A DNA stretch of 64,000 bases from Tribonema minus. Its lineage: Eukaryota; Sar; Xanthophyceae; Tribonematales; Tribonemataceae. Shown in pieces: positions 1 to 64,000 of this stretch (the stretch's first letter is position 1; each line of letters opens with the position of its first letter). The notes beneath the pieces were generated by a model. That model was given only the letters and a program-made list of their open reading frames with translations, did no database searches and had not been told where the DNA came from. The position numbers and the translations under genes were made by a program. Location of the stretch: contig JAFCMP010000113.1 of the NCBI GenBank assembly GCA_017506865.1, positions 682,001 to 746,000 on the forward strand, read 5' to 3'.

Positions 1-581
1 GTAAGTGACGCGCATCACTACTGGTCAGCTCAGCGAATTGCAGCGCGCACCACGCCGGGCCGAAGGCGCCCGCTGATACCAGATTGCGCAACGAGGACAT
101 TGTGAAGCACAGTGTAACTTGAAACAAGTAGTATGTGCGGATGCACTGAGTGGCTATGGGCGCGCGGGACAGGCTCTGCCAGGTGCAATACAACTGGGGC
201 GCTGCTGCGCCCTTGGCGCTGACGAAGGAGCTGTAATCTGAGGTGCCTTGTCTACAAGGAAGATTGGAACGGTGCTTGCGGCAGCCCCCACATGGTGACA
301 TTCCAACTTGCAGTTGGGCTTGTCGGCGCAGTGATTGACGTATGTGCACTGTCATGATCTGCCAGTGGGTGCATTCAGAACACGGTAGCTGGACGACAGC
401 ACTGCAGTGTGCCAGAAGGCTGCTGCAAAAGGCTCTGCAGATACATTGTGCCAGGCAGTGACGCCAACAGCGCACACCTACGGTGCAATTGCCCTTCTGA
501 AGGTGGTCAACACAAGACAACTTCACATGCAAAGAAAGAAACTCAAGCACTCTTGTGCCTCCGACACAAAAAGTGCAAACT
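1..581. other. No gene recognised
   Basis: No open frame here starts with ATG and resembles a known family, and no exon with convincing splice sites was seen. Reading frames are short. The stretch precedes an inverted repeat arm. Confidence 0.5.
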
Positions 582-736
582 CAAGACAAGCAACCGCTGG
601 GCAGTCAACAATGGGCACAATCAATGAGATTCAAAACCGTCGATTGAGTTTCCATTGTGTTGTGTTGCCATCTATCTACTTGTGGGGCGTCACGGTCATT
701 TTCTAAAGAGAAAGTCCTTTATCTGCAAGTATGTAC
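582..736 (+). repeat. Inverted repeat arm A, empty retrotransposon site
   Basis: About 155 bases closely match, in reverse complement, positions 6847-7000. Homology starts at CAAGACAAGCAACCGCTGGG and ends at AAGTATGTAC (727-736). Here AAGTATGTAC runs straight on into ATGCTACTC. In the other arm the same ten bases are followed by retrotransposon 3'-end sequence. This arm is therefore the uninserted version of the site. Confidence 0.8.
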
Positions 737-891
737 ATGCTACTCTACAGGTACATCGCACGTTTGTAAACAGAAACTCTCAAACACATGTCCGCTGTAA
801 GAGGAGGATGGAAAAGCCAGCAAGTAGTCTACATGGGCTTGAAGCAACTTGAAGCAACCGCACAATCATGATGACTCAAGGTACATGTGCT

Positions 892-2005
892 CTACACGGA
901 GGAAAAGTTGATGACCAGGACTTGGGACACATGGACGTCCTCTGCGTCCGTCGCGCCGGGAGTGACCAGCAGCTGGTCCTTCTGGTCATCCGGCGCAGCC
1001 AGGTAGAAGGGGTCGGCACTCAGCAGCGCATCGCCGGGAAAGTACATCTGCGTCGTGAGCATCGTTGCACCTTGCACAAAGACGCGGACGTGCACATGAA
1101 CCGGGCGCCCAGCATAGCTGATGGGCGGTACAGTGAGGAAGTAGAATGCCCCGTTCTCGTCCGTCTCAGCCTCGCCAAAGTACTGAAAGTAGGGGTTGAG
1201 CACCTTGTCTGGGTATGCTGCCTGATAGGCCGGGTGGTTGTAGACGCCATTGCTGTCGCACTGCCAGATTTGGACGACAGCGCCGCTTACAGGGGAACCG
1301 TCGGGGTAGAGCAGTCGCGAGTCGATGTGGAGGTAAGGGCCCTGTGGAGGCGGGTCAAGGCAAAGAGCACGCAAAAGGGGTCACGGTGGCGCAGTCAGGA
1401 CTGGCGCACTCCATGTCATCACTCGACTTCTGTGTCGTCATATTTGATCTCTATGGAATCCATGAAGGGCGCTTGGCCACAAGGTCATGTGTCATTCTAG
1501 GATAGGTCAGTTGCAGCTTCGTCAAGGACAGTCAGCACGGTAGCTCTGATTTTCAGCGTCACTGCAAGACGTACCATGTCGGCTGCGGCTACAAAATGAT
1601 GATGCAATGCACAAGCTGCGCACGCACACAGAGGAGAATGGCAAGGCGACCACTGGCAAAGGAGGTGCTGACACGCCGTCGCCAGCAAGATGAAAGCACT
1701 CCGCTTTCGCCTGCACGACTGCTGCTGCCAGCAAGGCAGCGTGACCCGCGCTCAGACCTCGTGACGGTGGCACTCACCGCAGTTTTGTAGGGCTGCCCCT
1801 GGATGTAGGTGAGATCATTGTTATGCCAGTCATCAGCAACGGGATAGTAGGGGCCCTCTGTTTGCTCAGGCGTGGGAGCCAGCGAGAATCCTTGAGCTGC
1901 TGCCTCAATTGCGGCAGCGTCGGGGACCCAGAGCTGGCGCAGGGACGCGAGAGCCACTTGAGCCAGGGTGACCAGCAGGAAAGAAGCGCAGAGGCGAGCG
2001 TGCAT
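892..2005 (-). CDS. Secreted intradiol ring-cleavage dioxygenase-like protein
   Basis: Two exons, 2005-1778 and 1341-892, give 225 residues. The donor is GCG|GTGAGT and the acceptor CACAG|GGCCC, both phase 0. Exon 1 encodes a hydrophobic signal peptide (MHARLCASFLLVTLAQVALA) and the TEGPYYP segment typical of the family. Exon 2 encodes the beta-sandwich core. The four expected non-haem Fe(III) ligands are visible: Tyr110 (DSNGVY), Tyr152, His158 and His160 (SYAGRPVHVHV). Family members cleave catechol or protocatechuate rings between the hydroxyls. Eukaryotic secreted versions are usually uncharacterised, so the substrate is unknown. The ATG at 2003-2005 was chosen because the signal peptide begins there. 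A partial inverted copy lies just upstream. Confidence 0.85.
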
Positions 2006-2266
2006 GATTGTGTGTGTACTTGTGTTCGAGGGGGCGCTGGCCGAGTTGCGAATATGGGGTGATTTCATGATCTTGCGCTCTCCTGCGAGACCCTGCCGAG
2101 AAGGGGGTTGGAAAGATCTCGGGAAAACGCGAGGAACGGAAGAGAAACCGGAGGCTCTGAACATCAGCAGCGGCTGAGAGGTCAAGAGGACCGTAAGCCC
2201 TATCGCGTGTTCCTCCGCGTTCCGACATCCCTCTTGGCAGGGTCTCGCTGGAGCGCAAGCGATCAT
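2006..2266. promoter_or_regulatory. Upstream region between dioxygenase gene and its inverted fragment
   Basis: The 261 bases separate the start codon of the dioxygenase gene (minus) from the breakpoint of its inverted partial copy (plus). They must hold the promoter and 5' leader of the intact gene. No specific element was recognised. A plus-strand frame runs from here into the fragment, so an antisense fusion transcript is possible but unsupported. Confidence 0.3.
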
Positions 2267-2667
2267 GCTGTCGTTCAAATCTGGCAGTGCGACAGCAATG
2301 GCGTCTACAACCACCCGGCCTATCAGGCAGCATACCCAGACAAGGTGCTCAACCCCTACTTTCAGTACTTTGGCGAGGCTGAGACGGACGAGAACGGGGC
2401 ATTCTACTTCCTCACTGTACCGCCCATCAGCTATGCTGGGCGCCCGGTTCATGTGCACGTCCGCGCCTTTGTGCAAGGTGCGACGATGCTCACGACGCAG
2501 ATGTACTTTCCCGGCGATGCGCTGCTGAGTGCCGACCCCTTCTACCTGGCTGCGCCGGATGACCAGAAGGACCAGCTGCTGGTCACTCCCGGCGCGACGG
2601 ACGCAGAGGACGTCCATGTGTCCCAAGTCCTGGTCATCAACTTTTCCTCCGTGTAGAGCACATGTAC
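2267..2667 (+). pseudogene. Inverted partial duplicate of the intradiol dioxygenase gene
   Basis: 401 bases match 881-1281 in reverse complement with only a handful of differences (for example Val to Ala just after the His pair). It contains the codons for all four metal ligands and the C-terminus but lacks exon 1, the signal peptide and the first 21 residues of exon 2. Homology stops in mid-codon context at 2267 and, at the 3' end, exactly at CATGTAC. There the intact gene continues with CTTGAG while this copy continues into a retrotransposon tail. It is best read as a recent non-functional fragment. Confidence 0.85.
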
Positions 2668-2725
2668 TTTTTTTTATTTCTCGCTCAGGCGCGAAAAAGC
2701 CTAGATGATTGGCATCTAGCTGTAC
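2668..2725 (-). mobile_element. Short 3'-end fragment of the non-LTR retrotransposon family
   Basis: On the minus strand this reads as the element 3' end: AGATGCCAATCATCTAGGC, then the GCGCCTGAGCGAGAAA part and a poly-A-like tail. It is flanked by GTAC on both sides (2664-2667 and 2722-2725). Only about 55 bases of the element remain, as expected for strong 5' truncation. Confidence 0.75.
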
Positions 2726-3247
2726 TTATGATCTTGTATTTATAGCAGCCCCAAGGTGGGCTTGATGCGTTGGATAAGAATGCAAAAAACTAAAATCGGA
2801 CGGGCCCTTAGAGCCCTGCGTTGCAGGCTTGTACTAGACTCATGGGGGGCAGACACAGCGGCACCCAGTCTGAGCCACACCTATCGTAGCCGATGTCTCC
2901 ATCTCTTGAGCGAAAACGCCGGAGGACCGCGGTTATGCCTCTAGTATACATTTGGGCCAGAGGCGCCCGGTCCTCGATTCCTTGCCTAAGCACGCCGCTG
3001 ACGTGCCTGGCCGAGGTTCTCTTTCTTGCGTGTTCAAGCAAACGATCTACAGTGTGCCCTGATGCTGTCCGTATCCCCATGTTCCAATATCCCCTGCTGC
3101 TGCCCGAAGCCGTATCCTCACCACATGCGACTCCGCAGCTCCTGCTCACAGCCAGCATCTCCCATCCCCTTGCTGCCTGATGCACCCTCGCCACCATCAG
3201 CGCCACCGCGAGCGCTGCCGCACCTCTCGGTGCTAACGAGCAGAGTT
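2726..3247. other. No gene recognised
   Basis: Neither strand shows a protein family or clear exon. The stretch is bounded by two retrotransposon tail fragments. Confidence 0.45.
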
Positions 3248-3251
3248 GTAC

Positions 3252-3389
3252 TTTCTATTAATGCTTGCTCAGGGCGCGAAAAAGCCCAGATGATTGGCAT
3301 CTAGCTGTAAAGAATCTCCATGTCGTATGACAGTCTGAAAGTGTCGCAACGACAACCACTCAAACGCCGCCGCCGCCATCTAGCTGTAC
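3252..3389 (-). mobile_element. Retrotransposon 3'-end fragment
   Basis: Minus-strand copy of the last ~140 bases of the element at 3461-6817. It begins at the GGCGGCGGCGGCG run and includes the conserved GTTGTCGTTGCGACAC and TCATACGACATGGAGATTC parts and the terminal AT-rich tail. GTAC lies on both sides (3248-3251 and 3386-3389). A further piece of tail (about 3390-3425, TTTTATTAATTTCGCTTCG then GGGGCGCG) follows directly, so one fragment probably landed inside or beside another. Confidence 0.8.
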
Positions 3390-3489
3390 TTTTATTAATT
3401 TCGCTTCGCAAGGGGCGCGAAAAGCCCTCTCTTTGGATGTGCACTCAATGCAACATGTACCTTAACTCACACGGTGGCTTCAGACCGTT

Positions 3490-6400
3490 ATGCGGGAGGC
3501 TGCGCAGCTGCCGGATGCCTTCTGGCAGTTGCATGGCGCGGGGCGCCTGACGCCACTTGCAGAACAACAGGAAGATAGTACAGCTAAGCAGCGGCCCATC
3601 GTTTGCGGCGAGGTGCTGCAGCGACTATGCACTTCGGTGTACGTGGCAGACCGCAAAGACTTTCTGACGGAGCTCCTTGAGCCAGACGGGCAGTATGGGG
3701 TAGCCGTCTCAGCAGGAGCGGAGAAAGCGGCCATGGCCGGCAAACTCGCGTATGAGCTCGGTCACTGGCAGTTCATGCTGGACCTCAAGAATGCCTTCAA
3801 CATGGTGTTCGTCCTGGCGGCAGCGGAATGGGTAGCAGCACAGCTGCCGGACTTCCTCGACTACTTCATCGGCACATACGTTCGCACTCGGCCACGCCTG
3901 CTGTTCCAGCACGTCGACGGCTCCACGCGCATCATCATGTCTCAGCGCGGGTTTAAGCAGGGGGACCCCGCGGCACCGATGCTCTTCTGCGGCGCCATTG
4001 CTCAGTGCTTGCAACGGTTCAATGAGGCGGCGGCCGCGCAGCGCGCGCGGAGGCGGATGGGCGCCTACATGGACGATGCCAACGTCCGAACAGGCGCTTG
4101 CACGCTGACTCAGGATGACATACAGGCGGTGGCGCAGCTCAAACAACACTTTGCGGAGGCGGGGCTGGAGCTAAACCTCATCAAGTCACGCGCGCTGCCT
4201 GGCAGGGGGCATGTGGTGACAGACCACGAGCGGCAACTGCTGCAGCAGCTGGGCGTTCAGCTAGTGGGCCCCCCCGGGGATACGGATGAAAATCAGAACC
4301 GTGGAGCTGTGTTGCTGGGGGTGCCGGTGGGCCACAGCAGCTTTGTGGACGCATGGCTGCGCAGGGAAGCGGGTGCAGGCGGGGCAGGGGCTCGATTTGC
4401 AGAGCGGTGCGCGCGCCTGACATCTCCGAGGGCTATGTTCAGGTTACTGCGATACTGCGTGGTGCCTCGCATGACGTACTGCCTGCGCACCATTCCCACT
4501 ACGCAGACAGCGCCAGCCGCCAAGGAGTGGGATCGGGTCACGCAGTGGGTGCTTGAGCACTCAATGGGCCTGCAGCCACCAGGCCAGACCTGGCGCCAGT
4601 TTGAGCAAAGTGGGGCCCACTTCCATCTGGCAGCGCACGGCCCAGCCTTACAGCAAGCGCGACTCCCAACACGGCATGGCGGCCTTGGCATTACCAGCCT
4701 GCGACATCGCTGATGCTGCGTATGTGGCGGGCACGTTGCAAGCGCTGCAACCAGCACTCTCTGGATGGGCGGGGGTGCTGCAGCAGGCGGCTCCTCAAGC
4801 GGCTGCAGACAACGCTGCTGAGGATGCGGCAACACAAGCGGGACCGGCAGCAGCGGCAGCAGCACCAGCACCAGCAGCATCAGCAGCGGCAACTGTTACA
4901 GCGGCAGCGGCGGTTGCCAGTGGAGGCGCGACCGCTCCGGCAGCGGCAACTGCATCAGTGGCTGGCCGCGCTTATGGCGCAGCCATTCCGGCAACACACG
5001 ACGCAGCTGCCGCTGGATCAGGGGCCGCGGCGGCAGCACAGGCGGCACCAGCGGCAGCAGCAGCAGCGGCGGCGCACGGCGCAACTACTCCGGTGGCAGC
5101 AGCAGCGGCGGCAGCAGCAGCTGCTCCATCATCAGAGGCTGCTGCAGCAGCGACAGCACATGTTGCACCTCAAGTGGCCTCGGCGGCATCACTAACTGCA
5201 GCATCAACAGCAGCGGCTGCGGGCATAGGCAACACAGCTGCTACAGGCCCTACTAGCCTAAGGGCTGCTGCAGCACCTGCAACAGGAGCAGCGTCGGCAG
5301 GCGGCGCCGCAACCGTGCCGGCTGCGACAGCGGCAATGGCGGTGGCAGCGGCCAATGCGGCAGGTGCTGCACCAACACCTGCGGCAGCAGCAACACCACT
5401 GGCAGCAGCAGCAACGGCAGGCGGCGCAGCTGCAGCACCAGCGCACGCAGCAGCGGCAGCCGTCAATGCAGGCGCTGCGCGTTCCACAACAGCAATGCTA
5501 CAAGGCGCAGCAGCAGCAGAGGTGGCGCGCCTGCCCCTCATGCGGACGATCGCCACAGCTGCCACATCTCTACGTGCAGCAACAGGTGACAAGCTGGAAC
5601 ATATACTGCCACCAGCGCTAACGCCACTGCAGCAGCAACCACCTACGCAGCAGCCGCCGCTGCGGCCGACAGCAGGTGGTGGCACTGGTGCGGATGCTGC
5701 TTGCGTACTTGACGCCAGTGCTCTGCAGTTGCAGTGTAGCCTGAAGCGCCCCAATCAGAGTGCGCTTGCAGATGCCGTCGCTATCGAGCTTGCAGATAAG
5801 GTGGAGGCGGACCTGCAACAGCTGCCGCAGGGCACGCAACGCACGCAAGCACTTGCTCGATTCCGGTCGCAGCGCCACATGCACTCGATCGGCATGGCAT
5901 TCCTCAACGAGCCCATGTACTCCACAACGGCTTCGTTCGATGGCCTATCCTGGCAGCTGGCCGTCAAACGCGCCATCGGAGTAGAGGAGCAGACGGCAGG
6001 CTGCAAGCTGTGCGGGAAGTCGCCGGGCGGCACCCTGCATGCACGGCTGTGTCAAGCGCCACGCGTCAAGGCGCACGACACCATCGTCCACAATAGCGTC
6101 AAGAGGGCCACGCAGCGCATCCTGCGGCAATACCTCAAAACGGGACTGGTGGACGAGGACTACACGCCGTTTCTGGGGTCCGCCGGGCCGCCGGGGAGTC
6201 GCAGGATGGACATCGTGCTGCCTGCCGACGCCTTCCCGGTGACCGGCTACGACGACCCGACACGCCACCTTCCGCTCATGGTGGACGTTACCTGCTTCGA
6301 GGCACAGGTGGCGTCGCGGGCGGCGAAGACTGCAGCAGACCCCGAGCGATGCTGCCGCGACCAAGAGGCCGCCAAGACTACCCACTATTCTGGTCATTAT

Positions 6401-6709
6401 GATCAGAATTGCTACAAACTTGCCACTTTGGCAATAGGGTCATTTGGCAGCATCGGGGAGCAGGGGCGGAAGCTGCTGGAGGCTGTGGCGACGGAGTATG
6501 CCAGCAGGATGTCAGTGCCCGGAGGAGCGCGCCCTAAAGCTCTCAAAGGCATCGCCCTGGCGCGCTTACGCTCGGCACTGTCGGCAGCGCTCCACATGGC
6601 GTACTCTGGCCGTGTCATGACACACATGGCAGAATCCAGGGGGGGGGGGCCCATGGAGGAGGACGTAGGGGAGGACCCCGAGATGCCATTTGGCGGCGGC
6701 GGCGTTTGA
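3490..6709 (+). pseudogene. Retrotransposon polyprotein, RT plus endonuclease, one frameshift
   Basis: The first open frame (3490-4713) starts just before RT motif 1 (RPIVCGEVLQRL). It carries motif A LDLKNAFN, motif B SQRGFKQGDPAAP and motif C YMDD, followed by thumb sequence ending in TRHGGLGI. At about 4700 the frame shifts by one position. The RT thumb similarity continues in the next frame (DIADAAYVAG), which stays open to 6709. That frame has about 270 residues of Ala-rich linker, a CKLCGKSPGGTLHARLC knuckle (C-x2-C-x8-H-x3-C) near 6000-6050, and an endonuclease-like segment (RRMDIVLP, MVDVTCF, then a Lys/Tyr-rich helix) at 6200-6450. The single shift in about 3.2 kb suggests a young copy or a sequencing error. 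Confidence 0.75.
4780..5560 (+). repeat. GCN/CAG-rich coding tract within the retrotransposon
   Basis: A run of GCA, GCG and CAG triplets encodes an Ala-dominated linker between RT and zinc knuckle. The other frames read as Gln-rich or Leu-rich, so they also stay open but are not thought to be genes. Such a long homopolymeric insert is unusual for this retrotransposon class. Confidence 0.7.
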
Positions 6710-6827
6710 ATGGTTGTCGTTGCGACACTTTCAGACTGTCATACGACATGTAGATTCCTTACAGCTAGATGCCAATCATCTGGGCTTTTTCGCGCCCTGA
6801 GCGAGAATTAAAAAAAAGTACATACTT

Positions 6828-6846
6828 GAGCGAGAATTAATAAAAA
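6828..6846 (+). mobile_element. 19-base 3' stub of the same retrotransposon between direct repeats
   Basis: GAGCGAGAATTAATAAAAA is the extreme 3' end of the element. It is flanked on both sides by the ten bases GTACATACTT (6818-6827 and 6847-6856), a perfect target-site duplication. It looks like an extremely 5'-truncated insertion next to which the long element later inserted at the same GTAC. Confidence 0.75.
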
Positions 6847-7000
6847 GTACATACTTGCAGATAAAGGACTTTCTCTTCAGAAAATGACCGTGACGTCCCA
6901 CAAGTAGATAGATGGCAACACAACACAATGGAAACACCATTGACGGTTTTGAATCTCGTCCATTGTGCCCATTGATTCTGCCCAGCGGTTGCTTGTCTTG
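6847..7000 (-). repeat. Inverted repeat arm B, filled retrotransposon site
   Basis: Reverse complement of 582-736 with scattered differences. Similarity ends where GTACATACTT meets the retrotransposon sequence, which defines the insertion point precisely. Confidence 0.8.
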
Positions 7001-8662
7001 AATTTTGCGGCTTTGTTTGGTGGGGGGCATTATTTCATTTGCATCTCTGTAGGAATTCAGTAGGATGGTCGTCTCTGTTGCCGAGTTCGATTTCAGTAAG
7101 CTACTTGCATGAAACTGTGTCGTACATGCTGTTGCCAGCTGTGTTGATTGTGTGTTCGCCCAGCCGCAGCTCAAGTGGGTACACCATACGTTTGCTCAAG
7201 CACGCGATGCTGAATTTGTAGTTGTACCTGCTGATGATCATTGAAGCACGAGGCCACAGGATGCTGGCGCCCTGCAATGGCAGACGACGTTACACCTTCG
7301 GGCTCCACCACACCCGTGCACTCTTTTATGATATTGTACTTTGCAGGCATTATTGCGGACTGTACTGTGCAGACCATACATATGGCAAAAGTCAACAAAA
7401 TCGCAGAATAGATTTGCAGAATCAAAATGTGCCCATTGTCCACAAAAATCAGCGACTGTGTCACATACAACCTGATGTCGCCCTACATGTATTTCTGTAC
7501 AAATGCCGATAGCAGTTGCCAAATGCCACCATAGCTTGTTGAGCCATATATGTCGCGACAGGGCCCCGGGGGGGGGTATCTGATACGTGCTAGGTGACTG
7601 GCAGCGCAAACCAGGAAGGGTGGCGAGTGGATGGCACTGGTGCCATAGCACAGAAATCGCCCTGGCATCGTTACCGGCCCCTCTCCCCTTTCCAGGAATA
7701 CACAGAGACGCGTGTCAAGCGCACAAGGCAAACCCTTGTGCGCCACATCTACAATGCAAGACGCGCCGCGCCAGTGCAGCTGCCGCTGAAAGGAGCGCAG
7801 CGCACGGGCCAACGATGGATGATCTACGAGCCGCTATGTACTGCTGCAGCGTGGTTTGCAGAGCGGCAGCCATGGCAGCCTCGGTGCCAGCTTAAGGGAT
7901 GGTGGCAGTGGCCAAGTGCCCTAGCAGCAGCAATGAGCAGCTGCGCCGCAGCAGCAGCAACGCTCATCAGGTGCTGAGTTGCTTGCGCGGCACGGCAATC
8001 GACCGCAGCGTGTGGTGTTCTACCAGGTTTACACGCAGGTCTCTGATGGCGTGCGCTTCGCGCGCAAGAGCAGCAGCAGAAGCAGCGCGCGCACTGATAC
8101 CTATATCTACGGCCTGCCTCTGGGGCAGCAAGCTGCGAGCGCAGCCGCCAGCGCCGTTGCCAGGGCCAAGGCAGCACCGACGACGGCGGCGGCGACGGCA
8201 GCATGGCAGCACCGGCGGTGGCAGGTCGGCAGCAGCAGCAGCGGCGCAGCCACCGCGCAGCGTCACGGTAGCGCCATGTCTCAATGACGGATGGATGTGA
8301 TAGCGGTGGCGGCCGATGCAGCGGCAACTGAACTGCAGGCAGGAGCAGCGGCTGCTGTATGCAGGGACGGGACAATCAACGACCAGCGGTAGCGTATGAT
8401 CTCCTCGCTGGTAGTGCCTATCATCGAAGTGGGCAGCGGCTTGATGCGCCGCCGCCAGCACTCACCAGCAGCTACAGCGTACAGTCTCCTAGCTGGTGGG
8501 TCCTATGTAGCACCAAAGTTGGCAGCGGCTCAATGCGCCGCCGCCGCCAGCAGCAGCCGTGGCGGCAGCGGCAGCAGCGGCGACGCCGCCGCATCACCAT
8601 CTGCAGCACCAGCGACTGCGGCGCTCGCTCGCGCCGCCGCAACGACAACAGCAGCGCTCCGC
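7001..8662. other. No gene confidently recognised
   Basis: The 7.0-7.5 kb part is comparatively AT-rich and featureless. From 7.58 to 8.66 kb the DNA is GC-rich with CAG/GCC runs that keep several frames open on both strands. A plus-strand frame at about 7594-7977 could encode QEYTETRVKRTRQTLVRHI-type basic sequence but matches nothing I recognise. This region also contains the 3' UTR of the MFS gene that ends at 8663. Confidence 0.4.
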
Positions 8663-11600
8663 TCACTCCTCGTCGACGGCCTCCGCGGCTTCGGCGGCGG
8701 CGGTCGCCGCCTCCGCCTTCTGTGTCTCCGGCGACTTGATGAGGTCGTCGGGGAAGTAGAGGTGCGACGCGACCGCGACAGCAATGCTCAGCACCGCGCA
8801 CACCACAAAGGTGAGGTGGTAGTCGACGAGGGGCAGCGAGTGCGCGCCGGCGATGGAGTACGCGAACAGCGTCGCGCCGAGCGGCGGGCCGATGGCCTTG
8901 GCGGCGCTGCCGGCGGTCATGGCGAGGCCGTTGAGCCCCCCCTGTGGGGTATCACGAATGACAATCATGAAAATTAACGCATGAATCGAGGACAGCGCTG
9001 GGGCCGACAGGCTTCACATTGGTGGCGCTGCCAGCAGTCATGGCGAGGCCGTGGACCCCCCATATGCGAAATCATAAATGGAAATCATGAAGGTTAACGC
9101 ATGAATTGACTAGATTCGCATTAAAATTGCGCTGTCGGCCGTCATGGCGAGGCCGTTGAGCCCCTACTGCGAGGATGCATAAATGAATTCATGAAGGTGA
9201 ACGCGTGGATGGATCGCGGTGTAGAGCCGGGTGGTGAGGTCCTTCAAGTTGGTGGCGGAGAAATTATGGATGACATCATGAAGGTTGACGCCTACATTGA
9301 TCACGGCCGAGTGGCAGGCCAATGGCCTCTGAGTTGGCAGTGCTGCCGGCCGTCATGGCAAGGCCCTTAAGCCCGCCTTGCATGACACTACGATGAAATC
9401 ATGACGATGAAATTCATTCGATTTCATCATGACGATGAAATTCATTCGAGCATGGAGCTGAGTGATGGGCCGTGGCGGTTTGAATTGGCGCCAGTGCCCG
9501 CCGTTGAGCCCGCCCTGCATGAAATCATAAATTAAAAACCAGAAAAGGTGCATGGACGGTGGTAAAGGGATGAATTCATCGGTGTCTCATTTACATCAAT
9601 ATCAGCCTTGCAGAAAGTGATTCAATCACAGCTGAATCTGAGGAGTGCAAAAGAGTATGGGTGCCGGAAGCAACTTGCTGATGTCGATGATGGTGCGGGC
9701 CTCATGGTAAGGCCAGTACGGCTGCTTGGCATGAGTTGCCCCTGTTGCCACGAGCGTCAGAACAATGCTGAAGTTGTACTTCAAGTAAAACAAGATGTCG
9801 GGAGCTGCAACTGCCGCCCCGCATAAATGACTTCGAACTTGAGTTGCATGGAATTAGATGAGAGCGCCAACTGAAGGTGAGCCCTGGCAGGTGCGGAGCT
9901 TAGGGCTAGGGTTGGGGTTAGATTAAATTCTGCCGGCATTCACACATGCTCATGCCATGTGACATGACCTGTATCTATGGTATTGACATGCATACACAAA
10001 CACAGTTTACTCACCCTCTGGTCGCCTTCCACGGAGTTGTTGACGATGAGGAAGATGCTGGGGGTGCAAACACGCACGAGAAGCAACAAAAACATGAATC
10101 AAGAACAGTGCTGTTAGCGCAAAAGCTCGGCCAGAAAGAGGCGGCGTGGCTCAGGGCGTGCGCCCCACGAAATGGGCCGTGAAAAGGGCCGTTGGCGTCA
10201 GGGCCAGGGTTATGAAAGGGACGGTGACCCGAACATCACCTGCACCCTAATAATGGATGCCTCTTCCACGCTGCAATAGCGAGCTCGCTATACAACGAAC
10301 GAGAAATTGTATGACCATGATTGCACGTGCGCAATCCCTCGGAACACTGCAAAGACGTGTGATCTGCATAGGCCTTTACTGGCCCTAACTCTAACCTGAC
10401 CCCCATCCCTAGCCCTGACCCTAACGCAGTGAGGAGCTTATGCGATGCGAATAATCAGAATCAGTGAAACATGCAGCGCACCGCCTGCCGACATGAACGG
10501 GGGCGGGGGCGCAGACACGCGTGCATGAATATATGATAACCATCCCTTGTCACCTAGAGCTCAACGATCTTTTTGATTCGTATTTCATATGAATGAATGA
10601 ATGCATGACTGCGTGAATGATTGCCACCGCAGCATATACATAATTCATGAATGCATGACTGCATGCCTGCGTGAATGACTGCCAGCCCAGCGCGTGCTTG
10701 AATGGATGGACGAATGCAAGACTGCGCGGATGATTGCCATCGCAGCGCGAGAAAAGCGGCATGCGTGCGCTCACCTTGTGAAGATCATGTTGGAGCCGAC
10801 CTTAATGCAGACCTGCGGGCATGGTACAAATCACGGCATGGGTATGTAGGTATGAGGATGACATCCCGACTGAGCATCGCGCACACGTTGCCAAACGAAA
10901 CGAACCTCCCAAACTTGTCTCTTTCGTGCGAGAATTGATGCCCGTCAAAAGCGCTTGGCGTTCACAAGGCTTTCTCGGGTTTGACAGTGTAGGGAAGGTT
11001 CAATGCACTCCTTCCAAAGGAGGGCGATGGCGCAAAGAAAGCAGCATGCGAGAACAGCAGACAGCTTTTGCGGGCCGCCGGTGCTGGCGGAGTGACCGGA
11101 GCATGGGGCATGCACGAGACAAAGGCACACTCACCACACCCAAGAGCTCCACACGGGGCTTTGATTGAAGCGAGGGCAGTGGCAGGGATCTGCAACGCAC
11201 AAACTCTTGCTACACCATAATATTACAGCCCTTGGCCGCTTCGCTGGCGATGCGCTGAGGATGGATGTCGTGAAATCGCTCACTACTTGTCCACAACACT
11301 GCAGGTGCGTCACACCGCAAGTGGGCTGTAGACTACACGCTACTTCGACTACGCATATTTGTACTACTACCTGGCTACTTCAACATTGCTCCTCACACAT
11401 AACCATGGTGGCCACCATCGCTGGCCATGAAAAGCATGCAGCCGCACCGCAGAGCGAGCACACGCGCAAAACAGCGCAATGCCGGCCAGCACGTCAGCGT
11501 CCGCATAAACTCTTTGTACTGAGTTTTTCCATCGAGCAATGGAGGACTACAAACACTACTGCATTCTGCAGAGCCTTGCTACCTTCAATGTTGGAGTTTA

Positions 11601-14600
11601 ATGTGTTCATGACTTGCGTCAGTGGTCATCGTAGCCAGCCGCAGGAGTGCAGAGCCGTCCCACGGCAATGCATGCACACGGAAGTGGGCTTATGCGTAAA
11701 GATGTATTGCCTGTACTTCAATTGAGGATCAGTAGCGTTCTCGTAACCTTCACCCATGTAAGCTCACCATGGTGGTCACCATTGCGGGCCACAGGAGCGC
11801 GGGGCGGCCCCGCAGCAGCGAGCAGGGGGGACAGTGCATACCTCGAGAATAAACCGGTAAACTGTTCATGTATTCATGCTCTAATTACAAATGTCAGTGA
11901 TAGTAGACCACAACGCAATTATCCTGCACATCAACTGCACATCGCTTGCTACTGCAACGTTGGCGGTCGATGGCGTTATCGCAGCTTACCATGGTGGTCA
12001 CCATCGCTGGCCGCAGGAGCGCAGAGCCATCCCCGCAACAGTGCGCACGCGCCCAAGAGGGCTTTCAAATAGAGCTTTTGTCACTCATCTCACTCAGTTG
12101 AAGTGTGCAGTTGGGGATCAGTAGTGTTCTCATAGCCCTAGTCCTGAGAAGTGTGCAGTTGGGGATCAGTGGTGTTTTCGTAACCCTACCCCCAAGCTCA
12201 CCATAGTGGTTACCATCGCTGGCCATAGGAGCGCGGGGCGGTCCCGTAGCAGCGAGCACATGGGGAATAGCGCGTACAGCGGTATCACCACCACGCTCAC
12301 GACCTTGAGCATGCGCACGTAGCTGCGCAGCGCTCAGCACAGAGGCGCACACATACGGGTAACGCAGTCATGTCAATAATGATGATGATAACTAGAATGA
12401 TGTCAATAATGATAAGTTTGTAGCTGCGCAGCGCTCAGCACAGAGGCGCATACATGGGGGCACATGCAATAAATACCAGCAATGGTAGGTAATTGGAATC
12501 ATGTCAATAATGATAGGTAGCTGCGCAGCGCTCACCACACGGGCGCCTACACAGGGGCGTACGCAATCATGTTGATAAAGATGGTCATGAGTCAGCACAC
12601 ACATGGTACTGTAGTACATGCATGAGCGTACGCAATCAATGATGACATAGAAGTACTTCAAAAGAAGTGTGATCTTTATAATGATAATGATGAGTCAGCA
12701 CACACGTGCAATCAATGTTCATGGTAATGTTGAGTCAGCATGCACGTGGTAGTGCATGCATGGTGGAAGCACATGCATGGCCGTCCCCACGCAGTTAACA
12801 GCTGGTCAATGCCCTTCCGAGGTATACATGTGCACTTGGTGAGCATGCGTGAAGCGTGCACCCCTGCCCCCCGCAGATGACTCATGCGGCGGAGTCTAAT
12901 TAGCAGCCGGCAAGTTTATTGTATGTAATTGTAATGTAAGTAAGAGGCGCGCCAGGGAAAGGGCGCGAGCACAATGACGCAGCAGGCACATGCCGCTTCA
13001 CTCATCGCCAATCGTGCTGATTTGAGTTGAAGGCGCCACTCCAGCTGTGAGGTAAAAGCACCAGCGGCGCCTGCCGCAAAGACTTGCCGACACACTGCAT
13101 AGGAAATCATGCTGAAGTAACGTGTACTGTAAAAACACTATGAGTAGGCGGTCCATGACCTCAAAGCGCGCGGGGTAAAGCACGTTGAGCAACTTCAAAA
13201 CCTGCTGCCTGGCGCTGCCTGCCGTTTTCTTGAAGTTCTATAGCGTTGAAGTTGTGCTCTTTGCCTTCTTTGATGCATGCGCATAGGAACAGATACCAGT
13301 TATCGTAGCAGTGGCGTAAGCTTCTAATACAAGAGTACTACACTTGGCTCAGCCCTGCCCTTAGGGTTAGGGTTAGGGCTCAGCCCTGCCCGACAGCTCT
13401 ATCTTGATGCAGCAGAACCCCTGCATCGGGTCCCTTCAGCCCTGATTCCAGTTAACACGCGCAGACCGTGAGCCTCTGACATGCCCTGCATACTCGCGTT
13501 GCGGCCGCGCTCAGCACCTCACCAGACAAATATGTGGAAAATCTGCCCCTTTATCCGCCCTACTGAAGGACCACTTTTGGTCCCACGCAACTTCAACTTT
13601 GCAACTTCTGCAACTGCCGCTCATTGGTCAGTTGCCCCAGCAGCGGGACGCGCTCGTGGACACAATTGCGCAAAAGGAGGCTGCTGCCCGCAAGGCATAT
13701 CAGACTGTGGAAGCCGGTGTGAAGCGCGTATCAGGGGGCAACGATGCGACGACCAAGAAGCGCACCAGGGCGCCGCCCGGCCTGGAAGTCTGCGCCCCCC
13801 GTCGGCAACACCACACGTGCACCAAAGGCCAGAGTAGCGCGCTTGGTCTGCTGCCCGCCAATGAGGCGCACTACACTGATACGCGCTTCACGCCGGCTTC
13901 CACAGCCTGAGACGCCATACGAGCAGTAGCCTCCTTTTGCTTAATCGTGTTCAATGGCGCGTCGCGCTGCTTGAGGAGCACGTCCCTAACCCTAAACCTA
14001 ACCCTAATCCCTAACCCTAACCGTACCCCTGCCGGCGCGCGTCTCCGCCGGATCGCAGGGCAGGGACTGGCGCAGTTGGACTAGGCCAATCACTTTCTGG
14101 AGAGAGCCCTGATTCACGACCACAATATCCTCAGGCCCCTCGATCGGAATGACGTCGACGATCAATGATCGGAATGACGTCGACGATCAATTGATCGTCG
14201 ACGTCATTCCCATTGACGAGCCTGAGGACATGGTGAGGACACAATGTCCTGAGGACATTGTGACATTGTGAGTGAGGACACAATTGCGAGGACACAATGT
14301 ACTGAGGATATTGTGAGGCATTGCCTGAGGGCATTGTGTGTCCTCAGGACATTATGTCCTCACAATGTTCTCAGGCCCCTAAATCGGACTGACGTCGACG
14401 ATCATGGTCTATGGTCGTCGACATCATTCTGATCTATAATCGTCGACGTCATTCCGATCGAGGGGCCTGAGGACATTCTGGTCGTGAATCAGGGCTCTCT
14501 CCAGAAAGTCATTGGCCTACTCCAACAGTAACCGCCATGTAACCGCCATGCCGACATACCCACGTATACCGCCCGCATCGCAGCCACGCTCAGCAGGTCA

Positions 14601-17600
14601 CCAGCGCTGCTGCATGGCGACATCGCATTGCACATCGCGCTCGCAGCGCATGCACGGCATGTGTTCAACCCAGTGCAGAGCCCTAACCCCCAACCCTAAC
14701 CCCCACCCTAACCCTAACCCTAGCCCCATGCCAACTCCAACTCAACTCTACCTACCCCGATAAAATGCGGCATTCGACTCGCCCCAGAGCGCGCCACGTG
14801 CAATTGAACCAGAAACTGAAACCAACCCTAGCCCTAACCTCAACACTACCTACCCCTAAAAGTGCGGCCAGCATATGACTCACCCCAGAGCGCCGGCCAC
14901 GTGCGGATAAACGAGAACCTGGAACGGCGCCGTAAACCAAACCCTAACCCTAAACCCCCCTCAAACCCTAACCCTAACCCCAACCATGGCTCAACTATTT
15001 ACATTAGACTCACCCCAGAGCGCGCGCCACGTGCGGATAGACGAGAAACTGGAACAGCGCCATGAACACGCCAGCCATGCTCAGGACCTGGCCGATTGTG
15101 CCCGGCTGCCAGTCGAGCCCCCCGACTTGCTGAGTCGACAGGGCCCAGAGGGGGTACGTCTCATCGAACATGATCACCTGCAGCAAGGGGAAGATGGATT
15201 CATGCTGTGAATTGGAGCAGACGTGAATCATTCACATGAATTTGAGACAGCGCAACTGATTAGAAACGGTACGTTTCGTCGAACATGATCACCTGCGGCA
15301 AGGGGCGGATGATTTTCATGATGTGAATTGGAGGAGCCGTGAAATCAAATGAATTTGAGGCGGTGCGTCTGATGAACAACACCTGCGGCAAGGCATGGAT
15401 GGTTTTTTATGCTGTGAATTGGAGGAGACGTGAATTATTCACATGAATTTGAGACAATGCCTCTCATGACAAGGCGTGTCCCGTAAACACGGGCCACCTC
15501 AAAGTTCGAGCTGTGGTGTTAGGGTTAGGAATGGGGTTAGGGTGTAGGGGTCAACAGTAGGAAGGCCAGCCCAACTGCCACTTCCGTTTCGCAGCACATG
15601 CAGTTTCCTCGCTGGCAGGCCTTGGCGTTTGACGCATTGGACCGCTAGCTGCCGAGCCGCGATGAACACCTCTGTACTTCGTGTGAACTACTGAGAGTGA
15701 GCCTTGGTTCGGGACTGAATCAAAACAATATACGCTACCAACAATGTATTGTTGCTGCGACACTGTCAGTTTCAACTTGTCAACAACGTGTTCATGCTGC
15801 GAGACTTGCAGTTTCATGCTGCATGACGCAGCTGACACTTGCCAGCACAGTGCGCTGAACAGCTGCAGGAAACTGCATGCGTGCCGCAGGCGTACAATGC
15901 ACCATGTGTGTACCATTCATGTACCGCATGTGCACTGGCGGTGTACTGCCTGTACAGCAGCTGCGCAGCGCCGCTCTGGCACACGACAACATGCTGCCCA
16001 ATAACTACAGCGCCACAGCCGCAGCCGCCAACATCAATGCTGCACCGCAGCTATCGACTACATGCACGCCTCGGGCGCACATGCACTACGAACCGTAATT
16101 TTCCCCCCTAAATTAAACCTGACCACCTGCATAGCCGGAAATGCACAGACCCAAACGGTTCCGCGACGCTCGCCGCTGAGCGCGCACCCACCGCCAGCAA
16201 CGTCAGCGCTCACAGCAGCAACCTCCTGACCCTAACCGTAACCCTACCCCTAGCCCTAGTACAGCAGCAGCACTCACCAGCAGCGACAGCACCATGTACA
16301 CCACCAGCACCCTGCGCGCGGGCGCCACCGACAGCAGCGCCAGCACGCCTGACCTGTGCCCCGCGCCGCCGCCCCCCACGTCCCCCCCGTCCCCCTTCTG
16401 CCCCCTCCCCTCCCCCTTCTCCAGGTCCCCCTCGGAACCGTCCAGGAGCGCGTGCCGCACGGAGCCGTGCTGTGAGAGATGGCGGCCGAACGGCGCCATA
16501 GCACCAGCGCCATTGCGATCGCCATTGCCATTGCCATTGGCGCCGCCGCCGCCGCCGCCGCCGCCACTGCCACTGCCGCCGTTCCGCTGCATGCCGTCGA
16601 GCCTGCGGCCATCGTGGTCGTCATCGCCGTCGTCGTCGCTGTCGTCCGACAGTGCCGCGTCCGCCGTGGACGCGACGGAGCGCAGGCTGTGCTGAGCGCT
16701 GCTGCCGCCGCTGCTGCCGCCGTGGTAGCGCGGCAGCTCCACCGCGGGGTGCTTCGCAGGCAGCGCCGACAGCGCGTCGTCGTCCGCATCTTCAATGGTG
16801 AAGTTGCTGCCGCCGCCGCCGCCGGCGACGCCGCCCTCCGTCGTCGCCACGCGCTGAAACTTGTACTTCAAGTTCTTGCCGCTGCTGCCGGCGGGGGCAG
16901 CGCTCGGCAGCAGCGTGCTGCGCGGCCCAGACGTTTCGGGCACCATAAACCACACGGTGACGAGCGAGAGGACGCCGAATATAGAAGCCAGGGCGTTGGG
17001 GAGGAGGTACGGGAAGCGCTCGAAGGCGCCGCCGCGCGGGAAGACCCCGGGATACTGGTTGCAGGGGTCCGCGAGGAGGCCGCCGAGGGCGGGGCCGATG
17101 ACGAAGCTGATGGACCAGCAGCCTGGGGGGGGGGACAATGATATGAAGACCATGAAATTCTATTGCTATACAAAAAAAAGAACCGTAAATCCAAATGCCG
17201 TCAGATATAATAATGGTGCGGTGGCAGCTATGTCAGCAGCGGGCGCGAAGTCCGCAATCTGGAGTGGGGTGCCGGTGAGCAGCGGGTTTCATGAGTAGCC
17301 CGGGGCGGTAAGCGGCAAGTGTCTGCAAAAGGGCCACACCCGGCACAGGGCCGATGTTCAAGTTGATGGACCAGCCTGCGGCGGGACAACGACGTGACAA
17401 CCATGAGAATCCGGTTGCTATGTGAAAAACTGAACCGTGAAACCCAGCAGATGTACTGACACTTGCTGGGCACAGGCATGGTGCAGTGGCGGCTACGCCA
17501 GCAGCGGGCTGCAAGTATGTCTGCGGTGTGAAGAGGGGTGCCGCGCACGGTAGCGGCGGTCATCTGCGACGGTTCCGTGCCGATGTTGAAGCTGATAGCT

Positions 17601-18676
17601 TCGCACCAGTGCTGCAGGTGAAGAACCAAGGTGAGCTGCTGAAACCTCTAGAGAACATGCAACACCGCACCAGTGCTGCAATTGAAGAGCCAAGGTGAGC
17701 TGCTGAAACCTCCAGAGAACATGCAACATGGACGGGCAGAACAGGCCGTCATACCAGGGCTGCACGCACATCCCTCCCCCCCCCCCCCCATGCGCCCCCG
17801 CCCCCGAATCGCACCTGTGATGTACCCCATGCCCTTGACCTCGTGCGCCTTGCCGCAGATCTCGCTCACGCACACCTTGCACGTGGACACGGTGCCGTTG
17901 AGCGCGCCCAGCAGCAGCCGCATGAGCACCGCCACCCACAGCTCAGTGCTCAGCCCGAACCCCAGCGAGAACACGCAGACGCTCGCGGCGCCGATCAGCA
18001 GCGCCGGCTTGCGCCCGTACTTGTCGCTGAAGCGACCCCACGGGTACGAGCTGGCGAAACGGCCCAGCATGAAGGCCCCCGCGATGAACCCCGCGTAATA
18101 GCCTGCAGGCGGCGGCGGCGGCGGCCGCAGCGGTCGGGGCAGTGCAATGGTGAGGTGTGCTGACGGACTTGCACGCACCAAGAGGGAGAGAGAGTTCAGA
18201 GGGGCATATGGCTGCATATCGGTGGTGCATATCAGTGGTCAAGGCATGCTGCGGACTGTTGCATGGTGCGGGCGCACGCCGTACACGGAAGTGTACAACG
18301 TGCGAAAGCACGCGATGTTTCAGCGTCGAACACAGCCAGTGTGTGTGCACTGATGCGCAGCACTAAGCGTTTTGATCGCCAACAGGCTGCACAAATACTG
18401 CACCTTCTGACATGAATTCTAGTGATCATAGTATCAAGTGAAGGTTCCAATCACTCCTCAAGAGTGGCAGTGCCGGCGCTTGAATCAACGTCAAATGTCA
18501 ACATGCTCACCCGCTTCATCCTTGGATCTGGTGGCACCAAGGTGCTGTACCAGATAACCAACGTACGGAAAAAGGTTAGTAAGAGAATAGCCGTGTGCCA
18601 GCAGCGCCAGACTTAGCGCTATCATGGGCTTGACAGGAAATGGTGGCGCAGCTGGAACTGGCCGAGTGGATGCCAT
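8663..18676 (-). CDS. MFS transporter, ZIFL/TetA-like drug:H+ antiporter family
   Basis: Eight exons on the minus strand: 18676-18511, 18102-17815, 17122-16278, 15177-15014, 12322-12202, 10812-10775, 10057-10015 and 8941-8663. All phases join, giving 647 residues. Exon 1 has FPVKPM...LTNLFPYVGYLVQHLG (TM1). Exon 2 has the MFS motif WGRFSDKYGRKP and an NGTVST...SEICGKAHE segment typical of zinc-induced-facilitator-like carriers. Exon 3 starts with GPALGGLLADP and then has a roughly 200-residue Gly/Ser/Asp-rich insert in the expected central cytosolic loop. Exon 4 has DETYPLWA, exon 7 IVNNSVEGDQR and exon 8 GGLNGLAMTAGSAAKAIGPPLG. Relatives are membrane exporters of metal chelates or organic ions; the substrate is unknown. 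Exons 6 and 7 are only 38 and 43 bases long. The introns are packed with copies of the exon junctions. Confidence 0.88.
8990..9530 (-). repeat. Degenerate copies of the MFS exon 8 acceptor junction
   Basis: The real junction around 8941 reads, on the plus strand, GTCATGGCGAGGCCGTTGAG followed by pyrimidine-tract complement. Related blocks recur near 9040, 9143, 9353 and 9500, each followed by an ATCATAAAT / ATCATGAAGGTTAACGC spacer. Similarity spans coding bases and flanking intron together. Confidence 0.8.
11400..12050 (-). repeat. Degenerate copies of the MFS exon 5 donor junction
   Basis: The real exon 5 end (12202 onward) reads GCTCACCATAGTGGTTACCA on the plus strand. Blocks at about 11990-12040, 11766-11820 and 11402-11460 repeat it (for example GCTCACCATGGTGGTCACCA), retaining the GTGAGC or GTAAGC donor in two of them and about 50 bases of exon. 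Each copy could in principle act as a decoy donor. Confidence 0.85.
12419..12560 (-). repeat. Degenerate copies of the MFS exon 5 acceptor junction
   Basis: The real acceptor (12322/12323) lies in GTAGCTGCGCAGCGCTCAGC. The same block recurs at about 12420 and 12512, each followed by ACAGAGGCGCA/ACGGGCGCC and the ATGTCAATAATGAT spacer. Confidence 0.85.
13645..13972. repeat. Foldback with duplicated coiled-coil-like coding sequence
   Basis: About 90 bases at 13645-13733 match 13878-13972 in reverse complement. Both arms translate similarly (QRDALVDTIAQKEAAARKAY versus a diverged version ending in EAGVKRVS). The spacer is about 145 bases. It sits in intron 4 of the MFS gene on both strands and may be a relic of another gene or transposon. 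Confidence 0.65.
13980..14030 (+). repeat. Interstitial telomere-like repeat, CCCTAA type
   Basis: Runs of CCTAACCCTAA with small variants (CCTAAACC, AATCCC). Similar short runs occur in this intron at 13360-13385, 14680-14725 and 14940-14985. Confidence 0.85.
14081..14520. mobile_element. Foldback/MITE-like element with ~80-base terminal inverted repeats
   Basis: TAGGCCAATCACTTTCTGGA at the left end matches TAGGCCAATGACTTTCTGGA in the reverse complement of the right end. Pairing continues through GCCCTGATTCACGACCA and CCTCGATCGGAATGACGTCG. The interior is made of short palindromes (GTCGACGAT, and GAGGACA...TGTCCTC repeats). No coding capacity. It lies in MFS intron 4. Internal direct and inverted GAGGACA units suggest expansion after insertion. 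Confidence 0.7.
14770..14940 (-). repeat. Two degenerate copies of the MFS exon 4 donor junction
   Basis: The real junction at 15007-15063 reads ACTCACCCCAGAGCGCGCGC then CACGTGCGGATAGACGAG. Copies at about 14877-14937 and 14772-14823 repeat the block, each followed by CCCTAA-type runs. One keeps the GTGAGT donor; the other has CTCGCC in its place. Confidence 0.88.
15285..15470 (-). repeat. Degenerate copies of the MFS exon 4 acceptor junction
   Basis: The real acceptor at 15177/15178 lies in GAACATGATCACCTGCAGCA. Copies occur at about 15285 (GAACATGATCACCTGCGGCA) and 15375 (GAACAACACCTGCGGCAAGG). Each is followed by the same ATGCTGTGAATTGGAG / CATGAATTTGAG intron segment. Confidence 0.88.
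17250..17720 (-). repeat. Degenerate copies of the MFS exon 3 acceptor junction
   Basis: The real block is GGGCCGATGACGAAGCTGAT then GGACCAGCAGCCTGGGG at 17091-17135. Copies lie at about 17348-17385 (GGGCCGATGTTCAAGTTGAT) and 17577-17625 (GTGCCGATGTTGAAGCTGAT), with parallel downstream intron sequence including an AACCGTGAAA/AACCGTAAAT segment. A shorter GCTGCTGAAACCTC-type duplication follows at 17630-17720. Confidence 0.8.
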
Positions 18677-19666
18677 CTCGCTTCTATCTTTCGGCCGTGT
18701 TCAGGCTGCCGCTGCTGTTGCAGGTTATTCCGCAGCTTCAGCTCTCTCTGCGGCGGGGCTGCTGGTCACCTAGTGCTGCTTGTACGCACGATTGCCACGG
18801 CAGCTTGCGAACTTCGAGCCCTGTCTCTAGTGCAAGCACAAAGTCGTGAATCACAGGCTGCAGTCAGAGCTTTTAGGATGGAGTCCAAGCTTTGAGGCTG
18901 CTGCTGCCAGTGTTATTCGATATATCGGTGATTGGTAGCGACGCTGATGGCGCACCCGGGTACAGAGCACAGTTCCACAAGCGTTCCGCGGCCAAAAAAC
19001 TCAGTGAAGTAGGCGAGTCCCCTGCTAGCCAGAAAAACGCGACACGCGATGAGGCGGCTCGCTGATTTGGTGGTGCTTGTATGCTGGCTAGTCCACTGCA
19101 TCTGGGGCTACGTACCGCCAGCTTTGATGTCGCTCAGGCACCACAGCGCGCATCACGGTGAGCTGCAAAAAGGGATCCTGAGACTGACACACCGCGCTTT
19201 GTGTGCATCGAGTTGGGAGGCTATGACGCGATTGTGCGAGCGAAGTATGTGACGCAATCAATGAGGCCCGTCGCGAAACATGGTCGGAGCTATACTTGGA
19301 TCGCATGAAGTGCATGGCGCAGTGCATGCCCCGCTCTCAATGCCCAGTGTCACTAGGCAAATACACGTCGTACCTTGTATGGTGGTGCACACACACACCC
19401 ATGCGCAGCACGGCAACGAGCGAATATATTGCCGCTTCAGCTTTGACGAAGCCAAAAGTCACCGGTGTGCGTGAATCTGTCCTTGCCCCTACCCCATCGC
19501 TTGCACTCATAAGTTTGCTTTCCTATAAAGAAGGCTTTGTTGCCACCGCAGCAACACTTTTGTTGTTTGAGCGACTTCGCGTGAAAAGTGCTGCCGCGAC
19601 GAGCGGCATGCGGCCGCGCCATGCACTGCAACCGTGCAAGCCTCGATCTCTTACGGGCTTGCGACC
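18677..19666. promoter_or_regulatory. Shared upstream region of divergent MFS and PPOX genes
   Basis: The MFS gene starts at 18676 going left and the oxidase gene at 19667 going right, so both promoters must lie in this ~1 kb. No TATA box or other element was identified with confidence. Short open frames here have no family resemblance. Confidence 0.4.
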
Positions 19667-22600
19667 ATGAAAGCTCCAAGGGAAGCTGCAAGGCCGGTGT
19701 GTATGAATGGCATTGCCATGGTCTCATCCTATGCCGGTTGCACTGCTGTTGTGCGGCATGTCACAGGCACCGGAGTGGCAGCGGCTCCAGCTCAGCCCGC
19801 GGATGACGCGATAGAGCACGTCGACTGCTTGGTCGTTGGCGGCGGCATTACTGGCCTCACGCTGGCTTTCTACCTCAACCGCCTTGGCGTAGACTGCGTG
19901 GTCGCTGAAGCCAGCGACCGCGTCGGCGGCAGGCAAGCTGCATGAGGCTAGTACGGCAATGCATTCCCTGTGTTTTGAACAGAAGCGTTTGTTCTGCTAT
20001 GGACGTCAGTGCTCAGCACAGCAACCCGTGCTGGCAAGTTCTCTGCACCTCGTGCATGACTACAGACCTGACGTGGTTAGGGAAATTGGATTGGCCAACC
20101 AACTACGAATGTCCGCTTCACCCCCTCCGTTCCTTGCGCGGCTCACCTGCTGACAACCTCAGGGGTAGGGGTAGGATTGCAGCACATGGGTGCGTACAGC
20201 CCACAGAGCGCCGTGACCAGAGCAAGCATTTGCAACGGCGACACTCACTTTCAGAGGCCTGCCAAGCAGTGCTGCCAGGGAATGCCTATGCTACATCTAC
20301 TGCAGTCTCGGCCACGGCTCTTGCAACCACATGCGCTGAGCACGCCGTGTGATGCGCGACGCAGCAAGCCAAGCAGCTGCTCTCGGCGGCCCCCCACCCT
20401 GCGGTAGGCGTGATTGCCGCTTAATGCAGGAGACACTGTGGTGAGGGCACGTTGCGCGTTGAGCACTGACGCAACGGCAGCTGAGTGGCGTTGTGGTTGG
20501 TGAGCGCTGACGTGGCGCTCGCGGAGCGCTGAAATGGTGCATGCTGAGCACTGACATAGCGCTACCGGAGCCACTGCGGTGGGGACATTTCGATCATTTA
20601 GCGCCGACGTGACATCATTACTGAGATGGCAGCTGAGTGACGGTGTGTGGTTGGTGCACATGTGCGCTGACATGGCGCAGGAGACTCTGTGGTGATGACA
20701 TGCTGACCATGATGCATTGAGCGCTGTCGCAATATGGCAGCTGAGTGGCGCTGTGTGTGGTTGGTGAGCGCCGACGTGGTGCCCTTCTGAGCGTCGATGT
20801 GGTGGTCACCGAGGGCTGCCGCTGGTAGGTTAGAGTTGAGGGCAGGATTTGCGTCAGGCCGTCCGCATGTCTTGAGAGATGCACATCCTGCACCTGTTCT
20901 CCTCAGTCGCGCATGGCTCGGTCAACTGAGGTTCGGCTTTGACACAGCCCGCCGCGCGCTCCCCCTACTGCTCCCTTGCATCTTGTGTGCAGCAGCAGAT
21001 CAAGTCTTGCGCACGACTTGACCCGCATTTCAAACTCTACCCCGCCCCTGATGCTGACGCCAATCCTTGACTTCAGTCCCACCATTCCCCTGCCGCATCC
21101 CGCAAGCAGCTGCGCAGCTTCAATACAGGCCGCGAGCGATGCAACTCCCCCCAAACGCCGGCTCCACAGCCAACCCTTGCCCTAAACCTAGCCCTCACCC
21201 CAACCCTACTCACTAAACCCTCCTTGCATCCCGCGCGCGTGCAGCATCGCGACGGGCCGCACGCGCGACGGCTTCCTGTGGGAGGACGGCGCCAGCAGCT
21301 TCCAGCCGACGCCCGACGTGCTGCGCCTCATTACCGACCTGAATCTAACAGACGCGCTGCAGCTGTCCAACGCGCGCGCGCCGCGCTACCTCTACTGGGA
21401 CGGCGCGCTGCACGCGCTGCCGCACACGCTGCATGATGCACTCTTCGAGTTCGGCGCGCTGTCGCGGCGCGGCAGGCTGCGCGCGGCGCTCGGCGCGGCG
21501 GGCTGCGCGCCGCTGCCGCCGCTGCTGCGCACCTGCGGCGGCGGCGGCAGCGGCGGCGGCGGCGGCGCGGCAGAGAGTAAAGATGAGGAAAGCGTGCACG
21601 ACTACGTGTCGCGGCGCTTCGGGCGCGAGGTCGCGGTGCGGCTCGCGGACGCGGCGGTCGGCGGCACGTTCGCAGGCGATACCAGGTGCCGTAGGGTTAG
21701 GGTTAGGGCTAGGTCTAGGATGCGGATCAGGGGCAGGGTTAGCGTAAGCGTGGAGCGGCTTGCAGACGCGGCAGTCGGTGCAAGTTCGCAGGCGATGCCA
21801 GGTAGGGTAGCGTCAGGGTTAGGGCTAGGTCTAGGATGCGGATCAGGGGCAGGGTTAGCGTAAGCGTGGAGCGGCTTGCAGACGCTGCAATCGGTGGCGC
21901 GTTCGCAGGCGATGCCAGGCAGGGGGTGGGATGAGGGCCAGATTTCACATCAACAGGGTGTAGGGTCAGCGGGTGACGCAGAGCGGCTAAAATGTCTGTG
22001 CCTAGTGTCACGCAGTGCCATACTTTGCCTGCTGAGCGCTGCCTTCTTCGAGACCCTTTATTGGTCTTGGGCCCGCGCTTAAGTAGTCATTCGTACACGA
22101 GTACAAGTATGGTGATGCTCTCGAACTGGTTCTGGGCACTGTGATACACGCGCGCGCCCCTGTGTCCACACGCTGTTTTTCTTCCTTCAGTAACATGATA
22201 TTTATATCCTTCCTTTTATCCCCCCCCCTCCCCCTCAACAGCAAGCTGGAGATACGCAGTCTTCCATGCTCCTGTCTCATCATGACGTTCTTCATCTTAG
22301 AATGCTGCCCTTCTGACGCACTTCCCCCCCCCTCCCCCCCGCGCCACCCCCCACCCCCCCCCTTGACAGCAAGCTGGAGATGCGCACCGCCTTTCCCGCA
22401 GTCGTCCACGCCGTAGAGCGCAACCTGGGGCCGCTCCTCATCTGCACCTCCCTCGGGCACCTGCTGGCACGCGCGTACTCCCACGGCAGGCCGCGCCCTG
22501 CAGCGGCGGGCCCCCCTAGGGGGTCCCTCGGCAACTTCGAGGGTGGCATTGCGACGCTCCCATTGGCCGCAGCGCGAGAGCTGGGCCCCCAGCGAGTGCG

Positions 22601-25600
22601 GACGGGGTACAAGCTCGTGGAGGTGAGGAGAGTGGGGGGCGCGGCTTCAGGCGGCGGCGGCGGAGACAGCGGTAGCGGCAGCGTTAGCGGTCGCAGCAGC
22701 AGCAGTGGCAGCAGCGGCGGCGGCAGCGCTGGCGGCAGCACAGGCATGGCGGCTTGCAGCGGCAGCGGCGGCGGCAGCAGCGGCGCGTACAGCGCCCGCG
22801 ACGCCTGCGCCGGCGGCATCGGGCCCGCATCCATCGGCGTCAGCGCGCGCCGCAACGGCGGCGGCAGCAGCAGCGGCGCGTACGCCTGCCGCTTCGCGCT
22901 GCGCGGCGGCGGCGGCGCGCGCACCATCACGGCGCGCGCCGTCGCCATCGCCGTGCCTGCGCACGCGCTGAGCGATGTGGATGGATTGGCCGACATTGTG
23001 CCGGCGGCGGCGGCGCTGGCGGCGCGCGTGCGGCACCCGCCGCTCGCCGTGGTCACTCTGGCGTACCCGGAGGCGGCGTTTAGGACGCCGCTGGCGGGGT
23101 TCGGCCATTTGATACCGCGCGCCGCGCAGGCACGTGTGCATGAATTTTTTGCAGGGGAAACAGCATCATCAAACTTCAAATTGTACTCTGGTCTCGTTGC
23201 CATGAGTGGGGGCATGCGCATTCCATTTCAACCATTGCCCACTTTTGAGAGTGTCAGGTGATACTGACGCCCAGTGTCTGCGTGGCCCGCCAATGTGGCA
23301 GATGAAGCCTCCATGCAAAACCGCGTGTTGTTTGCTGACGCGGACATCATCCGGTACTTCAATCGCTTTCCTGCGCTGCTGACTTTGACTCAGTGCACAC
23401 ACGCACATTCTGCCCTGACTCCCCAGCTTCGCGCCCACAGGCACAGCGGAATCTAACCCCCTCTTTGCGCACCGTCTGCGATGCGGACTTCAACTCTGGC
23501 AGCGCGCAGACACAGTCGCCCGTCCTCGTCACCTCGCCCGTGCTTTGTGACTCTGACCCTTGTGACTCTGACTCATTCAACTATGTGCCAGGTGCGCAGC
23601 CTGGGCACGACGTACGTGTCGTGCCTGTTTCCGGGGCGCGCGCCCGCGGGCTACGCGGTGGTGACGACGTACATCGGCGGCGCTCTCGACGAGGCGGCGG
23701 GGGACATGAGCGAGGGGAAGCTGTGCCAGCAGGTTAGGGTCAAGACACTTGAGTGACTTGCGCCTGTAACTTTGATTCTGACTCTGATTCTGACTCTTGC
23801 TCCAAAATTCATGAGGGAGTGGGGCCAGCAAGCAAGGGGAAGCTGTGCTAGCAGGTCAGGGGCCAAGTGACTTGCATTTGTGACTCTGACTCTGAATTTG
23901 AATATGACTCTCGCTCTGTCAGTCATGTGAGGTGGGGGACATGAGCGAGGGCAAGCTGTGCCAGTAGGTCAGGGTCGAGTGACTTGCGGTTATAAATTTG
24001 AATCTGGTTGCGACTCAAGGTCTGTGAGCCATGAGGGCGGGGTGACAGGAAGCTGTGCCAGCAGGTCAGGATCAGCTCGCTTGCCTCTGACTCTGATTTT
24101 GACTCTGGCTCTGAGTTTGAAGTTGGGTGCGGGTCTGCTCTGGCAGCTGCTGGGTGATTTTTGTATCCCTGCCACTGCTGTGACAACACGACATAGCCAG
24201 GGCCGACAATAGCAGAGGCCGGCGAGCTATTGTACCTGGCTGAAATGTACAAAATGATTTCGCCCGACTTGTCGGAAAAACACGGTGCTGAGCCGCTAAC
24301 CCTAACCCGCTGTACCTCGCTCAGATCCATGCCACAGAGTTTCCGACTAGGGTTAGGGTGAGGAGCATGTTCAGCATTTGGGCAAGGGTCGGGTCGCCAT
24401 GAGTGGGCAGACAGTCCGTGCTGCCGTCAACATGCTCATTTGCGGTGGTAGACTTGCACCGCACCACATGCATCCGTCAGCAGCGCCCTGAAGTTCCCGC
24501 CACCCGCTGCCTCGCACGCCGTTCCGTCGCTCGGCAATACTAGCCCCATTCCTAAACTCAACCCTGAGCCTAACTGCTACCTCAACCCTCATTCTGAGCC
24601 CAACTGCCTTACGCCGGCCTCCCGTGGCCGCGTATAGGTCATTGCAGACCCGCGTCATTGCGGACCTGCGCAAGGTCCTGCTCAAACCCAGCCCTTAAAC
24701 CTAACCCTACCTCTAACCCTGACCCTGCCCTCTGACCCTGACCCCAAGAGCAACCGCCGCAAGTAAGATGGACACGGACCTGCGCAAGACCCTGCTCAAC
24801 CCAACCCCATTCCTAACCCTCACCCTAACTCTCACCCAAACTCTAAACCCCAACCTAACGCCGCCCTACCTACTTACCCCAACTGCGTCCAGGTCGACGC
24901 GGACCTGCGCAAGATCCACCTCAAGCCAACCCTGACCCTATGTAGCCCCAAACCTAACTACGCCCTACGTACCTCCGTACCCCTGCCGCGCCCAGGTCGA
25001 CGCAGGCTTGCGCCAGATCCTGCTCCACTTACCCCGACTCTCACCCTCACCCTAACCCTCACCCTAACCCTATGTAACCCCAAACCTAGCTTTGCCCTAC
25101 TTTTACTTTTGTACCCCGGCTGCACGTCCAGGTCGACGGGGATCTGTGCAGATCCTCCTCAAGCCAATCCCGACGTTAACCCTTACCCTTACCCTAACCC
25201 CTAATCCCCAAACCAACTTTGCCCCACCTACCTACCCCAGGTTGACGCGGACCTGCGCCAGATCCTGCTCAAGCCAACGCCAACCCTCACCCTCACCCTC
25301 AACCCAACCCTGACCCTATCCCTAACCGTAACCCTAACCTCAACACCTAACGCTGCCCTGCCTACCTACCCCAAACACGCCCAGGTCGACGCGGACCTGC
25401 GCCAGATCCTGCTCAAGCCAACCCCGACCCTAACCCTCCTAATCGTAACCCTACCTTAAGGCTAACCTCTAGCTCAAACTACCTTTGCCCTACCTACCTA
25501 CCCCAGGTCGATGCGGACTTGCGCCAGATCCTTCTCAAGCCCAACCCGCCGCCGTTCCGCGTGCTGAGCTGCCGCGTCTGGCGCAGATCCGTGCCGCAGT

Positions 25601-25791
25601 TCGACAAAGGGCACGGCGCGCTGGTGCGCCAACTTCAACTTGAACTGCAGCGCGCGCCCGGCCTCGCGCTGTGCGGCAGCTACCGCTCGGGCATCGCGCT
25701 CGGCAGCTGCGTGGGCTTCGCGTACACGGAGGCCCATCGCATTGCTCAGTATCTCGGCGAGGGGGCGGGGGCGGGGGGACGGGGGGACTAA
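19667..25791 (+). CDS. Protoporphyrinogen IX oxidase (PPOX), plastid type
   Basis: Five exons, 19667-19932, 21245-21685, 22370-23129, 23592-23732 and 25507-25791, total 630 residues. It would oxidise protoporphyrinogen IX to protoporphyrin IX in haem and chlorophyll synthesis, using FAD. Residues 54-68 form the FAD-binding [13 protein letters not shown] motif, followed by SDRVGG. Exon 2 has [26 protein letters not shown] and [14 protein letters not shown]. Exon 4 has [18 protein letters not shown]...TYIGGA. Exon 5 has [19 protein letters not shown] and the C-terminal [20 protein letters not shown]. Exon 3 holds a family-foreign Gly/Ser/Ala insert of roughly 100 residues. Introns 1 and 3 use GC donors (AG|GCAAGC and CAG|GCACGT). 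The N-terminal ~50 residues presumably include targeting sequence. ATG at 19667 is the first in frame. Confidence 0.9.
21686..21925 (+). repeat. Copies of the PPOX exon 2 donor junction with TTAGGG-like runs
   Basis: The exon end GTTCGCAGGCGATACCAGGT (21669-21688) is followed by GTAGGGTTAGGGTTAGGG-like sequence and GGATGCGGATCAGGGGCAGG. The same unit recurs at about 21760-21850 and again at 21870-21925 (GTTCGCAGGCGATGCCAG). Each unit contains ~45 bases of exon, a donor-like GT or GC, and telomere-like sequence. Confidence 0.9.
22200..22262 (+). repeat. Upstream copy of the PPOX exon 3 acceptor junction
   Basis: A C-rich tract followed by AACAGCAAGCTGGAGATACG mirrors the real acceptor at 22320-22385 (C-rich tract, GACAGCAAGCTGGAGATGCG). 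Both tract and exon start are duplicated about 130 bases apart. Confidence 0.88.
23836..24120 (+). repeat. Three degenerate copies of the PPOX exon 4 donor junction
   Basis: The real exon end is GGGGAAGCTGTGCCAGCAGG at 23714-23733. Copies at about 23836, 23940 and 24046 keep AAGCTGTGCYAGYAGGTCAG, followed by GAGTGACTTGC and a GACTCTGACTCTGA-rich spacer. The period is about 105-120 bases. Confidence 0.92.
24630..25506 (+). repeat. Array of ~7 copies of the PPOX exon 5 acceptor junction
   Basis: The real exon start at 25507 reads CAGGTCGATGCGGACTTGCG then CCAGATCCTTCTCAAGCC. Related blocks occur near 24650, 24770, 24892, 24995, 25129, 25237 and 25382, spaced about 105-145 bases. Each is followed by CCCTAA-type telomere-like repeats and CCTACCTACCCC. 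Copies nearest the exon are the best preserved (25382 differs by few bases). The last copy alone continues into the rest of the coding exon. Confidence 0.95.
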
Positions 25792-26635
25792 GTAGGGGGC
25801 TGCACAAGGTGGTTTTTGACTCATTTTTGTATACGGCATCTACATTGCTTAAGTATTTCAAGTGGTTGCATGTATCTGCATAGTTGAGAGCATATACAAT
25901 GACGGGGGGCGGGGGGGGGGGGGTGCGCCGCGTGTGGCACCATGATACCATTGGGAAGCGTTGCCGCGAGGCCTGTTTGTTTCTAAGATGAACAGAAGAG
26001 CGGCGGGCTCCGCCCTTGCTGCTTTAAGTAGTCTGTATGCAAGGCATGTACGTACATATTTAGAGAACAGGGCATCACATCAGCGCTCAGCGCTTTGCAC
26101 AAACTCGATGATATGCGCTGCATACGTCATTGGGCTTCCGCATGCCGATGTTTTGGTACAGCTGTATTGTTGCACAGGTATCTACACAGTACATAGTTGT
26201 ATAGGGGTATGCACACGCACAAGGCCATTCACAGAGGGACGCATACAATCGTGACGTGCTCAGCTGCAAACGCGTGCAGAAGGAGATGTTTTGAGGGTAT
26301 ATAGATTTATGGTGCAAAGAGAGTGAACGCGCTAGAGCTCAAGCTGCACTTTCATCATGACTGTGCATAATGACACATTGTGATAAATCGGGTTTTTAAG
26401 AGGACTTCAGTAAACTGCCTCTGTCACTCCCACGATTGCGAGGTTCACATCAACTGTTCCCCAACTTGAAAGCTGAAGAAGCAAGCTGAGCGGACGCAGC
26501 AGCGTGCGCATGTTACATGCATTGCAGCGCTGTTGAACCTTCATGCAAGAAAAACACGCAGGCGCGGCATTGTACCACTTCACAAGGGACAAAAACTTTA
26601 GCATCACACAACAACATACATGTGTGTATCATGAG
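25792..26635. other. Convergent 3' region between PPOX and EF-hand genes
   Basis: Both neighbouring genes end here. The DNA is relatively AT-rich with one G tract (25908-25922). No coding exon was recognised. Confidence 0.5.
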
Positions 26636-28401
26636 CTATGTGATTTGAAAGCTGATTGAGGAGCCGCGTGCCACGGCCGCCCGCTCTGCCGCCGGCGCCA
26701 CAGCCAGTCCCGCCTCCCCATAATCACCACCCGCGCTGTCACTACACCGCTGCAATCCTGGCATCCCTGCAGCCGCCCCCGCTGCTGCTTCCCCCGCCGC
26801 CGCCGCCGCCGCCGCCGCCGCTGCCGCTGCCACCGCCGCCCCTGACTGAGCGTCCGCCGCAGCGCCATGTGCGCCGCTGCCGCCGCCGCCGCCGCGCCTG
26901 CCGCCGCTGCCGCCGCGCGCGCCGCCGCGCGCCCACGCGCGGCGCGCGTACGCCACGAGGTCGTCCTCGTAGACGTCGCGCTCGCGGCGGCCGCTCAGCG
27001 CCTCGCACGCGCGCTCGAGCGCGGGGCGCGGCAGCGCGTCGGCGCCCAGCGCGCGCAGGAAGCGGCCGAGGGCGTCCGCGTCGAGTGCCGCCGCCGCGCC
27101 GTCGCGGCGCTGCGCCATGCGGAAGAAGTGGCGCACGGCGCCGCGGCGGTCGCGCGCGAGCGCCTGGTTGCGCTGCGCGCGGGGGGGCGGGCGAGGGGGG
27201 GCACTTGTGTGTGTGTGGTGGTGTGTGTATGCGCGTGTGTGTATGCGCGCGCGCGCGCGCGTGTGTGTGTGAGTGTGTGTGAGTGTGTGTGAGTAGTGCG
27301 TGTGTGTTTGTGTGTGAGTGTTCGCGCGTGTGGCTGAAGGCACCAAAGGCAGCCTCTGATCTGCAGGTGCGTCAGGCCAGCCGCACTGCGGTACGATTCG
27401 CCCGCAACATGCGCGGGAACATCGCCTTGACAGCGCTGTGTCGTGCGGCAATGGCGTCGCAGCTCGATGCTCCGGCGGTTGTGCCTGGCAGTGCACTGCC
27501 ATAGGCGGCGTGGGGTGCCATGCCATGCATCAGCGGCAGCGCTGAGATCCATGCTGTGCTGTTTGTAAGCAGAGGTCGGGCCATGGCGGCGGGCGTACTG
27601 TGTGCTTTAAGGCACACGCACGTGACGCACAGCGCCGTGCTGTTGAAAGCATGCCCGCTTGCTGGTGCGGCGCGGCAACGGCCATTGTGCACACGGTGTC
27701 AGCGGCAGTGGCGCGCAGCGAGCTGCATGCTTATTGAGCACGAAGACACAACACCCTTATCCTGCGGTTGCTGCCGCGTCAGCTGCTGCTGCACTTCTGG
27801 TATCATGAAGCAGCGTTGGGCACGCGTGCGCTGGTCTCAATGCTCAGCAATTTTTGCAGTCACTGGTTCAATCAGGTGATCACCAGCGTAGTGCGACGGT
27901 GGCAATGTTTGACGACCATGTTGGGCTGACTGCCCTTGCAACGGCGAAGCCCCGACGTCTGCACAAGGAGAGCTATTCAGTGGTGGTTGTGTCGCCGTAG
28001 TCGCCTGGTATAATCAATGAAAACAATAGAGAGTCCCATCTCACACCTCAACATTGACAAAGAGACTTACAAGGCCTTGATCTGAGGCGCGCAGCGAACG
28101 CGGAATCAACTTCGAGTTGTGGGTTTGCACTCACCACTTGGCTAGCGCACCGAATAACCGACTCCAAGTCCATTCCTCCCCTCTCATTGCACCACAGCAG
28201 GGTTTTGTCAACTGGGTGGTAGCCAACTGTCCTGCACAGCATGGCAGCCTGGTCCCGGGTCAGAAAGCCATCTCTGTCGGTGTCGTAGAAATCGAACATC
28301 CCACTAAGAAGGTGCACCTCGTCCGATGTAAACCCCGTTTGACGCAGCACCGATGCTCTGACTTCATCGCTGAGGTGAGGCGCGCGATTGCGTCGAGGCA
28401 T
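26636..28401 (-). CDS. EF-hand domain protein
   Basis: Two exons, 28401-28135 and 27172-26636, join in phase 0 (GTG|GTGAGT donor, GCGCAG|CGC acceptor) to give 267 residues. Exon 1 contains one clear EF-hand loop, DTDRDGFLTRDQ, in FDFYDTDRDGFLTRDQAAML. Its loop position 12 is Gln rather than the usual Glu. Exon 2 contains a helix-loop-helix relic (HFFRMAQRRDGAAAALDADALGRFL) with few acidic ligands and a YEDDLVAYARR helix. It ends in a long Gly/Ala-rich tail (about residues 170-250). The fold suggests a calmodulin-like sensor with one functional calcium site; partner unknown. It is divergent from the F-box gene at 28687, about 285 bases away. ATG at 28399-28401 is the first ATG in frame. Confidence 0.7.
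27205..27325 (+). repeat. GT/GC dinucleotide microsatellite in EF-hand intron
   Basis: Alternating TGTG and GCGC blocks with GAGTGTGTGT units. It lies just upstream of the exon 2 acceptor on the minus strand, where it supplies an AC/GC-rich tract. Confidence 0.85.
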
Positions 28402-28686
28402 GTGGTTATAACCTTGGTCATCGATTTTCACGTTTCAAGAAGTAACGCTTGAAGTTGGCGATCTCTAACTTCAAACGCGAAGAACGCAACCATGCAACGG
28501 AAAAGGGAGGTGGCCACCAGGAAGAGGGATCGTGTTCTGGCTCTTACATCTTCTTGTGACGCCAAAGCGAAAACGAGCCAGCAGCAACGTGGTAAGGTAT
28601 CCCTACAGTAAGCTTTGCTTATCCTCTTTGTGATTTGAGTGGCGCGAACCAGAGCGCCTCTTGACTTCCTCTGCTGCTTGAAGCGC

Positions 28687-29883
28687 ATGACACCGCACGT
28701 GGTGGTCAGACGCTGTTTCCAAAACCTCCGTTCGCTTCTGCCCTCAGATATATGGACAAAGGTCTTCGATTTCATGCCTAGCGGGCGCTACCTTCAGCTG
28801 GCTTCCGTGAGCACGGGGTGGCGTGCTCTGTACGCCAGTACCATGCAGCACAGGGGGCTGGACCAAGCACAGAAAGAATCGACTGCGCGCGCCATGACTG
28901 CATCGCTGCCCCTGCTGCGGTGGGCGTTGGCCAACGGGTGCGAGATGACCACAGGACTGCTGCACCACGCCGCCGCATTCAGCAGTTTGAAAGTGGTGCA
29001 GTGTGTGCTGGTGAACACAGCGCATCGGCGCGGCGACATGCGGGTATGGCGTGTGCCGGTGTGCAACGCTGCCGCCGAGCGCGGGGATCTGGCGATGCTG
29101 CAGTGGGCGCGCGCTGAGGGGTTTCACTGGGACGCATACACAAGCGCAGCAGCAGCGCGCGGGGGGCGCCTGGAGGTGCTGCGGTGGGCTCACGCCAACG
29201 GCTGCGACTGGAATTGCAGCACATGCGCCGCGGCAGCGCGCGAAGGGCACCTGGAGGTGCTGCGGTGGGCGCGTGACGCCGGGTGCGAGTGGAGCGAGGC
29301 GACGTGCAGCAGCGCCGCGGCGGGCGGCCACCTGGACGTACTCCGGTACGCGGGGAGCCACGGCTGTCCATGGGACACCATGACGGCCTGGTATGCGGCC
29401 CACTTCGGCCGGCTGCAGCTCCTGCAGTGGGCGCACGGCAACGGCTGCCCCTTGCCATCCAGCATGTACGCAACGGCCGTGCGCGCGGGCCACCTGCACG
29501 TCCTTCAGTGGCTGCAGGACATTGGCTATGCCTGGCAACCAACGGCGTGCACGGCAGCCGCGGAGGCAGGGCGCCTGGACGTTCTGCAGTGGCTGCGGGC
29601 GCGCGGCTGCCCGTGGACTGCAGAGGTATGCACAAGGGCGGTTCAAGAGGGTCGCCTAGAGCTGCTGCAGTGGGCGTGCAATGACGGCTGCCCTTGCGCG
29701 GGAGAGCAGACCTTCGAATTTCTAGAGTGGGTGGACGACATTGATACCAGTAGGCTTAACGACATATTGCGAACGGTGGAGTGGGCGCTAGCACAAGGTT
29801 GCCCGTGCAGTGACAGGCACAGGTCGTTGTACGGAAAGCTGCGGCAGTATGTGACCGCTGCTCTGGCGGGCGGCTCTGTGTAG
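28687..29883 (+). CDS. F-box-like protein with ankyrin-type repeats
   Basis: Intronless frame of 398 residues from the first ATG. The N-terminus (LLPSDIWTKVFDFMPSGRYLQLASVSTGWRALYAST) resembles an F-box, which binds Skp1 in SCF ubiquitin ligases. It is followed by about nine degenerate ankyrin-type repeats of roughly 27-33 residues with the signature LEVLRWAHANGCDWNCSTCAAAAREG. Such GCPW-type repeat proteins form large families in several algal protist genomes. A substrate-recruiting role is inference. An open frame extends upstream to 28639 but only from a GTG. The single-exon structure contrasts sharply with the long split genes around it and may reflect retroposition or recent family expansion. 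Confidence 0.8.
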   Translation: MTPHVVVRRCFQNLRSLLPSDIWTKVFDFMPSGRYLQLASVSTGWRALYASTMQHRGLDQAQKESTARAMTASLPLLRWALANGCEMTTGLLHHAAAFSSLKVVQCVLVNTAHRRGDMRVWRVPVCNAAAERGDLAMLQWARAEGFHWDAYTSAAAARGGRLEVLRWAHANGCDWNCSTCAAAAREGHLEVLRWARDAGCEWSEATCSSAAAGGHLDVLRYAGSHGCPWDTMTAWYAAHFGRLQLLQWAHGNGCPLPSSMYATAVRAGHLHVLQWLQDIGYAWQPTACTAAAEAGRLDVLQWLRARGCPWTAEVCTRAVQEGRLELLQWACNDGCPCAGEQTFEFLEWVDDIDTSRLNDILRTVEWALAQGCPCSDRHRSLYGKLRQYVTAALAGGSV

Positions 29884-31692
29884 CTGGGACGCTTGCAGAG
29901 ATGTGCAGAGGAGCGTCGCCGTTTGCTCGTGCACGCAAGGTTTGTATGCATCACCCTAATGTATGCAAGTACTTCAAGTACTTCAGGGCTTGGAACAGTC
30001 TGCGTGCCTTGCCACGTTGTTTTGAGAATGCAGCAACTTTCAAGCTCACACCCTAGGGCTGTTCTACATACACGGCACGTGCGTAGACCACGCCTGGGCG
30101 CACAGCGCAACAGCTGGCCATTTCTTAGCCGTTCGAAGCAGCATCACACGCGTTTCAGCAGTGAGGAATGCGTTACCATCTGCATCCTGTTCGCACATCT
30201 GGTCCAGGGGCACAAGACTGTCAGCCGCGCTTGATTGCATGCATGCATTCCTGCATTGTATGCTTGATGATTCATTTGCTGCTCTGCATACAGATTCTTT
30301 GTAAATGGGTGCGCACTCATGTGATTCAACCCGTTGTGTATGGGTCTTGGAGCCAGTCACCTCAATGCCCTGTTTCAAATTGGCTCGAACAATCAGTTGA
30401 TGACCAGAAAGGCAAGTCAATTGCGCACGCTCAAGGTTTGAAAATAGAGTGCGGTGAGGCGGTCACTGTGCTAGGTGCAGTGTTTGCACCCCACCATTCA
30501 GCAGTACAGTTAGATGCCTGCAGCAGTAACGACCTCCTGCACTCGAGGAGCATTCAAGGCCAAACTGCGATCGAGATCTGTTTGGCATGCAATACTGTCA
30601 GTTCCCACCTAAAGCTTTTCAACCTCCCATTGATGACGACGGTGAAGCTCGCCACTGAAGAAAGAGCCTGGCTACTGGCACGTCAGCAGCAGCTCCTTCG
30701 GCTGCCGCCGCCACGTTCGACACCTCGCGACGCCTCCGCCGCCTGCAGGTGAGCCAGCGGGGAGGTCACCAGGTACAGGGCGCCTCCCCTCATGACACAT
30801 CGGCACTCATGGCTACAGCGCTCAGCACCTGCGCTGACCGGCGCGCGCCGATGAGCGCGTCATCGTCCGCAGCGCCGGGCGCAAGGTCACACGTCTGTAA
30901 GTTCATGTTTGTGAGTTCATGCGCGTAAATGCGGCGCCGCGCTGCGCCAGCGCGGAGCGCGGAGCGCGGTGTGTCAGGGGCGTGTATGAGGGCAATAACT
31001 TGTTGTTCTGTGCGCCCTGCAGACGAGTCCATCCTCTGCAGGTCGGCTGCGGGGGCGCCTTGCCGGCTAGCGAGTGGTGCCGCCATGCGAGTTTGGGGTT
31101 CGGGGCTAGGTTGCTGCACCACTTGCAAGAGCAATGACGCCCCCTGCCGCCAGTAAGAAACCAGAGCCACCGTCTTTGAGGTCAGCCCTGGAAGCAGTTT
31201 GCCTCTGTCGCTGCGGCTGCAAACCCCTGCACCGACGCTGTTGTTACCGCCAATGTCACCGCTGAACTGAGGCAAGAAGCACTTGAGACTTGGCAGCAGC
31301 TGTCGTGCTGACCCGTCACAGTCGCTGCATGCCTCCAGCCTTGCCAGGCCTGCCGTGGTCGGAATCGCCAGCCCCACTTCCGCTGACCAGAGGACTGGTG
31401 CCAGATCTGCTGGTGGTGTGCTCGGTGACTACTGATGCGGAAAAACCTGGTGCAATACTTTTGGTACTAATGTTGCGCTGCCTTGACGCTCTTATTACTT
31501 GCTGACTGGACACAGAGAAAGGAAGTCATGGCCGCTGCTGGTGTAGCTGCCCGGTGTTCCACGCCGCCCCCGCCGCCCGCTCTTTTTCTTACCACTTCAA
31601 CTTTTTTTCATTTATTCTCATTTCCTGGCGGCGGCGACGGCCAGCCTACAGTGCGTCTCGCCATGCAAGAAAGTGAGGCATACATCTCTGGC
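29884..31692. other. Intergenic, no gene confidently recognised
   Basis: A minus-strand open frame at 30790-31377 (about 195 codons, no upstream ATG) has no family resemblance. The region contains no clear exon structure. The promoter of the beta-helix gene must lie near the right end. Confidence 0.45.
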
Positions 31693-32365
31693 ATGAGTAT
31701 CAAGGTGGCAGTCACTGTACTGGTGATCGCAGCGTGCATGGCGTCCGCCTTTCCCAGAAGTTGGGGCTCCACCAGAAGCACCAAGTGCACCCAGCGCACA
31801 GCTGGCAATGGAGGCCCTCGTGAGCTGAGTTCCGTCTCAACACCAGAGCCAAACCCGCCCACAGCCTGGCAGGCTTCGAAAACTGTGCTGGTGTTCGATG
31901 ACAGTGTGCCGCGGGAGCGCATCGAGGCGATGTACGAAGATTCTACCAAGCTCCTCAATGATCGGACGACTGGGCACTTCAGCGACATCAGGATGGCTGC
32001 CCTGTTTAAGCCTGGGACATACGATGCCGATATACTGGTCGGCTATTACACCCAGGTACCACTCAGAGCATCAATGTGGCCCATGACCACCAGCAGTAGC
32101 GCCACGTGCCTTGTCGACGTGATCCAACCCCGCAACACTTCTCCTTGCTGCTGCAGCTGCTTTGTGTTTGCGCTGATGTTACTGCTGCCTCTGCTGTCAT
32201 TGATGGCTGAATAGCACTGCTGCGGTCGACAATCTGTGTGCACTCAGACTGGTAAGTGTAAGGTGCAGCGACTGTGAGTTGTGTCAAGCTGCATGTACCG
32301 TATGCATCCCATGCTTCAATATATATTTCACTGGGAGCAGTGCAGCAGCAGCTGTCGCAGTTGCG

Positions 32366-32402
<37 letters not shown>

Positions 32403-34657
32403 CCGGCTGCTGCTGCTGCTGCTGCTGCTGCCGCTGCTGCTGCCGCTGCTGCTGCTGCTGCTGCCGCTGCTACTGCTGCCACAGTGTGTCACTGTGAAGC
32501 CTTCTTCATTCAATGATGATCTCCTTGACGTCAAGTACCCCTTTCAGCCCTCTAACTTCCATCGCATGTAAATGCTGAGCGGTTCGCACGCAGCATACAC
32601 ACCGTTGCGCAGCGAGTGTCACACTTTGAAGTACGACGCGCCACTCCCCGCATCACAACCTTTACGCACAACACACAGTCCAGATGCTGAACGTCTGTCT
32701 GTCTGCTCTGCCTCCCACTCGCAGGTCCTGGGCCTCGGCAAAGACGCGAACGACGTGACGTTCACAGGCGAGCGCGGCGTGTACTGCGAGGCGATGGACA
32801 AGCGGCGTTACGGCGCGGGGTCGCTGGACACATTCTGGCGCTCCGCCGAGAACTTCAAGGCGCAGCCGCAGGGGACGGGCGGCATGATGTGGGCGGTTTC
32901 ACAGGTGGGCTTGGGGGGGGGGGGGGGGGCGTAGACTTACTAGGATACTTCCTAAAACTGATTGTTCTGCATTAGGATAATTCCTAAGAATAATCTTTCT
33001 GCTAGCGCCGATGCTGCGAGCTGCGTCACATGTATGCCGTCGGGCAAAATTCAGCTGCACTGGCGCGGGCATGATGTGGGCGGTTTCACAGGTAGGTGGG
33101 GGGGGGGGGGGGGGGGTCTGGCGGACTTAGACTACGTAGTGCTGATGTTGTGAGCCGCGTTGGGTGTATGCCGTAGGGCAAGTTTTAGCTGCACTGGCGC
33201 AGGCATGATGTGGGCGGTTTCACAGGTCGGTCGGGGGCTGGGGGGGCATAGACGGGCGTTGATGCTGCGAGCCCCCGCGTCACGTGTATGCCCTAGGGCA
33301 AGGGTTAGCTGGCGCGGGCATACTGTGGGCGGTTTTACAGGTAGCTCGGGGGGGCAACGGCTAGCGCCGATGCTGCGAGCCGCATCGCGTGTATGTCCTA
33401 GGGTTAGGGTTGGCCGCACTGTCGCAGGCAGCAGTGCTCTTGTACGAAGAAGGTGTGTCGAAGTATGTGCTCTGTGCGCGCCGCTGCGACAGTGGATTGT
33501 GAACTTTGCTCACTTGCATGCTGCGTGCGGAGATCTCCGAGGCGCTGCGCGCAGCGACGAAAGGGGTAGCTGACTAGGCCGTAATGTGGACGACGCCAAG
33601 TGCGCATGGGCAATAGCGTATACCGCAGAGCGCAAACCTTTCACGTGCTGCGCTCCCGCTGCTGCTGCACTTTGCCATCGGTGATTATAAGGACGGCACC
33701 AGTCCTCTGCGATCACGGCTGCATCGATCTCGTGAAGACAGAGGATGGAGCACGAGGGTTAGGGTGCGTGTTTGGGTTAGGGTTGGGTGAGTGCAAACAC
33801 CGGGTGTGCACGCCGCTGCTGCAGCTCTGCGCTGCCAACTGCCAACGCGGGGGGGGCACGAATGCGCAGTTAAGAGCTTGCCCCTCTCCTGACTTAAGTC
33901 TAGCCTCACCCACTTCCGCTACCTCAAAGTCAAACCCAAACATGCACATCGTAGCTTCAACTCCTGAGCACTGAGCAGGCACGCCTGCGTTCATAGTACT
34001 GAATGCGTACGCGCGCATGAGGCTGAGACTGCTGTGCTAATCAGAAGCCTTGTTGACCGATGCAAGCTGCCGACCCATCTACGGGGGTGCTGCCCGGTCA
34101 TCTTTCAACCTGAAAGTTGAAGTGGGTGTCATGCCTGCGCCACAATGCGCGCTCATTTGACTCCGACTCTGATTCTGCGGGCCAGGCGGCGCCGCTGCGG
34201 CGCATCCACGTCGCGTCGGAGCTGCACCTGCACGACGGCGAGAGCTACGCCAGCGGCGGCTTCATGGCAAACATGCAGGTGAGCGCTGCTGCATGCTGAA
34301 CGCTGCTGCCTGAGCACTGCTGCCTGAGCGTTGCTGCCACATAAGTGCTGCTGCCACATGAGCGCTGCTGCCTGAACGCTGCTGCCTGAGCGCTGCCGTC
34401 TGAGCGCTGCCACCTGAGCGCTGCTGCCACTAGAACCCTGCCGCCTGAGAGCTGCTGCCTGAGCGTAGCTGCCGCTTGAGCGCTGCTGCCACATGAGCGC
34501 TGCTGCTACATGAACATGAGCGCTGCTGCCACATGAGCGCTTCTACCTGAGCACTGCTGCCTGAGCGCTGCTGCCACATGAGCTCTGTTACCTGAGCGCT
34601 GCTGCCTGAGCGCTGCCGCCTGAGCGCTGCTGCCCAAGCTCTGTCGCCCTAGCGCCG

Positions 34658-34702
<45 letters not shown>

Positions 34703-37700
34703 ATTTTATACACATGCATTCAACGTACTCGACCAACGACTCCACGAAGCTGCAGAACATTCGCTGGCGCGTGAGGATTCTGCACTGCTGTGTGCTCCAT
34801 CTGTACTGCAATGATTACACTCGTGAACCTCCATGGTGCAGGAACACAGTACACCGTACTATTGTGTACTGTAACACGTACGCTCGTGAACTGACCGCAG
34901 GTCGACAAAGGCACCTTCATGGCGTCGCAGCAGCAGTGGATGACACGTGCCTTAACGCTCAACCCCGACAAGGCCGAGGAGATGGGCGGTGCGTGGAGCT
35001 TTGTCTTTGTGGGCACCACAGGGGCCCCTGCGCAGGCACGTACAGTGATACATACCCTACATACAAGCTTATACCTACCCTCTCTTGGCTAATTGCGTTG
35101 AGCACCGTGTCATGTCTCGACGAGGCATGTACGTAGACGCCGCGTAAAACCGCGCATGGCGTTCATCTGTCTGCGCTGCCTTGCGCTTGTCGCACGCATC
35201 ATCGAGAAGTAAAGCCACGACAGCCCGTACGTTCACAGAAGATTGATTTCTACAGATTCAATGGGGATGCGACTGGAGTATCGCGTGAATTTGTTGTTTT
35301 CCCCAGAACCGTGGAGGCACCACATTTTCTGTTTCGTCAGTGTGGGGGCACCGCAAGCGCCGCTAGTGCGCAGGCGCGTTCTCGATGCACAGCAATTTTC
35401 GGACGCGTTTGGGTGGCCCGGTGCGGCAGCATCAAGCGCACTTTACCTTACGTACAGCACTGATGAATGGCGGTGCGATGGCGGCGGCGCGTAGCTTTAG
35501 TGTTGTGGGGGGGGGGGGGTGCTGCAAACAAAAAAAAGCAGGTGCACGCTCACAGCATGGAAGATTATCAACCCCAACCCTCACCCTGACCCTTATCGGC
35601 ACCACATCTCCAGATGCATTTGGGTGGCCTGATGCGGTAGTCTAGTGCCAACAGCACCCTACCGTAGTGTACAGTACTGGTGTGTCTGGATTGATATACC
35701 TCGACACTTCGTCCTTGCCCGTCTGACGGGCCGCAATTATTCCTGAGTAGAGTTGGCGCTGCTGTGTTGTCGCAGTAACCTAACCTTGGCTGTAACCCGA
35801 ACCCCGCCTCACAAGTACCTAGCAACTGCTGACCAATCAGTTTCAGCAGCGCTCAACACACTGCGCTACGCAACCCCAGCAACTACTGCAGTCAGAAGGT
35901 GGCCCTGCACTCTTGCAGCAATTTCTCGAACCACGTGGATTGCCAATCAACTAAGGGAAGCTTGCGCCCAAAATCCGAATTACTTTGCACCAACTCACTC
36001 AAGGAGGTCCGCAGCTACAGTGGGAGGCTTCACATATGGCAACATGTAGATTGCAGAACTGCATTGCAGGATGTCTTTGAACACACGGTGCAGGCCCCAC
36101 TGACTCAAGAATGCCTACAGTTGTCAGCGTCCATCAGATGAGCTGGAGCGCTCGATACTTTTCAGCACACTTCGTGCACCTGGAAGTGGCTGACCCACTG
36201 AACTCTCTTGTACACAACCTCAACCTCAACCTCAACTTGAACATGACAGAACTACCCGCGCAGCATCGACTCCGAGCGCGCGTACAACAACGTGGAGAAG
36301 GCGCCCGTCAGCGCCGAGAAACCCTTCATCTCCATCGACGGCGCGGGCCGCTACTCCCTCAACATACCCAAGGTACGTAGTTGCAGTACATTAGGTGCGA
36401 CTCGCTACTCACTTCTGAGGTGTACTTTGGATCTGAGCAAAAGCCCTTCATCTCCATCGACGACGAGGGTCGCTACTCGCTCAACATACCCAAGGCAAGT
36501 AGGTACAGTACAGTACATGAGTTACGACTCGGGTAGCTAATCTCTTCCAGCTAAAGCTCATAATGTATATTTGAACTGATGCCCCTCGTTATTGTCGATG
36601 ACGCGGGCCGCTACTCCCTCAACATACCCAAGGTATGTTGATACAGCACATAAGTTACGACTCGGATCGCTAATCTCTTCCAACTAAAGTTCCCATTGTA
36701 TATATGAACTGTAGCCCTTCATCTCCATTGACGATGCGGGCCGCTACTGGCTCAAACTTACCCTAGGTACATACAGTAGGAACAGTACATGGCTGCAATT
36801 TGGGCTGTCGCATCAACGTTCCCCGTATGCACGTGTATCGGAACATAAGCCCTTCCATCTGCATTGATGGCGAGGGCCGCTACTCTCTCAACATACCCAA
36901 GGTACGCAGGTACAATACATTGCTGCAATTTGCGCTGTCACATTAATGGTACCCGCAAGCATGCATGTTGCTAATTATTGCTTCGTCAACATGCCCTGCA
37001 CGTGTTGCTTGTCGCTGTGCCGCTGGCTGCTGCTTTTGCCGCATACACGCACGGTAGGTTTGTGTATGCTTCAATGAGAGCTGATGCGCTTTCCACGTGT
37101 CCCACATTCATGTTCTGCATATATAGACATGAGTCTCGAGCCGCCCACCTTCAATGAATTCAAGGTTGTTATGTATGTTGCTATGCATCACAATGCCACT
37201 CCCGTCAATATACCCAAGGAATGCGTGCACACTTTGATACCTGTTGGTGCATTGCGCCGTAGGGTTAGGATTAGGATTAGGGTTAGGGTTAGGGTTAGGG
37301 TTAGGACGGGTGACGGCCAACTGCGTCAACCCCCTTTGCTGACAATCGCAGTGATGCATGCAACTGAATGCTTATGATTCACACGTGTCGTCGTCTACTT
37401 TGTCGAATTTACACAAAATCTTGCGTGTGTCACGACCTGAAGGCGTGCCTCGTGAATGCGCAAATCATAGCTGCCCATCGCTAGCACGATAGCGAGTGAG
37501 GCCCGGCAGAGTAGCCTTCTTCACCACCCACAATGGTGGACAGTTAGCAGTACAGATACGGTACACTGAAGCTCCGGCCGCAGTGACGCTTGGCATGCTG
37601 CTCCATTCGGATAAACGTCCACGACGGTTTTCACTTCAGTCCCTGACTTCAAGCCCTACGTAACGTCAACCCTACCATGACCCCATGTCTGCAGGTGCGG

Positions 37701-40700
37701 TTCGACCACGCAAGCCCCAAGCTGGCAGACATTCCGCCAGGCGCAACATCTCCGGAGCTCAAGTTCAATAAGGACTTCATAGAATCCGTCCCATTTGAGA
37801 GGGTCTTCGTGGCGGCTGCTGAGTATACGCCAAATGCGAGCGAGCCGCAGTTCGGCACGTGGGTGACGGATGATCACGCCAGGATACAGGTGCGCAAGCG
37901 CGGTGAAGTTGAAGTGCCAATCCGCGTTGTTTGATCATGACAGGACGTTCCGACTCACTCCAAAAGTACAGGTGCGCGAGCGCGGTGAAGTTGAAGTACC
38001 GATCTGCATTGTCTAATAATGGGAGGTTGCCTCAGGACAGTCAGAACCTGATGCATTTGAGGGATGCATTGCCTTGATTGTGTTCATGTTTGGCTCAAGG
38101 CGCGATCATGTTGAAGTGTGAGCATGGGTGAAGTTGAAGTATGGGACTGCATGATGGCACGCCGCGCGCTCCCTGTTCAACGCACAGCGTTGCGGCGTGC
38201 ACCTGCCCACAGGGCCCGCCCGATGCAGTCTCAGAGAGCACGTGACGCCACACAACACATCATCGTGCTGGCGCCCCTTTGACGCTCGTGCCCAGGGGGG
38301 TGACCCTGACAGTACATCACCCCCTGCCAGAGCATGAGCGCAGTTCCTGAGCGCCGTTCCCTCAGCGCCGATCTTCAGCAGATCTGGGGTTGTTCGGACA
38401 TCCAAAGCTGAGCACTGCTCAATCATGTTCAACTTCAATACGCAGGTAGCGCTCAAAGGCGTGCTACGTCGCCCGCGCGGCATCTTCAATGTGCGGGCGT
38501 CCCTGCCAGTGCGTCACGCGACCACTGCAACTCGATTCCAATCTTCATTGTGGAACTTGAACCTTAAGAATTTTTCTTCATCACAGGCAGGTCTCGACGA
38601 CGGCAAGCACGGTGTGACCACTGCATTGGGTTCTGAACTTCAGTGTTTCAACATACCTACATGCCACAGGCCACTGCAGCGATTCTGAACTTCATCGTTG
38701 GACTTGTACATCACCAGGCAGCGCTCGACGACGGCAAGCACATGGGCACCAATGCAGCTCTCGATTCCAAAATGATTTGTCAAATACCAACATAGCACAG
38801 GCCACTGCAGCTCGATTCTGCACTTCATTGTTGAACTTGTACATCACCACAGGCAGCGCTCGACGACGGCAAGCACGTGGTGCTGTCCCCCGGCATCTTC
38901 AACTTGCAGTCGCCCCTGGTGGTGCGTCACCCCAACCAGGTCATCCTGGGCATCGGCATGGCGACGCTCGTGGCGCCCGGGGACGGCTCGCCGTGCATCA
39001 AGGTGGCGCCAGGGGTTGGGGGCGTGCGGATCGCGGGCGTCATGCTGCAGGCCGCGCTCGTTGATGAGGTACGCTGGAAATGAGGTTGTATAGGAGAGGT
39101 GTCATGAATTTCATGAATTTCATGTTGAAGTCTGGCATGACCATGCGCGTGGGCGCCCGGGGACGGCGCGCCGCGCATCAAGGTGGCGCCGGGAGTTGGG
39201 GAGGTGCGGATTGCCGGCGTCATGCTGCAGGCTGCGCTCGTTGATGAGGTACGCTCTACTGTAACAAATGCCATCGCCATACGGTAGTTTATGAACTTCA
39301 TGTTGAGCTTCATGTTGGGTTCTGGCGTGAGAGGGGGTCATGGTGCAGGCCGCGCTCGTTGACGAGGTATGCTTCAAATGAAACTGCGTGGAAGAGGCGC
39401 GCATCAGTTGAATTGCACTTTTGCACTCAGCAGAAAGCACATGGCACTGCGAAAGCTTAGAGCCCTGCTTCAACATGAAGTTGAAGTTTGCTGGGTCGGG
39501 GGCGAGGGCGTCATGCTGCACGCCGCGCTTGTTGTGAGGCACGTACGCTCTCTTGCAATGGATGGCATCGAGACGTAGTGGCATGAAATTCACGGATCCC
39601 ATATCGAAGTCTTGCGTTGGATAGTCGTGCTGCAGGTCGCGCTCGTCGACGAGGTACGCTCTCCCGTGATGAATGGCATCGAGGAGTGACTGCGTGGAAT
39701 TCATGGATTTCAAGATGAAGTCTTGCATGTGGGGGCGTCATGCTGCAAATCACGCATACTTCTATATCTATTCGAGGCGTTCTTTGAATGACAGTGCAGG
39801 GAAGGGATGCGGCGCAGATGAGCTGCAGTTGAGAAGCGAGCGCACGGTATTGCAGCTTGAGGCTACCTCAATCATGAAGTTGGCTGCACGCGGGGCATAC
39901 TGCAGGCTGCGTACATGGAGGACTTACGTATGCCCTGCTGTGTGAACAGCGCCTTCGGAGTTGTGTACACCAGCACACCGCATGCCATGTCATGGTGTAC
40001 TTCAAGTTGAACGTTTTGTGCATGCGCCGAGGATGCTGCGCCGCGTGCACACTGCCCTTGCGCGGGAATGCACGCGCTTAGTTGCCCTAGCTACAGCACG
40101 CAGACCGCAGGCAGGCGCGTCACATGCCCATGAAAGCCCCCCTAAACCCCCCCCAACGCCCTCCGCCTGGCCGCCTACGACACCTCAGCGCTGTTAAATC
40201 AAAGCAGCGCGGCTCCTTTTGTGTCGTCCCCTCCCCCCTCTCCGCCAGGCCGCCTACATCGCCTCGCCCCTCCTCAAGTGACGCGACGCCGGCGCCGCAG
40301 ACGCGGGCGACCCCCTCTTCAGCAACCGGCAATGGCGATGCAGAAGCTGCCTACTCACGTACCCCCCCCCCTTACCCCCCCCCCTTACCCACCCCCCAAC
40401 CCCCTTGTCCTCCCCCCCTTCGCAGGTCCGCCACGACACCTCGACGCTGTTGAATCGAAGCAGCGCAACTCCTCATGTAGACACACACACACCCTTCCCC
40501 CCCTCTGCCAGGCCGCCTACGACACAGCGAGTTGTTCAAATCGAAGCAGCGCGACTCCTCATGTTACCCCCCCCCCCTTCCAACGCCCTCCGCCAGGCCG
40601 CCTACGACGCCTCCACTCTCCTCGAGTGGGGCGACGCCCGCACCGCGGATGCGGGCGACCCCCTCAACCCCGGCTTCCTCTTCGACGTCTTCGCGCGCGT

Positions 40701-43008
40701 GGGGGGCCCCGACGCCGACCGCGCTGTGCGCTGCCACACCATCGCACGGCTCAACAGCGGACACGTCGTCGGCGACAACCTGTGGCTGTGGCGCGCGGAC
40801 CACAGCAAGCTGGCGCAGGGCGAGGCGCGCGAGACGCGCACGCTGCCGAATGGCGACGTCGTCACGGAGGAGTACCACCTTGTGAGGGCGGAGTTCAAGT
40901 GAGTAGAGCGAGGTATTGAAGTTGGGGGGCGCCGCATGCGTGCAGAGTCAGTCGCTTTGATTCTAGGGGGTTGAGTCATTGTGAGTGGAGGAGTGGGGCG
41001 CGAGACGCGCACGCTGCCGAATGGCCATGCCGTCACGGAGGAGTACCACCTCGTGAGGGCGGAGTTCAAGTGAGTGCCGCGATGATTTTGTTGAAGTCGG
41101 GGGCCGCGTGCACGCGTACACGTAACCGTTTTGAGTCTAGAGGGTCTAGCCGTTGTGAGTGAAGGGCGCGTGAGACGCGCACGCTGCCGAATGGTCGTGT
41201 TGTGACGAAGAGTGCCACCTCGTGAGGGCGGAGTTCACGTGAGTGGAGGCGAGGAGATGTTGAAGCCGGGGGACTCAGAGTAGATGTTGTCAGGGTGTTG
41301 CGCTGTTGTGAGTGAAGGAGTGGGGGGCGAGGCATGCGAGATGCGCACACTGCCCAGTGGCGATGTCGTGACGGAAGAGTTCACCTCGTGAGGGTGGAGT
41401 AAGTGATTGCGCGATGGACTCGCAGTGAATGCGGGCGGCGGTCACTGCTCCCCTGTCGCTTACCTCAACCTCTATCGGTTTTTCCGATGGCTTTCCGCTG
41501 CCGTTGTGTGCAGGTGCCAGACAGCGCTTGACGTGCGCGGCGACGCCCCCTGTCCCTGTCCTTTTGAAGTCCATCAATTCGCTCCTCTGTATCTCGCGAA
41601 ATCCGTCGGCGTTTCTGATGAATTGCCGCTCTTTCTTGCTTTGTGCAGGTGTCAGACAGCGCTCGACGTGCGCGGCGACGACGTCACCGTGTACGGCCTC
41701 GCCGCGGAGCACACCCTCGGCGATCAGGTCGCGTGGCGCGGCGAGCGCGGCGCCGTGTACTTCTACCAGTGCGAGCTGCCGTACGACGTCGACACGGCGT
41801 CGTTTGGAGCAGGTGCATACGCAAATGTTGTTGAGAAGTGATCGTCGATGCGCACTCAGACACTTGCAAGTTTGCCACCAGACACACGTAGATTCTATCA
41901 GATATCTACCCTCTATTAGGGCTTCTCCGGCCCTCAGCGAGATGTACTGAAAGGTACGTATGCGCTCTTGCCATGGCATCTCGTACTGTAACTGACCGCA
42001 TGCATACAAGTATACGTGTCGCGTAGAGAGCAGGGAAAGCAGTGCGTGGAGCGCGGCGCCATGTACTTCAAGCAGTGCGAGCTGCCGTACGACGCGGACA
42101 CGGCCTCGTTCGGCGCAGGTGCACGCCCTTTCATCAGCTGCGCCACGTGTCGTGCATTGCCAAGTACCGCTTCAGAGGACATGCATTGAGGCATTTGTGC
42201 AATGGCAGACACGGGAGTATGGCTGGAAGGGAGGTCAGGTCGCGTGGCGCGACGAGCGCGGCGCCCTGTTTTTTTAACAATGCGCGCTGCCGTACGACGT
42301 GGACACGGCGTCATCAGGCGCAGGTACATGAGTGCTTTGCGCCGTGGCATCAGTGAGCGCCTGCATACCAATATGAATGTCGTGTAGAGAGCAGGATGAG
42401 TAGTGCGGAGAGCGCGGCGCCATGTACTTCTTACAGTGCGAGCTGCCGTAGGATGCCGAGGCGGCCTCGGTTGCGCGGGTACATGGACAAGCTTTCAGCA
42501 GACACATGTAGACTTTGGTGGCGAGATCGACATCTACCGCGACTGCACCACACTCAACCCCTCCCCCACCCCTTAACCCCACCCCCCCCCCCCCCCCCTT
42601 CCCCCGCGTCACCGCAGTCCCCCCAGCAGGCCCGGGTACGTCGGGTACCGCGTCGACAGCGCCGTGCGCGCGCACACCGCCGTCGGCGCCGGCGTGTACT
42701 CCTTCTTCCGCGACGACACGTGCGCTGTGCCGGCGGGCATCGCGGCGCCCCTCGCGGCGCCCGGCGTGCGCTTCGTGAACCCCTTCAAGGTGAAGCTCGT
42801 CGGCCACGACGGCATACAGAGCGCCATCGCCGACAACAGCGGCGGCGGCGGCAGCGGCAGCGGCGGCGGGTGCGGTGGCGGCGGCGGCAGTGGTGGCGGC
42901 AGCGGCGGCGGCGGCGGCGACGGCAATGGGCCTGCCCTGTCCGGCCGGCTGCACCCCGAGCAGGGCGCTGCTGCTGCTGCTGCTGCTGCTGCTGTGGCGC
43001 AGCAGTGA
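31693..43008 (+). CDS. Secreted right-handed beta-helix (pectate-lyase/GH55-like) protein
   Basis: Ten exons: 31693-32055, 32725-32904, 34186-34278, 34901-35035, 36250-36372, 37695-37889, 38853-39068, 40597-40898, 41649-41812 and about 42630-43008, roughly 715 residues. It begins with a signal peptide (MSIKVAVTVLVIAACMASA). The chain resembles secreted bacterial and fungal proteins often mislabelled adenylyl cyclase or F5/8-type. Markers are FKPGTYDADILVGYYTQVLGLG, FWRSAENF, MMWAVSQAAPLRRIHV, MASQQQWMTRALTLN, FVFVGTTGAPA, EKPFISIDGAGRYSLNIPK, LSPGIFNLQSPLVVRHPNQVILGIGMATL, GDNLWLWRADH and AVYFYQCELPYD. Enzymatic activity is not established for this group. Intron 4 appears to use a GC donor (CAG|GCACGT). 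The exon 9/10 joint does not keep phase with the obvious sites. The tail is Gly- then Ala-rich. Confidence 0.82.
32366..32480 (+). repeat. CTG trinucleotide repeat in beta-helix intron 1
   Basis: Interrupted (CTG)n with GCC and TTG variants, about 110 bases, giving Leu, Cys or Ala runs in three frames. No evidence that it is translated. Confidence 0.9.
33060..33345 (+). repeat. Three copies of the beta-helix exon 2 donor junction
   Basis: The real junction is GGCATGATGTGGGCGGTTTC ACAG|GT at 32881-32906. The blocks GGGCATGATGTGGGCGGTTT CACAGGT recur at about 33067 and 33202, and GGGCATACTGTGGGCGGTTT TACAGGT at 33316. Poly-G runs follow the real donor and the first copy, and GCCGATGCTGCGAGC-type intron sequence is shared by the spacers. 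All keep a usable GT. Confidence 0.92.
34292..34645 (+). repeat. Minisatellite TGAGCGCTGCTGCC in beta-helix intron 3
   Basis: About 25 variant copies of a ~14-base unit start directly after the exon 3 donor GCAGGTGAGCGCTGCTGC. The unit therefore probably derives from the donor-side intron bases themselves. Confidence 0.9.
34662..34701 (+). repeat. (TG)n microsatellite
   Basis: Twenty perfect TG units following the minisatellite in intron 3 of the beta-helix gene. Confidence 0.97.
36430..37225 (+). repeat. Degenerate copies of the beta-helix exon 5 donor junction
   Basis: The real exon end (36316-36378) reads CCCTTCATCTCCATCGACGG, then GCTACTCCCTCAACATACCC AAG|GTACGT. Copies at about 36443, 36595, 36716 and 36848, and a remnant at 37200, keep the CGCTACTC...CTCAACATACCC core. 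Their donor-position sequences vary (GCAAGT, GTATGT, GTACAT, GTACGC). Spacing is about 125-150 bases. Confidence 0.93.
37261..37306 (+). repeat. Interstitial TTAGGG telomeric repeat
   Basis: Seven near-contiguous TTAGG(G/A) units in intron 5 of the beta-helix gene, the cleanest telomere-type array in the window. It sits right after the last degenerate exon 5 copy. Confidence 0.95.
37955..38145 (+). repeat. Copies of the beta-helix exon 6 donor junction
   Basis: ACAGGTGCGCAAGCGCGGTG AAGTTGAAGTGCC at the real junction (37886 onward) recurs as ACAGGTGCGCGAGCGCGGTG AAGTTGAAGTACC at 37970. A weaker copy lies at about 38100-38140. Confidence 0.85.
38430..38790 (+). repeat. Copies of the beta-helix exon 7 acceptor junction
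   Basis: The real exon start GGCAGCGCTCGACGACGGCA AGCACGTGG (38852 onward) recurs at about 38586 and 38718. A longer diverged copy at 38440-38520 also includes the downstream GGCATCTTCAA and GTGCGTCAC parts. CGATTC and GAACTTGTACATCACC spacers are shared. Confidence 0.9.
39130..39750 (+). repeat. Five copies of the beta-helix exon 7 donor junction
   Basis: The best copy (39145-39255) repeats about 100 coding bases, from GGCGCCCGGGGACGGC to GCGCTCGTTGATGAG|GTACGC, with few changes. Shorter copies follow near 39340, 39510, 39632 and 39735, each carrying GTCATGCTGCA or GTGCTGCAGG and, in three, a GAGGTAYGCT donor. Confidence 0.93.
40145..40560 (+). repeat. Four copies of the beta-helix exon 8 acceptor junction
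   Basis: CTCCGCCAGGCCGCCTACGA with an upstream C-rich tract (real site 40588-40607) recurs at about 40156, 40245, 40425 and 40505. The 40245 copy includes about 80 bases of exon but has gained a stop (CTCAAGTGA). TTGAATCGAAGCAGCGCGAC spacers are shared among copies. Confidence 0.93.
40990..41405 (+). repeat. Three copies of the beta-helix exon 8 donor junction
   Basis: GCGAGACGCGCACGCTGCCG AATGGCGACGTCGTCACGGAGGAG... ending in TTCAA|GTGAGT (real site 40829-40904) recurs at 40998-41075, 41167-41245 and 41334-41405. The first two retain the GTGAGT donor. Each is followed by a GTTGAAGTCGGGGG-like intron segment. Confidence 0.95.
41510..41545 (+). repeat. Copy of the beta-helix exon 9 acceptor junction
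   Basis: TGTGCAGGTGCCAGACAGCG then CTTGACGTGCGCGGCGAC, 132 bases upstream of the real TTGTGCAGGTGTCAGACAGC at 41641. Both have intact AG acceptors in the same phase. Confidence 0.9.
42030..42490 (+). repeat. Three copies of the beta-helix exon 9 donor junction
   Basis: GAGCGCGGCGCCGTGTACTT ... GCGAGCTGCCGTACGACGTC ... GGAGCAG|GT (real 41741-41814) recurs at 42050-42122, 42254-42328 and 42408-42482. The third has a stop codon in place of a Tyr codon. CGTGTAGAGAGCAGG spacers recur between copies. Confidence 0.93.
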
Positions 43009-44995
43009 TCGCGCACGCCCCCTCCTGGCCAGTTGCGGCGTGCGCAGCCTCCCAAGGCAAGGGCATCGCGCAGGCGCAAAGCAGCGGCAGCGCCAGCGCC
43101 GCACCAGAACGACACTGCGTGCTGTGCTGCAGTGCCTGCTCTGCGAGCTTCAAGTTGTTCGCCTCGAAGCGGCGTGCGCTGAGACACTGACACTGGCGCG
43201 CAGCTGCGCGAGAGCGCGTCGCCCGCTGGTTGCAGCACTGCGTGTCCGTCTCGTGGTGTGCGCCATGCGCGCGCGCGGCAGTGCCGTGCATCCCCCCCCC
43301 CCCCCCCCCCCCCCAGCAACGCTTTGGGCCCCCTTCTTCTATCTCATGAGCAGCCGCCTTTTCTTCAAGTTCCATCAGGCTTCGGTCGATGTGAGTCGCC
43401 ATCAGGCTGTATGCTGCACGCGGCTCACCATGTAGTTTCTGTGCATGAGGTCCAGGCGCTGCTTTGGCAGCCCTCTTCTGTAGCACTTGAGGGTAGTTAC
43501 CGTGTGATGCAGGTCGGCTACGCAGCCTCCATGCGGGATGCGGTGCACGCGCGACAGTGCCGCCGTTTTGTTTCCAGGCCCAAGGCGGCTCGCAGAAATT
43601 GTCTGGGCAATGCTGCAATAACTTGTGGATGCCTCCGCCACCGCTGCTGCTTTTCTATTGAATTCAGAGCGGTCCTCATCATCACCAGCTTGAAGTTGCA
43701 CTGGTATGAGCTCATGTGCAGGCGAGCTGCGGACTCATGCAGGGCAGCTGCGGGGCAGCGCAATGCAGCGCCAGACATGACATGAGCCAGGTTTCTGGTC
43801 AGATTTTAGAAGTATGGTTTGTGCAGGGTCAGTAATAGGTGTGGCAACACCGCTTCAAATCCGAGCATTGTACACACTCCTTGAAGGTCCTGGCAAATTG
43901 ATGTTGATTTTCAACTTGTGGTGTCAGTAACTCCTAGTTGTGCATTCACATCCCTGTGTGTGCATTGCGATGCCTTATTGGTCGTCATTCACAGAGCACC
44001 TGCGTGACCGGCGCACAAAATTGTTGGTAGCATGATTGCGCCGCTGCGTGCCTTCTTCGCGAAGCGGCAACGTCGAGGCTTGCGTTTACACACACAACTC
44101 GAGCTACAAAGATCTGGTTTGCAATCTCAGCTTCCAGACAACAACCAAGCGTCCATGTTGCCTCAACTTGAAGTTGAAGTCAAGTTGCTGAGAGTTGAAG
44201 GACTTGCAGTTCCTCAAGCACAGTTCAGTGGGGCCCACTGCAGTGATTCAAGGTCTCGTTTAGCGCGCATCAATGTGACATGCGCACTAGCTGCGGCGCG
44301 TTTCAAGTGTAACTTGAAGTTCCCCATCTGTCTCCACGTGGACGACGTCTGGTGACACACCAAGCGCGCACAGCGAAATGGGCATGCTCTGTGGGAGTCC
44401 TGCGTCATGGCTAGTATCACGCGCTACTGCAGCAGTGTCAGACTGAGTCTGTCGATGAACCTTGTCCACCAGCATTGAAGCCCAAGCACACAGATGGTCA
44501 TGATACATGCTCATCATCATGTTGCATGAGAAAATTGTGACCAGCAGCGACTCTGTGTAGCCCAGGGACTCTGAGTCGGATTGTACTGTACTGAGTAGTA
44601 ACTCTGCAGATGTGGCCAGACGGTGCCACGGTGATTGTAATCAACTGTCACTTAAAAAGTAACAGCAACATTGGATGGATTCAAATTGCCTGCGTTAGAG
44701 TCTACATTGCTGCAGGCTGGCACGCACTGAGTCTGCACTGGTAGTGCCACACAGTGGGCATCCCCCACCGGCGCGTACACCATGTGAAGTCATAACTTCA
44801 AGTTATGGTTGGTACAGCAATGTTGATGATCTGCCTTAAAGCCCGCACCGCCCACGTCACGATGAGCCGCCACTTCCAGAAACAGGAGTTCAACAGCAAT
44901 GACTGAGTCCAGAATTAGTAATAACCGACCATGGTGCTCCAACGTCTGACGGACCGAGTGTCAACCGCGTGTACAGCTGGTAGCTGTGTAGGGTC
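43009..44995. other. Intergenic, no gene recognised
   Basis: GC-rich with a poly-C tract at about 43292-43314, becoming more AT-balanced to the right. A plus-strand frame at 44032-44355 begins with ATG but resembles nothing known. CAACTTGAAGTTGAAG near 44164 is one of several related short palindromic motifs in the window. Confidence 0.45.
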
Positions 44996-45141
44996 CCGAG
45001 ATGCCATTTGGCGGCGGCGGCGTTTGAGTGGTTGTCGTTGAGACACTTTCAGAAGTCACACGACATGCAGATTCCGTACAGCAGCATCAAGTTAGACCAT
45101 CATCTGGGCTTTTTCGCGCCCTGAGCGAGAATTAATAAAGA
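44996..45141 (+). mobile_element. Retrotransposon 3'-end fragment
   Basis: Begins at CCGAGATGCCATTTGGCGGC, exactly the codons that end the long element's ORF, and runs through the 3' UTR to GCGAGAATTAATAAAGA, followed by GTAC (45142-45145). It carries scattered changes from the long copy (for example TTGAGACAC for TTGCGACAC), so it is older. Confidence 0.85.
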
Positions 45142-45145
45142 GTAC

Positions 45146-46377
45146 AACAGCAGCTGCTGTTGGCCATAGATTGCAATAGACTCACAGCAAGTATCTGCAC
45201 GCCGTAGACTGGACGGTGTTGGATGAAGACCGCTTGAAACATACATCTGATGCCAAGCACGATATTTGATTGCTGTAGACTAGTATCATAATACAAGTAG
45301 TTTAATGGCTACTCGTGTAATTAAACATTGTCACTCTTCCAAAGCCACCCTCCTAATACCATCATGTATAGCATGTACGGTGGCTCTCACTACTACTACT
45401 GATACGATATGAGGATCTCATGAACAACCACTGAAAACAGGACTTCTACTATTTATAATCTTGTTTGCTGACGTGACTCAAGAATCGAATTTTCGCCCGA
45501 CGCCTGCGGGCCGAGCTCGCAAGTGAATCCTGACAGATGCATTTGACTACTGCACGTGGTACACAAATCACCGTGCCATCTTATGCGTTAGCCAAGGTAC
45601 GAAGGGGGACTTTGGGCTACCGAGCATTGTGCTGAGAATTGCATGCGAGATCTTCGCATTCTACAGGCATTTCTGCAAACACTGCGTTCTAGATCTTCAG
45701 CAAACACTGCGTTCTAGACCTTCAGGCATGCCATCACCACTAAGATCGATTTCCACTTACATTGTCAAGCATCGATGATGTCCCGGAAGAAAGCACGTCT
45801 GCGCTCGGCTATTCCTGCCTGTCAAGCCGAGGCAGGGATGCAACAAGATGATGAGTAGAGGATGCGTTTGTACTGAAATGCGCTCGCCATTCGCCATTCA
45901 TGTCAGGCATGTCAGGCATTTCATTTCGCTCGTCTCGTCTCTGTCACCAGCCCCCGCCAAAATTAATGTCTACCCGCCATGCGGGCATTCGGCCCGACAT
46001 TGATCGCGGCCGGTGTATCCTTGGGTCTCGTCCACCTGCGGCTGGTGCATCGAGTTGACCTCAGCGAGCCTCGTTCATCCTCCACTCTCCAGCTTCGCAA
46101 TTGCAGGACTTCAACCTCTTCTTTTTTTAAAAAGAGAACTCGTGTTCCTTTCGCAGTCCACAGTGGCACTGCATGGTCAGAGGCTCGACCCAGGACTACA
46201 TACAGCAGAGCTAGCTGCGCGGTTGTGAGCGTCAGCCCCGAGCCCTTTTCTGCGTCCATCGCGGCGCTTCTCCAGGCTGTGATGCGGTGATTGCGCTTTG
46301 GAGCTGCAATTTAGCTTTCAAGCCTGCCTGGCAAGTGCAGCTTCGGAAAGGGGGCTGAGACTGGTTTGCGCTGCGGG
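45146..46377. promoter_or_regulatory. Upstream region of the hybrid kinase gene
   Basis: The least GC-rich stretch of the window. There is a local tandem duplication near 45690-45725 (CAAACACTGCGTTCTAGA twice). No exon was recognised. The promoter and 5' UTR of the kinase gene at 46378 are expected near the right end, but no core element was identified. Confidence 0.35.
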
Positions 46378-49300
46378 ATGACCACTGCGCTTGAGGCCAT
46401 GCAGGACGACATGCGAGATGATCTGCTGCAGATGATGCACATCTCGCAGTCCATCGTCACCTATGTTACCGATCACAACGGAGAAGTATCCTACGTCTCG
46501 GACGCGGTGAGCCGCGTGCTGGGCTACGACCCTGCAGCTCTGGTGGACCAGGATACATGGAGGTAAGCGCGCCTGAGTGTCTGCACACTGCGCTTTTCCC
46601 TTTGCATTTGTGTGGCAACGCACTTCTCGCCTCCATGTAGGAGAGTGCGTCTCTTCTAGCTTGCGAGCCGTCGTCGCATCGTCTGTTTTGCGTGCAGTGC
46701 GCTAGGCAAGGCAAGCCGCCTTATAGTCACCCAAGTCTGCTCAGCTCATGTCCTGCCTTCTCTGCGCCTGCTGCTCGCTCCCGCAACAACTGGTGACTGC
46801 ATTGACGTTAGGTTCCATAGCGCGCTTTGATGCAGACAGATTGCAACAGATGTGCAACAGCCGTCCCGCACTCACCCCAGATCCTAAGCTAAGCTGCATG
46901 CTTCATCTGCTGTGCCGCAGTCTCATCCATCCAGACGACAAGTCCCGCATAGAGGCGGCCATGGCCGCCGCTCGGGAGCGGGACGGATTGTGCAGCACCC
47001 AGTATCGGCGACGGCACAAGGATGGCCACTACATCAGTGTCAGCGCCAACGCCCTGCTGAAGCGAGGGCGCTGCTACTCGCAGGAGCAGTCGATAGACAG
47101 CGAGCTGCACAGGCGGTCGGTGGAGGAGAAGCACACGTACATCGGCACCACCGCCCACGATCTGAAAATGCCGGTGGCCGTGTTTAGGGGGTCGCTGGAG
47201 CTGCTGCGGGCCTCCAAGCTGACGGAGGAGCAGGAGGCCATCACGCAGCAGGCGAAAGCTGCGCTGGATCTCATGCAGATGACCGTCGATCAGGCGGCGG
47301 AGGTGGCGAGGCTGCGCGCCGGCGAGCCGATGCAGCCGAGCCTGGGGTCCGTTGACCTCAGGGAGCTCATGGACAGGTACACAGCCAAACAGTTGAAGTT
47401 GTTGGTAGTTTCACCAAGGCCAGTTTTGCGCGGCGGGATGGTGGTCACAAAGTCGAGGTTGGCCTGCGGCAGCTGCCGAATTCGCCAATCGGTTCACAAT
47501 GGCGTGCTGTCAGGTATGAGGGTGGAGTGATTTCATCGCCGCTCCCACGGGCTGCATCCGCTTTAACATGATTGGATTTGGGACGGCAGCGTTGACCGCC
47601 CCTGCGGGAGCCAACTCCAACCTGAACTTCAACCTTCTTGTGCGGAGCGTCACTCAAAGCTCAACTCCAACCTATTGTGTGCCTGTCGTACTGCACCGCT
47701 ATGCACAGTTGTGTACGGTGTCGACACAGTGTATGCCGCTGAGCTGGTGCTGCTGGTTCAAGCTGTCACTGCCCAGCTGCCTCTGCTGCTGCTGCTGCTG
47801 CTGCTGCCGAAAATTCTGACTGCAAGTGCTGCAGCAGGCCGCGCTGCGCTGCTGCCCCGCTGGTGCTGCTGCTGCTGGTGAATCTGCTGCAACCGCTGCC
47901 GTTGCTGCTGCTGCTGCCGCTGCTGCTGCTGCAACAGCTGCTGCTTGCCGCAACAGCTGCTGGTTGCTGGTGCACAGCTGTTTGGACAAAAGCTCAGTTG
48001 CCCTCACCGCTAGCGCCAGCCACCGCTGCTGCTGCCACGCACTCCCTTGCTTGTGGCATACCGACAGTGACCAGCGCAACCTGCGACCTGACTTCATGGG
48101 CTCAAGTCGTGTTGCGCGGGCCGTGGAGAGAGCTGTCGCGAAGCCGCGCTGCTGAGCAGTGCTGCTGCACCGCCACGAGCACAGCCATGCGCTCATCCGT
48201 TGCCGCCCGCTACAGGCGCGGGCGGCGGCCTGTGTGCGCGTGCAGCACAGACCGCTCGCGCGCGGGGTTGGCTCGCGGCGCGGGGGCACGCTGCCCCCCC
48301 CCCCCCTGCGGCAGTGCTCACACGCAGCCAGCGCCCTCCTGCGCTCCGCCATGGTCTCAACTGTACAAACCGGCCCGCCCTGTCAGTTGCGCATGCCCGC
48401 GGAGCGCCGCGCGCTCACTGTGGGCTCTCAGCGCTCGCTCGATGCCCACTTCAACCCACGCCCTTTCTTCACTGCCCCCCCCCCCCTCTCCTGTGCGCAT
48501 GCATGCGTCCACACCCCATTCTTCACTGCCTCCCCCCCCCCGGCTTCATTGCCCCCCCACCCCTCAATCCCCACCCCTTCTTCATCGCCCCCCCCCCCCC
48601 CCCTCCCCCCTATGCCCCCCCCCCCCCCCGCGCAGGTGCAAGATGATGCTGGAGGGCGCGCTGCCGCCCGCCGCGAGCGGCGCCGGCGCCGGCGTCGCGC
48701 TGTCCGTGGACGTGGACGCGCGCGTGCGCGGCGCCGTCATCTCCGACCGCTGCTGGCTGTGGCAGATGACCATGTGCTTCCTCAACAACGCGCACCGCTT
48801 CACGCACGAGGGCGGCGTGCGCCTCGTGGTGCGCCTCGCCGGCGAGGAGGACGGCGGCGGCGGCGGCGGCAGCGGCGGCGGCGGCGGCGCGCGCTTCCTG
48901 CGCGTCGAAGTGCACGACCAGGGCATTGGCGTCGACCCCGCGCAGCGCGCCACGCTGTTTGAGCCGTGGGTCGCGGCGAAGGCGGCGGCGGCGGCGCCGG
49001 GCGCGGCGGCGGCGGCGGCGGCGGCGCCGCGCGTCGTCGCCGCGGGGCGCCTCGGCCTGTACAGCGTGCGCGTCAAGGCGGAGCTGCTGGGGGGGAGCTG
49101 CGGGTACTTCCCCGCCGCGCAGGGGCGGGGCTCCGTGTTCTACTTCCAGGTGCGGGGGCTTCGCGTGCGGGGTTAGGGCTAGGGTTAGGATCATGATGAG
49201 TGTTTGGGTGAGTTGGGACCACAGCAGAGTCAGGGTTATGCGCTGCTAAGGGGCAGCTGCAGGTACTTCGCCCGTGCCCAGCGCGAGTGCATCGCCGTTC

Positions 49301-51978
49301 CTTGTGCGGGGGCGTAAGCGCGGCTTGGGGCTAGGGCTACGCATGCCGCAGTGCGTTATAGCGGCTAGGGCTAGGGCATTGAGCACGAGCAAGCTGGCGG
49401 TCATGAAAGTAGGTAGTTCTTCACTTTGGCTGTAGACTTTCAGTGCCTAACAGAGGGCCTTGGAGGCTTGTTCAAGTTTGAAGTTGTTGTTGCGCAACTG
49501 TGGCCGCGCGCATGGGCGACGGACTGCACACCCGTGAGCGCATCGTGTGCGGGCGGTGTGAAAGTGATTTGCAGTTGGCGGAGGCTGCAATTAGCTTCTG
49601 CTGTTGTGGGTCCAGGCTGTCAGTGTGCGACCCGCTTTCCTGGTTGCCAACTGCACTTCAAGTCATGGTCACACTTTACCGCGTTGCCTGCGGCGATGCG
49701 AAAAGGGCGCACCCCACATGCACTCTTGGCTCAATAATCGCAGAGCCCCCCCCCCCCCCCCCCCCCCCTTCCCCCCCCCGCCCTGCCCCTGTCCCAGGTG
49801 CCCTACGCGCCCGAGGGCCAGCAATTTGAGTCGCAGTTCCAGCGCATGCAGCACATGACCACCAACGCCATCGTAATGGGCGGGCCGGAAGCGGAAACCC
49901 CGACGCTCGAACTCCCAACGCCGCCAACCTCAACACCACCCGCCTCGGCCTCTGCGGAGTCAGCGGCAGCGGCGGCGGCGGCAGCAGCAGCGGCGGCGGC
50001 GGCGGCAGCGGCGTCGACGCCGCCGTCCACACCGGCGCAGCGCCTCGGCGGCAGCGCCATAGCGCGCGGCCTGTCGGCATTACGAGATTCGACGGCCGTG
50101 CCGGCGCCGGCGGCGCCGGCAGCGGCAGCAGCGGCGGGCACGGCGCCTGCTGCTGCGGCGGCGGCGGCGGCGGCGGCGGAGGGCGACGGCGTGCAGCCGA
50201 CGGCGCTGGTGATAGACGACACGGGCTCCGTGCGCAAGCTGCTGTGCAAGGTGCTGGAGAGCAAGGGCCTGCGCTGCGACGTCGCGCGCAACGGCCTCGA
50301 GGGGCTGCAGACGATGCGCACGCGCAGGTACGTAGGTATATACTGCGTCCACGCGCTTTAAGCTACCGCCAGCCCTCGCAGAATGTGGCATAAATAATCG
50401 CACACGTGTCTGTGCGTGTGTGATTGCGGTCGACTTGGCGCATCGTTTCACGGCAAGCCTCCGTTGAGGGTTAGGACGAGGGCTGAGGGGAGGGGTGGCT
50501 CATGCACACGCAACTTCAATTTGAAGAGTGGCACCAACACCCAAAGGCCTGGATGGGTGTGTCGCTACCGCTGAGCGCTGCTGCTGGTTCGTAGTGAGCT
50601 CCCGCAGCGCTGCTCAGCAGCAAAAGCACATTTCGTAATACGTCAGCGCATGCACGTGGAGCGGCTCGCAGTTGGGTGCGATGGGCAAGTGTGTTCTGGC
50701 CGCAGGGCTCGGTTTGAGATGAGACGCGCAGGCGCAGGTGGGTAAGTATACGTGCGCGTGATGGCGACGGCTGCGCGCTGCTGCCGTTGAGCAACTGCAG
50801 CGCTCGCAGAGTGTGGCAAACATGATTGCACACGTGTCTGTGTGTGTGATCGCAGTCGGCTCGGCACGTCGCGGCTGCAGCGAAGCCCCACCTTAGGGTT
50901 AGGATGATTGCTGAGGGGGGGGGGTGCGGAGCGGGCTCGTGCACGTGCAACTTCAACTTCAAGTGTGGCACCAGTAGGCCAGACCGGCATTCACGACCAG
51001 CACCGTCTACATGCTTGCGCTCGCACCCTCAACTTCAACAGCAGCATCCACAATTTCAACACTGTCATCTGCGTTCAGCTCAGCTCAGCTGCGCTGAAAC
51101 ACTCCCGCCATCCCGTCACGCCGCGTCGTGCTGTGCGACGCCTTCATGGCCATTTTGCTTGATGCACCTTCAACTTCAACAGCAGCACCCACAACTCCAA
51201 TGCTGCGCTAAAACAGCCCCCCCCCCTCCCCCCGCAGGTACAGCGTCGTGCTGTGCGACGCCGTCATGCCCGTCATGTCGGGCATGGAGTGCACACAGCT
51301 TCTTCAACTTGAACTGCAGCACACACAATTTCACCCCGAAAACCAGCGCGTCCAGCTGTGCTCACACACCGAGTGCATACAGCTTCAACTTGAATGGTAG
51401 CACTCACAACTTCAACACTACCAGCAGCACATCCAGCAGCGCTCACACACTGCTACATACTCCTCGCACCCCACCGCAGGTACAGCGTGGTGATACTCCT
51501 CGCACCCCACCGCAGGTACAGCGTGGTGCTGTGCGACGCCTTCATGCCCATATCACTCAATGCCTCCTCAACTTGAACAGCAGCACGCCACTAACTTCAC
51601 CATTACGACCAGCGCGTTCAGCGGCGCTCACGCGCAATCCCCCCCCCCCCCACACACACACGCAGGTACAGCGTCGTGCTGTGCGACGCCTTCATGCCCG
51701 TCATGTCGGGCATGGAGTGCATACAGCGCTTCCGCCAGTGGGAGGGCGTCCACCGCGCGGAGCAGCCGCGCCAGTTCATCGTCGGCATCTCGTCGTACCT
51801 CGAGGGCTTCGACCGCGACTCCGGCGCGATCGACGCCTTCCTGTCCAAGCCCATCGATCTCAAGTGGCTGCGGGAGCTGCTGCGCATCGCCGTCGCCACG
51901 CAGCAGGCGGCGGCGAACGGCCTGCAGGTCGGCGCGATCGCGCAGTCCACGGAGGAGCTGGGGGTGGGAGGATTGTAA
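46378..51978 (+). CDS. Hybrid sensor histidine kinase: PAS, HisKA, HATPase_c, receiver
   Basis: Five exons, 46378-46562, 46921-47376, 48636-49149, 49798-50327 and 51666-51978, total 665 residues with matching phases. The PAS domain spans about residues 15-115 (SIVTYVTDHNGEVSYVSDAVSRVLGYDPAAL, LIHPDDKSRI). The H-box is TTAHDLKMPVAVF with phospho-acceptor His141. The ATPase part has an N-box (FLNNAHRFTHEGGVRL), a G1-type box (VHDQGIGVDPAQRATLFEPW) and GRLGLYSV. After an Ala-rich linker (about residues 420-515) comes a receiver domain with Asp525/526, phospho-acceptor Asp569 (VVLCDAFMPVMSGME) and Lys623 (FLSKP). No transmembrane segment was seen, so it is likely a soluble PAS sensor. Ligand and downstream phosphotransfer partner are unknown. 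Confidence 0.88.
47775..47950 (+). repeat. CTG-rich repeat in kinase intron 2
   Basis: Interrupted (CTG)n/(GCC)n, similar to the tract at 32.4 kb. It keeps several frames open without any family resemblance. Confidence 0.85.
49240..49330 (+). repeat. Copy of the kinase exon 3 donor region
   Basis: AAGGGGCAGCTGCAGGTACT TCGCCCGTGCCCAGCGCG parallels the exon 3 end (GGGGGAGCTGCGGGTACTTC CCCGCCGCGCAGGGG), followed in both by GCGGGGGC and TTAGGGCTAGGG-like sequence. Confidence 0.75.
50700..50970 (+). repeat. Copy of the kinase exon 4 donor region and adjoining intron
   Basis: About 250 bases after the exon 4 donor (50320-50540: CGCAGGTACG, CTCGCAGAATGTGGCATAAA, GCACACGTGTCTGTG, GTTAGGACGAGGGCTGAGGG) recur at 50720-50970 (CGCAGGTGGG, CTCGCAGAGTGTGGCAAACA, and so on). 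The duplicated unit is mostly intron here. Confidence 0.85.
51115..51660 (+). repeat. Four copies of the kinase exon 5 acceptor junction
   Basis: CGCAGGTACAGCGTCGTGCT GTGCGACGCCTTCATGCCCG (real 51662 onward) recurs at about 51121, 51236, 51478 and 51512. The 51236 copy includes GTCATGTCGGGCATGGAGTG and is in frame with the real exon start. CTTCAACTTGAACAGCAGCA spacers recur between copies. Confidence 0.95.
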
Positions 51979-53455
51979 GGGGGGGGCGGCCGGGGGGGGT
52001 ATTCATTGAGCCAAGCGAGAGGGGCAGGGTTGAGGGGGGGCGGTGGGGGGAGGGGGAAGGGGGGGGGGGGGGGCTGTATTGCGGGCTAAAGTCGCCGGTG
52101 GCGCTCGCCGGTAGCCGGCCCCGGAACAGAAGAGCAGCAGAGAGTCGTATCATTAAACCTACCTCTTCATTTGCGCGCCGCGGCCTAGTTGTACGCATGT
52201 GCCATAAGTGGGCGGCCCGCAACGCGCTCCCGCTCCCGCGTCAGAGAAGGTGCATGCCCCCTCGATTTCCGTCATCGCCGGCCCACGCGCCGCACGCACC
52301 GGGGATTTGATGGTTAGGGCTAGGGTTAGGGTTCAAAGAGACCTGGTTCTAGCCCTATGTAGGTCCGATCTGTCACAAGAGACCTCCTCAATCAGTTGGT
52401 GTTGGCTGTTTTCCCTCATCCGCTCTGTTAGCTGTGATGGTGTCGTCAACAATTGCGCGTGATTGATTGCTTGCTGCCCCTCTTTTGGCCGCTTGCCATG
52501 CATGTGATGCCCATGTATGCACATTACTTGCGCAGTGGAATGGGCAACGTATTTGGTGGCTTGAGTGTGTGCAATTGCACAACCACCAGCGGTAAAATCA
52601 GGGATTATGGAGTGATAGCCGATGCAAACTTTCACCTTTCACAAGACCTTTGTTTACAAATAAGATATAGCAAAACCTTTGCAAAGTTTGAATTTCGCGC
52701 TTTCAATGCGAACTTCAACAAAAATCCTGTGTCAACGGAAAAGTGTGTAATAGGAAGGAAAAGGGCGGGCGAGGCGGATGTGGAGGGGGTTTCCAAGCTG
52801 AAGTCGACAGGTAAGTTGCCACTAGCCCAGTCATGAAACATGCTGTCTTCTTCCGCTTGGTCCGCACAGCTGCGCTAAAACTTGAAGCACAGAGCACGGT
52901 GAACCCGCCACAGTATGGGCAAACATGACAGAGTGGCGAGTCCGCGTTGCATAAGCGTGCTCGGTGATGTCGTTGTGATTCTATCCAGAAGATACAGGTT
53001 TCGAGTTCGTTCGCTGTCCAGGCCTCAACGGAATCATGCTTACACCGAAAACTTTCACCTCACACTCCTGTCCATTCCCTGGTTCTTTGCTTTGTTCACA
53101 TACAGGGAAGTTTGTTCTTTAAGCCTTGCACGCAAAGCCGTTTTGAAGCCTTGCACGCAAAGCTTACATAGACTGGTCTGCGCAAAGACGACAAGCAGTG
53201 TTGCGAGCCTGGTTACAGGCAGAGACACCTGCGTCAAGCGTGCTATTTCCTGGAGCTGTGACACACGGGCCTAGGCATAGGAGCACACAGAGCAAAGATT
53301 GGGTTTGCGCAACAGAGGAACGCGCGCGCCGCAAGCGCCATCATCTGCGTCAGCATGAGCGCTGTCGCAGAGCAGGTGGCTGGCACGCAGCACGACACGG
53401 AGGGGAATCAACGGCGCGTTGGTCTGCGGCTGGTCGGCGGGTGGCAGTCAGACAC
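51979..53455. other. Intergenic, kinase 3' flank and KIX gene 1 upstream region
   Basis: Contains purine-rich tracts near 51980-52075 and a TTAGGG-like run at 52315-52332. The right part (from about 52680) belongs to the tandem duplication that includes the KIX genes. A possible 5' exon ending TCGACAG|GTAAGT at 52811 has a counterpart at about 55340 (TCGCAG|GT), but I cannot connect it to the KIX frame. Confidence 0.35.
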
Positions 53456-54520
53456 ATGCCGCACCGCAGGAAGATTCTGTCGCGCATTGTCATGTACCTG
53501 CAGCAGCGGAACCCAAATGGGCGCCTGGAGTGGGTCAAGAAGATCCCGCTCATGGCCAAGCGCCTCGAGGACTCGCTGTACCGCAACGCCGCGTCGTTCG
53601 CCGAGTACAACGACATGAACACGCTGCGCGCGCGCCTGCAGGCGCTGGCGTCGCGCCTGAGCCACAAGGCGCGGCACCACAAGCAGCAGGCCGGCCAGGC
53701 GGAGGGCGGCGGCGGCGCCGCTCCCGCCGCCGCGCCCATGGCGGCAGCGGCGGCGGCAGCGGCAGCGGGCCCCTTCGTCCCTCGCTCTGGCAGCGCCCCC
53801 CCGGCGCCAGTAGACATAAACTTAGCTGAGAGTGCGATGCCTGCCGCCGCTGCCGCCGCCGCCGCTGCTGCCGCCGCTGCGCCCGGTAGCGGCGTGCCGC
53901 CCATCAGCCTCGCGGGCCTGCCGCAGCTCACCCCAGAGCAGTGCGCGCTCCTCACGCCTCAGCAGCAGGCCTTCCTGCACGGGAAGTCGCAGGCCGCGCA
54001 GCAGGCGGCGCACGCCGTGCTCGCGCGCCTCACGCCGCAGGAGCGCGCGACGCTCTCGCTCGCGCAGATCTCCACGCGGCAGCGCGCCGAGGCAGACGCC
54101 GCAGCAGCGCTCGTCGACAGGACGCACGGCCTCGTGCCCGGCGGCGCCCTCTCCGGCGGCGCGGCGGCGGCGGCGCGGCGGATGGCGGCAGCAGCAGCAG
54201 CAGCAGCGTCGCCAGCGGCGGCTGCGGCGCCGGCACCGGGATCGCCCCCGCAGCACTGGCAGTCGGACAGAGACTTCGCGCAGCGCGAGGGACTCCGGTC
54301 GCGCGTCGTCGCGTACCTGCAGCAGCGCGGTCCGAATGCGCTGCCGGAGTGGCTGAGGAAGGTGCCGCAGATGGCGCAGCGCCTCGAGGACTCGCTGTAC
54401 TTCAACGCCGCGTCGTTCGCAGAGTACAGCGACACGGACACGCTGGTCGCGCGCCTGCAGCAGGCCGCGCTGCGCCTCGGCGGCGAGCCCAGCGCCTCGA
54501 CCGTGTGCGAGCAGCCCTGA
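53456..54520 (+). CDS. KIX-domain protein, tandem copy 1
   Basis: A frame of 354 residues from the first ATG in frame. KIX-like three-helix domains lie at about residues 1-70 and 275-342 (RRKILSRIVMYLQQRNPNGRLEWVKKIPLMAKRLEDSLYRNAASFAEYNDMNTLRARLQALA and a diverged repeat). KIX domains in CBP/p300 and Mediator subunit 15 bind activation domains of transcription factors, so a transcriptional co-regulator role is likely. The middle is Ala-rich with a Gln-rich helix-prone segment (LTPEQCALLTPQQQAFL). The sequence matching the first 34 residues of copy 2 lies at 53355-53455 but in another frame, owing to a net 4-base loss just before the ATG used here. The protein may therefore be N-terminally shortened. 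Confidence 0.75.
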   Translation: MPHRRKILSRIVMYLQQRNPNGRLEWVKKIPLMAKRLEDSLYRNAASFAEYNDMNTLRARLQALASRLSHKARHHKQQAGQAEGGGGAAPAAAPMAAAAAAAAAGPFVPRSGSAPPAPVDINLAESAMPAAAAAAAAAAAAAPGSGVPPISLAGLPQLTPEQCALLTPQQQAFLHGKSQAAQQAAHAVLARLTPQERATLSLAQISTRQRAEADAAAALVDRTHGLVPGGALSGGAAAAARRMAAAAAAAASPAAAAAPAPGSPPQHWQSDRDFAQREGLRSRVVAYLQQRGPNALPEWLRKVPQMAQRLEDSLYFNAASFAEYSDTDTLVARLQQAALRLGGEPSASTVCEQP

Positions 54521-55976
54521 GCTGCCAGGTTTGAGTCACCAGCGCTGCTGAGCAGTGCCACGGCCGGGCATGCTGTCACCTGCGCGCCACGCCCGCGCCG
54601 CCTTCGACGCTGGCGCCTTCCGCCTAGCGCTGCCCCCGCGGCAAGGACAGGAGGCGACACTGCTCGTGAGCGCATGCGCGATAGAACGGCCACTCGAAGC
54701 TTGACCAAGTGTACATATAATGGCGTTGGCGGTGCATGCCTCGGGTGCACATCATTCGGCGACACGCAACAGCACACAATCATACAGTGATAGCATGCGA
54801 ATCGCGCGCCTGCAATCAGCCGCGGTGCTGCGCAGTGGTGGCATAGTGGGGGGGGGCACCGGGCGTCAAGGCCCTACTACTTACGTATGTTGCTTCGAGT
54901 CCAAGCCTTACAGGAGCATCACTGCACCACCCTCCCTCCTTGTATATATATATTCATAAATGAATAAACACTTATATTTTAAATGAAGAAACACTTGTAA
55001 TTTCTTGCAATATCACAGCAAGCACTGCTGTTCTCCAAGGTACCTGTGTCAAGTGCCCCTCCTGCTGCTCTGCTGTCCCTTCTGCGACGCCTGAGTACAT
55101 CAGCGGGGCAACCCGGCTGTACCAATGTGCTCATTGGCTGGCCATGCATCAGTGCATTTCTATCATTAATCAACTCAGTACGAGGATCCTCAAGCTTTGT
55201 CGCTTCAAGTTGAACTACGCGAAAGGTGAAGTTCACATTAAAAAAAAAAAGGTGTCAGTTGGTGTGCGCGGAGACAAGGATTGCACAACATTGGGCGAGT
55301 GGGGCGGGCTTGGTGGGGCGTCCAGACTGGAGTCGCAGGTGTGCTGCCAATGGCTCACTCACACAACGTGCTGTCTCCTCAGCCTGTGCGCACGCGCACG
55401 CTGCGCAGTACTGAGAGAGGGCCCCGGCGTTGAAGCCGCCGGCGCACAGTAGAGCAAATATTACATCAATGCTAGGCAACTCATGGCTCGACAAACCCGC
55501 AATTCCGCGTTGCATTAGGCGTGCTCTGTGACGTTGGTGAGCTCCTTCCTGAAGATACGGGTTTTCATCTGAGTTCGATCGCTGTTACACAACCGTGCTG
55601 ACACCGCCCGCATCGCAGCAATCTGCAAGGTCAATGAGCACGATGCACCTGCGTCTGATCCGTGCGGCAGCAACAGCGCCGCGCTTCTAACACCTTTCAC
55701 ATCACACTCCCTTCCTGCTTTGTTGCGTTCTCCCTGGTTCTTCGCTTTGTTCACGCATGCAGGGAGGTTGTTGTTAAAACCTTGCACGTCAAGCCTATAT
55801 TGGTCTGCGCAAAGATGACAAGCAGTGATGCGAGCCTGATTGCACATCTGTGTCAAGCGTGCCATTTCCAGGGGCCGTGACACACGAGCCTGTAGGCAAA
55901 GGAGCACAGAGAGCACTGTTTGGGTGTGCGCACGGAGGAACGCACGCGCTGCAAGCGCCGTCATCTGCGTCAGCAA

Positions 55977-56978
55977 ATGAGCGCTGCCGCAGAGCAGGTG
56001 ACGGCCATGCAGCACGACACGGAGGACCAGCAGCGCGTGGCGCCTCTGACCGGCGGGTGGCAGTCGGACGACGACGTGCCGCACCGCAGGAAGATCCTGT
56101 CGCGCATCGTCCTGTACCTGCACCAGCGCAGGCCGAACGCGCACCCGGAGTGGGTTGAGAAGGTGCCGCTCATGGCCAAGCGCCTCGAGGACGCGCTGTA
56201 CCGCGACGCCGCGTCGTTCGCCGAGTACAACGACATGAGCACGCTGCGCGCGCGCCTGCAGCAGCTCGCGCTGCGCCTCGGCAACACGGCGCAGCCCGTG
56301 CAGCTGCAGGCCGGCCAGGCGGAGGGCGGCGGCAGCGCCGCTCCAGCTGTCGCGCCCATGGCAGCAGCAGCGGCGGCGGCGGAAGCGGCGCCCAGCCTGC
56401 CGCTAGATTCCGTGCAGCCCCTGCAGGCGGCGTTCGCGGCGCTTGCGCTGGCCGTGCCCGCAGGGCCCCCAGCGCCTGCGACGGCAGCGGCGCCGGCGCC
56501 GGCTGCGAACGCGTCAGCGGTGGCGTCAGCGAGGGCAGCGGGAGCGGCAGCGGCGGCGACAAGGGCAGTAGCAGCAGCGGCGGCGGCGGCGAAGGCGGCA
56601 GCAGCAGCGGCGGCAACGGCGAAGGCAGCAGCAGCAGCGGCGTCTGAAGTGGCAGCGGCGGCGACGGCGGCGGCCGCTGCGGCGCCGGCACTGGGGTCCC
56701 CACTCCAGCGCTGGCACTCGAACAATGACATGCCGCACCGCAAGAGGATCCTGTTGCACATCTGCTTGCACCTGCGCCAGCGCAAGCCAAATGCGCGCCT
56801 GGACTGGGTCAGGAAGGTGCCGCTCATGGCCAAGCGCCTCGAGGAGTCGCTGTACCGCGACGCCGCGACGCTCGCCGCGTACCGCGACCTGAGCACGCTG
56901 CACGCGCGCCTGCAGCAGGTCGCGCTGCGCATCAAACGCAAGCGCAGCTCTCTCCCGCTGTTCTGTGAGGCGCCCTGA
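55977..56978 (+). CDS. KIX-domain protein, tandem copy 2
   Basis: A frame of 333 residues starting MSAAAEQVTAMQHD. KIX-like domains lie at about residues 35-105 (PHRRKILSRIVLYLHQRRPNAHPEWVEKVPLMAKRLEDALYRDAASFAEYNDMSTLRARLQQLALRL) and 250-320 (PHRKRILLHICLHLRQRKPNARLDWVRKVPLMAKRLEESLYRDAATLAAYRDLSTLHARLQQVALR). An Ala-rich linker with KAAAAAA blocks separates them. The C-terminus is basic (IKRKRSS). It is paralogous to copy 1 about 2.5 kb upstream. Role as for copy 1, inferred from the domain: protein-protein contact in transcriptional regulation. No intron is needed to explain the frame. Confidence 0.8.
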   Translation: MSAAAEQVTAMQHDTEDQQRVAPLTGGWQSDDDVPHRRKILSRIVLYLHQRRPNAHPEWVEKVPLMAKRLEDALYRDAASFAEYNDMSTLRARLQQLALRLGNTAQPVQLQAGQAEGGGSAAPAVAPMAAAAAAAEAAPSLPLDSVQPLQAAFAALALAVPAGPPAPATAAAPAPAANASAVASARAAGAAAAATRAVAAAAAAAKAAAAAAATAKAAAAAASEVAAAATAAAAAAPALGSPLQRWHSNNDMPHRKRILLHICLHLRQRKPNARLDWVRKVPLMAKRLEESLYRDAATLAAYRDLSTLHARLQQVALRIKRKRSSLPLFCEAP

Positions 56979-57668
56979 GCTGCCCGTTCTGAGACACCAG
57001 CGCTACTGAGCAGTGCCACGGCCGGGCATGCTTGTCACCTGCGCGCCATTCCCGCACGGCCTTGGACGCTGTCACTTTCCGCTGAGCGCTGCCCCCGTGG
57101 CGAGGACAGGAGGCGTCACTGCTCGCGTGAGCTTGGTATGAAACGGCGACTCGAAGCTTGACCAAGGGTACATGGGTACATGTACACAATGGCGTTGGCG
57201 GTGCATGCCTCGGGGGCACATCTTGAAAGATGTCTTTCGGCAGCACTGAGCAGCGCGCAATCATACGGTGACATGCATGTGAACGGCGAGCGCGCCATCA
57301 GCCATGGTGCTGCACAGTGGTGACAAAGTGGGGTGGGCACCGTGCCTCAAGGCCCTGATTGCATCAACCGCTCCAGCAATCAGCCGCGGTGCTGCAGCAC
57401 ATTGGTGACGCAGTGGGGGGGGGACCGTGACCCAAAGGCACTACTTGCATAACCGCTTCAGGTTCAAGCTCCTTTTTGGGAGCCCTCTCTTGTTTCTGAA
57501 AGAACAAACATTTCACACTTGCAAGAAAAGTGCGCAATGGTCATATGCATTGGTTGCAAACCAGCGGTGACGCGCCTGACTGTGCGTGCCCGCTTGTGTG
57601 AGAGAATTCTGCAATATGCAAACTCCAAAAAAGACAGCACCTCTGTTGAGTTTTGCGCGTGTTGCAGC

Positions 57669-58184
57669 GTACCGTCATGTGCCTATTTAGGCCGACCGGA
57701 CGAACATTTGGAGCGTTCCGGGCAGCGTCCTAGTTAGTTGTGCCTGGGTATTTTTTTGGGCATTCCCAATTAAGCCTGGTGGCACAATTTGCGTGTCGAC
57801 CTTATGTTGCCTGGCCCATTGTGGGCTCGCACAGTCAAGTAAATGAACCGGAACGCCATAGCAGGCAAGCAGATGGCAACTGCCATGCTCACGAGTGTTC
57901 TGATACTGGTGCACATACTATTTGCAGCCGCACACTGATGGCCTTCCCGTTTCTCGTTTCGCAAACCAACTTCACCTGGAAGTTGACTTTTGTGGCCGAA
58001 ACTGTTGCAGTGAAGACACATCGCGCTCACGGATGGTCATTGTATGCTCATTTGGGGTGCTGCTGATGCTCTGTCCTAAATAGGCCTGGTGCTTTTTTCG
58101 TGTGATCCTAAAGCAGTGTCCGAGTGCTTTATTTGACGATTCTTAATATTGGTCCGGTCGGCCTAATTAGGCACATGACGGTAC
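57669..58184. mobile_element. MITE-like element with ~33-base terminal inverted repeats
   Basis: GTACCGTCATGTGCCTATTT AGGCCGACCGGAC at the left end pairs with GTACCGTCATGTGCCTAATT AGGCCGACCGGAC in the reverse complement of the right end. The interior (about 450 bases) has no coding capacity. A related AAATAGGCCTGGTGC lies inside at 58078. No clear target duplication was seen. Confidence 0.65.
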
Positions 58185-58407
58185 ATGTATTTGCAACTGC
58201 GCGTGCGGTGCGCTACATAGCAGCCAACGAGACTTCACACTGTGCTGCCTGTGACCTGCCTGTGCATCGGACGAGGCAAATCACTATCAATGTGTGCGCC
58301 CCAGGTGTTGTCGCTACCTGCATCTCGGTGTTACCTGTACGACACACCAGGTGATGTCGATGCCTGCATCCCAATATTCCTTCTTGACAAACAATGCACC
58401 TCGGTAC

Positions 58408-58547
58408 TTTTTATTAATTCTCGCTCATGAGGGCGCGAAAAAGCCCAGATGATTGGCATCTAGCTGTAAGGAATCTACATGTCGAATGACAGTCTGAAAG
58501 TGTCGTAACGACAACCACTCAAACGCCGCCGCCGCCAATGTAAAAAT
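58408..58547 (-). mobile_element. Retrotransposon 3'-end fragment with target duplication
   Basis: Minus-strand 140-base 3' end of the same family, starting at the GGCGGCGGCGGCG region. It is flanked by CTCGGTAC on both sides (58400-58407 and 58548-58555). The right palindrome arm has a single uninterrupted CTCGGTACCTGTA at the equivalent place, which proves insertion. Confidence 0.93.
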
Positions 58548-58737
58548 CTCGGTACCTGTATGTATGACATGACAGTGTACGACATACTAGTGTCCAGGAG
58601 GCGAGGCTGCAAGCACAAGCTAGCAATGAGTTCAAGCAGCCCAGTACAGACCTTGCGACCGTTATGTGCAACATTGGGGACAAGACTAACCCCTTTATCC
58701 CCAGCGTGCAACACACAGATACTTTGTTCTAAGCCAT

Positions 58738-58762
58738 AACCCTAACCCTAACCCTAACCATC
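58738..58762 (+). repeat. Short interstitial CCCTAA array, arm-specific
   Basis: TAACCCTAACCCTAACCCTAAC stands between TTCTAAGCC and CATCCTGACATAGG. The right arm has TTCTAAGCCCATCCTGACAT with no array. The telomeric units were therefore gained in, or lost from, one arm as a block. Confidence 0.92.
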
Positions 58763-59783
58763 CTGACATAGGTCTGAAGGCTACCCTAAAGTGCACTAAC
58801 AACATATGCGCCCGAGTTTGGCAGGACAGTGTCACGCAAAGCAGGCCACATGTCCCTTTTACCAAGTAAATCTTGCGTGCATAGCTGCTGCCAGCCCTGC
58901 AGTGCAGAGGGCCAACCCAGCCCAAGCATGCACTGACCTCTGTAACCACGAAACACGCGAGACACACGTTCATGACGATGAGCATCACCCTCATGATTGC
59001 CTCAGGCAGTAGCTGCTGCGACACACCAGACCCAATGCCAGTGGCTGCCGAACAATCACCATCACATTGTGATGCCCGAAGCGCTATTATGGCTGTTCCT
59101 GACAGTAAACATCAGCACATGCACACAGATCAGTCATGCATTCGTGCGATCAGCAGCTGCCATCGCGAGCCAAACACAAAGGCGAAGACAGCAATGACTT
59201 GTGGTGCACACTGTGGAATCACCGTGGAATGTGCATTCGCAGCAAGACACGATGGGGGTTCACAACGGCAGCTGGCACCGCAATTCCCAACAATCGGTGA
59301 ACACTTCAAAAGCAGAACAGGGTCAGCGTAGCGGGCGGCGCGGCAAGCGCTGTGGCTACAGGGTCGGCGCCTGCGCTGAACGCCGCGCGCGCCCTGCAAG
59401 TGATCCTTCGCCACGTTATTGCTCTGTGTTGCCTCACATGCGTTAGTGCTGTTCTTGGAGTCGAACCCCCCGCCTGCAGCCGAAGTTGAGGTTGTCATCA
59501 CTTGGACGCCACCGTGTTGAAGCACGTTTGTGCATTTGTCTTCAGGTGGACGACGCTGCGGCAGTTTCACTTGCACAAACACGCCGGCACAAGCATGACA
59601 TGAGCACCCCTGAAAGTGCTCATTGCATTTCAATGTGGCTGCAGCATTGGATAACAGGTGCGCTTATAACTTGTGCAGCGTCGTGACGGTTGTGTGCTGC
59701 GCAGACACACGACTGCTGCCGCAAGGAGTCATGTACCTCGTTCCACAAACTGTTGTGTGTGTGCGCACGCAGTCGAGGGCCCC

Positions 59784-60026
59784 ATGTCAAAGTTCTTCCG
59801 TGCCATATTTGGCCATGGATTGGACCAAGACCGCCGCTGGGACGATGTGGCAGACATCGCGTTTGCGAGGGTGCTTGAGCATGCAAAGAAGGCTAAGGGC
59901 CTTAGCGGGGAGGAGGTGGATGCGTGGTTCAAAACGTACCGCAAACTGGTGAAGGAGGCAGAGGTGGGGGCAGAGGTGGGCCAGGCCCTGGCTGCGTATG
60001 CCCTCCGCGAAAGCGGGCGCGGCTGA
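59784..60026 (+). CDS. Hypothetical small protein, palindrome left-arm copy
   Basis: An 80-residue frame from ATG: charged and helical (WDDVADIAFARVLEHAKKAKGLSGEEVDAWFKTYRKLVKEAEV). No family recognised. The mirrored frame in the right arm is open further upstream. Here a two-base GT expansion just before the ATG (GTGTGTGTGCGC) breaks that longer frame. Observed differences between the copies are mostly amino-acid changing, so coding is doubtful. Confidence 0.3.
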   Translation: MSKFFRAIFGHGLDQDRRWDDVADIAFARVLEHAKKAKGLSGEEVDAWFKTYRKLVKEAEVGAEVGQALAAYALRESGRG

Positions 60027-60326
60027 AGGCGAGTGCACCTCGCGCCGCAGACATGCACATATTTCACATCACATTTTGCCGCCACCCATACTGCAGGTGC
60101 ATTATCAAGTCAAACCTGCCCCATCACGTCTTGTGTACAGTATGTACATAGCTTACACAGAACTCTCGGGGGGGGTGGGGTATGGCAATCAATAATGTGT
60201 GTAAGCTATGTACAGTACACAAGACGTGATGGGGCAGGTTTGACTTGATAATGCACCTGCAGTATGGGTGGCGGCAAAATGTGATGTGAAATTTGTGCAT
60301 GTCTGCGGCGCGAGGTGCACTCGCCT

Positions 60327-60620
60327 TCAGCCGCGCCCGCTTTCGCGGAGGGCATACGCAGCCAGGGCCCGGCCCACCTCTGCCCCCACCACTGCCTCCT
60401 TCACCAGTTTGCGGTACGTTTTGAACCACGCATCCACCTCCTCCCCGCTAAGGCCCTTAGCCTTCTTTGCATGCTCAAGCACCCTCGCAAACGCGATATC
60501 TGCGACATCGTCCCAGCGGCGGTCTTGGTCCATTCCGTGGCCAAATATGGCACGGTAGAACCTCGACACGGGGCCCTCGACTGCGTGCGCACACACAACA
60601 GTTTGCGGAACGAGGTACAT
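60327..60620 (-). CDS. Hypothetical small protein, palindrome right-arm copy
   Basis: A 97-residue frame from ATG (MYLVPQTVVCAHAVEG) that contains the same helical segment as the left-arm frame (DQDRRWDDVADIAFARVLEHAKKAKGLSGEEVDAWF). The frame is open for another 36 codons upstream without an ATG. Function unknown; it may be chance or part of a spliced gene. Confidence 0.3.
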   Translation of the reverse strand: MYLVPQTVVCAHAVEGPVSRFYRAIFGHGMDQDRRWDDVADIAFARVLEHAKKAKGLSGEEVDAWFKTYRKLVKEAVVGAEVGRALAAYALRESGRG

Positions 60621-61675
60621 GACTCCTTGCGGCAGCAGTCGTGTGTCTGCGCAGCACACAACCGTCACGACGCTGCACAAGTTGAAAGCGCACCTGTTAT
60701 CCAATGCTGCAGCCACATTGAGATGCAATGAGCACTTTCAGGGGTGCCCATGTCATGCTTGTGCCGGCGTGTTTGTGCAGGTGAAACTGCCGCAGCGTCG
60801 TCCACCTGAAGACAAATGCACAAACGTGCTTCAACACGGTGGCTGACCCTGTTCTGCTTTTGAAGTGTTCACCGATTGTTGGTGCCAGCTGCCGTTGTGA
60901 ACCCCCATCGTGTCTTGCTGCGAATGCACATTCCACGGTGATCCACAGTGTGCACCACAAGTCATCACTGTCTTCGCCTTTGTGTTTGGCTCGCGATGGC
61001 AGCTGCTGATCGCACGAATGCATGACTGATGTGTGTGCATGTGCTGATGTTTACTGTCAGGAACAGCCATAATAGCGTTCGGCCATCACAATGTGATGGG
61101 ATTGTCCGACCACTGGCATTGGGTCTGGTGTGTCGCAGCAGCTACTGCCTTATCATTAGGGTGATGCTCATCGTCATGAACGTGTGTCTCGCGTGTTTCT
61201 GGTTACAGAGGTCGGTGCATGCTTGGGCTGGGTTGGCCCTCTGCACTGCAGGGCTGGCAGCAGCTATGCACACGAGATTTACTTGGTAAAAGGGACATGT
61301 GGCCTGCTTTGCGTGTCCTGCCAAACTCGGCGTATATGTTGTTAGTGCACTTTAGGGTAGCCTCAGACCTATGTCAGGATGGGCTTAGAACAATGTATCT
61401 GTGTGTTGCACGCTGGGGATAAAGGGGTTAGTTTGTCCCCTATGTTGCAAATAACGTTCGCAAGGTCTGTACTGGGCCGCTTGGGGTCATTGCTAGCTTG
61501 TGCTTGCCTCGCCTCCTGGACTGGCACTAGTATGTCGTACACTGTCATGTCATAAATACAGGTACCGAGGTGCATTGTTTGTCAAGAAGGCATTGGGATG
61601 CAGGCATCAACATAACCTGGTGTGTCGACAGGTACCGAGATGCGTTGTACCGACAACACCCGGGCGCACAAACGC

Positions 61676-62656
61676 AGGTGCACCTGATAGTTGCAGTGGC
61701 AGCACGCCTGCAGCCATGTAGCAGCAGGCACGTGCACAGCAACGCTCAACACTGCAGGCGCCATGTTGATGACAAATGACATCTGCTCATTTATAAGTGC
61801 CGCTGTCGCGCCGTGCAGCGCGCGACCGGCACACAATCTTATACAGAAGCCCCCCCACACGCTACCCGCCCCCGCTGCTGCACGGTCGCGGCACATGAAT
61901 AAACCATCTGTGAAGCCACAGCGCCACTTGTGCGGCGCACACACTCTGTGCGCTCGAGAGCCATCGCCCCCCCCTCCCCCCTCCCCCCCCCCCTTCCCCT
62001 TGTGTGGTGACGATCAGCACCCCCCACACAACTGCTGCTTAGTGACCCCTACTGGCGGCCGGGCGCAATGCCGGGCGGCGCAAAGAGGGTGTGAATGAGC
62101 CCCCTCCCCACTTTCCTCCAGCGGAAGTGCGAAGAGCGGGCGGGCCAACCGGAAAGTGGAGCGAAACCGCCATGTGCTGCGCGAGAGGTCCCGCAGCGGC
62201 GGCGTGCGCGCGCTGCGCAGCGGCGGCGACGCCGTTCCGCCGCAGCAGCAGCCGCCGGCGCGGCGGCGGCGGCGGCGGCGACCGTCCTTATATCGACGAG
62301 CAATGCATACAGGCGCGCGCTCTCTCTCGCGAGGGCGCGCGAGTGCGGGAAGTTTCAGTTACAGGCGATCGTGTGCGCTGCAGCCGAGCAGCGGCGGCAG
62401 CCCCGTGAGGCGGCGCCGGTGCCGCAGCCGCGCGCAGCTCTACTGTCGCCGCCGCCGCCCGCTGCCGCCGCCGCCGCTCCCGCCGCCGCCGCCTCCGAGC
62501 TGCCGTTTTGCGGCATGCAGCTGCAGCATTGGCGGCGCAGGCTGCAGCTGCCGCAGCAGCGGCTCGGCGCTGCCGGCCATGACGCGGAAGGAGCGCAGCC
62601 CTGCTGCTGCTGCGGCGGCGGCGCCGGGCGGCGGCGGTGGCGGCAGCGCATGCGGG
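61676..62656. other. No gene recognised; 3' flank of the TAZ gene
   Basis: A C-rich tract at 61969-62000 and a strongly GC-rich, CGG-repeat-bearing block at 62200-62650 keep many frames open on both strands (Arg-, Ala- or Pro-rich), which are not credible genes. The block is directly downstream of the TAZ gene stop. Confidence 0.45.
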
Positions 62657-63744
62657 CTATGATGCGCCGTTGCTGTCACCGCCGCCGCCTGCGAGCGCCG
62701 CGCGCGCGCGCTCGCGGTACCACTCGTTCATGTGCTGGCGGCGGCGGTCGTCCATCTGCTGCTGCTGCTCGACCATGGCGCGCATGCGCTGGCGCATCTG
62801 GTTGCACTGCGGCACGGAGCAGCCGTCCTTCTTGCACTGCCGCGCGTGGATCTGGCGCGCACGTGCGCACGAGGGGGGCGCATGGGGGGGGGGGGGGGGG
62901 GGGGGGGTGAGAGTTTGTCACCACCACGCATTCACAGCATCTTGATGCGTCAAGGCTGGGGCTGCGCAACGAGGAGAACTGTGAGCTGGTGCTCGCAATC
63001 GCCTCTGGGAGTGCGCGTTGCATGATGTGCTGCGGTACTGCAGGCGGCCTCCACACTCTCTGTGGTGTATACTCAAGTATGTACATCTACACAGCAGGAT
63101 GCAACGCTTGCGAGTGTCATGCTGCCCGCGGCTCTGTTGTGTTTTGCAGCTGCCCGATGTTCTCCCATGTCATCCAAAGGAGCGCTGCTTGCTGTGCGCC
63201 GAAAACAACAGACGACTTCAGAAGCTTCACTTCTTCGCAACACTGGTGGTCTACAGCAGGTCAGGCAGTGACACGCGCAGAGCGCAAAGGCGGCGCTACA
63301 GCACTTCAACACACATGCATGCAAGCAAAGCGCTGCGCGCGTATTGAGCGTTGGCTCACCAACAGCAGCGCGAAGACGCGTTGCAGACGTCACAGCACTT
63401 TCAACATACACTTTTAAAAACTGAGCACTGCGCGCGTGTTGAGCGTTTTGCAGTACAGCACTTCAACCTACACCTGAACTGAGCGCTGAGCGCGTGTCGA
63501 GCGCTGACTCACCGACAGCAACGCGACGACGCGCGCTGCAGACGTCACAGCACTTCAACATACACCCGAGCGGAGCACTGCACACGTGTTGGCGCTACTT
63601 CAACATATACTTTTAAAAGCTGAGCGCGCTGAGCACGTGTGATGAGCGCTGACTCACCGACAGCAGCGCGAAGACGCGTTTGCAGACGTCGCACTGCGCG
63701 CCCTGCGCGCGCGCCGGGCACGACTGCCCGTGCGCCAGCAGCGC
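62657..63744 (-). CDS. TAZ zinc-finger protein, 3' part
   Basis: Two exons on the minus strand, 63744-63658 and 62851-62657, join in phase 0. Exon 1 encodes ALLAHGQSCPARAQGAQCDVCKRVFALLS and exon 2 IHARQCKKDGCSVPQCNQMRQRMRAMVEQQQQMDDRRRQHMNEWYRERARAAL. Together they give the His/Cys pattern of a TAZ domain (H-x3-C, C-x2-C, H-x3-C-x4-C-x4-C with SVPQC), the zinc-binding module of CBP/p300-type coactivators and plant BT proteins. The acceptor is CACACAG|GCG and the donor TCG|GTGAGT. The 5' part of the gene is not in view and probably lies beyond the right edge. Residues after the finger are Gln/Arg-rich. It may be a CBP-like acetyltransferase or a smaller TAZ protein; the visible part cannot decide. 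Confidence 0.75.
62884..62907 (+). repeat. Poly-G tract in the TAZ intron
   Basis: On the coding (minus) strand this is a poly-C tract about 35-55 bases upstream of the exon acceptor, the same arrangement as in the MFS, beta-helix, PPOX and kinase genes. Confidence 0.9.
63340..63640 (-). repeat. Copies of the TAZ exon donor junction
   Basis: The real junction at 63648-63692 reads GCGCTGACTCACCGACAGCA GCGCGAAGACGCG on the plus strand. Blocks near 63350 (GGCTCACCAACAGCAGCGCG) and 63508 (GACTCACCGACAGCAACGCG) repeat it, with CAGACGTCACAGCACTTCAA and ACATACACTTTTAAAA spacers. A copy of the opposite (acceptor) junction appears at 63968-64000 (GCAGCGCCTGCGTCGGGCAG). Confidence 0.9.
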
Positions 63745-64000
63745 CTGTGTGCGGCAGCAGAAGAGGAGCAGCCCGAGGAACCATGTCAGTGCGGTGCGCG
63801 GAACAGTCAGAAAGACGCTCTCAGACCGCGAACGAGAAGGTTAGAGATTGACGTCTGCGTCGTGCTTCGAAGTGCGAGGGGGTGAGCTGCGTGCCAATGC
63901 GCGGCGCGGACGCGCGAGAGAGAGTCTGATGCTGGTGGCATGTGGCGCGCCTGATGCGCGACTGCGAGCAGCGCCTGCGTCGGGCAGCGGAAGAGGAGCC

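Follow-up and report, generated by a model that had tools for sequence, protein, structure and literature searches.

Local tandem copies of exon–intron junctions within introns of Tribonema minus

The source of intron sequence is untraceable for most introns. In a window from the genome of Tribonema minus (the whole stretch of DNA analysed here, 64,000 nucleotides of contig JAFCMP010000113.1), that source is visible as copies of exon edges and splice sites. A sequence-only reading of the window had claimed that introns hold runs of the adjacent splice junction, with a local unit that differs from one junction to the next, had put the number of affected junctions at an estimated 20, and had speculated on a slippage or repair-linked process anchored at junctions that might involve R-loops or lariats. 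Our analysis of the window and of a genome sample partly supports that interpretation.

Junction arrays in the window

A blastn comparison of the window with itself, covering local pairs at most 2.5 kb apart and leaving out low-complexity sequence, gave 90 same-strand pairs against nine opposite-strand pairs. Splice junctions, here as in the genome sample, are predictions from sequence. At the donor junction of a gene called ‘beta-helix’ in the sequence-only reading (a name that is that reading’s own, as the open reading frames submitted to Pfam matched no family), the reference copy of family D1 occupies 36319..36393 on the forward strand, with the exon ending at 36372 (junction 36372/36373). 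Four decayed donor copies follow downstream on the same strand within 36441..36921 (36441-36515, 36595-36654, 36715-36773 and 36847-36921), with identities of 0.86-0.87 to the real junction. The stretch 36319-37019 had a single match in the genome in a search skipping very common words.

Other arrays on the forward strand take varied forms. An acceptor-type family (D7, 38522..38882) has copies at 38571, 38702 and 38837, spaced by 131 and 135; the copy taken as its real junction was chosen by the rule given in the sequence-only reading. A donor-type array of the form GATGAG/GTACGC (families D2 and D3, 38955..39755) has copies at 39035, 39215, 39333 and 39620 and a partial copy at 39486. A second donor-type array has a period of 171 and a unit in which an open frame precedes a GTGAGT-like donor (40824..41416), and a further array has copies near 41743, 42049, 42254 and 42392 (41722..42485); the exons at these three arrays are putative. 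A protoporphyrinogen oxidase gene was modelled from a weak spliced alignment that also produced doubtful mini-exons; one family lies over its modelled donor at 21685 (21632..21924, period 117, 88.7%) and an array, CCCTAA-like in part, over its modelled acceptor at 25507 (24781..25548). At a response-regulator-like acceptor (51665/51666, exon from 51666; Pfam Response_reg E 5.3e-5, under the curated cut-off), partial copies lie upstream near 51123, 51233, 51480 and 51511, and the region (51023..51727) contains a perfect 36-bp doublet at 51457-51528.

On the reverse strand, a repeat family (8898..9374) falls in a putative MFS gene region so assigned by the sequence-only reading, and a 64-bp doublet (17602..17728, 93.7%) adjoins an MFS exon (Pfam MFS_1 in 17651-18238). 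A multi-copy family at 63297..63693, with no strand assigned, lies in a putative gene that the same reading named TAZ. An Rfam search of the window at gathering scores gave no match.

The sequence-only reading had named as its own refutation a finding that tandem duplications are no more frequent at junctions than elsewhere. As far as sampled, the claim was not refuted: eight of the 79 families in the genome sample described below are truly interior to introns, and families of period 40-300 bp numbered none in the 18.3 kb of window DNA judged outside spliced genes vs 29 in the other 45.7 kb. Some other repeats do occur in this 18.3 kb, namely doublets of 25 and 29 bp and a pair separated by 584 bp.

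Junction copies across the genome and their decay

The genome sample comprised 117 introns in 20 gene loci outside the window, taken from the same 158-Mb genome and modelled by spliced alignment; the loci represent three protein families that we chose. Set 1 contributed 85 of 93 introns, the other eight being left out as too short or because of doubtful mini-exons. The held-out set contributed 32 introns from seven of 14 modelled loci; the remaining seven were left out for low scores or doubtful exons, and doubtful first exons or mini-exons were also omitted from the loci kept. Copies were detected by matching 60-bp junction probes to the adjacent intron (Smith-Waterman score at least 40), and a junction family was defined as a repeat family including at least 10 bp of exon.

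Of the 117 donors, 38 had copies in the adjacent intron, as did 25 of the 117 acceptors. Reverse-complemented, the same probes gave no match in 234, and probes from the 85 introns of set 1 gave none in 3400 comparisons with introns of other genes. The claim of local units that differ at every junction is supported. Counted per exon-intron-exon stretch, the introns hold 79 local repeat families (a per-locus count gives 80, with 44 from set 1 and 36 from the held-out loci): 63 are junction families (38 donor, 25 acceptor), eight abut a junction and eight are truly interior. Copying of the adjacent junction is confirmed, in the window and beyond it. The unit has no fixed length, as had been claimed: periods run from 62 to 255 bp, with four longer exceptions and a median of 129. 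Units reach 10-135 bp into the exon, a breadth that speaks against cutting exactly at the splice site, and periods are spread evenly modulo 3 (27/25/27), which indicates no reading-frame filter.

An origin of the arrays in assembly error or mis-joined haplotypes is extremely improbable: junction families occur in 13 of the 20 loci across several contigs, and in set 1 the copies have diverged from the real junction by about 5-26% over exon and intron combined, the exon part being the less changed of the two.

Copies nearer the junction had been described as better preserved. Once 20 of 71 set-1 copy rows had been removed as self-overlap artefacts, the nearer copy was the better kept in 26 of 36 set-1 pairs, so this holds as a majority trend only. 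More generally, the copies decay near-neutrally and without constraint, with exon parts slightly better kept than in simulations. Over 8195 bp of exon part in 122 copies, differences at codon positions 1, 2 and 3 were 0.123, 0.115 and 0.198; positions 1 and 2 fit one-sided neutral decay, and position 3 fits two-sided neutral decay. Identity was 0.912 on the exon side and 0.758 on the intron side (n = 89) vs 0.87-0.90 and 0.76-0.79 under neutral simulation, and copy-to-copy identity of exon parts was 0.885 (n = 72) vs 0.76-0.86 simulated. This better keeping of exon parts was smaller, and still present, when neutral simulations were passed through the same pipeline.

The copies might instead be functional, serving as decoy splice sites, as alternative ends for exons or as duplicated exons under selection. 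In favour of this, average conservation of exon parts is somewhat above that in neutral simulation, some exon parts are nearly identical despite differing flanks, and splice dinucleotides are retained in most copies (GT in 62 of 77 donor copies, AG in 35 of 41 acceptor copies). Function is very unlikely all the same, since this retention is, by our arithmetic, close to the level expected after drift at 0.12 per site, exon-part gap totals are not a multiple of three in 62 of 122 copies, the codon-position pattern is that of neutral decay, and a conserved exon with a lost intron flank occurs in 6 of 89 copies vs 1-6% in simulations.

Junction excess and intron length

The distribution of families does not simply follow intron length: if the same spans were placed at random, 25.7 of 79 would fall at junctions vs the 63 observed, and 11.4 of the 41 two-copy families vs 27. 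Per-locus counts give 31 junction families among the 44 of set 1 and 33 among the 36 of the held-out set. Averaged over the 14 loci with families, the junction fraction per gene is 0.71 ± 0.08 vs 0.33-0.43 in uniform simulations. Loci differ strongly (chi2 58 on 19 df), so tests that take families as independent overstate significance.

One explanation is that neutral tandem duplication strikes uniformly along genes and exonic events are purged, the junction excess being a detection effect only, since the copy in the exon escapes decay. Uniform duplication accounts for the one-sided decay of exon parts, for a flat profile of copies along introns and, through selection alone, for the one remaining intact exon. 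We consider it improbable on four counts. In simulations, 33-43% of families touch junctions vs 80% observed, and few are multi-copy (0-7 of 21-56 per replicate, about 5 of 70 in another run) vs 38 of 79. With exons masked, which makes detection symmetrical, the families abutting a junction still number 33 of 61 vs 21-25% simulated. Even with short earlier introns and a two-fold survival bonus, which we reasoned to be the maximum from losses hitting both copies equally, 43.5 of 79 families would be expected at junctions vs 63. The claimed concentration at junctions thus exceeds the uniform nulls run, including this strongest correction. Homology-driven expansion of arrays, also simulated, did not raise the junction share.

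In 40-bp windows, the profile inside set-1 introns looks flat, mostly with 10-18% of windows carrying a copy and fewer right beside junctions, and 197 of 1043 interior 60-bp probes had copies (19%) vs 63 of 234 junction probes (27%). Read alone, these observations point to duplications that are not anchored. An even spread through introns was rejected, as family-level counts put most intron-internal copies in junction arrays.

Introns may instead have been short (about 100-200 bp) and have grown recently by uniform tandem duplication; nearly any 130-bp unit in a short intron includes a junction, so no junction bias would be needed. Simulated growth starting at an intron length of 150 bp accounts for a large part of the excess, placing 0.74 of all families and 0.89 of the multi-copy ones at junctions (observed 0.80 and 0.95), or 0.40-0.49 vs 0.54 observed when exons are masked. 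Introns with junction families are also longer (median 798 bp, n = 48, vs 475 bp without, n = 69; p 7e-10), and one HSP70 intron, 957 bp long in one paralogue where 89% of it lies in families, measures 319 and 330 bp in the two others compared. We nonetheless regard growth from short introns without junction bias as rather unlikely. The simulation ends with a mean intron of 298 bp vs 688 bp for the 117 real introns; of the 80 kb of intron sampled, 75% belongs to no family, and where junction families are absent the median intron length is still 475 bp. Two-copy families, for which the earlier intron is the present one minus one unit, show 27 of 41 at junctions vs 15.5-21.8 expected under corrections (z 1.7 at the strongest). 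Shorter introns at the time of duplication could be a partial source of the enrichment.

A possible mechanism and its relation to known systems

The probable explanation, in our judgement, is that tandem duplication of segments of roughly 130 bp recurs across exon-intron junctions, is tolerated via splicing and lengthens introns. Short-range duplications (period usually 60-200 bp) would recur in spliced genes, mostly across a junction; the exon-proximal, outermost splice site would stay in use and the protein would be unchanged, while the inner copy of exon end and splice site would turn into intron and decay unconstrained. Repeated events would then give a longer intron bearing an array. Such duplication would be tolerated because splicing retains the outermost junction, presumably the one spliced, and inner copies become intron. 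The earlier reading had stressed that duplication always enters the intron and spares one intact exon; this pattern needs no special process, since purifying selection on exons and use of the outermost splice site suffice for it. Local DNA breaks, repaired with fill-in or template slippage, would probably supply the mutational step.

As a first guess, the junction preference reflects a bias in how exonic or junction DNA mutates, and past intron shortness may contribute to it. That exon-intron junctions are mutational hot spots for recurrent tandem duplication in this lineage, through something linked to exonic chromatin, transcription or splicing, and that this is a main force setting intron length in its genes is a tentative proposal, to which we give somewhat less than an even chance. 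If the excess is mutational, a process couples gene structure to local DNA duplication. The junction copies suggest an ongoing way of intron growth, and, as they span stages from near-identical to barely recognisable, they make that growth measurable in its rates, unit sizes and decay. The arrays are also natural tests of how the spliceosome chooses among several near-identical sites.

Gao and Lynch (cited in PMC4974935 and PMC3443670) reportedly described internal gene duplication in eukaryotes in 2009, which shares with the present case segmental duplications inside genes; to our knowledge, that work does not present junction-centred arrays as a chief contributor to intron length. Intragenic segmental duplications, part of them including intron sequence, have been called common (PMC4974935). 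The same account describes a single tandem duplication in potato RdRp that crossed an intron-exon boundary and made a new intron (Ma, Lan & Niu, 2016; PMC4974935). Both cases are intragenic tandem duplications that cross a boundary and have the extra copy handled by splicing; unlike the potato case as outlined there, events here recur at existing donors and acceptors and lengthen existing introns whose ends are not linked. The Rogers model, in which introns arise, and do not grow, by tandem duplication of an AGGT-containing piece of exon, likewise invokes tandem duplication and has documented cases (PMC4974935, PMC3443670). It predicts one family linking donor to acceptor; among our 79 families (38 donor, 25 acceptor), none reaches both junctions of an intron, and although older introns may have lost such homology, the model is highly improbable here.

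Fill-in at DNA breaks yields small, local, head-to-tail tandem duplications of short segments (Schimmel et al., 2021; PMC8355091), a form like that seen here; a link to splice junctions is absent from the abstract of that account. Introners and introner-like elements also multiply intron sequence, as element copies inserted at new sites (PMC9860276, PMC4457414), whereas the unit here is local and distinct at each junction. We rejected introner elements, which should place similar intron sequence at many unrelated loci, given the cross-gene and single-match results above. Term searches of the open-access literature found no account of genome-wide, junction-focused intron growth. What the window arrays and sampled introns hold are local same-strand copies within predicted introns of conserved genes.

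Few young exact doublets were seen among the copies. Two HSP70 paralogues and a locus pair 95.9% identical offered too few gaps to be of use, 6 of 19 being at least 7 bp; the largest gap, of 29 bp, consists of a tandem duplication.

Splice-junction copies in the window

The Tribonema minus genome (a 158.2-Mb assembly in 554 contigs) is eukaryotic, with genes rich in introns; the window covers positions 682001–746000 of contig C113. Self-comparison of the window, with low-complexity pairs excluded, returned 90 same-strand against 9 opposite-strand local repeat pairs. Of repeat families with a period of 40–300 bp, 29 fell in 45.7 kb of the window and none in the remaining 18.3 kb, which we judged, by a rough division of our own, to lie outside spliced genes and which does contain 25- and 29-bp doublets and one pair 584 bp apart.

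A sequence-only reading had claimed that introns here hold copies of the adjacent splice junction, and such copies are present. In the clearest case, a donor array at 36319–36921, an exon end with its GT donor is followed by four downstream copies (spacing 122–138 bp, identity 0.86–0.87). An acceptor example lies at 51023–51727, where a response-regulator-like exon begins at 51666 and its first part recurs upstream as shorter, degenerate pieces. Also in the window, a weak spliced alignment places one donor and one acceptor of protoporphyrinogen oxidase inside repeat families.

Junction families elsewhere in the genome

Test genes (chaperonin, HSP70 and kinesin) were located in this genome with profile searches and modelled on the fetched loci with a purpose-written spliced protein-to-DNA aligner, giving 13 loci with 85 introns (set 1) and a held-out set of 7 loci with 32 introns. 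Probes of 60 bp spanning each junction were compared with the adjacent intron. Copies were found for 19/85 donors and 13/85 acceptors in set 1, for 19/32 and 12/32 in the held-out set, and for 1/85 mid-exon probes (set 1). Reverse-complement junction probes matched no adjacent intron in either set (0/234), and the earlier description of the units as always local was borne out in set 1, where junction probes had no match in introns of other genes (0/3400).

Within set 1 introns, the per-position profile was roughly flat, with a copy no more than 1.5 kb away for mostly 10–18% of 40-bp windows; the value was 5–11% within 80 bp of junctions and reached zero past ~120 bp into exons. By itself, such a flat profile would speak against junction anchoring. 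Merging overlapping repeats into families alters this picture, as most families lie at junctions: among 79 families, 63 include at least 10 bp of exon (junction families), eight abut a junction (≤15 bp) and the other eight are genuinely interior, of which three share a single 2-kb intron. Counted per locus, junction families made up 31/44 in set 1 and 33/36 in the held-out set; by type, 27/41 two-copy families and 36/38 arrays were at junctions. Introns with junction families had a median length of 798 bp, compared with 475 bp without (p = 7e-10). One HSP70 intron position measures 319 and 330 bp in two family-free paralogues and 957 bp in a third, where families make up 89%. Junction families are very uneven among genes: CCT epsilon (11 introns) has 13, whereas CCT beta (10 introns) and the HSP70 pair on contig C522 (11 introns) lack them.

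Random placement of the same spans would put 25.7/79 families at junctions (z 9.7), or 11.4/41 two-copy families (z 5.6). Under the same detection, single-event simulation of uniform duplication put 34–43% of families at junctions, a share that varied with the maximum age permitted; forward simulation with purifying selection and neutral decay gave 37–39% and few arrays; homology-driven expansion brought no rise in the simulated share (33–38%). With exons masked, so that both copies decay equally, 33/61 families abutted a junction, against 21–25% simulated. Correcting for introns that were once shorter and for a survival advantage of two-fold gives an expectation of 43.5 ± 4.1 of 79 families at junctions; the excess is then slight for two-copy families (27 observed, 21.8 expected; z 1.7) and strong for arrays (36/38 observed, 21.8 expected). 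Because loci differ strongly in junction families (chi2 58 on 19 df), these null tests count non-independent families as independent; the excess holds up in the gene-level mean (0.71 ± 0.08, 14 loci) and in leave-one-out values (0.77–0.83).

If all introns had initially been 150 bp and had then grown by duplication, the simulated junction share comes near that observed (0.74, or 0.40–0.49 with exons masked), but the simulated introns end shorter (298 bp, or 451–594 bp in the exon-masked run) than the real ones, which average 688 bp, and 75% of the real intron sequence is free of families.

Decay of the copies and a proposed mechanism

Exon parts of 122 copies differed from the real exon at codon positions 1/2/3 by 0.123/0.115/0.198, and in 62 of them the gap total was not a multiple of 3; GT was kept in 62/77 donor copies and AG in 35/41 acceptor copies. 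All this would be expected from neutral decay of copies beside a constrained exon. Junction-copy identity was 0.912 on the exon side and 0.758 on the intron side (n = 89), values close to those of neutral simulations (0.87–0.90 and 0.76–0.79). The exon side was nevertheless somewhat better kept than simulated, as it was in copy–copy comparisons (0.885, n = 72; 0.76–0.86 simulated). The proposal that nearer copies are better preserved held in 26/36 set 1 pairs. Repeat period had a median of 129 bp (interquartile 106–158) with no modulo 3 preference; units reach 10–135 bp into the exon, most commonly 40–60, and this broad penetration implies no fixed cut site.

Recurrent local tandem duplication across a junction is the favoured and best-supported mechanism. 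A tandem duplication, its molecular step being one we infer, would repeatedly span the exon–intron junction; the outermost junction would stay functional, the inner copy would become part of the intron and then decay, and other outcomes would be eliminated by selection. Fill-in at DNA breaks is described as a source of small tandem duplications (PMC8355091). The junction preference may reflect exonic or junction DNA more prone to duplicate, or formerly shorter introns. Intron origin by tandem duplication is an established model (PMC4974935, PMC3443670); whereas the potato RdRp example described there is a single duplication across an intron–exon boundary (PMC4974935), junction-centred arrays recur here. 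Searches within one open-access library turned up no report of such arrays lengthening introns genome-wide, which does not prove that none exists.

Other repeats and possible mobile sequences

The window also holds a 404-bp inverted duplication (878–1281 and 2267–2670, 99% identity) that copies part of an intradiol dioxygenase-like gene; at 3466–6709, a reverse-transcriptase ORF (Pfam RVT_1 in 3466–4710) and, after it, an overlapping alanine-rich frame; and a large inverted repeat (58548–61569, 90%) flanking a palindrome (59508–60843, 94.6%), which looks like a mobile-element or hairpin type of structure. Telomere-like CCCTAA/TTAGGG tracts, some probably within introns, occur away from contig ends at 13984–14030, 14681–14727, 25282–25351 and 37260–37305; an imperfect 450-bp palindrome with internal 25-bp repeats (14075–14526) adjoins CCCTAA-like tracts.

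Elsewhere, the two C522 HSP70 genes (L058, 954201–958200; L059, 981301–985300) lie in opposite orientation; their intron 5 is identical save a one-base gap and intron 1 aligns at 83%, which suggests gene conversion. A 5.3-kb locus pair on contigs C179 and C90 (L065/L066, 95.9% identity) has indels including a 29-bp tandem duplication, and adjoins a tandem array matching in many registers.
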